A stretch of DNA of 64,000 nt, taken from positions 37,523,001-37,587,000 of the forward strand of contig JAZHRO010000003.1 in assembly GCA_037157565.1 (NCBI GenBank). The letters run 5' to 3'. Positions within the stretch are counted from its first letter, which is position 1. The number at the start of each line of letters is the position of its first letter. The translations under genes were made by a program, and so were the position numbers. Under the pieces are notes generated by a model. The model was given only the letters and a program-made list of their open reading frames with translations. It was not told where the DNA came from and ran no database searches. This DNA comes from Thalassia testudinum (taxonomy: Eukaryota; Streptophyta; Magnoliopsida; Alismatales; Hydrocharitaceae). Shown here piece by piece: positions 1 to 64,000 of the stretch.

Positions 1-384
1 TTTAACTAATCATTAAGGGTACAACCCATCTAAAAGGCTCATCACATTCCAAGAGCACAATCATCCCAAGCCTAACTAAAACTGAGTAGACGTTGGCCTT
101 AAGGATTGATTCGCTCTTCGGGGCTCAGATTGAGATTTTTTTCGATTAATTTGCTTTTGTTGGTCCATCTGATGTCTAGCTAGGGGAGTAGCATCAAATG
201 ACTGCGGCTGGTGGGTACACTAGGAACCGGAGGCACAAGCCAAAGGAAGAACCTTCTCCCCAGTCCCTCCTTCTAACTTGTTGGATTTATCGGATAAAAG
301 TAGACTGAACTATTTATAATCTCAAGATGGGTCTTGGGAGTCTATAGGTCATTAGGCAAACCAACCTAAGGATAGGCTTGTATT
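1..384 (+). other. Leader or intron-like region of element X
   Basis: No open frame of note is present. The stretch ends in a T-rich tract and an AG that looks like a 3' splice site, so it may be intron or 5' untranslated leader. Confidence 0.3.
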
Positions 385-397
385 TTTGTATTGCAGG
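383..397 (+). other. Putative 3' splice site in element X
   Basis: A T-rich run ending TTGTATTGCAG (AG at 395-396) sits just before the Tyr/Pro-rich frame, as a plant acceptor would. No matching donor can be named because the upstream part is outside the window. A similar T-rich CAG occurs near 5012-5030 in unrelated sequence, so chance is possible. Confidence 0.3.
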
Positions 398-811
398 GCT
401 CCTTCTTTCTCTTTTGATTTCCCTCCTTACTTCACCATGTACCCTTCCACATCTTACACACATTTCCAATCCTATCCTCCTACCACCACTTATCCCCAAG
501 ATGATTACTATCCTAACTTGACTTGTAATTACCCATCCACTAGTTGGGATAACTTTGATTGGGGATACGAATCCAGACCTCAATGTCCAGGGCCTAGCCC
601 TAGACAACAAGACTATGATTGCTATCCTTCTCAAACCTACAATGATTATGGATCTCCATCCTTTAATCACCAAACCAACTCGATCTACAATTAGGAAGGA
701 TATAATGATTATAACACCTACCCTCCCCAGTATTCCACTGAATATAGGTCACCACCATCCTTTAAACAACCTAAATTGACCTACTATCAGGGAGAGACCC
801 GAGAACCTTGA
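386..811 (+). pseudogene. Tyr/Pro-rich ORF of element X, broken
   Basis: This frame encodes a low-complexity protein rich in Tyr, Pro, Ser, Thr and Asn, with runs such as YPPTTTYPQDDYY and many Gln-Asp-Tyr clusters. A TAG at 692-694 interrupts it and the same composition continues to a TGA at 809-811. I recognise no family; there is no zinc knuckle, protease or RT motif. The longest open frame starts at a TTG, so the first codons may instead follow splicing at 396. Compositional continuity across the TAG shows this was one coding stretch that has decayed. It precedes the acidic ORF in another frame, so a frameshift or a second gene lies between. Confidence 0.5.
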
Positions 812-969
812 TATCTTGATTCCCCTAGATTTAACTTGAACCCACCCAACCCTGAACCGAACCAGTCGATTTAGGTGAACCAGATCAAGGATAGGGTGTT
901 GGCTAATTTGAGGAACACTATACCATCTTTAGAAGTTCAGCCAACACCATGCACTGAACATTAGAGCCT

Positions 970-1911
970 ATGATCAAAATGATTAATGAACTCAAATGTT
1001 CTTTATTGGATTTGCTCCAAAGTGTTAGGGATAGGGACCTGGGTGAGTTTCTTCTTGGGAAATTATCGAGGTTGACGATGAAATTTGTGGGTGCCCTAGT
1101 CAAATCTTGGGATGACTCTAAAGATGAACCCCCTTCAGGAGAGCCAATGTCTGAAACTGCTCAAGCACCTGTTGGGGGGGATACATATTCTGAGACTGGA
1201 GATGACCAGGTTGGGCTAGAGCAACCCACTGAGGATGAACCTATTGATTCACCCGAGATTCCCGAGCTAGGGAGCGAGGAAAAATATGCCTCTTTGAACC
1301 AGGAAATGACAATTGATTTTGAGACATATATAAATGAAGATCATGGATTCTTTGATTCTGAGGGTGAAGAATCTCTTAGTAAAGTCTCACTTGAGCATAA
1401 GAAAGATGATTTTAGTGAGACAAACGGGCTTGAGGAATTTGACGAACTGTTTAATAGCCCAATTATTAAAGATTTAGATTCGGATGGGGCTAACTTGGAG
1501 GATTCGAATCTGCATTTACTAGAAGATTCAATCAATATCCCCATTCCTCAACCACACCCTAAAGGGATTGATTTTGATTTGGAAATCATTATACCCAAGT
1601 CGATTCTGAGTTAGCCATGATTTTTGGACTTGGGTAAATCTTATGGGGTGAACGGTATGCTAGACGTCCCGGAACCTGAGCACTTGATGTTGGAGGATAG
1701 GAATGTTGAAATAAAAATTTGCGAGGCTAATTCTGAGGTAACTTGGAATTTGGATCTAAGGGTACCTATTGACCTGAAATCACCTACTTTCTACCTGGAC
1801 CCTTACGATATCTTTCACGTGCAACCCAAGCTCAAAATAACTTATTATTTTTATGAGCTAGATGTTAAATGGACAACTGCACCTATTGAACCATTTTTAC
1901 CCGTTGTCTGA
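970..1911 (+). pseudogene. Acidic ORF of element X, broken
   Basis: About 310 codons in one frame, interrupted by TAG (1612-1614) and TGA (1618-1620). The first 30 residues are mixed and helical-looking (MIKMINELKCSLLDLLQSVR). The rest is strongly acidic with many Glu, Asp and Ser and hardly any Cys, for example DSEGEESLSK. No catalytic or metal-binding motif is visible. It resembles the acidic ORF of A (20501-22132) and the acidic tail behind the protease of C in composition and in position before the internal purine tract; whether these are true homologues needs profile comparison. Function unknown. Confidence 0.5.
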
Positions 1912-2280
1912 CACTTTGGTCTTGGGCTGCACACCACTAAACTGCAAGCCTGGCATCGTAAACACAACAACCTTTGGTTCTGAGTGATTTTCATCCAGAA
2001 CCGGAGAACCACTCGACTCTAGGGCATGGGTCTGCATCATAATCTGGTCCACATTTTGTGGACATCTTTTGCTAGCGGGTTTTAGGATCAATATTTTTAT
2101 TTTGATTCTGACTCGCACTTGTGAATTCTCAATTTCTTCTTTGTATGTATGTTATGCCTAGCTGAAGGCATTAAACTTAGCGCGTGTGTATACACTTTTC
2201 TCTCTGCGGAGCTGACCAGATTTTCGTGACACTCAGGTGATATTCTGTGTACTACACCATTTTCATGTCTTTATTTTTAC

Positions 2281-2315
2281 AATGAGGACATTGCATCATT
2301 TAGGCATGGGGGGTG
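2281..2315 (+). promoter_or_regulatory. Internal polypurine-like box of element X
   Basis: AATGAGGACATTGCA, then nine bases, then GGCATGGGGGG. The same arrangement occurs in A, C, B and element 2, always in the sense strand and well upstream of the true 3' purine box. Confidence 0.6.
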
Positions 2316-2734
2316 GATACTTAATCCTGAAATCATTTTGTTAACTCCGTAGAATTTCTTTTAGTTTCTTTAAAAAGAAATTGAAAATTCAAAAAGTTAA
2401 AAAAAAAGAAGAATTAGGAAAAGAGAACTTAGGCATTTGGAAGTTATTAACTTTAGGAAATGATACGAGAGGACCTGAACACTTAAACTCTTTAGGTCTT
2501 CGAGCTTAATTAGCTCGGGTGTCCACTCGAATGTGGACTTAGTCTCAAGTCCTCACTAATTAAAATTCATTTTAATTTGGTAAATAAATTAGGATGATAA
2601 GTATGCGACTTATCAACCTGCCCTCTGATTTGGGGGTACTTTAAGCCTAAGCATCTACACACATTTTTTCGCATCGACTCACTTTTCGATGGTTTCTTCT
2701 GAAATTGGGTAGCTAATGAACTATTTAGGGTGGC

Positions 2735-2998
2735 ATGGCTGGCAAGTTGTCAGTGGTAACAGCTCATCGGCTGGTTGTCCAGACCCAGTCACAAGACCAT
2801 TTTCATCATACTACCTTTAGGTAAATCTTAGATCAGGGAAGTCACCTACTTAAAAAAAAACAAACAAAAAGAAAAAAAAGAAAAAAAGAAAAAAAAATAG
2901 AAAAAGGAGAAAAAATAATAAAATCACACTTCACTGCACGAGTATGGCTGGCAAGTTGTCGATGGTAACATCTCATTGGCCGGTTGTCCAGAACCCAG
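2735..2998 (+). repeat. Pair of ~54-bp direct repeats in element X
   Basis: Copies at 2735-2788 and 2944-2998 both begin ATGGCTGGCAAGTTGTC and end near GGTTGTCCAGA, with a few substitutions. An A-rich run of about 75 bp lies between them. Confidence 0.8.
2848..2925 (+). repeat. A-rich low-complexity run
   Basis: Almost pure A with occasional G and C. It lies a few hundred bases after the internal purine box; comparable A-rich runs follow that box in A and C. Confidence 0.8.
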
Positions 2999-3532
2999 CT
3001 CAAAAAAAAATGCACAATAATTCCCAAAACACTTAGGGAAGAAGTGGGGAAGTAGAATAAACTGGGGAGATATACACTGGGTTTGCTCATATGTTGACCC
3101 CATAAATAAAAGTAGGGAGAAAGCTACCAATCGAAAAGATAAACCTTTAGGCAAGGTCACCTAGGGTCGTAGAAACCCAAAGTCCGTTTCAACGGCAGCC
3201 TAGTGAGTCTTTCACTATTTTCGTAAGATGCTTAGCACTTAGAGTCCTTTTCGAGTTTTGGATGGGTCGGGTAGCCGTAAAAAGTTATCCCGGAACTCTC
3301 AAACTCCAAAAGTACAAAAGAAATTAGAAAAGAAGAAGAAGAAAAATGTATCTTCCCTTTTCAAATAAGGTGAGGACTTGGGTGGTCTGCATTCTGGTAG
3401 ACACCCGGGTACTGTTGAGTCTTCCTAGCTTAGGACCTTAGTTGAAATTTTCTATTGTTAATAAACGACTTAGGCCTAAGCGATCTAATCCTAATTCTGC
3501 TTGAATACATATCATATAGTTTAATTTTGCTA

Positions 3533-3561
3533 GGGACTAGCAAAAGATAGGCATGCTGGAA
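3533..3561 (+). promoter_or_regulatory. 3' polypurine box of element X
   Basis: Begins GGGACTAGCAAAAG and ends next to TGATG of the LTR, exactly 29 nt long as in A, B, C and element 2. The core reads GGCATGCTGGAA where the others have GGCATGGGGGTA, so the plus-strand primer tract looks damaged. Confidence 0.6.
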
Positions 3562-4015
3562 TGATGTAAACACATTTATTGAGGGTAAAATGACTATTCA
3601 TGCATGTTCCTAGGCTTAGATTTGCATTTCATGTTATAAATATTGCATAGCATGCATCATTCTGCATTTAGAGTAGTTGTATATAATTTAGGTTAATTGC
3701 ATCCTTTTTGTGGTCAAGAGAGAAGGATATTTATTTCGGAGCCTCAGATTGAAGATCCGACCATACGGATCTGATCAAGATTACGATCGGAGTCTAAAGC
3801 TTCCGAAATCGCCTCGATCGAAGTCTCGTAGTACCACATGTAGTCCGAGGAAGATCAATGGCCAAGGGACTAGGTGACATAATTCAGAGCTTCAAACAAG
3901 AAATCCGACCGTGTGGATGGATTTGGGTCGACGATTGCAGCTTAAGGGTGCGAAAATTGACTCAATTCAACCTCTATAGTAGCCCCTACAACAGAAAGAA
4001 GATGGATGACCCAGA

Positions 4016-4033
4016 TTGCACCACGTGGTGCAA
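4016..4033. promoter_or_regulatory. 18-bp perfect palindrome with G-box core
   Basis: TTGCACCACGTGGTGCAA equals its own reverse complement and has CACGTG at the centre, the core bound by plant bZIP and bHLH factors. It is about 265 bp upstream of the TATA box of this LTR. Direct regulatory function is inference. Confidence 0.55.
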
Positions 4034-4296
4034 CCTAGGTCACCCATACGCACGCACGTGCCACCATACATGCATAACAGCACGGGTGCACGGGCACACG
4101 CGCTGAGGTACGCATGCACAACGGCAACGCATGCGGGCGTGCATGCGGAGGCGCGTGACACAGACTAGCGGAGCGTGTGCCAGCACAGCAGAGGGTGGGC
4201 GCGTGGGCTATCTTTAGCGATGTTTGCAATAGATCTTCAATGACATTTATGACCATCACTAAATGTCCTGTATTCGAATTTGATTCTTTCCTCCAC

Positions 4297-4304
4297 TATA
4301 AAAG
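4297..4304 (+). promoter_or_regulatory. TATA box of element X LTR
   Basis: TATAAAAG in a C-rich context, followed by a CT-rich stretch typical of plant LTR transcription starts; a start near 4330 is expected. Confidence 0.65.
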
Positions 4305-5042
4305 GATCCCTACCCGTCCCATTTTTCTTCATCTCTTCCTTTCTTCCTCTCACCACCTCCAAGGCTCTAAAGAGAGCTTGTCCCAAGCCCGGGATGCTCC
4401 TCTAGAGTAGAAAATCGAATAGTTTTCCCTCCCCTTACCCCCATTTGTGGAGCATCCCATGGCCGTCCTCTCACCACCCTTTGGGAAGAAGATCCTCACC
4501 GCGATGCCGTCCTGCCCCATCCTCCATCCTCCTTCATCCCACTCCTCACCACCTTCCTCTAAGAGATGTCAGAGCAAGTCGTCCTCCGAGCAATCGTCAA
4601 GGGGGATTTCTCTCACCTCTTTCTATCTTTTTACACTTTCGTATGTAGTTTTCCTGCTTTCATAGTTGTAACAAATAGTTGTTCATGAATAGATGATTGT
4701 TTCTCTCTCTCTCCCTCTCTCTCTTATATTTTTCCAAGCAGATAAAGGTTTCATCGACCTAATCTCTTGCTTGTTAAAAATATCAAAAAAATTAGAAAAG
4801 ATAAAAATGACAAAAAAGAAATAAAAGTGAAGCGCAAGCTTCATAAAACCAACCGTTCACCTCCCCGTGTTCGACTTGGGACTCCCTTGGAGTTTCGGTA
4901 TAGATTTTATCTGACCACGAGTTTTGCAACTACGATGATGGGTTACTTGTAACCTTAATTTCAAACTTGCGAAACACGTGCGATCACTAGGGACTAGAAT
5001 GCGGATCCAATTTTTTGTATTTCAGGGTCTATTCTTAGACTA

Positions 5043-5100
5043 GATCAAGTATCTTTCTCTAAATTCCACCTGAACTCGTGATGATTCAGGTGACTTGATC
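5043..5100. repeat. Two-layer inverted repeat
   Basis: Outer arms GATCAAGT (5043-5050) and ACTTGATC (5093-5100), inner arms CACCTGAA (5067-5074) and TTCAGGTG (5085-5092). The inner and outer right arms abut. It borders the AGCT-dense stretch. Confidence 0.7.
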
Positions 5101-5760
5101 TTAGCTGGATAAAGCTCATCCCAACTGGATCTCAGCTCATTCTAGCTGGATCAACTCATCCTTAGCTCCATTCAGCTCATCTTAGCTGAATGGTAGCTCT
5201 AGCTAGTTCACCTCAACTCCATCCAGCTCACCTTAGCTGAATGGCAGCTCAAACTAGCTCAAGACAGTTGATTCCAACTCTATTGCAGCTCTTCCAGCTT
5301 AGAACAGTTCACTCGAAGCCCCACCTGACTAGGGCTAGCTACTACTATCAACTAGATAAGCCTAGATAGCTAAAGATTACCTCAACTAGCTCAGGCCAGG
5401 TCAAGTCTAGCCCCGAAGACTTAACTCAGGTCAACTTGGTTGAGCTAAGCTACTTGACCTAAGCTAGATACTCCAGCTAGCTAGGTAGTCTTTGGGAAGA
5501 CTAGACCTAGCTCAACTCAGCTCATATCAGCAGAAGCCAGCTCATCTTAGCTTGGCTTAGCAGCTAGCAAAGAACTAGCAAGCTAAGCCAGCGAAGGTAG
5601 CTCCTTGTAGTTCTCTTCAACAACCATTAGCTCTAGTGTAACTCAAGGTAGCTCCTTCCAGCTCCTCATCTCCAAAACTCAAGCTTCCTTTGCCTCCTAT
5701 TCCACTGACCTACTAGCTAAGCTAGCTTAGCTTAGCTAGTCCAGCTCCATGGCACCAAAA
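5101..5760. repeat. AGCT-dense degenerate repeat
   Basis: About 40 AGCT tetramers in 660 bp by my count, where two or three are expected by chance. They occur in loosely repeated phrases such as TTAGCTGAATGGCAGCTC, without a strict period. Confidence 0.75.
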
Positions 5761-6574
5761 CCTAACCCTAAATACTACCTAACCTAAGCTCCACCAAGTA
5801 ACCCTTTAAGTCCACTTGAATCCACCTACTTCTACCCATGATGTCGCCATCCAACATGCATGCCTTCAACCCACACCACCACCAAAGGACACCATAAAGT
5901 GGCACCAAAAACCACCTCCAACCACCTCCCTTTTGGCACCATCTTTTCCCTCCAAAATCCCCCTCATCACCACCATACACCTAAGCCTACAACTCATCCT
6001 AACCCTCCACCTAGCCTACCTTCTAGAAGCCCCCATGGTGGTGCCAAACCAAGGGATCCCTCTATGGTTGGTGCCACCATTACGTGTCCCTTAGCCACCA
6101 TAACTAACCCCCCTAGCAACCCTTTAGGTGGCGTAAGTACCCTCCACTGTAGGATCACCTAACCACGTCTAAAAGCCCATCCTAGCTCTACACCTTATCC
6201 CCACTTCAATCACCACTCTCCCTTCCTATTAATACCCCCCTTAACCACTACCATATTCCCATCTTCTCTCTTAGTTAGTTCCACCATAGCCACCTAAACC
6301 TCCGACCAAGGAGAAGAAGAGAAGAAGATCAAGGGGGCAACCACCTGCCCCCTTGGTGCCTTCTTTCTCCATCTTACTCTCACTTGTGCCACACCAAGGA
6401 GGAGGAGTTCTTCACCTAGAGGGGACGGCCAGCAAAGAGGAGGAGCAAGGTGGTTGATGCCCACCTTGGAGGACAACTTGGAGGAGGACTACTTCAAGAA
6501 GAAGCCAAGGAGAATCCTTTTCAAGTGCGGGGTGACTGCACTTAGAGTAAGGGCCATCCAAAACTTCTACAGAG

Positions 6575-6579
6575 GATCC
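6575..6579 (+). repeat. Left target-site duplication of element B (GATCC)
   Basis: GATCC immediately before TGATTGCACAG; the matching copy is at 54799-54803. Confidence 0.9.
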
Positions 6580-6898
6580 TGATTGCACAGCAAAAATACA
6601 CCAATAAATATGCCACCTTGTGTTATTTCCTAGCACTACCATTGCATATTAGGTAGCTATAGTTGCATTTGTAAAATTGACACATGCATGCATTTATTTG
6701 AGAGGGGAGCAGAGTGAATAATTGGCCATTTAATTAACAACTTCTTCAAGTGTTGCCTAGTAATTTCACCTTCTTCATTTTTTATTTTGTCTTTGAATTT
6801 CTTCTCCTTCGCGCAGCTCAGGGCATGGGCATGCACATCTTCATGCCATTCCTTTGCCAACTGCATGGCAGGACTTGCTCTGCCAGCAGCATGGCAGG
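6580..6898 (+). repeat. 5' LTR of element B, piece 1
   Basis: Matches 52435-52749 of the 3' LTR nearly base for base. It ends with GCAGG, the left duplication of solo LTR E. Confidence 0.9.
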
Positions 6899-7264
6899 TG
6901 ATTGCACCGCAAAAATACACCTGCAATTGTGCCGTCTTGTGCTATTTCCTAGCATTACCAGTGCATATTAGGGTTCCATAGTCGCATTTGTAAAAATACA
7001 TGCATGCATGCATTTAATTGAGAGAGGAGGAGAGTAAATAAATGGCCTCGCAATTTACATTTTTCCTCAAGTGCATCTTTGCAAAATTCACCATCTTTTT
7101 ATTTTACTTGATTTTGAAATCTCTTCCCACGGCTGCATGGAACAACACCTTCCTCCTCGCGCCATTCCCTACTCACACCCCTCCCTGCCAGCCGCATACA
7201 TGATCTCCTTGCTGGCCATGCCAATCCATGCACAGCCAGGGCATGGCTGTGCATGCTTTCTCCT

Positions 7265-7274
7265 TTTATAAATA
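7265..7274 (+). promoter_or_regulatory. TATA box of LTR E
   Basis: TTTATAAATA followed by a pyrimidine-rich leader. The equivalent place in B and element 2 reads CTTTAAAAA, a weaker TATA. Confidence 0.5.
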
Positions 7275-7969
7275 AGAACTCGGCTGCCTTCTTGCAAGAA
7301 GCCTGGTCCAGCCAAAAAGAACCCACACAGTAGCTCCACTTCCTTCTAGGCCACCGTCCCCTCCCCTCTCCCTCCACACGCTGGCCCTCCTCCTCAGAGA
7401 AGACACTCGGCGGATAGGAGCATCTCACGATGGTGCACAACCACCATCGTGAGACCACCACCGCCCATCTCATCAAAGAGCTGGTGGGCATGGTGGCCTT
7501 CTTCCCTGTTCCACCTTCCACGCCATTAGGCCAATGGAGCAGAGCTTCAAGCTTTGAAGCTCAAAGCTCCGCATGCAGCAGCAGCAGCAAGGCGACTGCA
7601 GTAGCATGCAGTAGCAGCTGCCCATTCTGCGCAAGCCTGCAGGCTGCCCTCGCCTTTCCACACGTGCCTGCAGGCGCCCTGGCCTCCCTCTCCTTCGCAC
7701 TACACTCGCGCTCCTTCGCCAGCAATCGGCCACCGCGCGCCTCTGCAGCGGCCGGCCAAGCCTCACTATGCAGCTCAGCCAACACACGCAAGCCACCACG
7801 CATGCAGCAGGTCGCCCTCGCCCTCCACCGCGCACGCCAGCAGCCCTCTCCGCGTGCTTTGTCGCGACATCTCGCTCGTAGGCCACCAGCCGGAGCCACT
7901 CCACCACGCGCGCCAAGCCGTCCGCACTCATAACACCGCCCGCTCCTGGTTGCGTGGCGCGGCCTTCCA

Positions 7970-8049
7970 CTGTAGCCACGTTCACGCTAGTCTGTGGAAC
8001 ACTGTGGCTACAGTGGGGTGACCGGAAAGTTGCTCACTTATCCGGTCAC
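7970..8049. promoter_or_regulatory. Dyad module of B-family LTR, copy in E
   Basis: ACTGTGGCTACAGT followed by GTGACCGG (8018-8025) and its inverse CCGGTCAC (8042-8049), a perfect 8-bp stem here. Confidence 0.6.
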
Positions 8050-8426
8050 CTGACGTGCCGCAACCGGCGTTCGCCCGCGCGCGCGTCTCGCCTCGCGTTC
8101 TGCCAGCGCCCGCCCGCACGTCTGCATGCGTCCGCATCGCCCGCTCCTTCGCCCACTCCCTTCACCTGCGTGTTCCTGCGAGCGCCCGCTCCAGCCTCTC
8201 CTCTCCCTGTGCTCTCTCCCTTCAAGCATGACCCTCTCCGCATGCATACGCACGCACATGAAGCTCCAGTCGGCGCGTGGGACTTCCAGATGACGCCCTG
8301 AGCACACAGACGTCTTAACCCGCGCATCTTCACACCAGCAGGAAGCGCGCGGCTGCCCTCTCTCTCTCTCACTCTCTTTACCGACACTTACACATCTACA
8401 CTCACACTTTCATACACACACACACA

Positions 8427-8789
8427 CTTATACACTATTATATACGTATATAAATATACGTATGCACATATATATTGATATATATACATATATTTATATA
8501 CATATATATATATACTTATATCTATATCTATAGTAGTATGTATATAACTAAGTATTAGTATACATATATATATATATATATATAAATATACATATATATT
8601 TACATATATGTATATATATATATACATATATTAGTACTTATATAACTATGTATTAGTCTATATACATATATCTATATACTTATATATATATATACATATA
8701 TATATATAGACACACACATATATACTTACCTATATACATATATTTATATACATACATACATATATATATACATATATACACACCTACTT

Positions 8790-8843
<54 letters not shown>

Positions 8844-8945
8844 ACATATCTAGCTACATATATCTATATATACATATATTACTATATACATACATATATA
8901 TATATATACATCTATATAGTATCATATACATACATATACATATAC

Positions 8946-8988
<43 letters not shown>

Positions 8989-9163
8989 TCTATACATATA
9001 TCTATCTATACATATACTTATATATATACTTACATACCTATATATATATACATATACATCTATACATATATAACTACATATATATATATATACCTATATA
9101 TCTATAACCATATATATATATATACATATAGATATATTTACATATATACATATATATATATAT
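8427..9163. repeat. TA-rich microsatellite in LTR E, first copy
   Basis: Long imperfect TATATA and CATATA runs. Tyr/Ile-only frames within it are artefacts of the repeat. Confidence 0.95.
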
Positions 9164-9190
9164 AGTTTCACATTATTTACCATACGTGGT

Positions 9191-9230
9191 ATCGCGGGAA
9201 TATCTACACCAGTTGCTGATATTTCCCGAT
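9191..9230. repeat. GGGAATATC hairpin of B-family LTR, E unit 1
   Basis: GGGAATATC and GATATTTCCC arms around a 13-nt loop; this copy has one extra T in the right arm. Confidence 0.65.
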
Positions 9231-9808
9231 ACACGTGTACAAAAAGCATGGTCACATACATCTTCCGCCATCCATCCTACACTCCACGCAGTACCTCGTC
9301 CTGTTAGTTGCGTCTTTCTAGATGACGATCGACTCGACACCGTGCTACACTCCATCGCCGCCTCCACCCCCACCCCTTTATACATATATAGTATGTACAT
9401 ATATATCTATACTATATTTACTTTATTTTTATTTCTCTTGCATACCAGTAAAAAGATAAAAAAAATTTATAAAAGAGAAAAGATAATCCTTGACTTGCAG
9501 GTACTCCGTCTTGCGAATAGCACGACCTGTTTTGGAACCCTGTTTTGGCTCAAAGCCAAGAACCTAATTTTGAGGGTGTGCCTCAAGGACCAAGATTATA
9601 AGAAAAAAATTCCTAAATAGAAAAACACCAAAAGCACAATAAACGAATGGAAGAGATTCGTTGTAGGAGAGGCGTAGAAACTTGACTTGTAACCCCACTT
9701 CCCTGAGTTCGACCCTGGGCCTAAAAGTGACCAAGATAAAATGAAGTAGGCTAGGTAAAAAAAAAAAAAAGAATTTTGTAAAGAGATGGTTAGGTCCGAT
9801 TTAGGTTA

Positions 9809-9818
9809 ACCACTATAC
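9809..9818 (+). promoter_or_regulatory. U5 segment complementary to tRNA-Asp, E unit 1
   Basis: ACCACTATAC in the sense strand, 52 nt before the GACACCA end of unit 1; complementary to tRNA-Asp nucleotides 10-19. Confidence 0.5.
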
Positions 9819-9879
9819 ACATTTCAATGATAAAATCATCATATTAACAACCTATTCGGGTCTGACACCACACCTTTTA

Positions 9880-10293
9880 TATACACACCTACTTATACAT
9901 ATATATATATATATATAAATATACATACATATATACATATATATATATACAACTATATATATATATATATCTATATATATACATATCTAGCTACATATAT
10001 CTATATATACATATATTACTATATACATACACATATATATATATACATCTATATAGTATCATATACATACATATACATATAAATATATACAAATATATAT
10101 GTGTATATATATATATATATAGATCTATACATATATCTATCTATACATATACTTATATATATATTTACATACCTATATATATATACATATACATTTATAC
10201 ATATATAACTACATATATATATATATACCTATATATCTATAACCATATATATATATACATATAGATATATTTACATATATACATATATATATA
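9880..10293. repeat. TA-rich microsatellite in LTR E, second copy
   Basis: Shorter than the first copy (about 410 against 740 bp), showing strong length change between the duplicates. Confidence 0.95.
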
Positions 10294-10324
10294 GTTTCAC
10301 ATTATTTACCATACTTGGTATCGT

Positions 10325-10357
10325 GGGAATATCTGCAGCAGTTGCTGATATTCCCCG
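10325..10357. repeat. GGGAATATC hairpin of B-family LTR, E unit 2
   Basis: Intact 9-bp stem GGGAATATC/GATATTCCC; the loop is TGCAGCAGTTGCT here. Confidence 0.7.
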
Positions 10358-10925
10358 ATACACGCGTACAAAAAGCGTGGTCACATACATCTTCCGCCAT
10401 TCATCCTACACTCCACACGGCACCTCGTCCTGTTGATTGCGTCTTTCTAGACGACGATCGACTCAACACCGTGCTACACTCCATCGCCGCCTCCACCCCC
10501 ACCCCTTTATACATATATAGTATATACATATATATCTATACTATATTTACTTTATTTCTATTTCTCTTTCATACCAGTAAAAAGATAAAAAAAATTTATA
10601 AAAGAGAAGAGATAATCCTTGACTTGTAGGTACTCTATCTTGCGAATAGCAAGACCCAGTTTGGAACCCTGATTCGGCTCAAAGCCAAGAACATAATTTT
10701 GAGGGTGTGCCTCAAGGACAAAGATTACCAGAAAAAAATCTAAATAGAAAAACACCAAAAACACAATAAATGAATGGAAGAGACTCGTTGTAGGAAGGAT
10801 GTAGAAACTTGACTTGTAACCCCACTTCTTGAGTTCGACCTTGGGCCTAAAAGTGACCAAGATAAAATCAAGTAGGCCAGGTTTAAATAATTTTGTAAAG
10901 AGATGGTTAGGTCCGATTTAGGTTA

Positions 10926-10935
10926 ACCACTATAC
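10926..10935 (+). promoter_or_regulatory. U5 segment complementary to tRNA-Asp, E unit 2
   Basis: ACCACTATAC, 52 nt before the end of LTR E, the same spacing as in unit 1. Confidence 0.5.
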
Positions 10936-10987
10936 ACACTTCAATGATAAAATCATCATATTAACAACCTATTCGGGTCCGACACCA

Positions 10988-11772
10988 GTAGGGGGTTGCG
11001 TCTTCTTCTTTAAAAAGCCCTATCCTCTCCCTTGCGCAAGAGAGCTGGGGAATAGAGCCTAAAACACACACCACCACAGACACCCTTCCTCCAGGCCATT
11101 GTCCTCCCCTCTCCCTCTCCATACGCAGTCTCTCTTCACACTGAAGAGACACACTACGGGCAGGAGCAAGCTCATAGTGGTCCCACGACCACCACTGTGA
11201 GTTCCACCACCACCCAGCTCCTTTGTGAGCAGGTGGGCGTGGTGGTTTCACCCTCTGTTTCCTTCGCTGGAAGCTCTCGCCACCATTGCCTAAGCTCCAA
11301 GCTTCGGAGCTCCAGTAGTAGCAGCAGTGGCTGCCAGTAGCAGTGTAAGCACCGCTCGCATGCCAGCACCATCTGCAACCTCTCCCCATCCGCGCAGGCG
11401 CCTTCCGCCATGCCCGTGCACGCAGAACCGGCTGCAATCGGTTTTCCATCCTACGCGGCACTGTAGCTACTGTTCACGCCTCTCAGCACGACACTGTAGC
11501 TACATTGTGTTGACCGGGGTGTTTCTTACTTATTCGGTCACCATGAGCTCTCTCTCCTCGCTGCGACAGCCTCTAGCCAGTCAGCACCAGCGCTTGCGTT
11601 TGTGCCTTCACTTGTCTGCCCCAGCGCCTGCGTCTGCGCCCGTGCCTGTCTGCACCCGTGCCTGCATCTTTACCCGCGTCCACTCTCACCCGTAGCGCAG
11701 TGTGTTGCGCTACACAGTGCACTGTGTTGCGCTCTCTCCATACTTCTGCTCCCGCCCTCACATGAAGGCAGT
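10988..11772 (+). repeat. 5' LTR of element B, piece 2
   Basis: Opens with GTAGG (right duplication of E) and corresponds to about 52745-53462 of the 3' LTR. It ends with GCAGT, the left duplication of element 2. Confidence 0.88.
11460..11542. promoter_or_regulatory. Dyad module of B-family LTR, copy in B 5' LTR
   Basis: CACTGTAGCTAC occurs twice, followed by TTGACCGG and ATTCGGTCACC; the dyad arms carry substitutions in this old copy. Confidence 0.5.
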
Positions 11773-11823
11773 TGGTCGGGCCTGGATAGGTTGTGTTAAT
11801 ATGGTGATTTTATCGTTGAAATG

Positions 11824-11834
11824 AGTATAGTGGT
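11824..11834 (-). promoter_or_regulatory. U5 segment complementary to tRNA-Asp, element 2 3' LTR
   Basis: Plus strand reads AGTATAGTGGT, identical to tRNA-Asp nucleotides 9-19, so the element RNA is complementary. Confidence 0.55.
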
Positions 11835-12411
11835 TAACCTTAATCGAGCTTAACCATCTCTTTTACAAAATTTTTTTACCTGGCCTACTTGATTTTATCT
11901 TGGTCACTTTTAGGCCCAGGGTTGAACTCAGGGAAGTGGGATTAGAGGTGAATAAGTTTCTATGCCTGTCCTACAACGAATCTCTTCCGTTCACTTATTA
12001 TGTTTTTGGTGTTTTTCTATTTAAGATTTTTTTTTCTGATAATTTTTTTCCTTGAGGTACACTCTCAAAATCAGGTTCTTGGCTTTGAGCCAAATTAGGG
12101 TTCCCAAAACTGGTCTTGCTATTCGCAAGATTGAGTACCTGCAAGTCAAGGATTATCTTTTCTCTTTTGTATATTTTTTTTATCTTTTTACTAGCAGGAA
12201 AGAGAAATAGAAAAAAAGTAAATATAGTATATATATATGTATATATTATATATGTATATAGGGGTGGGCGTGTAGGTGGAAATGGCATGTAGCAAGGTGT
12301 CGAGTCGGTAGTCATCTAGGAAGATGCAACCAACAGGACAAAGTGCTGTGTGGCATGTAGGATGCATGGGTGGAAGATGTGTGCGAAGACGCTTTTTGTA
12401 TGTGTGTATCA

Positions 12412-12445
12412 GGGAATATCAGCAACTGGTGCAGATATTCCCGCG
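12412..12445. repeat. GGGAATATC hairpin, element 2 3' LTR
   Basis: GGGAATATC and GATATTCCC arms around AGCAACTGGTGCA. Confidence 0.7.
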
Positions 12446-12464
12446 ATACAACGTATGGTAGGTG

Positions 12465-12683
12465 ATATGAAAATATATATATATGTATGTATATATGTAA
12501 ATATATATCTATATGTATATATTTATATGGTTATAATTATATAAGTGTATATGTAGCTATATATGTATATATATATATAGATATGTAAATATATGTATAG
12601 ACAGATGTAGTATATATACATAGATACTTATACTAATATATACATATACATATACACATATATATAACTATATACATATATTA

Positions 12684-12725
<42 letters not shown>

Positions 12726-13038
12726 GTATATATATATATATATCTATATATACAGTAATATATGTATATAGTTATATATATGTGTATATGTATATGTATA
12801 TATTAGTATAAGTATGTATGTATATAGATATATGTAGATAAATATAAATATATATATATATAGTTATAGATATATATGGATATATGTATGTATATTTGTA
12901 TATATATATATATAAGTATAAATATATGTGTATATATATGTATATATACTTATGCTTAGTTGTATGAGTAATAATATATGTATAGATATATATATATATT
13001 TATACGTATATAAATATATGTATATATGTAAATATATA

Positions 13039-13084
<46 letters not shown>

Positions 13085-13176
13085 TATAGATATACATATA
13101 TATATATGTGTATGTATGTATGTATGTATATATACTTATATATAATTGTATAGGAACTAATATGTATATATATATG

Positions 13177-13218
<42 letters not shown>

Positions 13219-13245
13219 TATATAGGTATATATATATAAGTGTGT
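12465..13245. repeat. TA-rich microsatellite, element 2 3' LTR
   Basis: About 780 bp of TATATA/TGTATA runs, longer than the roughly 650 bp in the partner LTR at 36470-37120. Confidence 0.95.
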
Positions 13246-13516
13246 ATATGGGCGTGTACAAGTGAGAGTGTGTGTATGAGAGTGTATGTGTGTGTGTATG
13301 TGTGAGGTGAGTGTCTGTGAGAGAGAGAGAGAGAGAAAGCATCTGATGAGGAGGAAGGCGAGTTAAGTCGTCCGGAGGCAGCAGGTGACGTTTGATGACA
13401 AGGTGCAGGCGCAGGTGCGTAGGCGTGCGAAGACGCACGCGCACGCAGGAGGGAGTGGGCGCAGGGAAGGGACTGCAGCGCACCGGGCTACACTGAGGCA
13501 GGTGCGGGCGAAGAAG

Positions 13517-13521
13517 CGGGC
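13517..13521 (+). repeat. Left target-site duplication of element A (CGGGC)
   Basis: CGGGC just before TGTTCGTCGC; the identical copy is at 25988-25992. Confidence 0.92.
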
Positions 13522-13563
13522 TGTTCGTCGCGCTTTTGTGCGGTTTGTTAAAAGATAATATCG

Positions 13564-13576
13564 CGTTGTAGTATAG
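13564..13576 (-). promoter_or_regulatory. U5 segment complementary to tRNA-Asp, element A 3' LTR
   Basis: Plus strand reads CGTTGTAGTATAG, 13 nt identical to tRNA-Asp nucleotides 3-15 as I recall them; it lies 42-54 nt from the LTR end. Confidence 0.6.
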
Positions 13577-15246
13577 CCGCTAAAGCGTTCAAAACAAATA
13601 AAGATTTTTATTTCTCGAAGATCGGAGTATCCGAGGTTGAACACAGGGAGCAAATGGAATTTACTACTAGTCAAAATGTAATTGAACACTCTAATTTACT
13701 CAAAATATCAATTCAAATGTGAATGTATGCAATTAAAAGTTATTAGGACAAAAATATGAAATTGGACGTCTGATCACAAGATCAGACGTCTTAAAAGTAT
13801 TTCTCCTTCTCGTCTTGCGAAGCCTTCTTCTTTTGATCTTCTAATCTTTTCTTTGCCTCTCTTGTTCTCTGTGTCTTGCTCTTTCTTCTTCTGCTTTCCT
13901 TCTTCTCGTGCGAAGGCTTTCTTTCTTTCTTCTTCTCTGTCTTTGCTCCTTCTTTCTTCTCTTCTTCGCCTCGCCTTTCCTTCTTCTTCTTCTGTAGCGG
14001 CCAAGTCCTTCTCCTGCGTTCAGCCTGGCCTGCACAGGAGCAAAACCTAACCCTTCTCCCTCTACCCACGCGTCTCTCTCTCTCAAGAAATTCACTCTGA
14101 CCTGCTCTCCCAGAGCCAAAAGCATTATCGGGTCGGATCGTACCCGGGACCAGGCGCACCTGCAGGTGTGTGATGCGCGAGGAGTGCGTAGGTCTAGGTC
14201 GTGTCGGATCCGCCAGGTCCGCGTGGTCAGGCCGCGGATGAGGCGGGTGGGGTCAGTGAGGGACCTCACCCCTGTGCTTACTGAGGCGATAAGAGTAAAA
14301 CACAAAAACAACTTATATGGTACCTGAGGGTTGCAATCCCACGATGTGGGACTATCTGGTCTCGCCTTCACGCGCGCCTGCAGAAGCCTCGTCATGCGAT
14401 TGCCCCGCAGCTGCTAGCTCTGCTAGCGCTCCTTGGCTGGACTCGTTCACCTCGCGACACTCGCGCTAGTATGCAACACCTGTAGCCTGGAAGACCGGGT
14501 GCCTGGAGCTTCGTGGGAGCTTCATCAGAGGTCGTCCATGGCGGCAGCGGCTCAAACCCTGTCATACACAAAACACGCCTCTCGGCCAAATCAGAATAGC
14601 TAGAGACCTTCGCCGTGGCACGGCGAAGGTGGTGGGCAGTGCTGCAGGCCGCAGGTCGGCCTAGGCGTGCGTGCCTAGGTCAACCTGTGGCCGGAGATGG
14701 TGGGTTGGTCGGGGGGTAGTTATGGAGGTCTGGAGTGGCAGTTGTGGGGTGGAGCGAGTTCCTGGTGGTGAGGCGGAGCTTTCGAGGTGGTTGGCGAGCC
14801 GTGTGGAGGGCTGGAGTGGTGTGGGCGGCTCGCCGGAGTGTGGTCGGAGGCGAAGATGATGGAGGTGGTTAGCGTCTGTCGAGGGTCGATCAAGGGAGAT
14901 AACAGGGGGAAAAGAGAGAGGAGAGGGTGGAGAACGTATCTGGGGTTGTCTGGAGGGAAGGGAGGCGGCGGAGAGGACGGCTCGTGACTGCCGTCGTCGG
15001 GGAAGAAAGACCCTGGGGGAGGAAGCGGCGACGAAGATGAGGTCAGGAGCTTGCACGCAGGGTACAGCGCGCCGCGGGAGGAAGAGGCGGAGAGGACTCT
15101 GCTGCTGGTATGGCAGCAGAGTGACGAGAAGGAGGGAAGGCGGTCGCCGGAGCTTGTGGGTCATTTGGCCGGAGATGGGAGAGAAGAAATTTGGAGGGGA
15201 TCTCCGTCAAAATCAAGCTTAGCCTCTTCGGCCGGAGTTGTGGGTT

Positions 15247-15254
15247 CTTATATA
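15247..15254 (-). promoter_or_regulatory. TATA box of element A 3' LTR
   Basis: TATATAAG on the minus strand, about 80 bp downstream of the U3 hairpin in the sense direction. Confidence 0.65.
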
Positions 15255-15335
15255 GGCGCTGGACTGGGTGTGCAGGGCGTGAAGGGCACGTAATTGCTTG
15301 AGGTTGGTCACCGGAGATGGAAAGGAGTTAGGATA

Positions 15336-15370
15336 CCCAAATCTCTCGTGCGTTCGCACGAGAGATTGGG
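15336..15370 (-). promoter_or_regulatory. U3 hairpin of element A 3' LTR
   Basis: 35-nt dyad opening CCCAA and closing TTGGG, with stem TCTCTCGTGCG/CGCACGAGAGA. The same 35-nt layout exists in C with a matched pair change. Confidence 0.75.
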
Positions 15371-16192
15371 TTCACACCGGCGATTGTAATTGGATTTATA
15401 AGGAAGGGAATTCCTCAGAGAATCCTCCTTCCATTTCTGGGAGGGAATCTCTGAGGGATTAGAGAGAAATCCCTCTCCGAACCTCGCCGGAGCTCGGTTC
15501 TGCCCTAGCAATGGCGGCAGGACCGGTTTGCAAAGGAGGCAAAGAACCTAGGGGCTTCTCTGCAACGGTATTCAAAATATAGGGACCAATTGGTGATTTG
15601 GGTGTACTAAATTGCAAAGTAGGTCAAGATGACCCCTCCTTAGGTCCAAATTTTGGTACAAACCTAATTTGGACCTAAGGAATCCAATGGCGAAGTTAGA
15701 TTTCAGGTTTGACCTCGTTTGACTGGACATTTTGCGTAAAAACCCAAATTAGGTTAATTGAAGAGCTAGGACCCTAATCTAGGTCAAACTAGGTTCCAAA
15801 GGCCAAATTAAGTGTTCTAAACCCTAGAGGATGTTTTTCCATGATTTTTAGATGGTTTACTTGCTTTTTGTTCTGACCGAAACCTTGTTAATTTAAGTGG
15901 GTCTGTTTTAGGGTTACCAAGTGTCATTTAGTTCTTAGATTGCACATGAACCCATTTCTGATTGACTCGACCCACTTTTTATCTTATTTGGACCATTTGA
16001 CCTATGTTTTGCTTCTGAGAAATCCCGTTTATGTACTGCAATGGTAAAATTGCAGTTTTAACCTTTATTTCATGTTTTCTTCTCAGAGCACTTGTTCCTT
16101 CAGTTAAGCCTTCTTCTAGGTTATGTAGGAGCTTTTATCTTCTTTATTGGGTCAAAATGAGCTAGTTATGGCTCATGATGAGGCTCTCATCA

Positions 16193-16221
16193 TACCCCCA
16201 TGCCTAGCTTTTGCTAGTCCC
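16193..16221 (-). promoter_or_regulatory. 3' polypurine box of element A
   Basis: 29 nt from GGGACTAGCAAAAG to GGCATGGGGGTA, directly followed by the 3' LTR. It contains CTAGC-AAAA-GCTAG, a perfect 5-bp stem. Confidence 0.85.
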
Positions 16222-16635
16222 TTAGCAAAATTTCAAAGTTTTAACTTCCATTCTAGACCCAAAGTGTCCTTAGTTATGATAAGTGCTTCTCCTTTTCTTT
16301 TGTGATTAGGTGGGAATGCCGACAATAAGCCTAGAGGTACTCAAGTATCAACCAAAATCTGGACCTGTTCCGCTTTAGCCTCAGTCTTCTGCAAAGGTTT
16401 CTACGGCCCACAGAAACTAACCTAGGGTTTGTTGGACTCCGCGGTTAAAGCACCCGTGCTTGAGATATTTTTAGCCTAAGTTCAGTTTGCAGTGCGTTTT
16501 TTTGTAAGAGAGAGATAGAAGATTTATTTGTTTGGAGAGCTTTTCTCTCTCTTTTCTTTTTATTTCTAGCTTCGGATTAGCTTCTCAACACGGTCTGTAT
16601 CGGATTCCTCGTCCCCATCATCAATCCTCAAGGGT
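16222..16635 (-). other. 3' untranslated stretch of element A
   Basis: No coding frame. It holds sequence homologous to the end of element C (63279-63685). Confidence 0.5.
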
Positions 16636-16784
16636 CCCTGGCTTTCGAGATTTCGAGATAATCCCGCCCATGGCAACCCCCGGAACCCTGGCTTTCGAGA
16701 TTTCGTGATAATCCCGCCCATGGCGTTCCGTGGCCGAATCCAGACCCTGGCGATCGACATTTCGTGATAATGCCACCCATGGTA
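16636..16784 (-). repeat. Triple ~38-bp repeat of element A
   Basis: Three units starting at 16636, 16686 and 16745 on plus, each with CCCTGGC, ATTTCG, ATAAT and CCCATGG in order, separated by 10-20 variable bases. The same triple is in C at 63124-63278. Confidence 0.75.
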
Positions 16785-19475
16785 TGTAACGACCCGGTTC
16801 CCGAGTCCCTACGAGACACAAGAACCGGACCGACTCGACTAATCCCAAGACCTAGTCGTCCAACGAGGAAGTAACCAAAAGACAGTAAAATAAACCACAT
16901 TCAGCATGAATATAACTAACAGTAAGAAAGTACAGCAGTAAGGAAAGAAACTACTACAGTAGGTACCACCACAACAGTAAAACAGCATTTATCATATAAC
17001 AAGAACTGCAGGTAAAGAAGGTACAGCGGAAACAAAAACTACTCACTAGAACAGAAACAAAAGGGGTACAAAAGGCTGTGGTAACTCTACTGGACCCTAC
17101 TCGGCCCAGCGTCCTCTGCAGCCGCCGACCCTGGCTGCTCAACACCTGGTCCTGAAAAAGGTAACGAGTGTAACACGTCAGCAAAACGCTGAGTAGAGTG
17201 GCAAACTAACTAAAGGCAACAGTAGAGTGTACAGTAGCTGTTATGTTCTATTACTTCCTTTATTCACATCTTTCAATTTTTCTCACTATTTCATTTATTT
17301 CTCAGATCCTTTACTTGATCTCGAATGTCCTCGTGGGAACGATCTTGATTGCAGTCTTTTCCAAAAGTAGAAGTAGCACGTGGTGCTCTCCTGGCCGGGA
17401 GAGTCCCCCGTGGTGATCCTACCCTCAGTCAACCACCCCAAGGTCACTGACAGACGTAACGGTGACTACGGCACGCGCGATAAACGCACAGGTAGCTAGC
17501 CCGCACTGGCATGCGGTCAGTCGTTTCCGTTAACGGGTGCGCCCAAAGCACAGCACGGAACCAGGGCAGAGCCCTCTCAGTAACAGGGGTCCAACCCCTC
17601 CACAGTAACCAAACCGGGGCCTTGCCCCTCCACAGTCCGCGCACCCTCGCCTGACTACCCTGGTTTGCCCTAGTGGGCCTAACAAGTCGGTGAAGGAGGC
17701 TAGCAGAACCCCGGGGCCCGTGGGGTAGCTAGTACTCTCCTAACACTAGTAGCTCTCCTCGGTACTACGTACACGAGGGCCAGCAAGTCGGTACAGAGCA
17801 GCCAATCCTAACCCCGGGTCCCTGGGGCGGCCGGCCCCACTCTGCACTAAACAGGTACAGGTACTTCCCTTGGTACTGCGTACCCAAGGGACAGTACAAA
17901 CTACATCTCAGTTCCATTCCTTTTTCTTTCCAGGAGTTCCACTCCTAATTCCCCGTAGGGTTCCAGCTCTTTATCTCAGAACATCTTATGTTTCACTTTC
18001 CAGATTCACGTTCTCAAAATCCATGATCTCAAGCATGTTTCTTTATTCATAACAGGCAGCTGTTAATTAAATTTACAGGTAGCTTTATATATTCCTTTCC
18101 ATTTTTCCAAGACTGCAGTAATATACATTCCACTAGTTTTTCCATCCTAGGATTCATGCCATATCCTAGGATCTATCATACAATCTAGTTTTCCGGCCCT
18201 AGGATTCATGCAACACCTAGGAGCTATCATTCCATATATTTCTCATTCCTAGGATTCATGCAATGCCCTAGGTTCTAGTTATGGTTCCATACTTTAACAG
18301 ATTTTATTAATACTTAAAGCCACTCTACCAGGTACAACGGGAGTAATGGGGGCGTGATCGGGAATCCCGCGCGCCTCCGCGACTCTCAAGACTGCAACCG
18401 AACGAGGTCCTATCACAAGGATCAAACACAAGGAGTGTCTCAAAATAGTGTATAGCTACTGAAGACGAGTAGAGGAATTAATTCTGAAAAGAACGCAACT
18501 CGAATCGTGGAAAACGGAGCCCAAACGGGCCCTAAACGGGTCGAAAAAGACGATACTGTGCAAAATCAGACGTCTGGAACTCCTTCCAGACGTCTTAAAC
18601 GGTGGATCAGAGAATTACCTGTTCAGCTTGGTTCCCCGGACGTCCAGAAGTCTGCAGGGACGTCTTTCCTATATCCCAGACGTCCGATGGTCCATACGGA
18701 CGTCTGTAGATCACTCCCGCCGTCTGGTACAACTTCCAGACGTCTGATTCGCAAAGGATGGCGAATTAGCGAACCTGCGCACAGCCAACCCCCCTCCCTC
18801 AGTACGGTCAGTCGACAAGAAGGAAGAAGAAAGCGGAAACTCACCTTTCAGACGTCTGTATGATCTTACAGACGTCGACCTTGCCGTCTGGATATCAACC
18901 CAGACGTCTGATTCTGGAAATTTTTGCAGAATCAGAACCCTGCTCGGCCTCCGCTCGCGACGCCGCCCGCGTCGCACCTCGCGCATCTGCTGCTCAGCCC
19001 GCAGCAGGTCCCTCTCCGCGTCGCTCCGCGCCCCCTGCGCCCTCCGCCGGCCGGCCAAGCCGCTCCGGCGAGCTCGCCCTCACGGCAGAGCCCCGCCCTC
19101 GCACGCCGCACCTCCTCCGCGCTCATTGCGGCTGCCGCTGCCGCCCTCGCGTCTGCTCGCTCTCGCGCACAGGAAGGAGAAGAAGGAGGAGACGGTGGAG
19201 ACGGGAGGGGAGGCACGCCCTTTTAAGGCCGCTCGAGGAGGAGAGAGAAGGTGGTCGCAGCGCGCCTGCAGCCGCAGAGAGAGAGAGAGGAATCGCAGGT
19301 CTGCGCGCACAGGCGCGCAGACGAATGTCCCGTGCGAACATAACTGTTCTCCAGACGTCTGTAAACGATCCCGGACGTCTGGTCAGACGTCTGGATGTGA
19401 TCTCAGACGTCTGGTCCGACGTCTGGGCCACCTCCCAGACGTCTTAAAAGGCGTCTGGGGCACGCGTTCGTTACA
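16785..19475 (-). mobile_element. Solo LTR F, probably Del/Tekay-like, inside element A
   Basis: 2,691 bp with ends TGTAACGA and TCGTTACA (8-bp inverted termini, TG...CA). Element C has no such insert at the matching place, which confirms the boundaries. Flanks share only GTA, not the usual 5 bp. On the minus strand the last part runs through GTTCCGC-type, T-rich sequence to GTCGTTACA, in the style of Del/Tekay chromovirus LTRs; this assignment is from general memory of such LTRs. No internal retroelement sequence is present. Confidence 0.65.
18567..19458. repeat. GACGTC palindrome array in LTR F
   Basis: About fifteen or more full or near copies of CAGACGTCTG, many in pairs with about 10 nt between them, as at 18677-18706 where the two flank ATGGTCCATA. 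The array is split by a GC-rich, CpG-rich stretch (about 18930-19320). Confidence 0.8.
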
Positions 19476-20220
19476 GTATCTGAACCAGCAGAGTGCTTAC
19501 ATGCCCCCAGTAGGATATTTAAATATCCTAAGAGACAAGCACCGAGGAGACGATATGTTGTTATGCATCTTCGAGGGGAATTTCTCGCCTCTCCGCGCTG
19601 GGAACTTGTCCAAATCAACTTGTGTTGATTGGCCGCTCCTAATCTAGGTGACTTTTTCAGAACATTAAACGCTCTTGCGTGTTTTGAATATTTATGCGCA
19701 CTGAACCAGACTGTGTGTGAATTTGGGTGCTTAGGTTACCGAATCCCGCAAACCGGAGGTCAGTTAACGAGGCCGAATACTTCCTAAGCCTTAGACCTAA
19801 TACTCAAGCTTCACATTTTCCTCAACCTCTTGAGGATTATCCAGATTTTAATGGATACGTGAATTTTTAAGCTAAAGGTACTAGCCCAAAAGGCCTAAGA
19901 CCAGCGTTCCCGCTAATCTCTTGTTATGTTTCCTTAGCACTTTTTCTTTTGTTTCTTTTCTTGATCTGGTCTAGAACTTCAGTTAATTCCTTAATCTTTT
20001 ACTAATGACTTTTTCTTTTTCTTTTCCTTTTGTGCTCCTTTCTTCATTTTTGCTCTTTTTCTCCTCCTTATGATTATATGGCTCACAACATTTCCTCCCT
20101 CCCCATTTTTTTTTTGTTCTTTTTCATAATTTTTCAATTTTTTGTGTTTTTGACATATGTGAATTTTTTGTGAGAATCCTTCTGATTTTTTTTTCTTGGT
20201 TTTGTATGTATGCACTTTAT
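19476..20220 (-). other. 3' untranslated region of element A with palindrome and A-rich run
   Basis: Homologous to 62383-63110 of C. It holds a 20-bp palindrome and, in the sense strand, A-rich sequence near 20000-20200. No gene. Confidence 0.6.
19511..19530. repeat. 20-bp perfect palindrome in element A
   Basis: TAGGATATTTAAATATCCTA equals its reverse complement. In C only one half of it is kept. Confidence 0.8.
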
Positions 20221-20257
20221 CACCCCCCCATGCCTAAGTTTTGCAATGTCCTCATTG
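20221..20257 (-). promoter_or_regulatory. Internal polypurine-like box of element A
   Basis: Sense strand ACAATGAGGACATTGCAAAA, then GGCATGGGGGGGTG. It lies about 4 kb before the 3' LTR, or about 1.3 kb if LTR F is removed. Confidence 0.65.
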
Positions 20258-20462
20258 TAAACAGAGGGTGGTAATTAGTGTTGAGGTCAGGGGCTTAGAA
20301 CAGGATATATCAGGTGGGTGAATGGGTCGGGAATGACTGATGCGAACGATTTTAAGCTCTGATACGTGTACCAGAGGTGGGATCAACTGTCTAAGGCTGA
20401 ACTCAAGGTGCAATAGACGTGGAGTACAGACGGCTAATCAGACGGGTCTCTATTTTTGAGAT

Positions 20463-20490
20463 GACGGGTTGCCTCCCGTTAAGCGCTAAA
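20463..20490 (-). promoter_or_regulatory. GGGAGGCA hairpin after the acidic ORF
   Basis: Sense AGCGCTTAACGGGAGGCAAC followed by CCGTC: stem ACGGG/CCCGT, loop AGGCAA, starting about 10 nt after the ORF stop. Related forms follow the last ORF in C, B and element 2. Confidence 0.65.
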
Positions 20491-20500
20491 TTTAATGCCT

Positions 20501-22132
20501 TCAGCCGAGCAGAAAATGGGGTGGAGAGGGAGTGGTCAAATCAATGGAGTTTTGGAAAACAAGCACCTTGATTAAGAGCCTGGTTGGTCCAACCAGGTAC
20601 TTGTTCAGATCAGTGGGCTGATGATGCAGCCCAAACCCAATAAGTCTGGTGGGTTGATAGATGTAGATTAGCAGATGTGGGACCCACCAAATGCAGTGAT
20701 GTTTTGATAGATATGGAAGTGAAAACTCGAGTTCGGGCTCAGTCGAATCAGCCTGGTGGGGGTAGGGTTCCAAAAAATAATCAATGTAAGGTGTGGAATC
20801 CCTACAGGGACGGTCAAAGGATGGAGGCTCCTGATTTGTGGTCTGATCAGTGTCCGATACCTGGTATAGATATGGAGTTGAATCATCTGCAATCGGCTCA
20901 GTGAGAGGTGAATCAGAATAGAAATTGAGTCCGGCTGCGGGTCGAGGTGGGGAACGGGTTTTGATTGGTTCTGTATTTGTGGAGCAGGTGGCTTCAAAGA
21001 AGATTGACATGTTATAATCAGGAGGCAGATTTTCTCCGATGTTATGGTCAGATTCGAGATCGTCGGAGAGTTTGCGAAAATCAAAGTTTGAATGAGATTC
21101 TAGATCATGAGTTCCACCATAGAATAAATCATATGTTGTATATTCAGCAGCCTGACTGGGATCTAGCCTAAATGTTAATTCTGAGCTTACAAAGGTGTCC
21201 CTATCTGGTAGAGGCTCAGATTCTAAGCTAGTAGGGCAGACCCAATCGAAACCCCGCTCGTCCAACTCCTCGGTTTCTGTATCGTAGATTGGCATGACTT
21301 CTGAAAACTCGATTAGTTCCTCTGAGGAGGTTGACGAGGGATATTCATCAAATCGAGGCCCAAAATCATATTCTTCATTAAAAGGTTGATCTTCTTCATA
21401 TGGGGCCTTGAAATCTTCAATATAGGTTTCAGATCTAGATTCTAGGCTTAGGATGTGAGTGGAATTACTAGAATCTAGGTCTGAATAACCTTCGAGGGTC
21501 ACCTTATCAGAATAAGGGACGGAATTTATACCCTTGAGAGGTTCAGTTCTACTTTCATACTTGCAGGAGTTTTGGGATTCTAAAATGGGCTCAACATTGT
21601 ATTTTCCTGCATTTGGAGCTTCCCAACCTTCTTCAATATCAGGCACATTGTACTTTGTCTGGGTTGGGAATCCACAACCATTTTGTGCCTTAAACCCAAG
21701 ATCAGATTTATCCTCGATGTTGTCCCAAGATAGTTCATCCTCTGTTTGTGGTATATACGGATATTTCTGATCAATAACTTGTTTTACTAATCTCATTATC
21801 TCTTCCCGTTTTTCAAGACTATCTTGGTGTTGCTTCCAAAGTCGAGGATTTGTCATACATTGAAGGTATTCACTATTATGCAATTTTTCTATCTCAATGT
21901 ATGCAGTAATGAGCAAGTCACGGGTTGATCCTTTGTTGGCTTCTGCTAATAGTACTTGGGCACAAGTTATGACAAAGGTTGTGGTTGTTGGGATATCAAC
22001 CTGAATGTTTCCAACTGTTGTTGAGGTTTCTTCATTTTCATAAAATCTCATGGCATCCTCAATCATTTTATCTCTCATGGATCTCCGATATTCAGGTTTC
22101 TCGACTGGTAGTCCTAGGTGGTTCGGCTGCAT
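20501..22132 (-). CDS. Acidic ORF of element A, unknown function
   Basis: An intact 543-codon frame on the minus strand. The open frame extends 14 codons further upstream to a TTG beside a stop, so I start at the first ATG (22130-22132). Residues 1-150 are mixed and helical-looking with basic patches (EYRRSMRDKMIEDAMRFYEN). Residues about 150-420 are very rich in Asp, Glu, Ser and Tyr. The last 100 residues contain Trp, His and Leu-rich sequence and two DSTPY motifs lie before them. No zinc knuckle, protease DTG/DLG, RT, RNase H or integrase motif is seen. It occupies the place where gag-pol would be. Survival of a long frame in a heavily decayed region fits the youth of A; a role is unknown. 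Confidence 0.6.
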   Translation of the reverse strand: MQPNHLGLPVEKPEYRRSMRDKMIEDAMRFYENEETSTTVGNIQVDIPTTTTFVITCAQVLLAEANKGSTRDLLITAYIEIEKLHNSEYLQCMTNPRLWKQHQDSLEKREEIMRLVKQVIDQKYPYIPQTEDELSWDNIEDKSDLGFKAQNGCGFPTQTKYNVPDIEEGWEAPNAGKYNVEPILESQNSCKYESRTEPLKGINSVPYSDKVTLEGYSDLDSSNSTHILSLESRSETYIEDFKAPYEEDQPFNEEYDFGPRFDEYPSSTSSEELIEFSEVMPIYDTETEELDERGFDWVCPTSLESEPLPDRDTFVSSELTFRLDPSQAAEYTTYDLFYGGTHDLESHSNFDFRKLSDDLESDHNIGENLPPDYNMSIFFEATCSTNTEPIKTRSPPRPAAGLNFYSDSPLTEPIADDSTPYLYQVSDTDQTTNQEPPSFDRPCRDSTPYIDYFLEPYPHQADSTEPELEFSLPYLSKHHCIWWVPHLLIYIYQPTRLIGFGLHHQPTDLNKYLVGPTRLLIKVLVFQNSIDLTTPSPPHFLLG

Positions 22133-22261
22133 ATTTGGATCAGGTGGTGGAATCACGATCAGAGTTTGACTCAAGATGTGTTATGAAGCGATCAGATCTG
22201 AATAACGAGTCCCACTGAAAATGAGTGTATGTGCTCTACAGAGAAAAGATGCAGGACTGGA

Positions 22262-22475
22262 GATGTTCTTGACCCAATCAAGACACCCAAAAGATGTTTG
22301 GATGACTATGGAAGTTAGGGGCGGATGGACCCCTGGATCCGAAGATCGTCCACCTGAGAATTACCTGGGCAGCCAGAGAGGGAGAGTCCCGCAAAGACCC
22401 CTACACGGTAGAGCGTCCCTACGGGTTACAGGGTTTCCCCCACCCGACCTCTCTTGTCACTGAGATTCCAGGTAA
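22262..22475 (-). promoter_or_regulatory. Conserved leader block of elements A and C
   Basis: Closely similar to 58632-58815 of C over about 180 bp, including GTCGGGTGGGGGAAACCCTG and TTTGCGGGACTCTCCCTCTC. It is untranslated, about 0.8-1 kb after the primer site and just before the ORF, where a packaging or translation signal could sit. Confidence 0.6.
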
Positions 22476-23296
22476 ACTAGAATGGGGACCTTGACCTCTT
22501 AAGTCTATCACTTTTTATTTCAAAGGTGCATTTAGGGTTCTCACTTGAATTTTAGATGTCTTTGGTATTGTGACCTAATTTAGAGGTTGGTTGACCCAAG
22601 GGGTCAACTTCACCTGACCTGTCCTATAGATGGCAGAATGATTCTAAGCTCGGAGCCTAGAGATCACCCTGATTTGACTCCCAGGTTATTAGGTCAAAAG
22701 AAAATTTTAAGATTCAAGTGATTTTAGAGCTCAATTTTAGGGTTTGTCTTATTTAACTTTCTTCAATCAAGGGCTTGGGTAGCACACTGATGCGGGAAGG
22801 TTTATTTCTTTTTACACAGGCATGTGTGACTAGCGCTTCAAGACCCTAATGTGGAAACCCTAATTTGGTTCTATTTCCAATCCTCTTTTTCTTTTTCAAA
22901 AGTTCTCTTTGGACTTATAAACAAGAAGTGTGTGGTCTGCCGAGATTAAGCGTTATTTCAACTAGGCACAAGAATTTGTGGGATGGGAAAAAAAATCACT
23001 CCAACTTCAAGAATATTTGCAGAAATTTTCGCAAAATCAGGAAATGTTTTGCCTTAGAGATGGTGATTACTATATAAAGAAGGCAATTGATTCCTAAATT
23101 GATTTTCTTCCTTTTGTCTTTCAAAGATTAGGGGATGATTAAGGAAGAAAAGAAATTAGCTGCCCTGGAGTGGTTAACTTATGGGAGAGATTTTCTCATG
23201 AAGTACCCTTTAAGATCACATCAAAGAAAAGTAGGGCAAGTTAGTGTTCAATATGATAAAAAGAATGTAGAGACTAGTGGTAAATTGCGCATTGCT
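22476..23296 (-). other. 5' untranslated leader of element A
   Basis: Between primer site and conserved leader block; partly similar to 57918-58630 of C. No coding frame is supported. Confidence 0.55.
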
Positions 23297-23313
23297 CCCC
23301 GGCAACGGCGCCA
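23297..23313 (-). promoter_or_regulatory. Primer binding site of element A (tRNA-Asp)
   Basis: Sense strand TGGCGCCGTTGCCGGGG, 17 nt exactly complementary to the 3' end of plant tRNA-Asp with CCA, three bases after the LTR. Confidence 0.9.
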
Positions 23314-23360
23314 AAATGTTCGTCGCGCTTTTGTGCGGTTTGTTAAAAGATAATACCGCA

Positions 23361-23372
23361 TTGTAGTATAGT
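23361..23372 (-). promoter_or_regulatory. U5 segment complementary to tRNA-Asp, element A 5' LTR
   Basis: Plus strand TTGTAGTATAGT, 12 nt identical to tRNA-Asp 5-16. The preceding CG of the other LTR is CA here. Confidence 0.6.
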
Positions 23373-25041
23373 CGCTAAAGCGTTCAAAACAAATAAAGAT
23401 TTTTATTTCTCGAAGATCGGAGTATCCGAGGTCGAACACAGGGAGCAAATGGAATTTACTACTAGTCAAAATGTAATTGAACACTCTAATTTACTCAAAA
23501 TATCAATTCAAATGTGAATGTATGCAATTAAAAGTTATTAGGACAAAAATATGAAATTGGACGTCTGATCACAAGATCAGACGTCTTAAAAGTATTTCTC
23601 CTTCTCGTCTTGTGAAGCCTTCTTCTTTTGATCTTCTAATCTTTTCTTTGCCTCTCTTGTTCTCTGTGTCTTGCTCTTTCTTCTTCTGCTTTCCTTCTTC
23701 TCGTGCGAAGGCTTTCTTTCTTTCTTCTTCTCTGTCTTTGCTCCTTCTTTCTTCTCTTCTTCGCCTCGCCTTTCCTTCTTCTTCTTCTGTAGCGGCCAAG
23801 TCCTTCTCCTGCGTTCAGCCTGGCCTGCACAGGAGCAAAACCTAACCCTTCTCCCTCTACCCACGCGTCTCTCTCTCTCAAGCAATTCACTCTGACCTGC
23901 TCTCCCAGAGCCACAAGCATTATCGGGTCGGATCGTACCCGGGACCAGGCGCACCTGCAGGTGTGTGATGCGCGAGGAGTGCGTAGGTCTAGGTCGTGTC
24001 GGATCCGCCAGGTCCGCGTGGTCAGGCCGCGGACGAGGCGGGTGGGGTCAGTGAGGGACCTCACCCCTGTGCTTACTGAGGCGATAAGAGTAAAACACAA
24101 AAACAACTTATATGGTACCTGAGGGTTGCAATCCCACGATGTGGGACTATCTGGTCTCGCCTTCACGCGCGCCTGCAGAAGCCTCGTCGTGTGATTGCCC
24201 TGCAGCTGCTGGCTCTGCTAGCGCTCCATGGCTGGACTCGTTCACCTCGCGACACTCGCGCTAGTATGCAGCACCTGTAGCCTGGAAGACCGGGTGCCTG
24301 GAGCTTCGTGGGAGCTTCATCAGAGGTCGTCCATGGCGGCAGCGGCTCAAACCCTGTCATACACAAAACGCGCCTCTCGGCCAAATCAGAATAGCTAGAG
24401 ACCTTCGCCGTGGCACGGCGAAGGCGGTGGGCAGTGCTGCAGGCCGCAGGTCGGCCTAGGCGTGCGTGCCTAGGTCAACCTGTGGCCGGAGATGGTGGGT
24501 TGGTCGGGGGGTAGTTATGGAGGTCTGGAGTGGCAGTTGTGGGGTGGAGCGAGTTCCTGGTGGTGAGGCGGAGCTTTCGAGGTGGTTGGCGAGCCGTGTG
24601 GAGGGCTGGAGTGGTGTGGGCGGCTCGCCGGAGTGTGGTCGGAGGCGAAGATGATGGAGGTGGTTAGCGTCTGTCGAGGGTCGATCAAGGGAGATAACAG
24701 GGGGAAAAGAGAGAGGAGAGGGTGGAGAACGTATCTGGGGTTGTCTGGAGGGAAGGGAGGCGGCGGAGAGGATGGCTCGTGACTGCCGTCGTCGGGGAGG
24801 AAAGACCCTGGGGGAGGAAGGGGCGACGAAGATGAGGTCAGGAGCTTGCGCGTAGGGTACAGCGCGCCGCGGGAGGAAGAGGCGGAGAGGACTCTGCTGC
24901 TGGTATGGCAGTAGAGTGACGAGAAGGAGGGAAGGCGGTCGCCGGAGCTTGTGGGTCGTTTGGCCGGAGATGGGAGAGAAGAAATTTGGAGGGGATCTCC
25001 GTCAAAATCAAGCTTAGCCTCTTCGGCCGGAGTTGTGGGTT

Positions 25042-25049
25042 CTTATATA
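25042..25049 (-). promoter_or_regulatory. TATA box of element A 5' LTR
   Basis: TATATAAG on the minus strand; this copy should start the full-length transcript. Confidence 0.7.
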
Positions 25050-25130
25050 GGCGCTGGACTGGGTGTGCAGGGCGTGAAGGGCACGTAATTGCTTGAGGTT
25101 GGTCGCCGGAGATGGAAAGGAGTTAGGATA

Positions 25131-25165
25131 CCCAAATCTCTCGTGCGTTCGCACGAGAGATTGGG
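25131..25165 (-). promoter_or_regulatory. U3 hairpin of element A 5' LTR
   Basis: Identical to 15336-15370, about 80-90 bp upstream of the TATA box in the sense direction. Confidence 0.75.
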
Positions 25166-25987
25166 TTCACACCGGCGATTGTAATTGGATTTATAAGGAA
25201 GGGAATTCCTCAGAGAATCCTCCTTCCATTTCTGGGAGGGAATCTCTGAGGGATTAGAGAGAAATCCCTCTCCGAACCTCGTCGGAGCTCGGTTCTGCCC
25301 TAGCAATGGCGGCAGGACCGGTTTGCAAAGGAGGCGAAGAGCTTTGGGGCTTCTCTGCAACGGTATTCAAAAGATAGGGACCAATTGGTGATTTGGGTGT
25401 ACTAAATTGCAAAGTAGGTCAAGATGACCCCTCTTTAGGTCCAAATTTTGGTACAAACCTAATTTGGACCTAAGGAATCCAATGGCGAAGTTAGATTTCA
25501 GGTTTGACCTCGTTTGACTGGACATTTTGCGTAAAAACCCAAATTAGGTTAATTGAAGAGCTAGGACCCTAATCTAGGTCAAACTAGGTTCCAAAGGCCA
25601 AATTAAGTGTTCTAAACCCTAGAGGATGTTTTTCCATGATTTTTAGATGGTTTACTTGCTTTTTGTTCTGACCGGAACCTTGTTAATTTAAGTGGGTCTG
25701 TTTTAGGGTTACCAAGTGTCATTTAGTTCTTAGATTGCACATGAACCCATTTCTGATTGACTCGACCCACTTTTTATCTTATTTGGACCATTTGACCTAT
25801 GTTTTGCTTCTGAGAAATCCCGTTTATGTAATGCAATGGTAAAATTGCAGTTTTAACCTTTATTTCATGTTTTCTTCTCAGAGCACTTGTTCCTTCAGTT
25901 AAGCCTTCTTCTAGGTTATGTAGGAGCTTTTATATTCTTTATTGGGTCAAAATGAGCTAGTTATGGCTCATGATGAGGCTCTCATCA

Positions 25988-25992
25988 CGGGC
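25988..25992 (+). repeat. Right target-site duplication of element A (CGGGC)
   Basis: Directly follows the LTR end CTCTCATCA and matches 13517-13521. Confidence 0.92.
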
Positions 25993-27044
25993 GCAGTGAG
26001 CGGGCGGGTGTAGACGGGTGTAGGCTCAGGTGTACGTAGGAGCAGGCGCGTGGACGGGCTGGCAATGGTCGTGGCATGGAGAGAGAGAGCCTGGTGACTG
26101 GATATGTGAGAAACTTACCGGTCACCGCATTGTAGCCACAGTGTCGCGCTCTCTAGCATGAACTGTGGCTACAGTTCACGCTCGGCTCGCGCGACCGCCT
26201 GCTGGCGGTTCTGCGTGTGCAGGCACCGCTGAGCGAGCTGGCGAGCACAGAAGGACTGCGCCGGCTGCTGGCGAGCACGTTGAGGGGCGAGGGCGATCTG
26301 CTGGCGCATGCAGAAAGAGCTGCGCCGGCTGCTGGAGTACACAGTGGCCTGCGTGCGGGCGAGAGGTGGCCTACGCCTTGCTGCTGCTGTGCTTGAGCTT
26401 TAAAGCTTGACTCTATGGCAATGGCGGAAATTGCTTGGAATGACGAAACAGAGCTGTGAACCACCACGCCCACTGGCTCTTTGATGAGCTGGGCGGTGGT
26501 GGGACTCACAATGGTGGTTGTTCACCACTGTGAGCTGCTCCTGCCTGCGGTGTGGCTCCTCAGGAAGAAGAGAGGCTGCGTATGGAGTGGAGAGGGGAGG
26601 AGACGGCCTGGAGGAAGGAAGGTGCTATCTGTGTGTTTTTTTTTTCTGTTGGACCAGGCTCCCCTCAAAGAAGAAAGTCGTGCCCTTTTTAAAGAGGAAG
26701 AAGGCAAGCACAGCCATGCCCTAGCTGTGCATGGCTGTGCAGGGCAAGCCTGCAGTAGAGAATGGCGTGAAGATGATCAAGTCATGCCTTGCAGCTGCGG
26801 AGAAGAAATTCAAAGTAAAATAAAAATAAAAATAAAAATAAAGATAAAGATGGTGAATTTGCGAGGCAGCACTTGAGGAAAACGTAAATTTCAATGCCAT
26901 TTTATTCACTCTCCTCCCCTCTCAATTAAATGCATGCATGCGTTTATTTTTACAATTGCAACTATGTCAACCTAATATACACTGGAAATGCTTGGAAATA
27001 GCACAAGATGGCATAATTGTTGATGCATTTTTGCTGTGCAGTCA
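25993..27044 (-). repeat. 3' LTR of element 2, proximal piece
   Basis: Continues the LTR interrupted at 13521; the joined sequence follows 37396-38438 of the 5' LTR. It ends GTGCAGTCA at 27044. Confidence 0.9.
26095..26183. promoter_or_regulatory. Dyad module of B-family LTR, element 2 3' LTR
   Basis: GGTGACTGG and CCGGTCACC arms, then TGTAGCCACAGTG and CTGTGGCTACAGTT. Confidence 0.55.
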
Positions 27045-27073
27045 TATCCTGATGCCTATCTTTTGCTAGTCCC
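27045..27073 (-). promoter_or_regulatory. 3' polypurine box of element 2
   Basis: 29 nt in the sense strand from GGGACTAGCAAAAG to GGCATCAGGATA; the G-run is mutated. Confidence 0.7.
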
Positions 27074-27559
27074 TAGCAAAACATTTTTGTGTTGTATTTA
27101 GGAATGATCTTAAGCGGAAGATTTTCTTCTGAGGTGACATAGGTGTGTTTATTGTTGGATATTGTGAGAACCAATTGTAGAGAAGACTACCAGTACTTTA
27201 AGTCTTACACGACATAGATCTTCTCTCGACTAACCAGGACTCTTGATATTTAAACCTTAAGTACGATTTCCAGGACCCAAGAGGTTTTTTTGCCGTACTC
27301 GAGAGCTCAAGAGATTATGGCTTGTGCATAGTGAAGGATCAAGACTGACCAGATGAACATTAAGACTCAAGCCCAGGGTTTCACGAATTTTTAAGTGCAG
27401 GTTGGTCCCAGTTTCAGCTCATGTTTTCGGATTGACCCTTAAAAAGATGATGGAAAACTCAACTCCCATTTTATAACATTTGTGGCTCAAAGAAAATAGG
27501 GTATTTGTAACTTGCCCTGAAGAACTTTTGTAGTGGGAAGACTTTACAGATATTTTGCA

Positions 27560-27620
27560 AGATATACTGACTTATTTGTACCCCCCCTTTTTTTTTTTGA
27601 AAGTCATGTCAGTATATCTC
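27560..27620. repeat. Long-arm inverted repeat in element 2 3' region
   Basis: AGATATACTGAC (27560-27571) and GTCAGTATATCT (27608-27619), a perfect 12-bp stem with a 36-nt spacer containing poly-T. Confidence 0.75.
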
Positions 27621-28137
27621 TTACAACATTATTTGGAGGAGCACACTTTTCTTTTGGCTGGAGAGTTCCATTTTGGTGGAAAGAGTCTCTCCTAAACACA
27701 AGACTTAAGCCTGGGATAAAAAGTCTACCTGCATGCACAGGTGAGGACTCCACCTTCCCTAATGAACACTAGGGTTGGATCTTATGTTCACCCAGTCTTT
27801 CTTGATATGTGCAGTGTGAACCAAGATTACTTAGGCTCTCGAGTAGAAGCAAACCAACGGATCCCGTACTAATGTCTCAGGTACAAGAATACGTCCTTAG
27901 TTAGGAGAGATTTCAATCTATCTTGTCAATGCTCAAGTGAATTAAGCCGAGCTTGAGCGAATCAAGCTTCTGTGGCCTGGAAAGTCTTCAAAACAGTGGT
28001 TGAATATCCATAAACACTTATTGTATTTTTGTTTCAGCCTTCAGATCATTACTAAACACCTTTTTTTTTTTAACATATTTATAGATAGATGAAAACTGCA
28101 TGATACCATAAAATACCCAAATCCTATGGATGCCTAT

Positions 28138-28175
28138 CCACCCCCCCATGAAAAACGATGCTATGTCCTCATATG
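28138..28175 (-). promoter_or_regulatory. Internal polypurine-like box of element 2
   Basis: Sense ATATGAGGACATAGCATCG, then a spacer and CATGGGGGGGTGG. Confidence 0.6.
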
Positions 28176-28313
28176 CATGCAGGGAAGGGCAGAGAAAGGA
28201 CGAAAGATCGGGTAGCGAGAGCTGACGTGCAGGGTATACAGCAGGGTGGTAGGGTGGGTGGATGGTGGGTGGTGAGGTGAAAAGTGAAGTGAGCGTGACA
28301 GTGGTGGAGTGTT

Positions 28314-28339
28314 GTTGGGGTGCCTCCCACCGAGCGCTG
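28314..28339 (-). promoter_or_regulatory. GGGAGGCA hairpin after integrase, element 2
   Basis: Sense AGCGCTCGGTGGGAGGCAC followed by CCCAAC: stem TGGG/CCCA with loop AGGCAC, about 40 nt after the integrase stop. Confidence 0.6.
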
Positions 28340-28379
28340 AATTTAACTTCCCCAGCTGGACTCAGAATGAGGCACAACA

Positions 28380-29732
28380 TTAGTTACCCTCCAGCAGGGC
28401 AACAGTTTCTCCAACGGGGGTAGGTTCATGAGTAAGATAGGGTTTCAAACGCTGCCCATTGACCGTAAATTTATGCCCAAATTTGGGATCTTCAATCTCA
28501 ACGGCCCCGTTGGGAAATGGTCTCGAGACCAGAAAAGGACCAATCCATTTGGACTTCAATTTCCCAGGAAAGAATTTGAGCCGGGCATTGTAGAGCCAAA
28601 CTTGCTGAGATGGCTCAAATTCCTTCCGCCGAATACGGCTATCGTGAAAAGCCTTGGTGCATTGTTTGAAAGTTAAGGCAGAATCATAAGCTTCACGACG
28701 GAGCTCTTCCAGCTCTTGGAGTTGGAGTTTCCTTTCTCGACCACACAGGTCTAGGTCGAGGTTACATTGGCGAATCACCCAATAAGCACGGTGTTCCAAC
28801 TCCACGGGCAAATGACAAGGCTTCCCGTAAATGATTCTATAAGGAGACATACCAAGGGGAGCCTTGAAGGCTGTCCGATACGCCCAAAGTGAGTCAATCA
28901 GCTTGTCGGACCAATCCTTACGGTCAGGCCAAACCATTTTCGGGCGAATTTGCTTGATTTGCTGGTTCGACACCTCTACCTGGCCATTCGTCTGAGGATG
29001 ATACAGGGATGCGATACAATGGTGGACTCTGTATTTCCTCAGAAGTGCCCGAAAAGACGTATGGGTAAAGTGGCTTCCTCCATCCGAGATAATGGCTCGA
29101 GGGATCCCAAAGCGCGCAAAAATGTGGTCTTTGACGAATCGAGTGGATATAACATGGTCAGCACATCACGTGGGAATAGCTTCGATCGATTTCGAAACAT
29201 AATCAACAGCGACGAGGATAAATTCGAAGCCGTTGGAAGGAGGAAAGGGACCCATGAAATCAATTCCCCAAATGTCGAAGATTTCCACAGCTAGAATGGG
29301 TTGTAAGGGCATCATGTCATGAGATGACATTGACCCTAACGACTGGCACCTAGTGCAATGTTTGGCATACTTGTGTGCATCCTGGTGAAGGGAGGGCCAA
29401 AAGAAACCGCACTGCAACACCTTGTCTATAGTTTTCCTCCCAGAGAAATGGCCTCCGCAGGCCTGATCATGGCAGAAGGATAGCACACTGGGGAATTCGC
29501 TGTCAGGAATACAACGACGGATGATTTGATCAGCACCTATGCGAAAAAGAAGTGGATTATCCCAGAAATAATACTTTGCTTCTGCCATGAGACGCTCGCA
29601 CTGGTTTTTAGGCCAGCCACGTTGAAGGGATCCAGAAGTAAGGTAATTGGCAATGTCGGCATACCAAGGTCCACTTGCCACATTAATTGCCAAAAGGTGC
29701 TCATTCGGAAAAATCTCATTAATCGCAGAGTA
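28380..29732 (-). pseudogene. Integrase of element 2, one stop
   Basis: Integrase inserts the element DNA into the chromosome. The N-terminal zinc domain is visible (CHDQACGGHFSGRKT, then CTRCQ), followed by the DDE core with WGIDFMGPFPPSNG, AIISDGGSHF and HPQTNGQVEVSNQQ. The C-terminal part has KWIGPFLVSRPFPNGAVEI and VNGQRLKPYL, an Athila/Tat-style end without chromodomain. One TGA at about 29163-29165 stands where B reads an Arg codon; a frameshift near 29730 separates it from RNase H. It is otherwise open to the TAA at 28380, better kept than in B. Confidence 0.85.
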
Positions 29733-30202
29733 AGTCCAATATGGTCAGGGTCCACTCTAGAAAGATGATCAGCCACAACATTTTGGGCTCTGGCCTTATC
29801 GCGGATCTCAATGTCAAATTCTTGGAGTAGAAGGATCCAACGAATCAGTCTGGGCTTGGCATCCTTCTTGTGCATGAGATGGAGAATGGCCACGTGATCA
29901 GTGAAAACAATAGCATGTGAGCCCAGAAGGTAAGAGCGGAATTTCTCCAGCCCAAAGACGACTGCCAGAAGTTCTTTTTCAATGGTAGTATAATTACGCT
30001 GGGCCTCGTCCAACGTCTTACTGGCGTAGTACACCACGAAGGGGTGTCTATCACGTCTTTGTCCCAGGATGGCTCCGACTGTAAGGTCGGAAGTGTCACC
30101 CATGAGTTCAAAGTCGAGAGACCAATCAGGTGGCTGGAGAACAGGGGCCTTGGTGACAGCATTACGCAGCTGCGTGAATGCTCGTATGCAACAGGGGCCC
30201 AT
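29733..30202 (-). pseudogene. RNase H of element 2
   Basis: RNase H removes RNA from the RNA-DNA hybrid. Visible are the strand with [20 protein letters not shown], the helix [31 protein letters not shown] and the C-terminal NVVADHLSR, the usual Ty3/gypsy connection to integrase. The frame differs from the RT frame before it and the integrase frame after it, so at least two small indels have hit this copy. The first catalytic Asp lies in [11 protein letters not shown]. Confidence 0.8.
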
Positions 30203-30203
30203 A

Positions 30204-31365
30204 TCAAAGGGTATGTCGGTCGATAGGAGATGAGTTAAAGGTCGAGAAATCTTTTATGAATCTCCTATAGAAACTGATGTGTCCCAGGAAGGAGCGGATT
30301 TGTTTGACAGAGCTAGGCACAGGTAAATCAGCAATTACTTCAAGCTTAGCTCTGTCAACCTCGATACCCCTATCGGAGATGATATGCCTGAGAAGAATTC
30401 CCTCGTGTACCATAAAATGACTTTTTTCCCAGGAAAGCACGAGGTTTACATCAATACATCTCCTAAGGATACGGGTCAAATTGGCAAGACATTCATCGAA
30501 AGATGGTCCAAAGACCGAGAAGTCATCCATGAAGACCTCGAGAAAGTTACCCACCATGTCATGGAATATCGCCAACATACATCTCTGGAAAGTTGCTGGC
30601 GCATTGCAAAGTCCAAAAGACATCCTTCTAAATGCAAAGGTGCCAAAGGGGCAGGTAAAGGTGGTTTTCTCTTGGTTTCGGGGGTTAATTACCACCTGGT
30701 TATATCCTGAGAATCCATCCAGGAAACAGAAAAATTTATTTCCCGCTAACCGCTCCAGGATTTGGTCAATGAAAGGTAGCGGAAAGTGATCTTTCTTAGT
30801 TGCAGCATTGAGTTTCCTATAATCTACACACACTCTCCAAGATGTAGGAGTGCGTGTTGGGATGGATTCGCCCCTGTCATTGACACGGATGGTGAGTCCC
30901 ACCTTTTTGGGCACAACGTGAATCGGACTCACCCAGGGGCTATCGCTGATCAGGTAGATTATAGCCGTATCCAGCCACTTAATAATTTCCATCTTAACGA
31001 CCTCCCGCATGTTAGGGTTGAGACGTCGCTGCAGCTCGCGGGAAGGTCGAGCCTCCTCCTCCGTATATATACGGTGAGTGCAGTAGGAGGGGCTAATGCC
31101 AGATAAGTCTGATAAAGACCATCCAATGGTTGCCTTGTGTTCCATAAGGACCTCAGTTAGTTTGCACTCTTTGCTCCCTGGTCAATTTTGAACTAATGAT
31201 TACGGGGAGCATTTCATTTGGCCCCAGGAAAACATATTTAAGTGTACTAGGCAGCTCTTTCAGCTCGAGAGTGGATGGTGAAAGGTCTGGCATTTCTTGG
31301 GATGAGTGTCCCAGGTGGATCGGAAAACAAGTCAGGAGGAAGAAGTTGGCCCTCAGATTGGCCAA
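30204..31365 (-). pseudogene. Reverse transcriptase of element 2
   Basis: The RT frame of 313 codons (31145-30204) shows fingers motif SDSPWVSPIHVVPKK, the Athila-type insert with TSWRVCVDYRKLN, palm motif FCFLDGFSGYNQ with Asp at about residue 143, FGLCNAPATFQRCM, and the catalytic box VFMDDFSVFG at about residues 204-213 (FMDD in place of YxDD). The connector upstream (31365-31153, with LKELPSTLKYVFLG) is in another frame. The end near 30204 is cut by a further frame change in the thumb. Confidence 0.85.
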
Positions 31366-32434
31366 GAAGAGGGGCTTCTTGGATAGATGGATCCAAAAAG
31401 GGATAGCCCCAGCGAGTAGTATGTGGGCTCAAGGTCCCAGTGTGGAATTGCAACTCCGCCTGATTTGGTGGGAAAGAATGGGCAATCCGGTCTTCAAGAG
31501 TGTGGACCGACGGTGAGTAGCCCGGATATGACTCAGACCACGAGGTATGGGAAGCGGAGAAAACCTCATCAGAAGTCTGGTTAGGAGAAGGTATGGGAAA
31601 AGGGAGGGATGGGGGAAAGTCACAATATGTGTCGGTCAGGCAATCGTCAGTGTTTACAGGTAATCTGCAGCAATCAGAATAGGTCCCAATTAGTCCGATA
31701 CACGCGCTGACGACCATGTCCTCGTTAGACGTGTCATCCTCGATGCAGTCACAATCAAAGTTCTTGGCTGCCTTGAAGATGTTAAGCTTGAGCTTCTCAG
31801 ATCCAACGGCAATCTCAATATCGGCGTCGATATGGGCGTGAGCTGTGGCCAAGAAAGGTTGACCAAGGATGATCGGACAATCAGAAAGTGAGCTAGGAAC
31901 TTCCATATCTAAAATAAGAAAGTCAACAGGAAAGCAGAGACTGTTGACCCTAATCACCACGTCTTCCACCACACCCTTTGGAATTTTGACAGAACGGTCT
32001 GCCAACTGTAACGTGATAGGGGTGGGTTTCAGATTTCCTAGGGAAAATTTTTCGAGCATGATGGTTGGTATAAGATTGATGGAAGATCCTAGATCAAGCA
32101 GGGCATGGTTAAAATTGTAGCCTTGGATGCTACAGGAAATAATCGATGTGCCCGGATCTTTTTTCTTCGGTGGTAGATTTGACAGTATAGCACAACTCGC
32201 GTGAGGCGAGAGAACCACCAGATTCTTAGTTTTCTTTGACTGTCGCCTGGGTGTTGTGTAGTCTTTGAAAAATCGGGTGACAGTAGGTATGTGGTCGATA
32301 GCCTCGAGCAGGGGTACCTTGATTTCAACATCCCTGAATAAATTACGCAGGTTTTCAAAGGCCTGCGTATCTTCCTTCTTGCCTTTTGGCTCCCTTAGTA
32401 GAGCCTCAGGGAATAGGACTGATTCTGGCACCAA
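31247..32434 (-). pseudogene. Aspartic protease region of element 2
   Basis: 395 codons that cut the polyprotein in intact relatives. The active-site loop is ALLDLGSSINLIP at about residues 113-125 (DLG in place of DTG/DSG), with flap-region VVIRVNSLCFPVDFLIL and the second loop IILGQPFLATAHAHID. Long N- and C-terminal linkers are rich in Pro and Ser, as in Athila-type polyproteins. The frame ends shortly before the RT connector, which lies in another frame. Confidence 0.8.
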
Positions 32435-32530
32435 TTTGGGTGTATCATTTTCTCGTGAATGCGGTGTGCATCCCGAATGAGAGGGCGATGAAGAAGACGG
32501 GCCAGGATCAGGTCAAGGTGGATCGATGGT

Positions 32531-34386
32531 CTACTTAGTGATAGCATTGGACGATGCGGGTCCAGTGGGATCATACGGTGGAGGAGGGTTCGCAATAGGG
32601 ACATAAGAGTGAGGTGCTGCAGCAGGATTAGCCCGAAATCCTGGTGGAATGCTCGGAGCTTGCAGAATTTGATGAACTTGCCCCTGAGAAGGTCGTACCT
32701 GTGGTTGAGGACCACGGGGTATGAAATTTCGTGGGTTGGGTACAGGTTGGGCTGGGAGAGTGCCCTGAGATTGAGTCCCCATGCATAGTTGACTGATCTC
32801 AACATTCTGCTGCGCCAATTGGTGCTGAAGAGAGGTCATGTTCTCTTCATGGCGCTTTGACATTTTCGTCATCATTCGCATCAATTTGCCAAGAGGACTT
32901 GATGCGTGTTCGGTTTGCGGTACGCAAGGGCCTGATGGCATATTCGCCATAGGATTAGACTGGGCCCTTGGGATGACAGGTGCGGACGGTTGCATTGGTC
33001 CACCCACGGGGTTTTGGCGCTGCGGGTTGTTGGACCATGCGAAATTCGAATGATTTCACCACCCTGGGTTATAAGTGGTAGAGAATGGGTTGTTTCCTAG
33101 GGTGCAAGCGTCTTCTATGCCAGAAGACGTGTCCGCATGTAAATACGCATCCGAGCACACGGAGGCTTGGTCCTCCATGTCAAAATACTACCTTACAGAA
33201 GCCAGATCCACATGACTTACCGAATCGCTCGACGCGACACTCGGTAAGGAAGGTCTTTCTGGGTTTCTCGGGATAAGCCTGGTGTTGGAAGAATTAGGAT
33301 TGTGACAAAGTGGTGAGGTGGGGGTGTTTGCCACAGAACGGGCGGGGTTGGCCAGAAGCTCATCCAGCTTCTTATGCACGACGGAGACTTCATCCAATTT
33401 CTATGCGATAAGGTTGAGATCTGTGGATGAATGGGAGGGTCCCATGTCAACTTCGTGGATATTTCGGGGTAGGCTGGTACGATTAAAGGCGACAATGGAG
33501 GCATTGTTCATTGAGTTTTCGCTCATATTTTCAAATAATTCGATGCTACATTCTCATCTTTATTCATGAAATTCCCTCTGTAGGAAGCGTCTGCAATCTG
33601 CTTCAAAGTCTCATTTAGCCCATAGTAGAAAATCTGGGCTATATGCCACTTAGGTAGATCGTGGTGCGGACACTTCCTCAGGAGGTCATTATATCTCTCC
33701 CATGCCTCATGAAACTGTTCGCCATTTTGTTGCGTAAAGGAAGTGATAGCACGGCGAAGCGCATTGGTTCGCTCGATTGGGAAGAACTTCTTGAGAAACG
33801 CTGTTCGCATCTCTTCCCAAGAGTGGCTGGTTCTCCCAAGGGTGCGTAACCACTGCGACGCTTTATCCCGCAATGAAAACGGGAACATTTTCATGAGGAC
33901 TATAGGTAACCCGATATTTCTCGGTTTAACTGTTTCAGCCAATCGGGTTAGGTCTTCCAAGTGGAGAAAAGGATCTTCACTTGCAAGACCATGGAAGTGA
34001 AAATTTATCAGGCCAATTATGTTAGGTTTTAATTCAAAGTCATCCTCGCCCATGGGGACCCGAATTTGTCCTATGGTCTCTGTAGTAGCGGGATTCTGAT
34101 AGGAGCTAAGAGACCTATGCTCCTCCCGTTCAGGAGGGTTCTGCATTTCCTCCAGTGTTTCCCTAATCGCCTCAATTTGTTCATTATCCATTTCCATTTG
34201 GGCTTAGAGGCAGGTTATGGGATCCAAGGCTCCACCACCTGGTGGGTTTTGAGGGTGGTTTCCTCCCTCAAGATTTGGGGGTGGGCGTGCAGCCATGTTT
34301 ATGGAGGAGGAGGATGATTCAACTTCTTTTCTAAAATTATCAGGCAATTCACATAGTTCAGGGTTTTGTGACCTCCTCCTAAACAT
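32531..34386 (-). pseudogene. gag of element 2, broken
   Basis: Gag forms the particle. The N-terminus (34386-34204, MFRRRSQNPELCELPDN) runs into TAA where B has CAA. The core (34197-33523) has FPFSLRDKASQWLRTL, FLKKFFPIERTNALRRAI and EQFHEAWERYNDLLRKCPHH, the usual plant Ty3 gag signature. A frameshift near 33540 leads to the linker with VHKKLDELLANP. A TGA follows NPGW near 33050, at the same place as in B. The tail (33007-32531) contains a Gln-rich helix and a Pro-rich end. No zinc knuckle is seen. Confidence 0.8.
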
Positions 34387-35756
34387 GCACTACCGTAGGA
34401 AGAATTGGGGGGATACGAAGGGAAAAGAGATGAGAGAAATGACACCGCAAAGATACACTTGATGACAAATCAATACAATCAAATTCCTAACCTCTACAGT
34501 GTGCCCTTAGACCTAAAGATCTAAATTACCTACTATAACGACCTACGGAACCGAATGCGAGCACCGCGAAACCACTAGGCCAGATTGAAAGGCTGTTTGC
34601 CCTAGTCTTAGACACTCGATAGCATGCGGGAACCCTCACCAGCACGTAGGCGCTACATGCAGGTAGTTAGACCTCCAATCCTTAATAAGGGTCAAGTTGC
34701 TACTAATTTTAGTTAGAGGCTTAGGATTAAGTGTTTCTAGAATGTGAAGGGCGTTATTTATGGGTAATGCCCAAGTGATTGATTTTACAAAGTGTGTAAA
34801 CCAAGCATGCAACGGGGAAATCTCCCCGAATTGAAGTTTTAATTGGTGAATGGTTTTTAGAGTTTCAACCATAAGTAGTATGGATTTTAGGATTTCGTTG
34901 AATTACCAATTCAACCAATCTCCGGGGTTTGAGAGAATACAAGTTTTCTTGTAAGCCCAACAAACCCTTCTTCAATGTCAGTTGGTTAATGCATGCTAAA
35001 ATGCAATGGGCTTCCCTAGATGGAGATTTCTATGTGTGGATGCATGAATCAATTTTAGATTAGTGTGAAAGGGAGCCAAACCACTTCAATTGAAGTGCTC
35101 CCAATCACCAAAATGATTCCCACACACAAGGCTCAACCATAAGATAAAGAAAATCAGATTGTTGGGGTTGAAGTATTCGGGATCGAATCTTAGGCACGTG
35201 AAAGGTCGTGGTGGGGTTGGAATCAACTCAATTCCAAGTCTCCCCACCAAAAAGGTGATCCTGAATTACAGATAAATGAGGCAAAGAAGGGTGGCAATCA
35301 ATCTTTTTATCTTTGCCTCCAAGAATACTTCTCACAGTGAAAGATTCAAGAATCAAGATTCTTGGATTTTCGCTATGCGAAGTTAGGCGGGAAATCTCGG
35401 GCGGTGGGAGTGATGACAAACAATCAAACAAGTGATTTTTAATCCACTTACCCCAAGAAATCCCAAGAAGTTTTTTCAGTTTTTTTTTTAATTTTATTTT
35501 TATTAAGGTGACAAGTTGACCTAAGTTGTTAAGAAAGAAAGACCTACTTGTTCAGCAACGTGTGTGAAGCTCCAGTGTGGTGTCGGCATCTTCACGCTCT
35601 CGTTCCCACCTTGGATCTACCCACGTCTCCGACTTCGTCTGCCTGTCTTCTCCTTGCAACAGGTTCACCTGCACAGCAACAAACGGAAACACCCGTGAAG
35701 AGAAGGGTGTGAGGAGAAAAATTAAAGGAATGGAGTAGAAACTTGAATGCGCACTT
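34387..35756 (-). other. 5' leader of element 2
   Basis: About 1.4 kb between primer site and gag, colinear with 43684-45064 of B. It has no coding frame. A long leader is normal for this branch. Confidence 0.7.
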
Positions 35757-35773
35757 CCTCGGCAACGGTGCCA
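35757..35773 (-). promoter_or_regulatory. Primer binding site of element 2 (tRNA-Asp type)
   Basis: Sense TGGCACCGTTGCCGAGG, two changes from the exact complement of tRNA-Asp, 14 nt after the LTR. Confidence 0.8.
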
Positions 35774-35838
35774 GAAAAAAAAGCTTATGGTCGGGCTTGG
35801 ATAGGTTGTGTTAATATGGTGATTTTATCGTTGAAATG

Positions 35839-35849
35839 AGTATAGTGGT
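35839..35849 (-). promoter_or_regulatory. U5 segment complementary to tRNA-Asp, element 2 5' LTR
   Basis: Plus strand AGTATAGTGGT, 52-62 nt from the LTR end and close to the primer site. Confidence 0.6.
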
Positions 35850-36411
35850 TAACCTAAATCGAGCCTAACCATCTCTTTTACAAAATCTTTTTACCTGGCC
35901 TACTTGATTTTATCTTGGTCACTTTTAGGCCCAGGGTCGAACTCAAGGAAGTGGGATTAGAGGTGAACAAGTTTCTACGCCTGTCCTACAACGTTCGCTT
36001 ATTATGTTTTTAGTGTTTTTCTATTTAAGATTTTTTTTTCTGATAATTTTTGTCCTTGAGGTACACCCTCAAAATCAGGTTCTTGGCTTTGAGCCAAATT
36101 AGGGTTCCCAAAACTGGTCTTGCTATTCGCAAGACTGAGTACCTGCAAGTCAAGGATTATCTTTTCCCTTTTGTATATTTTTTTTATCTTTTTACTGGCA
36201 GGAAAGATAGACAGAAATAAAGTAAATATAGTATATATATATGTATATATTATATATGTATATAGGGGTGGGGGTGGAGGTGGAAATGGCGTGTAGCATG
36301 GTGTCGAGTCGGTCATCGTTTAGGAAGATGCAACCAACAGGATGAAGTGCTGTGTGGCGTGTGGGATGGATGGGTGGAAGATGTGTGCGAAGACGCTTTC
36401 TGTATGCGTGT

Positions 36412-36452
36412 ATCGGGGAATATCAGTAACTGGTGCAGATATTCCCGCGATA
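36412..36452. repeat. GGGAATATC hairpin, element 2 5' LTR
   Basis: ATCGGGGAATATC and GATATTCCCGCGAT arms, a 13-bp stem allowing one mismatch and one bulge. Confidence 0.7.
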
Positions 36453-36469
36453 CAACGTATGGTAGGTGA

Positions 36470-37120
36470 TATGAAAATATATATATATGTATGTATATAT
36501 GTAAATATATATCTATATGTATATATATATATATGGTTATAATTATATAAGTGTATATGTAGCTATATATGTATATATATATGTATATAGATATGTAAAT
36601 ATATGTATAGATAGATGTATGTATATGTATATATATATATATAATTGTATATATATGTATGTATATATAACTATATATATAGATATAGATATGTATATAA
36701 CTATATATATATATATGTGTATATGTATATAGATATATGTAGATAAATATATATATATATAGTTATAGATATATATGGATATATGTATGTATATTTGTAT
36801 ATATATATATATGTATAAATATATGTGTATATATATGTATATATACTTATACTTAGTTGTATGAGTAATAATATATGTATATATATATATATATATTTAT
36901 ACCTATATAAATATATGTATATTTGTAAATATATATGTGTATATATATATATATAAGTATATGGATATATATATATATATGTGTGTGTATGTATGTATGT
37001 ATGTATATATACTTATATATAATTGTATAGGTACTAATATGTATCTATATATATATATATATAAATGTATATATATATAAATATATATAGGTATATATAT
37101 ATATATAAGTGTGTATATGG
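36470..37120. repeat. TA-rich microsatellite, element 2 5' LTR
   Basis: TATATA/TGTATA runs followed by a short TG/GA-rich stretch to about 37222. Confidence 0.95.
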
Positions 37121-37496
37121 GCATGTAAAAGTGAGAGTGTGTGTGTACGAGAGTGTGTGTGTGTGTATGAGTGAGGTGAGTGTCTATGAGAGAGAGAGCG
37201 AGGGAGAGAGAGAGAGAGAGCGTCTGCTGAGGAGGAAGGTGAGTTAAATCGTCTGGAGGCAGCAGGCGACGTCTGATGCCACATGCAGGCACAGGTGCGT
37301 AGGTGCGTGAAGACGTGCGTGCATGCAGGAGGGAGTGGGCACGAAGAAGGGACTGCAGTGCACCGCGCTACGTGCTGAGGCCGGTGTGGGTGAAGAAGCG
37401 GGTGCTGGGAGCGGGAGGGTGCAGATGGGTGCGGGCGTACGTGGGAGCGGGCGCGTGGACGGGCTGGCGACGGTCACGGCGTGGAGAGAGAGCACC

Positions 37497-37583
37497 TGGT
37501 GACCGGATAAGTGAGAAACTTACCGGTCATCGCACTGTAGCCATAGTGTCATGCTCTCTAGCGTGAATAGTGGCTACAGTGCC
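37497..37583. promoter_or_regulatory. Dyad module of B-family LTR, element 2 5' LTR
   Basis: GGTGACCGG and CCGGTCATC arms around about 16 nt, then CACTGTAGCCATAGTG and a second GTGGCTACAGTG. Confidence 0.55.
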
Positions 37584-38621
37584 CGCTCGGCTCGCGCGAC
37601 CGCCTTTTGGCAGTTTTGCGTGTGCGGGCGCCGCTAAGCGGGCTGGCGCGCACATCGAAGGACTGTGTCGACTACTGGCGAGCGCGTTGAGGGGTGAGGG
37701 TGACCTGTTGGCATGCACGGAAAGAGCTACACCGGCTGCTGGCGTGTGCGGTGGCCTACGTGCGGGCGAGAGGTGGCTGGCGCCTTGCTGCTGCTATGCT
37801 TGAGCTTCAAAGCTCGGCTCTGTGGAAATGGCGGAAATTGCTTGGAATGAAGAAATAGAGCAGTGAACCACCACGCCAACCGGCTCTTTGATGAGTTGGG
37901 CGGTGGTGGGACTCATAGTGGTGGTTGTGCACCACTGTGAGCTGCTCTTGCCCGCAGCGTGGCTCCACAGGAAGAAGAGAGGCTGTGTATGGAGGGGAGA
38001 GGGGAGGAGACGGCTTGGAGGAAGGATGGTGCTGTCTGTGTGTTTTTTTTTCTGTTGGACCAGGCTCCCCTCAAAGAAGAAAGCCGTGCCCTTTTTAAAG
38101 AGGAAGAAGGCAAGCACAGCCATGCCCTGGCTGTGCATGGCTGTGCAGGGCAAGCCTGCAGTAGAGAATAGCGTGAAGATGATCAAGCCATGCCTTGCAG
38201 CCTCGGAAAAGAAATTCGAAGTCAAATAAAAATAAAAATAAAGATGGTGAATTTGCGAGGCAGCACTTAAGGAAAACGTAAATTTCAAGGCCATTTTATT
38301 CACTCTCCTCCCCTCTCAATTAAATGCATGCATGCGTTTATTTTTACAATTGCGACTATGTCAACCTAATATACACTGGCAATGCTTGGAAATAGCACAA
38401 GATGACACAATTGTTGGTGCATTTTTGTTGTACAATCAGCAGCACGTGCGCCCGCTCCAGCGCCCGTTAATAGCCCCTTGTGCGCCCGCGCACCAGACGA
38501 CGCCCACTGCCGCCAAATGCCTTAAATGCTCTCTCTCACACTCCTCTCCAGCACACTCCCACACTCATACACACACCACACTCGTACACACACACACTTG
38601 TACACTCACACACCACTTGTA

Positions 38622-38930
38622 CAAACCTATACATACTTATACATATATACATATATATTCATACCTATACAGCTATATATAAGTATATATGCATACATAC
38701 ATATATATATACATATATATATTTATACATATATACATATATACATACATATATACATATATATATAGTTATAAATATATATATATACCTATATATATAT
38801 TTACATATATATACATAACTACATATACACCTATACAGTTACAACCCTATCTATCTATATATAGACACACACACATATATATATATATACATATATACAT
38901 ATATATATATATATTTACATACATATCACC
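38622..38930. repeat. TA-rich microsatellite, B 5' LTR
   Basis: About 310 bp, shorter than in the 3' LTR. Confidence 0.95.
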
Positions 38931-38975
38931 TACCTGTATCCATACGCACTAGTCACTCCGTCACGCGTTATATTG

Positions 38976-39011
38976 CGGTAATATCTGCACCAGTTGCTGA
39001 TATTCCCCGAT
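38976..39011. repeat. GGGAATATC hairpin, B 5' LTR
   Basis: Left arm reads GGTAATATC (one change), right arm GATATTCCC. Confidence 0.6.
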
Positions 39012-39245
39012 ACCTGCATAAAGAAAGCACCTCCGCACACACTCCCACACATCCATCCTACACTCTACACAGCACTTCGTCTTGTTGGTTGCATCTTTCT
39101 AGATGTGGACCAACTCGACACTGTGCTACACGCCATTTCCACTTCCACCTTGATACGTGGGTTCACTCAACTTAGTAGTTAAGTTAATTTCACTTAATTA
39201 AGAGTAGAAGAAATCACTTAGGTTAACTCGAAGTTGTGTCGGTTA

Positions 39246-39255
39246 TGTAGTATAG
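39246..39255 (-). promoter_or_regulatory. U5 segment complementary to tRNA-Asp, solo LTR D
   Basis: Plus strand TGTAGTATAG, identical to tRNA-Asp 6-15, about 95 nt from the LTR end. Confidence 0.5.
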
Positions 39256-42200
39256 GATCGAATTAACCTAACATTTTAGAAATTTTTACTGGTTGAGTCC
39301 AGGTCGTTCATTGGGAGGCATAATAATTTTCTCCAAATTCACCAATTTTCTTTTCTCTTTAAGTTTAGGAGGTAAAACTAGTTTCATTTTCAAAACATGA
39401 ATTTTGTCAAAATATTTAACTATAAAGGATATACAAAATTCCATATGAAACATATTAACTCAAAATATTGTACTTTATTAACAAGTAAACATGCTAATTT
39501 TTTCAATTTTATTTCATTCTAAGAAACTAAGGCAAAAAGTTATCTAATTAAAGCATGCCTTTTACAATTAAGAACAAAAAGTAATTATGCAAGAGAAAAT
39601 TCATTTATCTCTCTACAGCCTCTAATCTTCTTCTCCTTTTCTTTTCTTCTTTCTCTCTTTTATTTTCTTCTCTCGAGCTCTCTTTCTTCTTACCTTTCTT
39701 GTGTTGTTCCTACCTTCCTATCTTCCTTCTCTTCTTCTTTTTCCCTTTAATATTCTCCTGCCTTCTCTTCTTCCCTTAGTTTTTCTCCTTTGTTCCTTAG
39801 TCTTTTTCCTTAACACTTCTTAGCCTGTGACTTCTCCTTAAGCACTTAGCATCCTTCAGCAGCCTTCAGCGGCTTCTCTTTCCTTAAGATTTCAACTGAA
39901 CCGGGTTTTTTTTACTTTTTAAACCAAAAGTTTTTTTATTTGCGGCGAGGTCCTTTCGAGGATACACAACACCCTGGGACCAGGGTGGGACCAGACCCTA
40001 CTCGGTCCTCACCTAATCTCAGTTAGGTTCGTTTTGGTTCATTTTCATTGGTTCACAGTTTTGAGCCACATCGGCTCAACCCGGCCTCCCAAGCCACACT
40101 CGCCCTCCCAGGGCACATTCACATCCGCACACCCCCAAGGGTGCACACACTCGTAGGCAAATGGCCACACACAGACCACATAATGCTTAGATCAGAAGGA
40201 ATCGGAACCGGTGCGCCGAGCGCTAACGACTGCATAGCCAAGGGAACAAAGTAGTTTTATACCCAGGCACGGGCTCGTAAGTATCCGAGGTGGGATAAAG
40301 CTAACCCTTCCAGACTCGAATTCAATCGATCGTAACTTTCTACCCAGAGCTCCAAATTGGATGATTTAAAGTTCGTTGGAAAACTCTAAGGGTAATCTAC
40401 ACAATTTTAAAGTCAAGTTAATGTTTTAATGATGTTTGGCTCTTCAATTTAAGAGATGAAATCAGGGGTTTCTACGGGTTTTATAAAGCCTGGAGAGTAT
40501 TTTAACTCAGGAGAGTCCTCAGATAGACTTCTCTCATGTATTAAAGGTCTGTACATATTATATAAGCATTTTTGCTTCTGTTAGGATAGATTTAAACTCT
40601 TAAGACCTATAGAACCTGCAGAAAAGCTTTTGTCTTCTCTAAAAACTTCAGTGGTTGATTTCCAGATTTCAATAAGTGCAACAGACACTTTAAAGTGTTC
40701 CTAATCTACTTAGATTAATTCTAAGGGTTTTAACTAATCAATCTGGGCAGGTTTTAGGTTTGAATTCCATCAGAACAGTGCTTTTGTTGGTTTAGGTTCG
40801 AAAGTAACCCAACTTAACAGGAACATAATCTTTACTAATTACATCATCTGAGCTTACTTTAATTGATTTCAGATCATCAAAAAAGATTTCAGAAATAGTT
40901 TGCACATCTCAATTCCTCAATTCAAGCTCAGAACACCATTATCAGACTTAGGTTTGACTATGGAAGCTCGAAAATTGACTTTCTATTTAAAGCTTCCTCC
41001 TAAGAAATTAATGCCTCAATCAGAGTCTTCTCATCATCAAAAACTCATTCAGATATTCAGATTTGTGTTTCAACCTTAATTCCTAGGGATTCAGGCTCGC
41101 CGCCTGAACTGAAATAGGTATGTGTTCGACAGAATTAATCAGAGTTTGTTACAATGTTTTAAAAGTTAAAATAGCTTCAGTGCATCGCACTAAAGCTTCT
41201 GAGCTCCTTAAGTGTTTCTTAAATCCTTCATAACAGACTTCTCCAACTCGTCGGAGTTTGGGAAGATGAAGTTACATCTAAAGCTCCAGTGGTTGAAACA
41301 TCAAACAAATTTCTTTAAAATGATCAGTAATCCTTATTTTATTATTTTGGAGCCACTTAGCAATTTCTAGAGGCTGTAACACAAAAATGGCTCGTCGGAG
41401 CTCCGGTGAGTCCATAAAATATAAATTGCATGTACAAATTGACAAAATTAATTATTTTTAATCCAGAAATGATCCTGAGGTTACAAGGAACCTCTTTATC
41501 ACATTAAATTCTTCATTTGTTCATTGAAATAAAAGATTTGACAGTAAGTTTGTTTCTTAAAAGATTTGAATGGTTAAGCTCAGGACTTGATTTAACTACT
41601 CAATTGAGAAGTTAAATCAAGTCAACAGATGTTATTAATCATAAATTTATATTTAATTTACAGTTTGAAATGTTCCCGAGCTGCCATGGACAGCGAGCTC
41701 AGGAGCTAAATTAAGATTGGGCGTTTAATTATAGATGATAATAATAGGTAATATAATGTCGATTAGGGTTCATTAGTGGTGATAGGTGATGAAAGAACCC
41801 AGTGAAGGTGGAATTAGGCCGACTACTATCACCATAGACAATGTAGTAATCGGTGAAGGTGAGATTTGAATTAGGCATTTAGGTGATTTAATTAATGATT
41901 AAGTGAATTAGAAGTGAACATGGAAGTTAAAGGAAGGTGTACAGTGAATTAAAAGACATGATTAAAGTCTCTGGCGAGCTCAAGGAACTCGCCGGAGTCG
42001 GAGGAGATGAAGCTAAATTCTAAAATTACTCTAACCTAACTAACTAAGCTAGCCTACTCCTACTTCTACTCCTAGTCTACTGTTACCTGGACGAAGGGGT
42101 CAATAGGGTTCCGCCGAAGGTTCATAGCGGACAACGAAATCAGAGGGTTGAAGAAAGATCTCCGGCGGGCGGATTTGAGGTGGAGCAGAGGAATCCTAGG

Positions 42201-42386
42201 GTCGGCGCCTTTGTCAGAGGTGCGGAAGATCACGATGGATCTCCTCGGCTACTTAAGATGGACGAAGGAAGTCGGAAGATGGAATGGGGAATCGCCGGAG
42301 GTTTGGAAGAATAGCCTATCGAAGTCGGCTACAGTGTTAGAAGAGGGAAGGGATCCAACTTGCCTAAAATCGGAGGTGTGAGGGGG

Positions 42387-42394
42387 TATTTATA
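42387..42394 (-). promoter_or_regulatory. TATA box of solo LTR D
   Basis: TATAAATA on the minus strand in a C-rich context; its position fits the U3-R border. Confidence 0.6.
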
Positions 42395-43143
42395 GCAGCC
42401 TGCGACGAAGAGTGGGGCGGGGTCTGGCCGAAGAAGGAGCTTAAGGAGCTTAACCTCCGTCATCATCTCTAACGACGGTGAGGTTAACTCCCACTGAAAA
42501 ATAGGATTCTCGGTTAATCCAGACCGATGGATGAAGTGTAGGTGGTGAGCGCAAGCTGCAAGAGCTTGGGCAAAGAGGAATGATGTCGGCGGGGTGGTGA
42601 TCATGCGGTGGGATGACTCCGCCAGCCGTTCATTTGGCTGGTGAAGAAGAAGACGAAGAGGGACTTAGAAGTAATAAAACTTAAGGACCTGTGTGAGAAA
42701 TAAGGACCCAACTGCAATGAATATTACGGACTAAAATGTAAACCCAGGTTTTGAAGGTTTATTTTAATTTAGATCTTTTTCAACTTTTTATATATGTTAG
42801 TAAATAAGGTAAATATTATGTTTACACCTTGAATTTACATTTTTGACCTTTTTAGGTTAATTTATTAGATTAAGTAAAAATACTTAAGTTATTACATACT
42901 TAGTATACATTATATTTAAGTTACTTATCTTATTAATTGAGGAAATGACTAATAGAATTTCGAGTCCAATTATTATATAAATTATTAATTGAATGATAAA
43001 ATGTTATTTTTAACTTATTTTAAGGTCCTTGATTAAATATCCCTTATTCTATAATTAACTCTTATATATTCATAACCCTAGCTAATTAACTAGGAAGACT
43101 AGTTAATTAGGAGTAATTAGAGATCATAATGAGTGTCTCATCA

Positions 43144-43653
43144 CACCCCCACCCCTATATATATAATATATATATATTAGATTTATTTCTCTACAAGCAA
43201 CCTATCTTGTTTTTATTTCTCTTTTGTTTCCTGCTATTAAAATGATAAAAAAAGAGAGTAAAAGATAAAAGATAATCCTTGTCTTGCAGGTACTAGGTCT
43301 TGCAATCAGCAAGACCAATTTTTGGAACCCTAATTTGGCTCAAAGCCAAGAACTTGATTTTGAGGGTGTGCCTCAAGGACAATATTATCAACAAAAAAAA
43401 TCCTAAATAGAAAAGAACCAAAAACATAATAAACGCACAGAAGAGATATGTTTTAGGAAAGGCATATAAACTTCTTCTCCTTTAATCCCCGCCTCCCTGA
43501 GATCGACCCTAGGCCTAAAAGTAACCAAGATAAAATTAAGTAGGCCAGGTTAAAAATTTTGTAAAAAGATGGTTAGGCTCGATTTAGGTTAACCACTATA
43601 CTCACTTCAATGATAATTTCACCATATTAACACAACCTATTTGAGTCCTAACA
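43144..43653 (+). repeat. 5' LTR of element B, piece 4 (U5 end)
   Basis: Opens with CACCC (right duplication of D) and ends GTCCTAACA. It matches 54258-54798 of the 3' LTR. Confidence 0.9.
43592..43602 (+). promoter_or_regulatory. U5 segment complementary to tRNA-Asp, B 5' LTR
   Basis: ACCACTATACT, complementary to tRNA-Asp 9-19 and 62 nt before the primer site. The 3' LTR copy has decayed here (ACCTCTAAACT). Confidence 0.6.
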
Positions 43654-43664
43654 TACCTTTTTTC

Positions 43665-43683
43665 TGGTGCCGTTGGCGGGGAG
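43665..43683 (+). promoter_or_regulatory. Primer binding site of element B (tRNA-Asp type)
   Basis: TGGTGCCGTTGGCGGGGAG, two changes from the exact tRNA-Asp complement, 11 nt after the LTR. Confidence 0.8.
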
Positions 43684-45064
43684 GTGTGTGGTAAGTTTCT
43701 ACTCCATTCCTTTAATTTTCTCTTCTCACACCCTTCTCTTCACGGGTGTTTTTGTTTGCTGGTGTGCAGGTAAACCAGTTACAAGGAGGAGGCAAGCAGA
43801 GGAAGTCGGGGACGTAGGTAGATCTGAGGGAACGAGAGCGTGAAGTCGCTGGCACCGCAATGGAGCTTCGCCCACATTACTGAAAAGGTAGGTCTCTCTC
43901 TCTCTTAGCAACTTAGGTCAACTTGTCACTTTAATAAATTAAAAAAAATATATAAAAAAAACTAAAAGCATTTCTTGGGATTTCTTGGGGCAAGTGGATT
44001 AAAAATCACTTGCATGATTATTTGCCATCGCCCCCACCACCCTTGGATTTCCCACCAAACTTCGCATAGCAAAGATCCAAGAATCTTGAATCTTGAACCT
44101 TTTGTCATGGGAAGTGCTCTTTGAGGCAAGATCAAAAAGATTGACTGCCATCCCTCCTTGCCTCATTTATCCGCAATTCGGGATCACAATTTTTTGGTGG
44201 GGAGACTTGGAATTGAGTTGATTCCAACCCTACCACAACCTTTCACATGCCTTAGATTTGATCCCGAATATTTCAACCCCAACACTTTGATTTTCTCTAC
44301 ATTATCTTGTGGTTGAGCCTTGTGTGTGGAACATCATTTTGGTGATTGGGAGCACTTGAATTGAAGTGCTTTGGCTCCCTTTCACACTAACCTAAAAGTG
44401 ACTTGTGCATCCACACATAGAAATTTCCACCTAGGGAAGCCCATTGCATTTTTAGCATGCATTAACCAACTCACATTGAAGAAGGGTTTTTTGGGCATAG
44501 AAGAACTTGTATTTTCTCAAAACCTGGAGATTGGTTGAATTGGTAACTTAGCGAAATCTTAAAATCCATACTATTTAAGGCTGAAATTCTAAAAACCATT
44601 CACCAACTAAAACTTCAATTTGGGGAGATTTCCTCGTTGCATGCTTGGTTTACACACTTTCTAAAATTAACGCACTTGGGCATTACCCGTAAACAACGCC
44701 CTTCACATTCTTGAAGCACTTGATCCTAAGCCTCTAATTAAAAATGGTAGCAACTTGACTCTTACGAAGGATTGGAGGTCAAACTACTTGCGTGTAGTGC
44801 CTACGTGCTGGTGCGGGTTCCCACGTGCTATTGGGTGTCTAAGACTGGGGCAAACGGCCTTTCAATCTGACCCGGTGGTTTCGCAGTGCTCACATTTGGT
44901 TTCGTAGGTCGTGATAGTAGGTAACTTAGATCTTTAGGTCTAAGGGCACACTGTAGAGGTTAGGACTTTGATTGCCTTGATTTGTCATCAAGTGTACCTT
45001 TGCGTCATCATTTCTCTCATCCCCTTTTCCCTTCTTATCTCCCCAATTCTTCCTGCGGTAGTGC
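43684..45064 (+). other. 5' leader of element B
   Basis: Untranslated, matching the leader of element 2 over its length. No gene is visible. Confidence 0.7.
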
Positions 45065-46950
45065 ATGTTTGGGAGGAGGTCACAAAACCCTGAATTGTTG
45101 GAATTGTTTGATAATTTTAGGAAAGAAGCCGAATCATCATCCTTCTCCACAAACATGACTGCACGCCCACCCCCAAATCTCGAGGGAGGAAATTGCCCTC
45201 AAAACCCACTAGGTGGTGGAGCCATGGACCCCATAACCCGCCTCCAAGCCCAAATGGAAATGTATAATGAGAAGATCGAAGCCATTAGGGAAACCTTGGA
45301 GGAAATGCAGAACCCTCCCGAACGAGAGGAGCCTAGGTCTCTTAGCTCTTATCAAAATCCTGCTGCTACAGAGACCATAGGACAAATTCGGGTCCCCATG
45401 GGCGGGGACGATTTTGAATTGAAACCCAATATAGTTGGCCTGATTAACTTTCACTTCCATGGTCTTGCAAGTGAAGATCCTTTTCTCCATTTGGAAGACC
45501 TAACTCGATTGGCTGAAATGGTTAAACCAAGAAACATTGGGTTATCAATTGTCCTCATAAAAATGTTCCCATTTTCGTTGCGGGATAAAGCATCGCAATG
45601 GTTATGCACCCTTGGGAGAACCATCCATTCTTGGGAAGAGATGCGAACAACATTTCTCAAGAAATTCTTCCCAATCAGGCGAACCAATGCGCTTCGCCGT
45701 GCTATAACTTCCTTTACGCAACAAAATGGCGAACAGTTTCATGAGGCTTGGAAGAGGTATAATGACCTCCTCCGGAAGTGTCTGCACCACGGTCTGCTTA
45801 AGTGGCATATAGCTCATATTTTCTATTATGGGCTAAATGAGACTTTGAAGTAGATTGCAGATGCTTCCTGTGGAGGGAATTTCATGAATAAAGGCGAGAA
45901 TGGAACATTTGAATTATTTGAATACATGAGCGAAAACTCAATGAAGAATGCCTCCATTGTCTCCTTTAATCGTACTAGCCTGCCCCATAAAGTTCATGAA
46001 GTTAACACAGGACCCTCCCATTCATCCACTGATCTTAACCTTATCGCACAAAAATTGGATGAAGTCTTCATTGTGCACAAGAAGCTGGACGAGCTTCTGG
46101 CCAATCCCGCCCATTCTATGGCAAACACCCCCACCTCACCACTTCGTCAAAATCCCAATCCTTCCAACGCCAAGCTTATCCCCAAAAACCCCATGAGATC
46201 TTCCTTACCGAGTGTCGCACTGAGCGATTTGATAAGTCATGTGGATCTGGATTCTGCAAGCCAGTATTTTGACATGGAGGACCAAGCCTTCATGTGCTCG
46301 GATGCATATTTACATGCAGACTCGTCTTCTGGCTTAGAAGACGCTTGTGCCCTGGGGAACAACCCGTTCTCTGCTACTTATAACCCAGGGTGGTGAAATC
46401 ATCCGAAATTTTCATGGTCCAATAACCCGCAGCGCCAAAACCCCATAGGTGGGCCAATGCGACCGTCTGCACCCGTCATCCAACAGGCCCAGTCAATCCT
46501 GTGGCGAATCCGTCATCAGGTCCTTGCATACCACAAACAGAACACGCATCAAGTCCTCTTGATAAACTGATGCGAATGATGACGGAAATGTCTAAGCGCC
46601 ATGAAGGGAACATGACCTCTCTGCAGCACCAATTGACGCAGCAGAATGCTGAGATCAGTCAACTACGTATGGCGACTCGATCTTAGGGCACTCTTCCAGC
46701 CCAACCTGTTCCCAACCCGCGAAATTTCGTACCTTGTGGCCGTCAACCACAGGTACGACCTTCTCAGGGGTAGGTTCATTAGATTCTGTAGGCACTGAGC
46801 ATTCCTCCGAGATTTCAGGCTAATCCTGCTGCAGCACCTCACCCTTATGTCCCTATTGTGAACCCTCCTCCGCCTTATGATCCTACTGGACCTGCATCAT
46901 CCAATGCGATTACTACGAGGAGTGGTAAGCAAACCGTCGATCTGCCTTGA
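45065..46950 (+). pseudogene. gag of element B, broken
   Basis: Starts at ATG with MFGRRSQNPELLELFDNFRK and keeps the core MFPFSLRDKASQWLCTLGRT and FHEAWKRYNDLLRKCLHH. TAG at 45851-45853 replaces the Gln codon seen in element 2, and TGA at 46394-46396 follows NPGW. After a frameshift the tail continues with MRMMTEMSKRHEGNMTSLQH and a Pro-rich segment to about 46950. No zinc knuckle is present. Element 2 carries the same TGA but not the same TAG. Confidence 0.82.
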
Positions 46951-46989
46951 CCTGATCCTGGCCCATCTTTTTCATCGCCCTCTCATTCG

Positions 46990-47979
46990 GGATGCGCACC
47001 ACATTCACGAGAGGACGATACACCCAAATTAGTGCCAGAATCGGTCCCATTCCTTGAGGCTGTACTAAGGGAGCCAAAAGACAAGAAAAAGGATACGTAG
47101 GCCTTTGATAACCTGCGCAATTTATTCAGGGATATTGAAATCAAGGTATCCCTGTTAGAGGCTATCGACCACATACTTACTGTCGCCTGATTTTTCAAAG
47201 ACTACACTACACCCAGGCAACAGTCAAAGAAAATAATGAATCCGGTGGTTCTCTCGCCTCATGCGAGTTGTGCTATACTGTCAAATCTACCACCGAAGCA
47301 GAAAGACCCGGACACACCGCTTATTTCTTGTAGCATCCAAGGCTGCAATTTTAACCGTGCCCTGCTTGATCTAGGATCTTCCATCAATCTTATACCAACC
47401 ATCATGCTCAAGAAATTTGCCTTAGGAAATCTGAAACCCAACCCTGTTACGTTACAGTTGGCAGATCATTCTGTCAAAATACCAAAGGGTGTGGTGGAAG
47501 ACGTGGTGGTTAGGGTCAACAGTCTCTGTTTTCCTGTTGACTTTCTTATTTTGGTTATGGAAGTTCCTAGCTCACTTTCTGATTGTCCGATCATCCTTGG
47601 TCGACCTTTCTTGGCCACAGCCTACTCCCATATCGACTGCGAGTCAGGCTGTATTGAGATTGCCGTTGGATCTGAGAAGCTCAAGCTTAACATCTTCAAG
47701 GCAGCCAAGAACTTTGATTGCGATTACATCAAGGATGACACGTCTGACGAGGACATGGCCATCAGCGCTTGTATCAGACTTATTGGGACCTATTCTGATT
47801 GCTGTGGATTGCCTTTAAACACAGACGATTGCCTAACCGACACATATTGTGACGTTCCCCTATCCCTCCCTTGTCCCGTACCTTCTCCTGACCAGACTTC
47901 TGAAGAGGTTGTCTCCACTTCCCATACCATGTGGTCTGAGTCATATTCGAGCTACTCACCGTCGGTCCACACTCTTTAA
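46990..47979 (+). pseudogene. Aspartic protease region of element B
   Basis: The catalytic loop LLDLGSSINLIPTIML lies near 47361-47408, followed by VVVRVNSLCFPVDFLIL and IILGRPFLATAYSHID. The N-terminal linker before 47236 has in-frame stops (for example TAG at about 47098). The TAA at 47977-47979 stands where element 2 has a Glu codon, after which the same frame continues toward RT. Confidence 0.8.
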
Positions 47980-48018
47980 GACCGGATTGCCCTTTCTTTC
48001 TCGCCACATCAGGCGAAA

Positions 48019-49260
48019 TTGCAACTCCACACTGGGACCTTGAGCCCACATACTACTCACTGGGGCTACCCCTTTTTGGATCCATCTATCCAAGATGCCC
48101 CTCTTCTTGGCCAAACTGAGGGCCAACTTCTTCCTCCTAACCTATTTTCTTCTAATCCACTTAGGACACTCTCGTCCCAAGAAATGCCAGATCTTTCACC
48201 ATCCACTCCCGAGCTGAAAGAGCTGCCTAATACGCTTAAGTATGTCTTCTTGGGACTAAATGAAATGATTCCTGTAATCATTAGTTCAAAATTGACCAGG
48301 GAGCAAGAGTGCAAACTAACAAAGGTTCTTATGGAACACAAGGCAACCATAGGATGGTCCTTTTCAGACTTAACTGGCAGCAGCCCCTCCTACTGCACTC
48401 ATCGTATATATACAGAGGAGGAGGCTCGACCTTCCCACGAGATGCAGCGACGTCTCAACCCTAACATGCGGGACGTCGTTAAAAAGGAAATTATTAAGTG
48501 GTTGGATGCGGGTATAATCTACCCGATCAGCGATAGCCCCTGGGTGAGTCCGATTCGTGTCGTGCCCAAAAAGGCGGGGCTCACCATCCATAGCAATGAC
48601 AGGGGCGAATCCATCCCTACATGCACTCCTACATCTTGGAGAGTGTGTGTAGATTATAGGAAACTGAACGTGGCAATGAAGACAGATCACTTTCCGCTAC
48701 CTTTCATTGACCAAATCCTAGAGCGGTTAGTGGGAAATAAATTTTTCTATTTCCTTGATGGATTCTCTGGATATAACCTGGTGGCAATTGACCCCCGGGA
48801 CCAAGAGAAAACCACCTTTACCAGCCCCTTCGGCACCTTCGCATTTATAAGGATGTCGTTCAGACTTTGTAACGTGCTAGCAACTTTCCAGAGATGTATG
48901 CTGGCGATATTCCATGACATGGTGGGTGACTTTCTCATGTTTTCATGGATGACTTTTCGATCTTTGGACCCTCTTTTGATGACTGTCTTGCCAACCTAAC
49001 CCGTATCCTTTGGAGATGTATTGATGTGAACCTTGTGCTTTCCTGGAAAAAAAGTCATTTTATGGTACATGAGGGAATTGTTCTCGGGCATATCATCTCC
49101 GATAGGGGTATCGAGGTTGACAGAGCTAAGCTTGATGTAATTGCTGATTTACTTGTGCTTGGCTCTGTCAAATAAATCCTCTCCTTCCTGGGACATGTTG
49201 GTTTCTATAGGAGATTCATGAAAGACTTCTCTAAGATTTCTAGACCTTTAACTCATCTCC
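48019..49260 (+). pseudogene. Reverse transcriptase of element B
   Basis: Contains SDSPWVSPIRVVPKKAG, TSWRVCVDYRKLN, FYFLDGFSGYN and, after a one-base loss near 48940, MDDFSIFGPSF in another frame. The frameshift falls just before the catalytic Asp pair. A TAA after SVK near 49173 breaks the thumb. With the frameshift this copy cannot make RT. Confidence 0.82.
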
Positions 49261-49735
49261 TATCGACCGATGTGCCCTTTGATATGGGCCCTGACTGCAT
49301 ACGAGCATTCATGTAGCTGTGTGATGTTGTCACCAAGGCCCCTGTTCTCTAGCCACCTGATTGGTCCCTCGACTTTGAACTCATGTGTGACGCTTCCGAC
49401 CATGCAGTTGGAGCCATCCTGGGACAAAGACGCGATAGACACCCCTTCGTGGTGTACTACGCCAGTAAGACGTTGGACGAGGCCCAGCGTAATTATACAA
49501 CCACTGAGAAAGAGCTACTGGGCTGGAAAAATTTCGCTCTTACCTTCTGGGCTCACATGTTATTGTATTCACTGACCATGCGACCATTCGCCATCTCATG
49601 CACAAGAAGGATGCCAAGCCTAGACTGATTCATTGGATCCTTCTGCTCCAAGAATTTGACATTGAGATCCGCGATAAGGCTGGAGCCCAGAATGTTGTGG
49701 CTGATCATCTCTCTAGATTGGACCCTGACCACATT
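49261..49735 (+). pseudogene. RNase H of element B
   Basis: [20 protein letters not shown] and [16 protein letters not shown] are kept. A deletion removes most of the [11 protein letters not shown] segment seen in element 2 and shifts frame near 49525. The end with NVVADHLSR is in the integrase frame. Confidence 0.75.
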
Positions 49736-51093
49736 GGAGTTATCCTACCGATTAAAGAGGTTTTTCCCGATGAGCACCAATTGGCAATTAATGTGGCAAG
49801 TTGACCTTGGTATGCCGACATTGCCAATTACCTTGCTTCTGGTTCCCTTCCACGTGGTTGGCCTAAAAACCAATGTGAGCGTCTCATTGCAGAAGTAAAG
49901 TATTATTTCTGGGATAATTCACTTCTTTTTCGAATAGGTGCTGATTAGATAATCCGTCGCTGTATTCCTGATAGCGAATTCCCCAATGTGCTATCCTTTT
50001 GCCACGATCAGGCCTGCGGAGGTCATTTCTCTGGGAGGAAAACTGCAACCTAGGTGTTGCAGTGCGGTTTCTTTTGGCCCTCCCTTCACCAGGATGCACA
50101 CAATTATGCCAAACATTGCACTAGGTGCCAGTCGTTAGGGTCAATGTCACATCGTGACATGATGCCCTTGCAACCCATCCTAGCTGCGGAAATCTTCGAC
50201 ATTTGGGGAATCGATTTCATGGGTCCCTTTCCTCCTTCTAACGGCTTTAAATACATCCTCGTGGCTGTTGATTATGTTTCGAAATGGATCGAGGCTATTC
50301 CCACACGCCATGCTGACCATGTCATATCCACTCGATTTGTCAAAGACCACATTTTTGCACGCTTTGGGATCCCTCAAGCCATTATCTCAGATGGAGGAAG
50401 CCATTTTACCCATGCTTCTTTTCGGGCACTTCTGAGGAAATATGGAGTCCACCATCGTATCACATCTCTGTATCATCCTCAGACGAATGGCTAGGCTGAG
50501 GTGTCGAACCGGCAAATCAAGCAAATTTTCCAGAAAATGGTTCGACCTAACCACAAGGATTGGTTCGACAAGCTGATTGACGCACTTTGGGTGTATCGGA
50601 CCGCCTTCAAGACTCCCCTTGGTATGTCTCCTTATAGAATCATTTATAGGAAGCCTTGTCATTTGCTCGTGGAGCTAGAGCACTGTGCTTATTGGGCAGT
50701 TAGCCAATGTAACCTCGACCCAGGCTTGTGTGGTCGAGAAAGGAAACTCCAACTCCAAGAACTGGAAGAGCTCCGTTGTGAAGCCTATGATTCTTCCTTA
50801 ACTTTCAAGCAACGCACTAAGGCTTTTCATGACAGCCGTATTCGACGGAAGGAATTTGAGCCATCCCAGCAAGTTTGGCTTTACAATGCCCGGCTCACAT
50901 TCTTTCTAGGGAAATTGAAGTCCAAATGGATTGGTCCCTTCTTGGTCTCGAGACCATTTCCCAACGGGGCCGTTGAAATTGAAGATCCCAAATCTGGGCA
51001 TAAATTTACGGTCAATGGGTAGCGTTTAAAACCTTATCTTACTCATGAACCTGCCCCCATTGGAGAAACTGTTGCCCTGCTGGAGGGTAACTA
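49736..51093 (+). pseudogene. Integrase of element B, several stops
   Basis: One continuous frame interrupted by stops at about 49802, 49946, 50051, 50492 and 51020, nearly all at codons that are Gln, Lys or Gly-type in element 2. Zinc domain CHDQACGGHFSGRKT and CTRCQ, core WGIDFMGPFPPSN and AIISDGGSHF, and C-terminal KWIGPFLVSRPFPNGAVEI are all readable. TAA at 51091-51093 is the natural end. Confidence 0.82.
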
Positions 51094-51135
51094 ATTTCAT
51101 GCCTCATTCTGAGTCCAGCTGAGGACGTTAAATTC

Positions 51136-51160
51136 AGCGCTCATTGGAAAGCACCCCAGC
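51136..51160 (+). promoter_or_regulatory. Post-integrase hairpin of element B, degenerate
   Basis: AGCGCTCATTGGAAAGCACC then CCAGC; the loop reads AAAGCA where A and element 2 have AGGCA. Confidence 0.45.
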
Positions 51161-51308
51161 AACACTCCTCCACTGTCATGAACACTTCACTTCGCACCTT
51201 TCCACTTCACCACCCACCATCCACCCACCCTACCACCCTGCTATATACCTTGCACCTTAGCTCTCATTTCCCGATCTTTGGACCTTCTTCTACCCTACCC
51301 TGCATGCA

Positions 51309-51342
51309 TATGAGGACATAGCATCGTTTGGCAAGGGGGTGT
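51309..51342 (+). promoter_or_regulatory. Internal polypurine-like box of element B
   Basis: ATATGAGGACATAGCATCG, then GGCAAGGGGGTGTG. Confidence 0.6.
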
Positions 51343-51862
51343 GAATAGGCATCTATAGGATCTGGGTATTATATGGTATCATGTAGCTTCCATCCATCTA
51401 TAAATATGTACATAAAAACATGGGTGTTTAGTAATGATCTGAAGGCTGAAACAAAAATACAATAAGTGTTTATGGATATTCAACCACTGTTTTGAAGACT
51501 TTCCAGGCCACAGAAGCTTGATTTGCTCAGGCTAGGCTTAATTCACTTGAGCATTGACAAGATAGATCAGAATCTCTCCTAACTAAGGATGTATTCTTGT
51601 ACCTGAGACATCAGTACAGGATCCATTGGTTTGCTTCTACTCGAGAGCCTAAGTAATCTTGGTTCACACTGCACATATCAAAAAAGACCAGGTGAACATA
51701 AGATCCAACCCTAGTGTTCATTAGGGAAGGTAGAGTCCTTACCTGTGTGCACAGGTAGACTTTTTATCCCAGGCTTTAGTCTTGTGTCTAGGAGAAACTC
51801 TTTCCACCAAAAAGGAACTCTCCCACCAAAAGAAAAGTATGCTCCTTCAAATAAAGTTGTAA

Positions 51863-51920
51863 GAGATATACTGACACTTGTTTCAAAAAAAAAAATCATG
51901 CAAATAAGTCAGTATATCTC
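51863..51920. repeat. Long-arm inverted repeat in element B 3' region
   Basis: GAGATATACTGAC (51863-51875) and GTCAGTATATCTC (51908-51920), a perfect 13-bp stem with an A-rich spacer of 32 nt. Confidence 0.75.
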
Positions 51921-52405
51921 GCAAATGTCTGTAAAGTCTTCTCCCTAAAAAGTTTTTCAGGACAAGTTACAAATACCTTGTTTCTACAATATATTCTTTG
52001 AGCCACAAATGTGACAAAATGGGAGTTGAGTTTTCCGTCATCTTTTTAATGGTTAATCCGAAGACATGAGCTAAAACTGGGACCAACCTGCACTTAAAGA
52101 TTCGTGAAACCCTGAGCTTGAGTCTTAATGTTCATCTGGTCAGTCTTGATCCTTCACAAGCCATAATCTCTTGAGCTCTCGAGTACAGCAAAAACCTTCG
52201 GAGTCCTAGAAATCGTACTTAAGGTTTAAATATCAAGAGTCCAGGTTAGTCGAGAGATAGTCTATGTCACATAAGACTTAAAGTACTGGTAGTCTTCTCT
52301 GCATTTGGTTCTCACAATATCCAACAAATAAACACACCCATGTCTCCTCAGAAGAAAATCTTCAGCTTAAGATCATTTCTAAATATAATACAAAATGTTT
52401 TGCGA

Positions 52406-52434
52406 GGGACTAGCAAAAGATAGGCATGGGAGTA
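52406..52434 (+). promoter_or_regulatory. 3' polypurine box of element B
   Basis: 29 nt from GGGACTAGCAAAAG to GGCATGGGAGTA, adjoining TGATTG of the 3' LTR. Confidence 0.8.
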
Positions 52435-53215
52435 TGATTGCACAGCAAAAATACACCAATAAATATGCCATCTTTGTTATTTTTTAGCACTACCATTGCA
52501 TATTAGGTAGCTACAGTTGCATTTGTAAAATTGACACATGCATGCATTTATTTGAGAGGGGAGGAGAGTGAAAAATTGGCCATTTAATTAACAACTTCTT
52601 CAAGTGCTGCCTCGCAATTTCACCTTCATTTTTTATTTTGTCTTTGAATTTCTTCTCCTTCGCGCGGCTCAGGGCATGGGCATGCACATCTTCGTGCCAT
52701 TCCTCTGCCAACTGCATGGCGGGACTTGCTCTGCCAGCAGCATGGCAGGGGGTTGCGTCTTCTTCTTTAAAAATCCCTACCCTCTCCCATGCGCAAGAGA
52801 GCTGGGGAATAGAGCCTAAAACACACACCACCACAGACACCCTTCCTCTAGGCCATTTTCGTCCCCTCTCCCTCTCCATACGTAGTCTCTCTTCGCACTG
52901 AAGAGACACACTGCGGGCAAGAGCAAGCTCACAGTGGTCCCACGACCACCACTGTGAGTTGCACCACCACCCAGCTCCTTCGTGAGTAGGTGGGCATGGT
53001 GGTTTCGCCCTCTGTTTCCTTCGCTGGAAGCTCTCGCTGCCATTTCCGAAGGTCCAAGCTCTGGAGCTTCAGCAGCAGCAGCAGTGGCTACCAGCAGCAG
53101 CACAAGCATCGCGCGCATGCCAGCACCATCCGCATCCTCTCCCCGCACATGTAGGCGCCTTCCAACGTGCCCACGCACACAGAACCGGCCGCAACCGGTT
53201 GTCCATCCTGCGCGG

Positions 53216-53299
53216 CACTGTAGCTACTGTTCACACCTCTCAATGCGACACTGTAGCTACAGTGCAGTGACCAGGGTGTTTCTCACTTATCCGGTCACC
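53216..53299. promoter_or_regulatory. Dyad module of B-family LTR, B 3' LTR
   Basis: Has the full 14-bp palindrome ACTGTAGCTACAGT, then GTGACCAG and CCGGTCACC. Confidence 0.6.
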
Positions 53300-53663
53300 A
53301 CGCACTCTCTCTCCTTGTCGCGACCGCCTCCATCCAGTCAGCGCCAGTGCCTACGTCTGCGCCCACGCCCGCATCTTCACTCACGTCCACTCTCACCCAC
53401 AGCGCAGTGCGCTGCGTTGCGCTCTCTCCACACTTCCGCTCCCGTTCGCGCACGAAGACAGCATGTGTGCCTGCTCCAGCCCCCGCGCATATCCCCTTGT
53501 GCGCTTGCATCTATGCACCCGTGCACCAGATGATGCCCACTGCCGCCAGACGCCTTCAATGCTCTCTCTCACACTCCTCTCCAGCACACTCCTACACTCA
53601 TACACACACCACACTTGTACACACACACACTTGTACACTCTCACACCACTTGTACACACCTAT

Positions 53664-54030
53664 ACATACTTATACATATATACATATATTTATATATATA
53701 TATATATTCATACCTATACAACTATATATAAGTATATGTACATACATACATATATATATGCATATATATATTTATACATATATACATATATACATACATA
53801 TATACATATATATATCTATATGCATATATTATTATATATATATATATATATCTATATAGTTAAATATATATGCATATATATATAGTTATAAATATATATA
53901 TACCTATATATATATTTACATATATATACATAACTACATATACACCTATATAGTTACAACCCTATCTATATATATATACACACATATATATATACATATA
54001 TACATATATATATATATATTTACATACATA
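53664..54030. repeat. TA-rich microsatellite, B 3' LTR
   Basis: About 370 bp; a second small TATATA run is at 54264-54297. Confidence 0.95.
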
Positions 54031-54080
54031 TCACCTACCTGTATCCATACGCATTAGTCACTCCACCATGTGTTATATCA

Positions 54081-54112
54081 CGGGAATATCTGCACCAATT
54101 GCTGATATTCCC
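54081..54112. repeat. GGGAATATC hairpin, B 3' LTR
   Basis: GGGAATATC and GATATTCCC arms around TGCACCAATTGCT. Confidence 0.7.
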
Positions 54113-54798
54113 AGATACCCGCATAAAGAAAGTGCCTCCGCACACACTCCCACACATCCATCCTACACTCTACGCAGCACTTCATCTTGTTGGTTGCGTC
54201 TTTCTAGACGTGGACCAACTCAACACTGTGCTACACGCCATTTCCAATTCCACCTCCACCCCTATATATATAATATATATATATCTATATATATATAGAC
54301 TAGATTTATTTCTCTACAAGCAACCTATCTTATTTTTATTTCTCTTTTGTTTCCTGCTATTAAAAAGATAAAAAAAAAGAGTAAAAGCGAAAAAATAATC
54401 CTTGTCTTGTAGGTACTAGGTCTTGCAATCAGTAAGACCAATTTTTGGAATCCTAATTTAGCTCAAAGCCAAGAACAATTTGGCTCAAAGCCAAGAACTT
54501 GATTTTGAGGGTGTGCCTCAAGGACAATATTATCAACAAAAAAAATCTTAAATAGAAAAGAACCAAAAACATAATAAATGCATGGAAGAGATACGTTTTA
54601 GGAAAGGCGTAGAAACTTCTTCACCTTTAATCCTCGCCTCCCTGAGATCGACCCTGGGCCTAAAAGTGACCAAGATAAAATTAAGTAGGCCAGGTTAAAA
54701 ATTTTGTAAAAAGATGGTTAGGCTCTATTTAGGTTAACCTCTAAACTCACTTCAACAATAATTTCACCATATTAACACAACCTATTCAAGTCCTAATA

Positions 54799-54803
54799 GA
54801 TCC
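54799..54803 (+). repeat. Right target-site duplication of element B (GATCC)
   Basis: Matches 6575-6579 exactly although 48 kb apart. Confidence 0.9.
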
Positions 54804-55210
54804 CCCTTCTTCTTCTTTATCTTGTTCTTGTATTAGCTAGTAGTTTAATGTTTTGTAAGGAGAATTCCTCTACTTGTATAGAATTTTCAATTGCCTTCCA
54901 GTTTCTTGTTCTCTAGCTTAGTGTATTTTTCTTGCTTTTAATAGTTGTAGAGCACACTCTTCTCTTCTAACTACCCTAGGCACACTTGCCTAGGGTGAGT
55001 TTAGAAGAGAGGATTTATTCTTGTCACTTAGGTTTAGTGATAGATGCAGTCTTTACCATAATCTTCGCTTTTAAATACCTGATTATTTTGAAAACCCTAA
55101 AAACAACAAAACCAAAATCATAAAAATACATGTGTTGATTTGAGAGGCAAGAGAGAGAACCATCTTTGTGACTAACAATTTGGCCTCCTTAGATGACCGT
55201 AGATACTCCA
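54804..55210. other. Right flank of element B, continuing Y
   Basis: T-rich leader-like sequence, then AAAACCCTAAAAACAACAAA and a U5-like GGCCTCCTTAGATGACCGTA just before C. It looks like the R-U5 part of an LTR in plus orientation, cut by the insertion of C. No gene. Confidence 0.35.
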
Positions 55211-56053
55211 TGATGGGAACACCATCATGAGTCATAACTAGCTCAATTTGATCTGATTAAGTAAATAAAAGATCCTACATATCCATCAGAAGGTTTTAAG
55301 GGCACAAAACATTGATTTAAGAGGAAAATAGGATTACAGGGTTATTTCTGCAAATATACAATGCTATCATAAAAATAGAATAACCACAGATTCTCTCAGG
55401 GGTGGAACAAAAGTCAAATTGTCTTAAGAGTCAAATAAGTGGGTTAGAATAGATAGAAAATGATTTTCATACATTACAGGAATTAATGGACATTTGAAAC
55501 CCTAAAAACAGACTTGCTTAATATACTAAGGTTCTAGTCAGGATAAAATTCACCTAAGCCCTCTAAAAATCATATAAAAATATTTTCTAGGATTTGGCAC
55601 CTTCAATTTGACCACTGGAACCCATCTTGACCTAAAACAGAGTTTCAGATAGACATTTGCCCTAATTTAGGTAATTGTGCAAATTACCCAGTCAAACTAG
55701 GTTAAAACCAAAATCCAACTTCACCATTGGATTCCTTAAATCCATATTAGGTTTATAGCAAAATTTGGGCCCAATCTGAGATTGTTTCAACCTAGCTTGC
55801 ACTTTGGTCCAAGTCTGATTTCCTTTATTCCACATAGGCCCTTAACTTTTGAATTTCCTACACAAAGGTCCCTATCTTTATCATCATTTTCTTCAAAAAG
55901 GTCCCTGCCACCATGAATCCTTTTCCTACAAACTCCGGCAACCTTAATTTGGCATGTTCTCCTTGATTCCTTGATGAATCCCTCTTAGATTTGAAAGGGA
56001 AGTTCATCAAGGAATCCCTTCCTTTTGAGTCAAATCCTAAGCCCTAAAACTTT

Positions 56054-56088
56054 CCCAATCTCTCATGCTAACTCATGAGAGATTTGGG
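56054..56088 (+). promoter_or_regulatory. U3 hairpin of element C 5' LTR
   Basis: 35 nt from CCCAA to TTGGG with stem TCTCTCATG/CATGAGAGA and loop CTAACT, about 80 bp upstream of the TATA box. Confidence 0.75.
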
Positions 56089-56168
56089 TATATTTCAATT
56101 CCTATCTCTGGCAAGCTTTCCTAGGTTGGGAAGCTTAATTCCCAAGCCCAAAACACCCTACAGAGGCC

Positions 56169-56176
56169 TATAAAAG
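56169..56176 (+). promoter_or_regulatory. TATA box of element C 5' LTR
   Basis: TATAAAAG in GGCC-rich context. Confidence 0.7.
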
Positions 56177-57849
56177 ATGCCCCATATTAGATCGAAGAAC
56201 CCAAGCTTGATTTTGGCCTAGAACACCCTCAATTCCTCCCTCCTAATTTGGCCGAAAAGCTCCTCAAGCTTCGACGACCTCCTCAATCATCATTCCTCGT
56301 CCGTTTGCAATACCGGTGATGGATTTGCCTCCCTCACCTTCCTCCGTGTCGCGTAATGCCAACGGGTGCTTCTATCTTTGTCATTGTCGCCGTCCTTCCC
56401 TCACCGAAGCACCTTCATCCCCAACGTCGGCCACACCACAACCGGAGTCACCTCTGGCCTACTTCATCTGCTATCTAGCCCTATCGACACCTCATCTTCC
56501 ACTTATCACTCTCGTACATTCGTAACTCTATTTTGACCGCCGACTTGCCCTAACGCCCTCTGTCTTCCACCTCGTTGGTGTACCTCTGGCAAGTTCGCAC
56601 GGCCACTACACTCCACTAACTTGGCTACCGTTCATCCCTACACCTTCGCCATGTCCCAGAGAGCAAAAGCCCTCTGGTTATTGAGGCTATTGGCCTCTGC
56701 TTAGTGCCATCGAACAACGCACCTTTGCGTACCCTTCTCCATCACCGTTCGACCTCCACCCTCACTCGCACCACATGTCGCACCCACCATCGCACTTGCC
56801 ACTCCATAGTGAACCTGTTGATCCATCTGATGCGGTTGCGAGGCCCTTTTTCTTGATTTTTAGATGCCAAGTCCTCCATGCCATTAACAGTGAGCTTAAG
56901 TGAAGCTTGAAGCTCTCATCAGCCATTGCAGCTCCACGGGGAACTCCCAAGCGCAACGGAATTCCTCCAGGATCACAACCCAGGGACCAATTTGGCCCTT
57001 TGATCGAGGCCTTTGACTGCAATTGAATGAAGCAGCAGCTATAGTTGCACGTAGAAGAAGCACGGTGGGATAGTCCCACCTCGGAAGCTAACAGACGGTC
57101 GCAGCCACATATATTGATTTTCTGCCACAGGCTATTCGCCTCAACAGAACACAGGGGGTGAGGTCCTCATATGCCTCCTTCACCTATGCCTCGCCCATGA
57201 CCCATTCCCCCGCAGACCTGGTGCAGATCCGAACCGCCTAAGCCTTGTTCACACCTCGACTGCGATATCACGCCCGTAGCTTTGGTCTCGAGTACGCTCA
57301 GATTTGAATTTGATTACCCAAGGCTCTGGGAGAGCGGATCCCAGAGAGAGAAAGAGAGAGCGCACAGGGGCACAAGGGGGGCTTTGCTTTGTGGTTCAAC
57401 GGCTGACACTTAGCCGTTTAAGGAATCTTTCGCCCCTTGTGCGTGAAGAGAGAAGAGAAGAGCAGCTACAGAATAGTGAATATGAGAAGAAGGCACAGAA
57501 GAAGAGAAGAGGAAGGGTGTACTTAGAGTTCCAGCTGGTCTCTGAAGAGAGTGCACTGTGCACTCATCCTATGTTGAATTTAGATTGATTAGTACTATTG
57601 AAATATTTGATATAATTATGAGGGGTAATTGGTGATTCAAATCACTATTTTACCCCATTCTTTTTGCATTATTGACATCTGCTTTCATTTATATATCATT
57701 CTTGTTTGAAGTTCTATTATAAATTGCTTCTATTGTGCTTGAATTGCAATTTTGAGATTCATACTTGCCACTTGCTCCCTGTGTTCGACTTTGGACTTCA
57801 TTTCTGATATTCGAGTATAAATATTATTTGTTTTTCGTGTTGATTCAAC

Positions 57850-57859
57850 CTATACTACA
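57850..57859 (+). promoter_or_regulatory. U5 segment complementary to tRNA-Asp, element C
   Basis: CTATACTACA, complementary to tRNA-Asp 6-15, 37 nt before the LTR end. Confidence 0.55.
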
Positions 57860-57899
57860 CGCATTGATTTTAAAACTCGATTCAGAGCGACTAACATTT

Positions 57900-57917
57900 T
57901 GGCACCATTGTCGAAGA
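57900..57917 (+). promoter_or_regulatory. Primer binding site of element C (decayed tRNA-Asp type)
   Basis: TGGCACCATTGTCGAAGA, three bases after the LTR as in A, with several C-to-T and G-to-A changes from the tRNA-Asp complement. Confidence 0.7.
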
Positions 57918-58631
57918 GCAATGCACAATTTCAATCTCTTGATTGCAATATCTGATTTGGTACTAACTTGCTCTATCTCTTTTGACTGTGATCTATTTCA
58001 GGGACTCATTGGAGGAAGATCAGCCGCACATCAACCACTCCAGGGGTAGGTAAACTCCATCCAATTTTTCCTAAGCCCCTGATTCTGAAAAAGCTAAAAG
58101 AGGAAACAAATCAATTAGGTTCAACTTGCATTCTATTCATAGATTAATCATCAAGTTGCCTGATTTGATACATTCTATTCAGACAACATCTAAAGCCTGA
58201 TTTGTGCACCTACTTACGGCTTAAGGTATCTAGGGCTATCACCTTCTTGCTTGAGCCCTAGGTATCACATTTGGATAAATTAAATTGGACAAATCAAGAA
58301 CCAATTAGGGTTTCCAGTTTAGGGTTTTAGAGACACTTAATAAAGAATTAACCTTCCCAAATAGTGTGTGCCTAAGCCTTGGTTGAATTGATCTATTCAA
58401 GCAAACCCTAAAATCAGGCTCTTAATCTCATTTGAACACTAAAAGAGGGACCTAAATTTCTTAAAGAACAAACCAGGTGAAGTTGACCCACCTTGTTGGG
58501 TTAACCAATCTTCAAATTAGGTCACTTTGCACAAAAACATCTTAAAGTTCAAGTGAAATCATAAAGCACCTTTGCTCTTAACTTAAAACTGGTAGACTTC
58601 AGAGGTCAAGTCCCCATTCTGGTCAACCTGG
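57918..58631 (+). other. 5' untranslated leader of element C
   Basis: No frame is supported. Partly alignable with 22476-23296 of A. Confidence 0.55.
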
Positions 58632-58815
58632 ATCCTTAGTGACAAGAGAGGTCGGGTGGGGGAAACCCTGTAACTTGTGGGGGCGCTCTACCGTGTAGGG
58701 GTCTTTGCGGGACTCTCCCTCTCTAGCTACCCAGGTAATTCTCAGGTGGACGTCTTTCTGACTAAGGGGTATCATTCGTCCCGAACTTCTATAGTCATCC
58801 AAAATTTTTGGGTGT
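58632..58815 (+). promoter_or_regulatory. Conserved leader block, element C copy
   Basis: Counterpart of 22262-22475, ending in TTGGGTGTCTTGATTGGGTC, about 130 nt before the gag start. Confidence 0.6.
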
Positions 58816-58949
58816 CTTGATTGGGTCCATCACCTGCTACCCCTCATCTACTCCATTGATGCATGTTCTAGAGGAGGTCCTTAAGACCATCCTTGAGGCC
58901 TCCATTAGCTATTCACTCTCGTCGAGGTCGAGCCTCGACTTTCGTGTTT

Positions 58950-60470
58950 ATGCAACAACCTGATCACAATGACATATCCTCTGATTCAGAACCTACTTCC
59001 CCCTTATTAGCTATGGATCAGCAAGAAGATCAACATAACCTTGAGCAACAATTCCATGATTTCCAAAATTGAATTAATGCCATCATCAACCCACCGCTGT
59101 GTCCTCAAATGCGAGATCACTATAATCCTGTAGCAGTGGAGATTGAACCCTGAATCAACATTCCCGTGGGAGAACTCGAAATGGATCTCAAACCTAGCAT
59201 GCTTCATATGACCGCAAAATTTCATGGCTTGAACTTTGAGGATCCTTTCCAGCATATCGAAAACCTAAAACATCTGGCCCACACTTTTGGGGCAGATGTA
59301 TAGAATTGGGATGGATTACTCTTGAAACTCTTCTCATTCTCTCTGGCTGACAAAGCCGCTCACTGGTTTCAAACTCAACCACACACAAACAACACATGGG
59401 AAGAACCTCAAATCGCCTTCCTATAAAAATTCTACCCTATTGGTCGTACAAACACAAAGCTCACCAAATCATGCACTTCTCCCAAGGAGCGAGAGAATCT
59501 CTACATGAGGTATGGGATCATTTTCTGGATCTCATGCATAAGTGCCTCCATCATAGAATTCCGAAGTGGGAACAAGTCCAATCCTTTTACCACGGACTTT
59601 GTGAAGAAATCAAGCTCCTTGTCAATGCAACCTGTGGTGGTAGCATCATGGGTCAACATGATGACACGATCTGGGAAATTCTCGAAAACATGTGCGAGAA
59701 CTCCTTAAACAATGAGTCATTGGGTGTGTACAATCGGACGTCCACATGTGCATTGACAAATAATCGGGGGGTACACGAATCCCGAGGCCTTTCCGCATCC
59801 GTTGATCTAGAGTTGGTAGCTAGTCAATTGGACAAGGTCTCCATTATCGAGAAAAAGGTGGATGACATCACTCGTCATCTACAGAAATCCACCTCTGCAC
59901 CTCAAAGCACATACGTGCACCTGCCCACGGGATGGGAGGCTATGCACAACATCTACCACTCCCTGGGGATGGATACATATCTACCCTCGTCTGATTATGG
60001 CTTCGGAGGCAACTTCGAGTTAGCCCACCTTAGTTGGGGGAACTCTGAACCCTCATACCCTGATTATCTCAGAGCTCCTCAAACTTGAGAGATCTTCATG
60101 CCATCCAAAATAATCCTTTCTCCAACACTTACAACTCTTGATGGCGGAATCATCCTAACTTTTTGTGGTTGGGAAATAACTCGAGACCTCAATTTCAACC
60201 TTGACCACAGGTTCCGCATCCTTATCAGCCCACCTAACCAAGGCCCACTCAAAATTTCCAATCTAGACCACCTAAGGAAGATCATACATCTTTGATTCTT
60301 CAAACCTTGGTTGACATGAAGAAACAACACAAAGAAATTCTTGCACTTCACAATCAAATGACCCAGCTGGCAAGTTCTTGCCAGCTTGGCATACTTCCTT
60401 CCCAACCTCTGCCAAATCGTAACAACATGTTGACCCAAAAACATGTTGTAAACCAAATTCAAGCTTAAAC
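58950..60470 (+). pseudogene. gag of element C, broken
   Basis: Starts at ATG 58950 (MQQPDHNDISSDSEPTSPLL). The core is recognisable: KFHGLNFEDPFQHIENLKH, FSFSLADKAAHWF, then after a frameshift near 59455 ESLHEVWDHFLDLMHKCLHH and ATCGGSIMG. Stops occur near 59068, 59150, 59308 and 59424. The linker to 60088 has KVDDITRHLQ, and a last helix (60316-60468, KKQHKEILALHNQMTQLA) matches the Gln-rich tail of element 2 gag in kind. No zinc knuckle is seen. Similar to but clearly diverged from the B-family gag. Confidence 0.78.
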
Positions 60471-60717
60471 ATGTTATACCCAACCTGGTCCAGCGACTCA
60501 TACCTACGTGTTTTCTCCATCCACCTCAGCTGAGCTAAAACACACCATGACTTACCCAACTCCACTCCCACATCAACAGCAAGGTTTGACTTTTCTCCAT
60601 CCACCTCCCCACCATGATTGTGCTTTGATCAATATTTTGAAAGAACAAAAACCCATCCCTAAAGATAGCTAATCCATTCCCCTATCCCAGGTCATATCTC
60701 ACCTCCACACTAAAGGA

Positions 60718-61824
60718 TTGTCAGAAATTGATATAATGGGACCTTTGAGGAATGCACAAGTCACAATTCCACTACTTGACATCCTCACTCTCAACCCAAC
60801 CGCACTAGACTTACCTAGAAAAGTGATGGCGGAACAAACACTAGGAAAGGTAGTACTATCTGAAAATATATGTGCCATAATCCAAAATAGTCTACCTCCT
60901 AAGAAATCTGATCCAGGCACCCCGCTAATTCCTTGCAATATCGATGGTACAAACTTCAAGCTGGCTGTACTGGACTTGGGTGCCTCAGTCAACCTCATCC
61001 CTACCAACCTATTTGAAAAATTACAGATTGGACAGCTAAAACCCGCTCATGTCACTTTGCAACTAGCGGACTGAACCCTGATCACACCAATTGGGATGAT
61101 AAAGGATGTGGTAATTAAAGTTAAGGATTTCTACTACCTAGCAGATTTCCTAATTCTTGACATGGAGACACCACAACAGGTATATGATATGCCCATAATT
61201 TTGGGAAGACCATTCTTGGCCACTACGAGAGCCATAATCAATTGTGAATAAGGGCATATGACAATTGCCTCTGGAAATCAACCTGCTGAGATTAATATTT
61301 TTCAGTCAATAAAAGGAAAATGCTTGACAGAACAACTAGGTTTTATACAGGATCTCATGACCATATCCTTAGTAGGAAACTTAGAACCTGAATTGGAAAC
61401 CTTTCACATTCTAGATGATGATCTAGTCAAACATAATGACATGATCACAATGGAGGTTTTCACCTTTGAACTTGAGGATATACCTAGGAATGTCGAGAAA
61501 CATGGTGACAAACCAAATTCAAAGTCCATGGATATGGAAACATTTCATTTTGAGGATCTCCGAGAATCGGGCTTGGTAGATACTAAAAGTGGCCTCCACC
61601 CAGAATATGAATCCTTTACAAAATTTGAGCTACATGATTCAAGAGGCACTTTTCAAACATTCACTTTTGGCTGGGAAGAGAATTATAGTAAAGATTCATT
61701 GGAAGACTCGAGTTATGAGTCATTTCTTGAGGAGACAATCTCACATTCGGTAGAAGACAATCACATTGACTCACTGAGGATTGGTCTATTAGGTCACAGA
61801 GCACGAGAGGAACCACACATTTAG
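60718..61824 (+). pseudogene. Aspartic protease plus acidic tail of element C
   Basis: One frame with two stops (TGA at 61072-61074, TAA near 61250). The active-site loop is AVLDLGASVNLIPTNLFEKL at about residues 82-101, with FYYLADFLILDME and IILGRPFLATTRAIINCE as the second half. After residue 180 the protein becomes acidic (YSKDSLEDSSYESFLEETIS) and stops at 61824. RT would be expected next but no RT motif appears in any frame up to the 3' LTR. Confidence 0.78.
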
Positions 61825-62341
61825 GATACACTAACTAGACCCATTTCTATTGAGCCTTGGAATCACCACAATCCAACTACAGAATCCCATGATCACTATA
61901 CCTTCCAACTGTTCCCTTCACAGCAACTCAAGAAAGATCATCTAGAAACGAATCAGCTTGACTTATATCAGAGATATTCTGGAATGACTCTCCACCATGC
62001 TTTGATACTTATCTGTGGCCATCCAATTCTCATCCATCATGATCATATCATTAATTCAGTTAATCCATTCTCCCTAAGCATATTGCACCTGGCTAATGGC
62101 GTAAAACTCAACACATAACGGGAGGCAACTAGTCATCTTTTTGAAAAATCCAAAACCCTTCTTAACACATCCCGTGCGGAACTCATATTGCACTTTATGG
62201 TTCGTCCATTAGAATAGTCAACTCCACCTATGGTACCCATACCAGAGCTTGAAATCATCCACAACAGTCATCCCGACCCATCCACCCACCTAGAACCTAC
62301 TCTAATGTACGATCTAAGCTGAATTCGAACCTACCTAATTC
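61825..62341 (+). other. Post-protease region of element C
   Basis: Short broken frames continue to about 62320, perhaps a decayed end of the acidic ORF. The hairpin GGGAGGCA lies at 62117-62132. Homologous to 20258-20500 of A near its end. Confidence 0.5.
62117..62132 (+). promoter_or_regulatory. GGGAGGCA hairpin of element C, decayed
   Basis: AACGGGAGGCAACTAG; the right stem arm has lost its C-run compared with A. Confidence 0.45.
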
Positions 62342-62381
62342 ACAATGAGGACATTGCAAATCGTAGGCATGGGGGGGTATT
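62342..62381 (+). promoter_or_regulatory. Internal polypurine-like box of element C
   Basis: ACAATGAGGACATTGCAAAT, then GGCATGGGGGGGTA. Confidence 0.65.
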
Positions 62382-63123
62382 AAAGTGCAAAATGCTGTGA
62401 GAATCACTTCACAAGAAAGGGCTTCAACAAAAAAATACATATTCCAAAAAACCAAAAAAATAAAAAAATGAAAGAAAAGAAAAAAGATGGAGAAGGGAGG
62501 AAATTTTGAAAGATCAATTTGCATATCATTATTGAGGAGGGAAAAGAGGAGGTGATATAAATGTCAAAAAGGAGCAACAGTTTGAAACAAAAAGAGGTAA
62601 TCATTAGTAAAATATTAAGGAATCTACTTAGTTCTAGACCAAATCAAAAGAAAGAAATAAAAAAGTTCTAAGTGACAAAAGAGATTAGTATGAACGCTGA
62701 TCTTACGCCTCTTGGGCTTGTGTTTAGGCTTAAAAATTCAAGTATTCGTTAAGAACTGGATAGTCCTCAAGAGGTTGTAGAAAATGCGAAGCTTAAGTAT
62801 TAGGTCTATGGATAAGGGATGATTCGACCTTGTTAACTGACTTCTTGTTTGCGAGACTCGGTAACCTAATCACTCTAATCCATACACAGTCGTTCAGTGC
62901 GCTTAATTATCAAAATCACGCAAAAGCGTTAATTCTGTTATGAAAAAGCTACCTAGATTAGGAGGGCCTTATCAACACAAGTTGATTTGGAAGAGTTCTC
63001 GGGGGGGAGAGGCGGGAAATTCCCCTCGAAGATATGAAATAACATACCGTATCCTCGGTGCTTGTCTCCTAGTGTATCTAAATATCCTACTGGGGGCATG
63101 TAAGAACCTTGTGCCGGTTTAGC
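62382..63123 (+). other. 3' untranslated region of element C
   Basis: A-rich run at about 62425-62500, then sequence homologous to 19476-20220 of A. No gene. Confidence 0.6.
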
Positions 63124-63278
63124 TGCCATGGGTGGCATTATCATGAAATGTCGATTGCCAGGGCCTGGATTAGCTACAGAACATCATGGGAGGGATTATC
63201 CCGAAATCTTGAAAGCAAGGGTTCTGGGGGTTGCCATGGGCGGTGTTATCTCGAAGCATCAATTGCCAGGGACCCTAC
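63124..63278 (+). repeat. Triple ~38-bp repeat of element C
   Basis: Three diverged units with CATGGG, ATTATC, CGAAAT and GGG blocks; the counterpart of the triple in A. Confidence 0.65.
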
Positions 63279-63685
63279 GAGGATTGATGGTGGGAGCTAG
63301 GAATCCGATACAGACCGTGTTGTAAAGCCAATCCATAGCTAGAAATAAAGAAAGAAAAGAGAGAGAAAACTCTCTAAAAATAAAAAAATCTTCTGTCTCT
63401 CTTACAAAAATGCATTGCAAACTGAACCGGGATTAAACATATTTTAAGCACGGGTGCTTTAACCGCGAAGATCGACGAACCTTAGGTTAGTTCCTGTAGG
63501 CCTTAGAAACCTTCGTGGTAGATTGAGGCTAGAGCCGGCCAGGTCTGGATCTTGGTTGGTACTTGAGTACCTCTAGGCCTACCATTGGCAATCTGACCTA
63601 ATCCATAAAAGAAAGCACACAGCAGAAATCTGAGCACGAAAAGGCATGGTCTAGAATTTAAGTTAATTCCATCAGATTTTACTAA
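63279..63685 (+). other. Last untranslated stretch of element C
   Basis: Matches 16222-16635 of A in the sense direction. No gene. Confidence 0.5.
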
Positions 63686-63714
63686 GGGACTAGCAAAAGC
63701 TAGGCATGGGGGTA
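63686..63714 (+). promoter_or_regulatory. 3' polypurine box of element C
   Basis: 29 nt from GGGACTAGCAAAAG to GGCATGGGGGTA, identical to A over nearly all positions, with stem CTAGC/GCTAG. Confidence 0.85.
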
Positions 63715-64000
63715 AGATGGGAACACCATCATGAGCCATAACTAGCTTAGTTTGATTTGATTAAGTTAATAAAAGCTCCTACATATCCATCAGAAGGTCT
63801 TAAGGGCACAAAACATTGATTTGAGAAGAAAATAAGATTACAAGGTTATTTATGCAATTTTACCATGCTATCATAAAAATAGAATAACCACAGGTTCTCT
63901 CAGGGGTGGAACAAAGGTCAAATGATTTTAAGAGTGTAATAAGTGGGTTAGAACAGACAGAAAAGGATTTTCATACGTTACAGGAATTAATGGACATCTA
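63715..64000 (+). repeat. 3' LTR of element C, truncated by window end
   Basis: AGATGGGAAC matches the 5' LTR start TGATGGGAAC with the first T changed to A. Confidence 0.88.

Follow-up and report, generated by a model that had tools for sequence, protein, structure and literature searches.

A U5 segment complementary to the 5′ part of tRNA-Asp, a probable second primer-pairing site in Athila-type elements of Thalassia testudinum

In HIV-1, the primer-activation signal (PAS) lies upstream of the primer-binding site (PBS) and provides extra pairing with the primer tRNA, according to the available part of its description (PMC13191261). Similarly, the accessible text on yeast Ty1 and Ty3 reports contacts with tRNA-iMet beyond the simple PBS, which for Ty3 include the D-arm (PMC5371799, PMC4974528). 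The plant elements Diaspora, placed in the Athila lineage, and Calypso use tRNA-Asp as primer with the same PBS as the elements analysed here, and a second tRNA contact is unmentioned in the available parts of their descriptions (PMC1142308, PMC6317226). Here, a U5 segment upstream of the PBS, hereafter the box, was found to be complementary to the 5′ part of tRNA-Asp, and sequence comparison suggests that, in the genomic RNA of Athila-type Ty3/gypsy elements, this conserved segment is probably a second place where primer tRNA-Asp base-pairs.

The window, that is, the whole stretch of DNA that was analysed, comprises 64,000 nt of T. testudinum (assembly GCA_037157565.1, contig JAZHRO010000003.1, positions 37,523,001–37,587,000, forward strand), and its features are collected in Table 1. 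The first-pass annotation had listed nine U5 segments matching tRNA-Asp (eight by its title), and every one of the nine is complementary to plant tRNA-Asp(GTC) without a mismatch, on the element RNA strand as it had claimed. The reference nt 1–16 were identical in two gene-like copies from this genome, and nt 1–18 are already in print. Against 2,000 dinucleotide-shuffled versions of 150 nt per LTR end, p was ≤0.003 for eight of the nine segments (both of A, both of element 2, the 5′ one of B, both of E, and C) and 0.014 for D. The distance from box to LTR end ranged from 38 nt (C) to 96 nt (D). Also as annotated, the copy in the 3′ LTR of element B has decayed, its best match being 5 nt.

Table 1. 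Features of the tRNA-Asp-related elements in the window
Feature	Position	Strand	Remarks
Element A 5′ LTR U5 box	23361..23372	-	complement of tRNA-Asp nt 5–16; p 0.0005
Element A 3′ LTR U5 box	13564..13576	-	complement of tRNA-Asp nt 3–15; 0/2,000 shuffles
Element A PBS	23296..23313	-	perfect complement of tRNA-Asp 3′ end, 18 nt
Element A 5′ LTR	23317..25987	-	98.7% identity with 3′ LTR
Element A 3′ LTR	13522..16192	-	
Element 2 5′ LTR U5 box	35839..35849	-	complement of tRNA-Asp nt 9–19; 5 nt, then CAACGA (nt 2–7)
Element 2 3′ LTR U5 box	11824..11834	-	complement of tRNA-Asp nt 9–19; 5 nt, then CAACGA (nt 2–7)
Element 2 PBS	35756..35773	-	tRNA-Asp type with mismatches (TGGCACCGTTGCCGAGGA); exact 9-nt core 35760–35768
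Element B 5′ LTR U5 box	43592..43602	+	complement of tRNA-Asp nt 9–19; then CACTT and CAATGA
Element B PBS	43665..43682	+	tRNA-Asp type, 2 mismatches
Element C U5 box	57850..57859	+	complement of tRNA-Asp nt 6–15; p 0.003
Element C PBS	57900..57917	+	tRNA-Asp type, 5 mismatches
D U5 box	39246..39255	-	complement of tRNA-Asp nt 6–15; without adjoining PBS; p 0.014
D, probably a solo LTR (TG...CA ends), within element B 5′ LTR	39151..43143	-	
E U5 box, first copy	9809..9818	+	complement of tRNA-Asp nt 10–19; 6 nt, then CAATGA
E U5 box, second copy	10926..10935	+	complement of tRNA-Asp nt 10–19; 6 nt, then CAATGA

The PBS was of the tRNA-Asp type, exact in element A and with mismatches in B, C and element 2, while none was identified for D and E. 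Going by this PBS type, the window elements are putatively labelled Athila-type Ty3/gypsy (OTA). Element 2 had Pfam matches to gag, RT and RNase H above the cut-off and to protease just below it, element B to gag above and to RT and protease below, and element C to gag at the cut-off; the longest ORF of element A had no Pfam match. In the boxes of element 2, E and the B 5′ LTR, the complement resumes after 5–6 nt with CAACGA or CAATGA (nt 2–7); pairing there would come in two parts, with nt 8 facing a bulge. The nine segments are not independent, since B, 2 and E form one lineage and A and C are distantly alike.

The same genome (4.26 Gb) was then used on a wider scale, with a sample of 90 loci carrying an exact tRNA-Asp PBS, picked without regard to U5, and 30 loci carrying a tRNA-iMet PBS for comparison. 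A complement of ≥9 nt exact to tRNA-Asp nt 1–16 within 110 nt upstream of the PBS was present at 67 of the 90 loci, while at 9 nt the complements of nt 11–26, 21–36, 31–46 and 41–57, the sense motif and the reversed motif (the “rev” and “comp not rev” controls being one identical control) all scored 0/90; the nt 41–57 segment corresponds to T-arm pairing as in the PAS. Among the 14 cluster representatives (families and clusters vary with the BLAST cut-offs and the single-linkage grouping used), six had an exact box, whereas 200 permuted 16-mers averaged 0.085 and never exceeded 2; with G·U allowed, 11/14 reached ≥10 nt vs. 3/14 for the reversed motif. Downstream of the PBS, 110 nt contained the nt 1–16 complement at 8 nt in 1/14 representatives. 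When 200 nt were scanned against nt 1–26 with G·U allowed, 86/90 loci reached 10 nt; L019, L034, L051 and L071 fell short, and L036 reached it elsewhere only, a good box being absent in L034, L036 and L071. The core 8-mer occurred in 54/90 sample loci, whereas its other permutations averaged 0.045. Genome-wide, the 8-mer for nt 3–10 was found 25–55 nt away at 9,711 of 30,625 exact PBS sites, that is, an exact frequency of 31.7% vs. 60% in the C1 sample.

None of the 30 tRNA-iMet-PBS loci had 8 nt for either tRNA (iMet or Asp); tRNA-iMet-primed elements are without a comparable contact, and relative to them the box is restricted to the tRNA-Asp-primed ones. A pattern search for an Arg-type PBS gave no hits. 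The enrichment over every control segment and the lack of a box in iMet-primed families, both within this one genome, support the second primer contact in U5 that the first-pass annotation had proposed. A PBS scan of genome contigs returned four loci, of which L006 and L007 (GC 0.365) were retained as likely plant contaminants, and L005 and L008 (GC 0.63–0.65) were excluded as bacterial; scans of viral contigs for the PBS and for RT relatives gave phage-looking loci or nothing. L006, likely from another plant, carries TACTACAA about 33 nt before its PBS, and L007 pairs only with nt 14–22, about 97 nt away. Peanut Athena has CTATACT-TG-CAACGA.

At the 87 of 90 loci where a box could be placed, it lay 24–75 nt upstream of the PBS. 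The matches to tRNA nt 4 and 5 were invariant, those to nt 3, 6, 8 and 9 were kept in 83–85 loci, to nt 10 in 80 and to nt 11 in 79, counts that placement ties make uncertain by 1–2; nt 7 was matched in 72/87, the remaining 15 being G·U. Least conserved within nt 1–11 were the letters opposite nt 1–2 (C 53/87, A 61/87). The conserved core therefore lies opposite tRNA nt 3–11, i.e., the acceptor 5′ strand and the start of the D-arm. The annotated tRNA span of nt 3–19 holds for the window, where the boxes match nt 3–16 or 9–19, but nt 9–19 is not the core: the segment described for B-type ends is indeed seen in B and 2 (nt 10–19 in E), yet this lineage represents a bulged variant. The exact complement reached up to 14 nt in the sample, and many loci matched only nt 3–14.

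Conservation was higher in the box than in the average flank, and substitutions in the box were transition-rich (40/10 vs. 599/627). The box was not the most conserved stretch of U5: in five clusters its rank among 137–140 windows was 10, 29, 31, 59 and 18, and for cluster 3 its conservation equalled that of the flanks. Transitions in the core were G·U-keeping in 16 cases vs. pair-breaking in 4, an excess that was rejected as a pairing signal, as the A/C-rich composition of the motif alone yields the same and it is not significant. Because the box overlaps a tRNA A-box, an antisense Pol III promoter was also weighed, by visual inspection alone, and was not counted among the readings. All families look related, with a further shared CCTGWG..TCGAC-like block in 73/90 loci; having U5 features in common, they are distant relatives rather than independent inventions. 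Such relatedness would suit an inherited DNA motif, such as a core promoter, a poly(A) or an end signal, which resembles the tRNA by chance. This is very unlikely, however, given exact matches of up to 14 nt, bulged variants that retain both halves, a PBS distance varying over 24–75 nt and the absence from iMet-primed elements.

The predicted energy of the box:tRNA duplex was −10.2 to −21.7 kcal/mol in 11/14 representatives, at a cost of 0–5.8 for opening U5. RNAcofold drew box:tRNA pairs in none of the 14, but the program cannot represent a crossing arrangement, so this result neither supports nor refutes the pairing. The box might instead pair within the genomic RNA, in a U5–PBS hairpin or with another partner: its CAACG is able to pair with CGTTG of the PBS, and Ty1 CYC5 resembles a D-stem complement yet pairs with CYC3, as far as the available source tells. 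The U5–PBS hairpin is disfavoured, because CAACGAC, which fits the tRNA, occurred in 43/90 loci and CAACGGC, which fits the PBS, in 0/90, and many boxes continue into TACTA or TATACTA, which the PBS does not contain. As for other internal partners, the sense strand of element A, the one element searched, contained no exact partner of ≥8 nt. Internal pairing is likewise very unlikely.

A literature search with the box 10-mer gave, among the matches listed, no plant-element paper by title. The first 18 nt of tRNA-Asp appear in 14 papers, mostly small-RNA inventories, again judged by title, and a review, in its available part, reports a 19-nt 5′ tRNA-iMet fragment that targets Athila6A. That 5′ tRNA-Asp fragments of the host direct silencing through the box is nevertheless very unlikely, since a harmful site would be expected to be lost and the box is retained more faithfully than the average flank; as a small-RNA target it may be exploited secondarily.

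Copies of the tRNA itself were found joined to LTRs. Four of six fetched tRNA-Asp copies were fused to LTR ends, and three of the six rejoined the LTR at the U5 box: in L132, L133 and L136 the complement of the entire tRNA ends ACTACAACGAC, after which come another copy of the U5 spacer (identities of 48/48, 48/52 and 51/51, respectively) and a PBS. These full-length copies seem to record, in the genome, which primer was in fact used. The three fusions indicate that something occurs of the kind expected if the box were a landing pad for strand transfer, in which RT copies the whole tRNA and the plus strand, ending in the nt 11–1 complement (equal to the box), anneals to the minus-strand copy of the box and continues. 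As the explanation of the box this is unlikely. Such a strand would end opposite nt 1–2, the least conserved positions; many loci cover only nt 3–14, and the B/2/E, C and D boxes stop short of nt 1; the joint in L134 is at another place. Moreover, at least 40 tRNA-Asp-like places were scored among 569 first-look candidates, vs. 30,625 PBS, so that, as a lower bound, tRNA copying looks like a rare by-product.

In the preferred reading, that of a second primer-pairing site, the PBS would pair with tRNA nt 58–75, which cover the acceptor 3′ strand plus some of the T-arm, and the box, 24–75 nt upstream, with nt 3–11, often 1–15, which cover the 5′ strand of the same stem plus the D-arm on its 5′ side. 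With both strands of the acceptor stem gripped, the stem would be kept from re-closing, the tRNA would be held on the template, and its 3′ end would be placed for minus-strand synthesis. We infer from the complementarity that box and tRNA may form an RNA–RNA duplex with a role in annealing or initiation, through which the box could position or activate the primer. A wider version stands at even chances: a lineage-wide “two-handed” clamp, in which the 3′ strand is held by the PBS while the U5 box holds the 5′ strand and D-arm, the genomic RNA itself opens the tRNA, the box sometimes provides homology for strand transfer after whole-tRNA copying, and plant retroelements would have a primer contact of a new class.

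To our knowledge, how tRNA primers are selected, opened and positioned has hardly been tested in LTR elements outside retroviruses and yeast Ty. With a conserved box present at thousands of sites of a single plant genome, primer handling becomes testable by sequence comparison and in vitro annealing. If the second contact is real, the box would be a further landmark in the annotation of Athila-type LTR ends, and would explain why these elements could suffer interference from 5′ tRNA fragments and not just from 3′ ones.

The proposed contact differs from the described ones in where it falls on the tRNA. The partner proposed for the HIV-1 PAS is the T-arm of tRNA-Lys3, whereas that of the box would be the 5′ acceptor strand and D-arm of tRNA-Asp; a crossing topology is presumably common to both. 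The PAS has been tested by mutation, in papers cited in the available part of PMC13191261, while the box is proposed from sequence comparison. In Ty3, the second segment lies in the 3′ U3, about 4.8 kb away, whereas the box is in U5, and in Ty1, CYC5, a D-stem complement, is downstream of the PBS, whereas the box is upstream; the available portions of the Ty1 and Ty3 descriptions contain no U5 contact upstream of the PBS with tRNA nt 1–11 (PMC5371799, PMC4974528). On the best reading, the box would thus be comparable to the HIV-1 PAS or the Ty1/Ty3 contacts, but would sit elsewhere on the tRNA.

The nine U5 segments that the first-pass annotation had described in the LTR elements of the window (A to E and element 2, labelled Athila-type Ty3/gypsy from the type of primer binding site, PBS) were all found in place, and each of them (9/9) is exactly complementary, on the element sense strand, to a 5′ stretch of the plant tRNA-Asp(GTC). 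Dinucleotide-shuffled versions of each 150-nt LTR end seldom gave such matches (p ≤0.003 for eight segments, 0.014 for D), and the copy in the B 3′ LTR was decayed, as claimed. Self-comparison and reading of the LTR ends suggested that the elements are nested, with B, 2 and E a single lineage and A and C distant relatives, while D looks like a solo LTR; thus, about four lineages are represented, not nine independent cases. In the B/2/E lineage the complementary segment, hereafter the box, is split: CATTT or CACTT separates an initial CTATACT or CTATACA from a final CAACGA or CAATGA. E has an unusual tandem LTR-on-LTR layout, in which the final 1.1 kb of its LTR is present in two copies that are 91% identical.

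Suggested nesting of LTR elements in the window, and the tandem LTR copies of E
Feature	Positions	Placement
Element A	13522-25987	inside 3′ LTR of element 2
Element 2		inside 5′ LTR of B
D		inside 5′ LTR of B
E		inside 5′ LTR of B
E, one tandem LTR copy	8743-9870	
E, other tandem LTR copy	9876-10987	
Element C		extends past window edge

The 4.26-Gb genome to which the window belongs (237 contigs) contains 30,625 exact tRNA-Asp PBS copies and 0 copies of the reversed PBS pattern. The first 90 of 100 listed exact-PBS places, all on contig C1 and chosen without regard to U5, formed 7 coarse families and 14 finer clusters. In the 110 nt that precede the PBS, 67/90 loci had an exact complement of at least 9 nt to tRNA nt 1–16 (longest in a wider listing of these loci, 14 nt), while the complements of nt 11–26, 21–36, 31–46 and 41–57 and the sense-strand and reversed-complement controls each gave 0/90, an enrichment, within this genome, of the kind that the first-pass annotation had asked for. 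Among the cluster representatives, 6/14 carried the box exactly and 11/14 with G·U allowed, compared with maxima of 2 and 5 (means 0.085 and 1.06) for 200 permuted 16-mers; the reversed motif with G·U allowed was found in 3/14. The core 8-mer (nt 3–10) lay 25–55 nt from the PBS in 54/90 loci, its exact reverse in 0/90, and the other permutations (1,120 including the motif) in a mean of 0.045 and a maximum of 6 of 90. Genome-wide, it occupied that spacing at 9,711/30,625 PBS sites (31.7%), the C1 sample being richer (60%), and exact 8-mer matching overlooks G·U variants such as CTATAACG, present in 4/14 representatives.

Families primed by another tRNA were represented by 30 iMet-PBS loci (of 202 genome-wide, 8 families), none of which has ≥8 nt complementary to nt 1–19 of tRNA-Asp or tRNA-iMet (0/30). 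The difference from the 67/90 Asp-PBS loci gave a Fisher p of 3.7e-14, with loci within families not independent. These results support, as the best reading, the proposal that the box is a second contact with the primer tRNA-Asp, which on sequence grounds is probably its role.

The box could be placed in 87/90 loci (not L034, L051 and L096; by eye, L051 has ACTACAAACGAC, the box plus one additional A), 24–75 nt from the PBS (median 44). Complementarity was complete at nt 4 and 5 (87/87) and high at nt 3, 6, 8 and 9 (83–85/87 each), nt 10 (80/87) and nt 11 (79/87); nt 7 was matched in 72/87, the remaining 15 being G·U, and nt 2 and 1 in only 61/87 and 53/87. The split boxes of B/2/E and of peanut Athena would leave a bulge facing tRNA nt 8, the hinge where the acceptor stem meets the D-arm. 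A U5-PBS hairpin formed by the box would require CAACGGC, which occurred in 0/90 loci, whereas the tRNA-fitting CAACGAC occurred in 43/90.

Mean box identities in five clusters were 0.984, 0.909, 0.911, 0.986 and 0.972 (flanks 0.917, 0.759, 0.823, 0.984 and 0.880), and some U5 stretches were more conserved, the box windows ranking 10, 29, 31, 59 and 18 of 137–140. Box changes were chiefly transitions (40/10 vs. 599/627); in the core, G·U-keeping transitions outnumbered pair-breaking ones 16 to 4, which is no evidence by itself because 6/8 core letters are A or C. RNAcofold paired PBS and tRNA over 18 bp in 14/14 cases and left the box unpaired in 14/14, the latter being uninformative, since pairs formed by a box that lies before the PBS would cross those of the PBS, an arrangement beyond what the program can represent. 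Computed separately, box:tRNA duplexes had energies of −10.2 to −21.7 kcal/mol in 11/14 representatives and were weak in L034, L051 and L071 (−0.5 to −5.9), with a computed cost of opening U5 of 0–5.8.

A tRNA-Asp gene search scored at least 40 places in the genome, and ARAGORN called tRNA-Asp in 6/6 fetched copies, of which only L131 and L135 were free of an LTR end. In L132, L133, L134 and L136, near locus base 1500, a whole tRNA-Asp including CCA is fused directly to a sample-type LTR end. Gene finders read these fused copies as tRNA genes, and by eye the copy in L134 is joined to DNA resembling integrase coding sequence. In L132, L133 and L136 the tRNA complement terminates in ACTACAACGAC, after which come a duplicate of the box-following spacer (identity 48/48, 48/52 and 51/51, respectively) and a second PBS. 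Reverse transcriptase apparently copied the entire primer, and the product apparently was joined on at the box, the letters of which are the complement of the tRNA 5′ end; this trace strongly supports tRNA-Asp as the primer. Such joining also raises a rival reading, in which the box is retained because strand transfer lands there, while the poorer conservation opposite nt 1–2, where the transferred strand would end, argues against it.

Outside this genome, the core was fitted by 2/3 cases. Peanut Athena is reported with CTATACT-TG-CAACGA ahead of the same PBS (PMC5904367), and two plant-like contigs within bacterial assemblies carry a tRNA-Asp PBS: L006 has TACTACAA (complement of nt 5–12, p 0.0515), and L007 only CTTACCACT (complement of nt 14–22, p 0.0145), lying ~97 nt ahead of its PBS. 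L006 (BMWJ01000030.1, filed as Streptomyces clavifer) and L007 (NZ_JABGCI010000027.1, filed as Blastococcus endophyticus) look like plant retrotransposon contamination, judged by GC (0.365) and PBS.

An additional conserved U5 block, CCTGWG..TCGACC-like, was seen in 73/90 loci, ~100–130 nt ahead of the PBS; in the window, elements A, B, C, E and 2 carry it close to their LTR ends, and it is also present in L006 (altered in L007). In many cases a short hairpin and a stretch resembling AATAAA or TATAAAT come after it, and it may mark a poly(A) or start region.

Among the papers listed, from a collection with few subscription papers, no title or abstract opening points to a plant element with a second contact to its tRNA. 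Sources consulted concern plant elements with their PBS (PMC6317226, PMC1142308), tRNA-Asp as primer (PMC6521008), tRNA fragments and Athila6A (PMC8215267), priming and silencing (PMC7472051), Ty3 (PMC5371799) and Ty1 (PMC4974528), with one further source (PMC10886601). A Ty1-CYC-like role, in which the box pairs within the element's own RNA, is disfavored in element A, where its box has no exact partner of ≥8 nt. The likeness to the HIV-1 PAS, an extra primer contact (PMC13191261), is one of place, upstream of the PBS; the PAS, however, is proposed to pair with the T-arm, and the box, which would pair instead with the 5′ part of the tRNA, is therefore not classed as a PAS.
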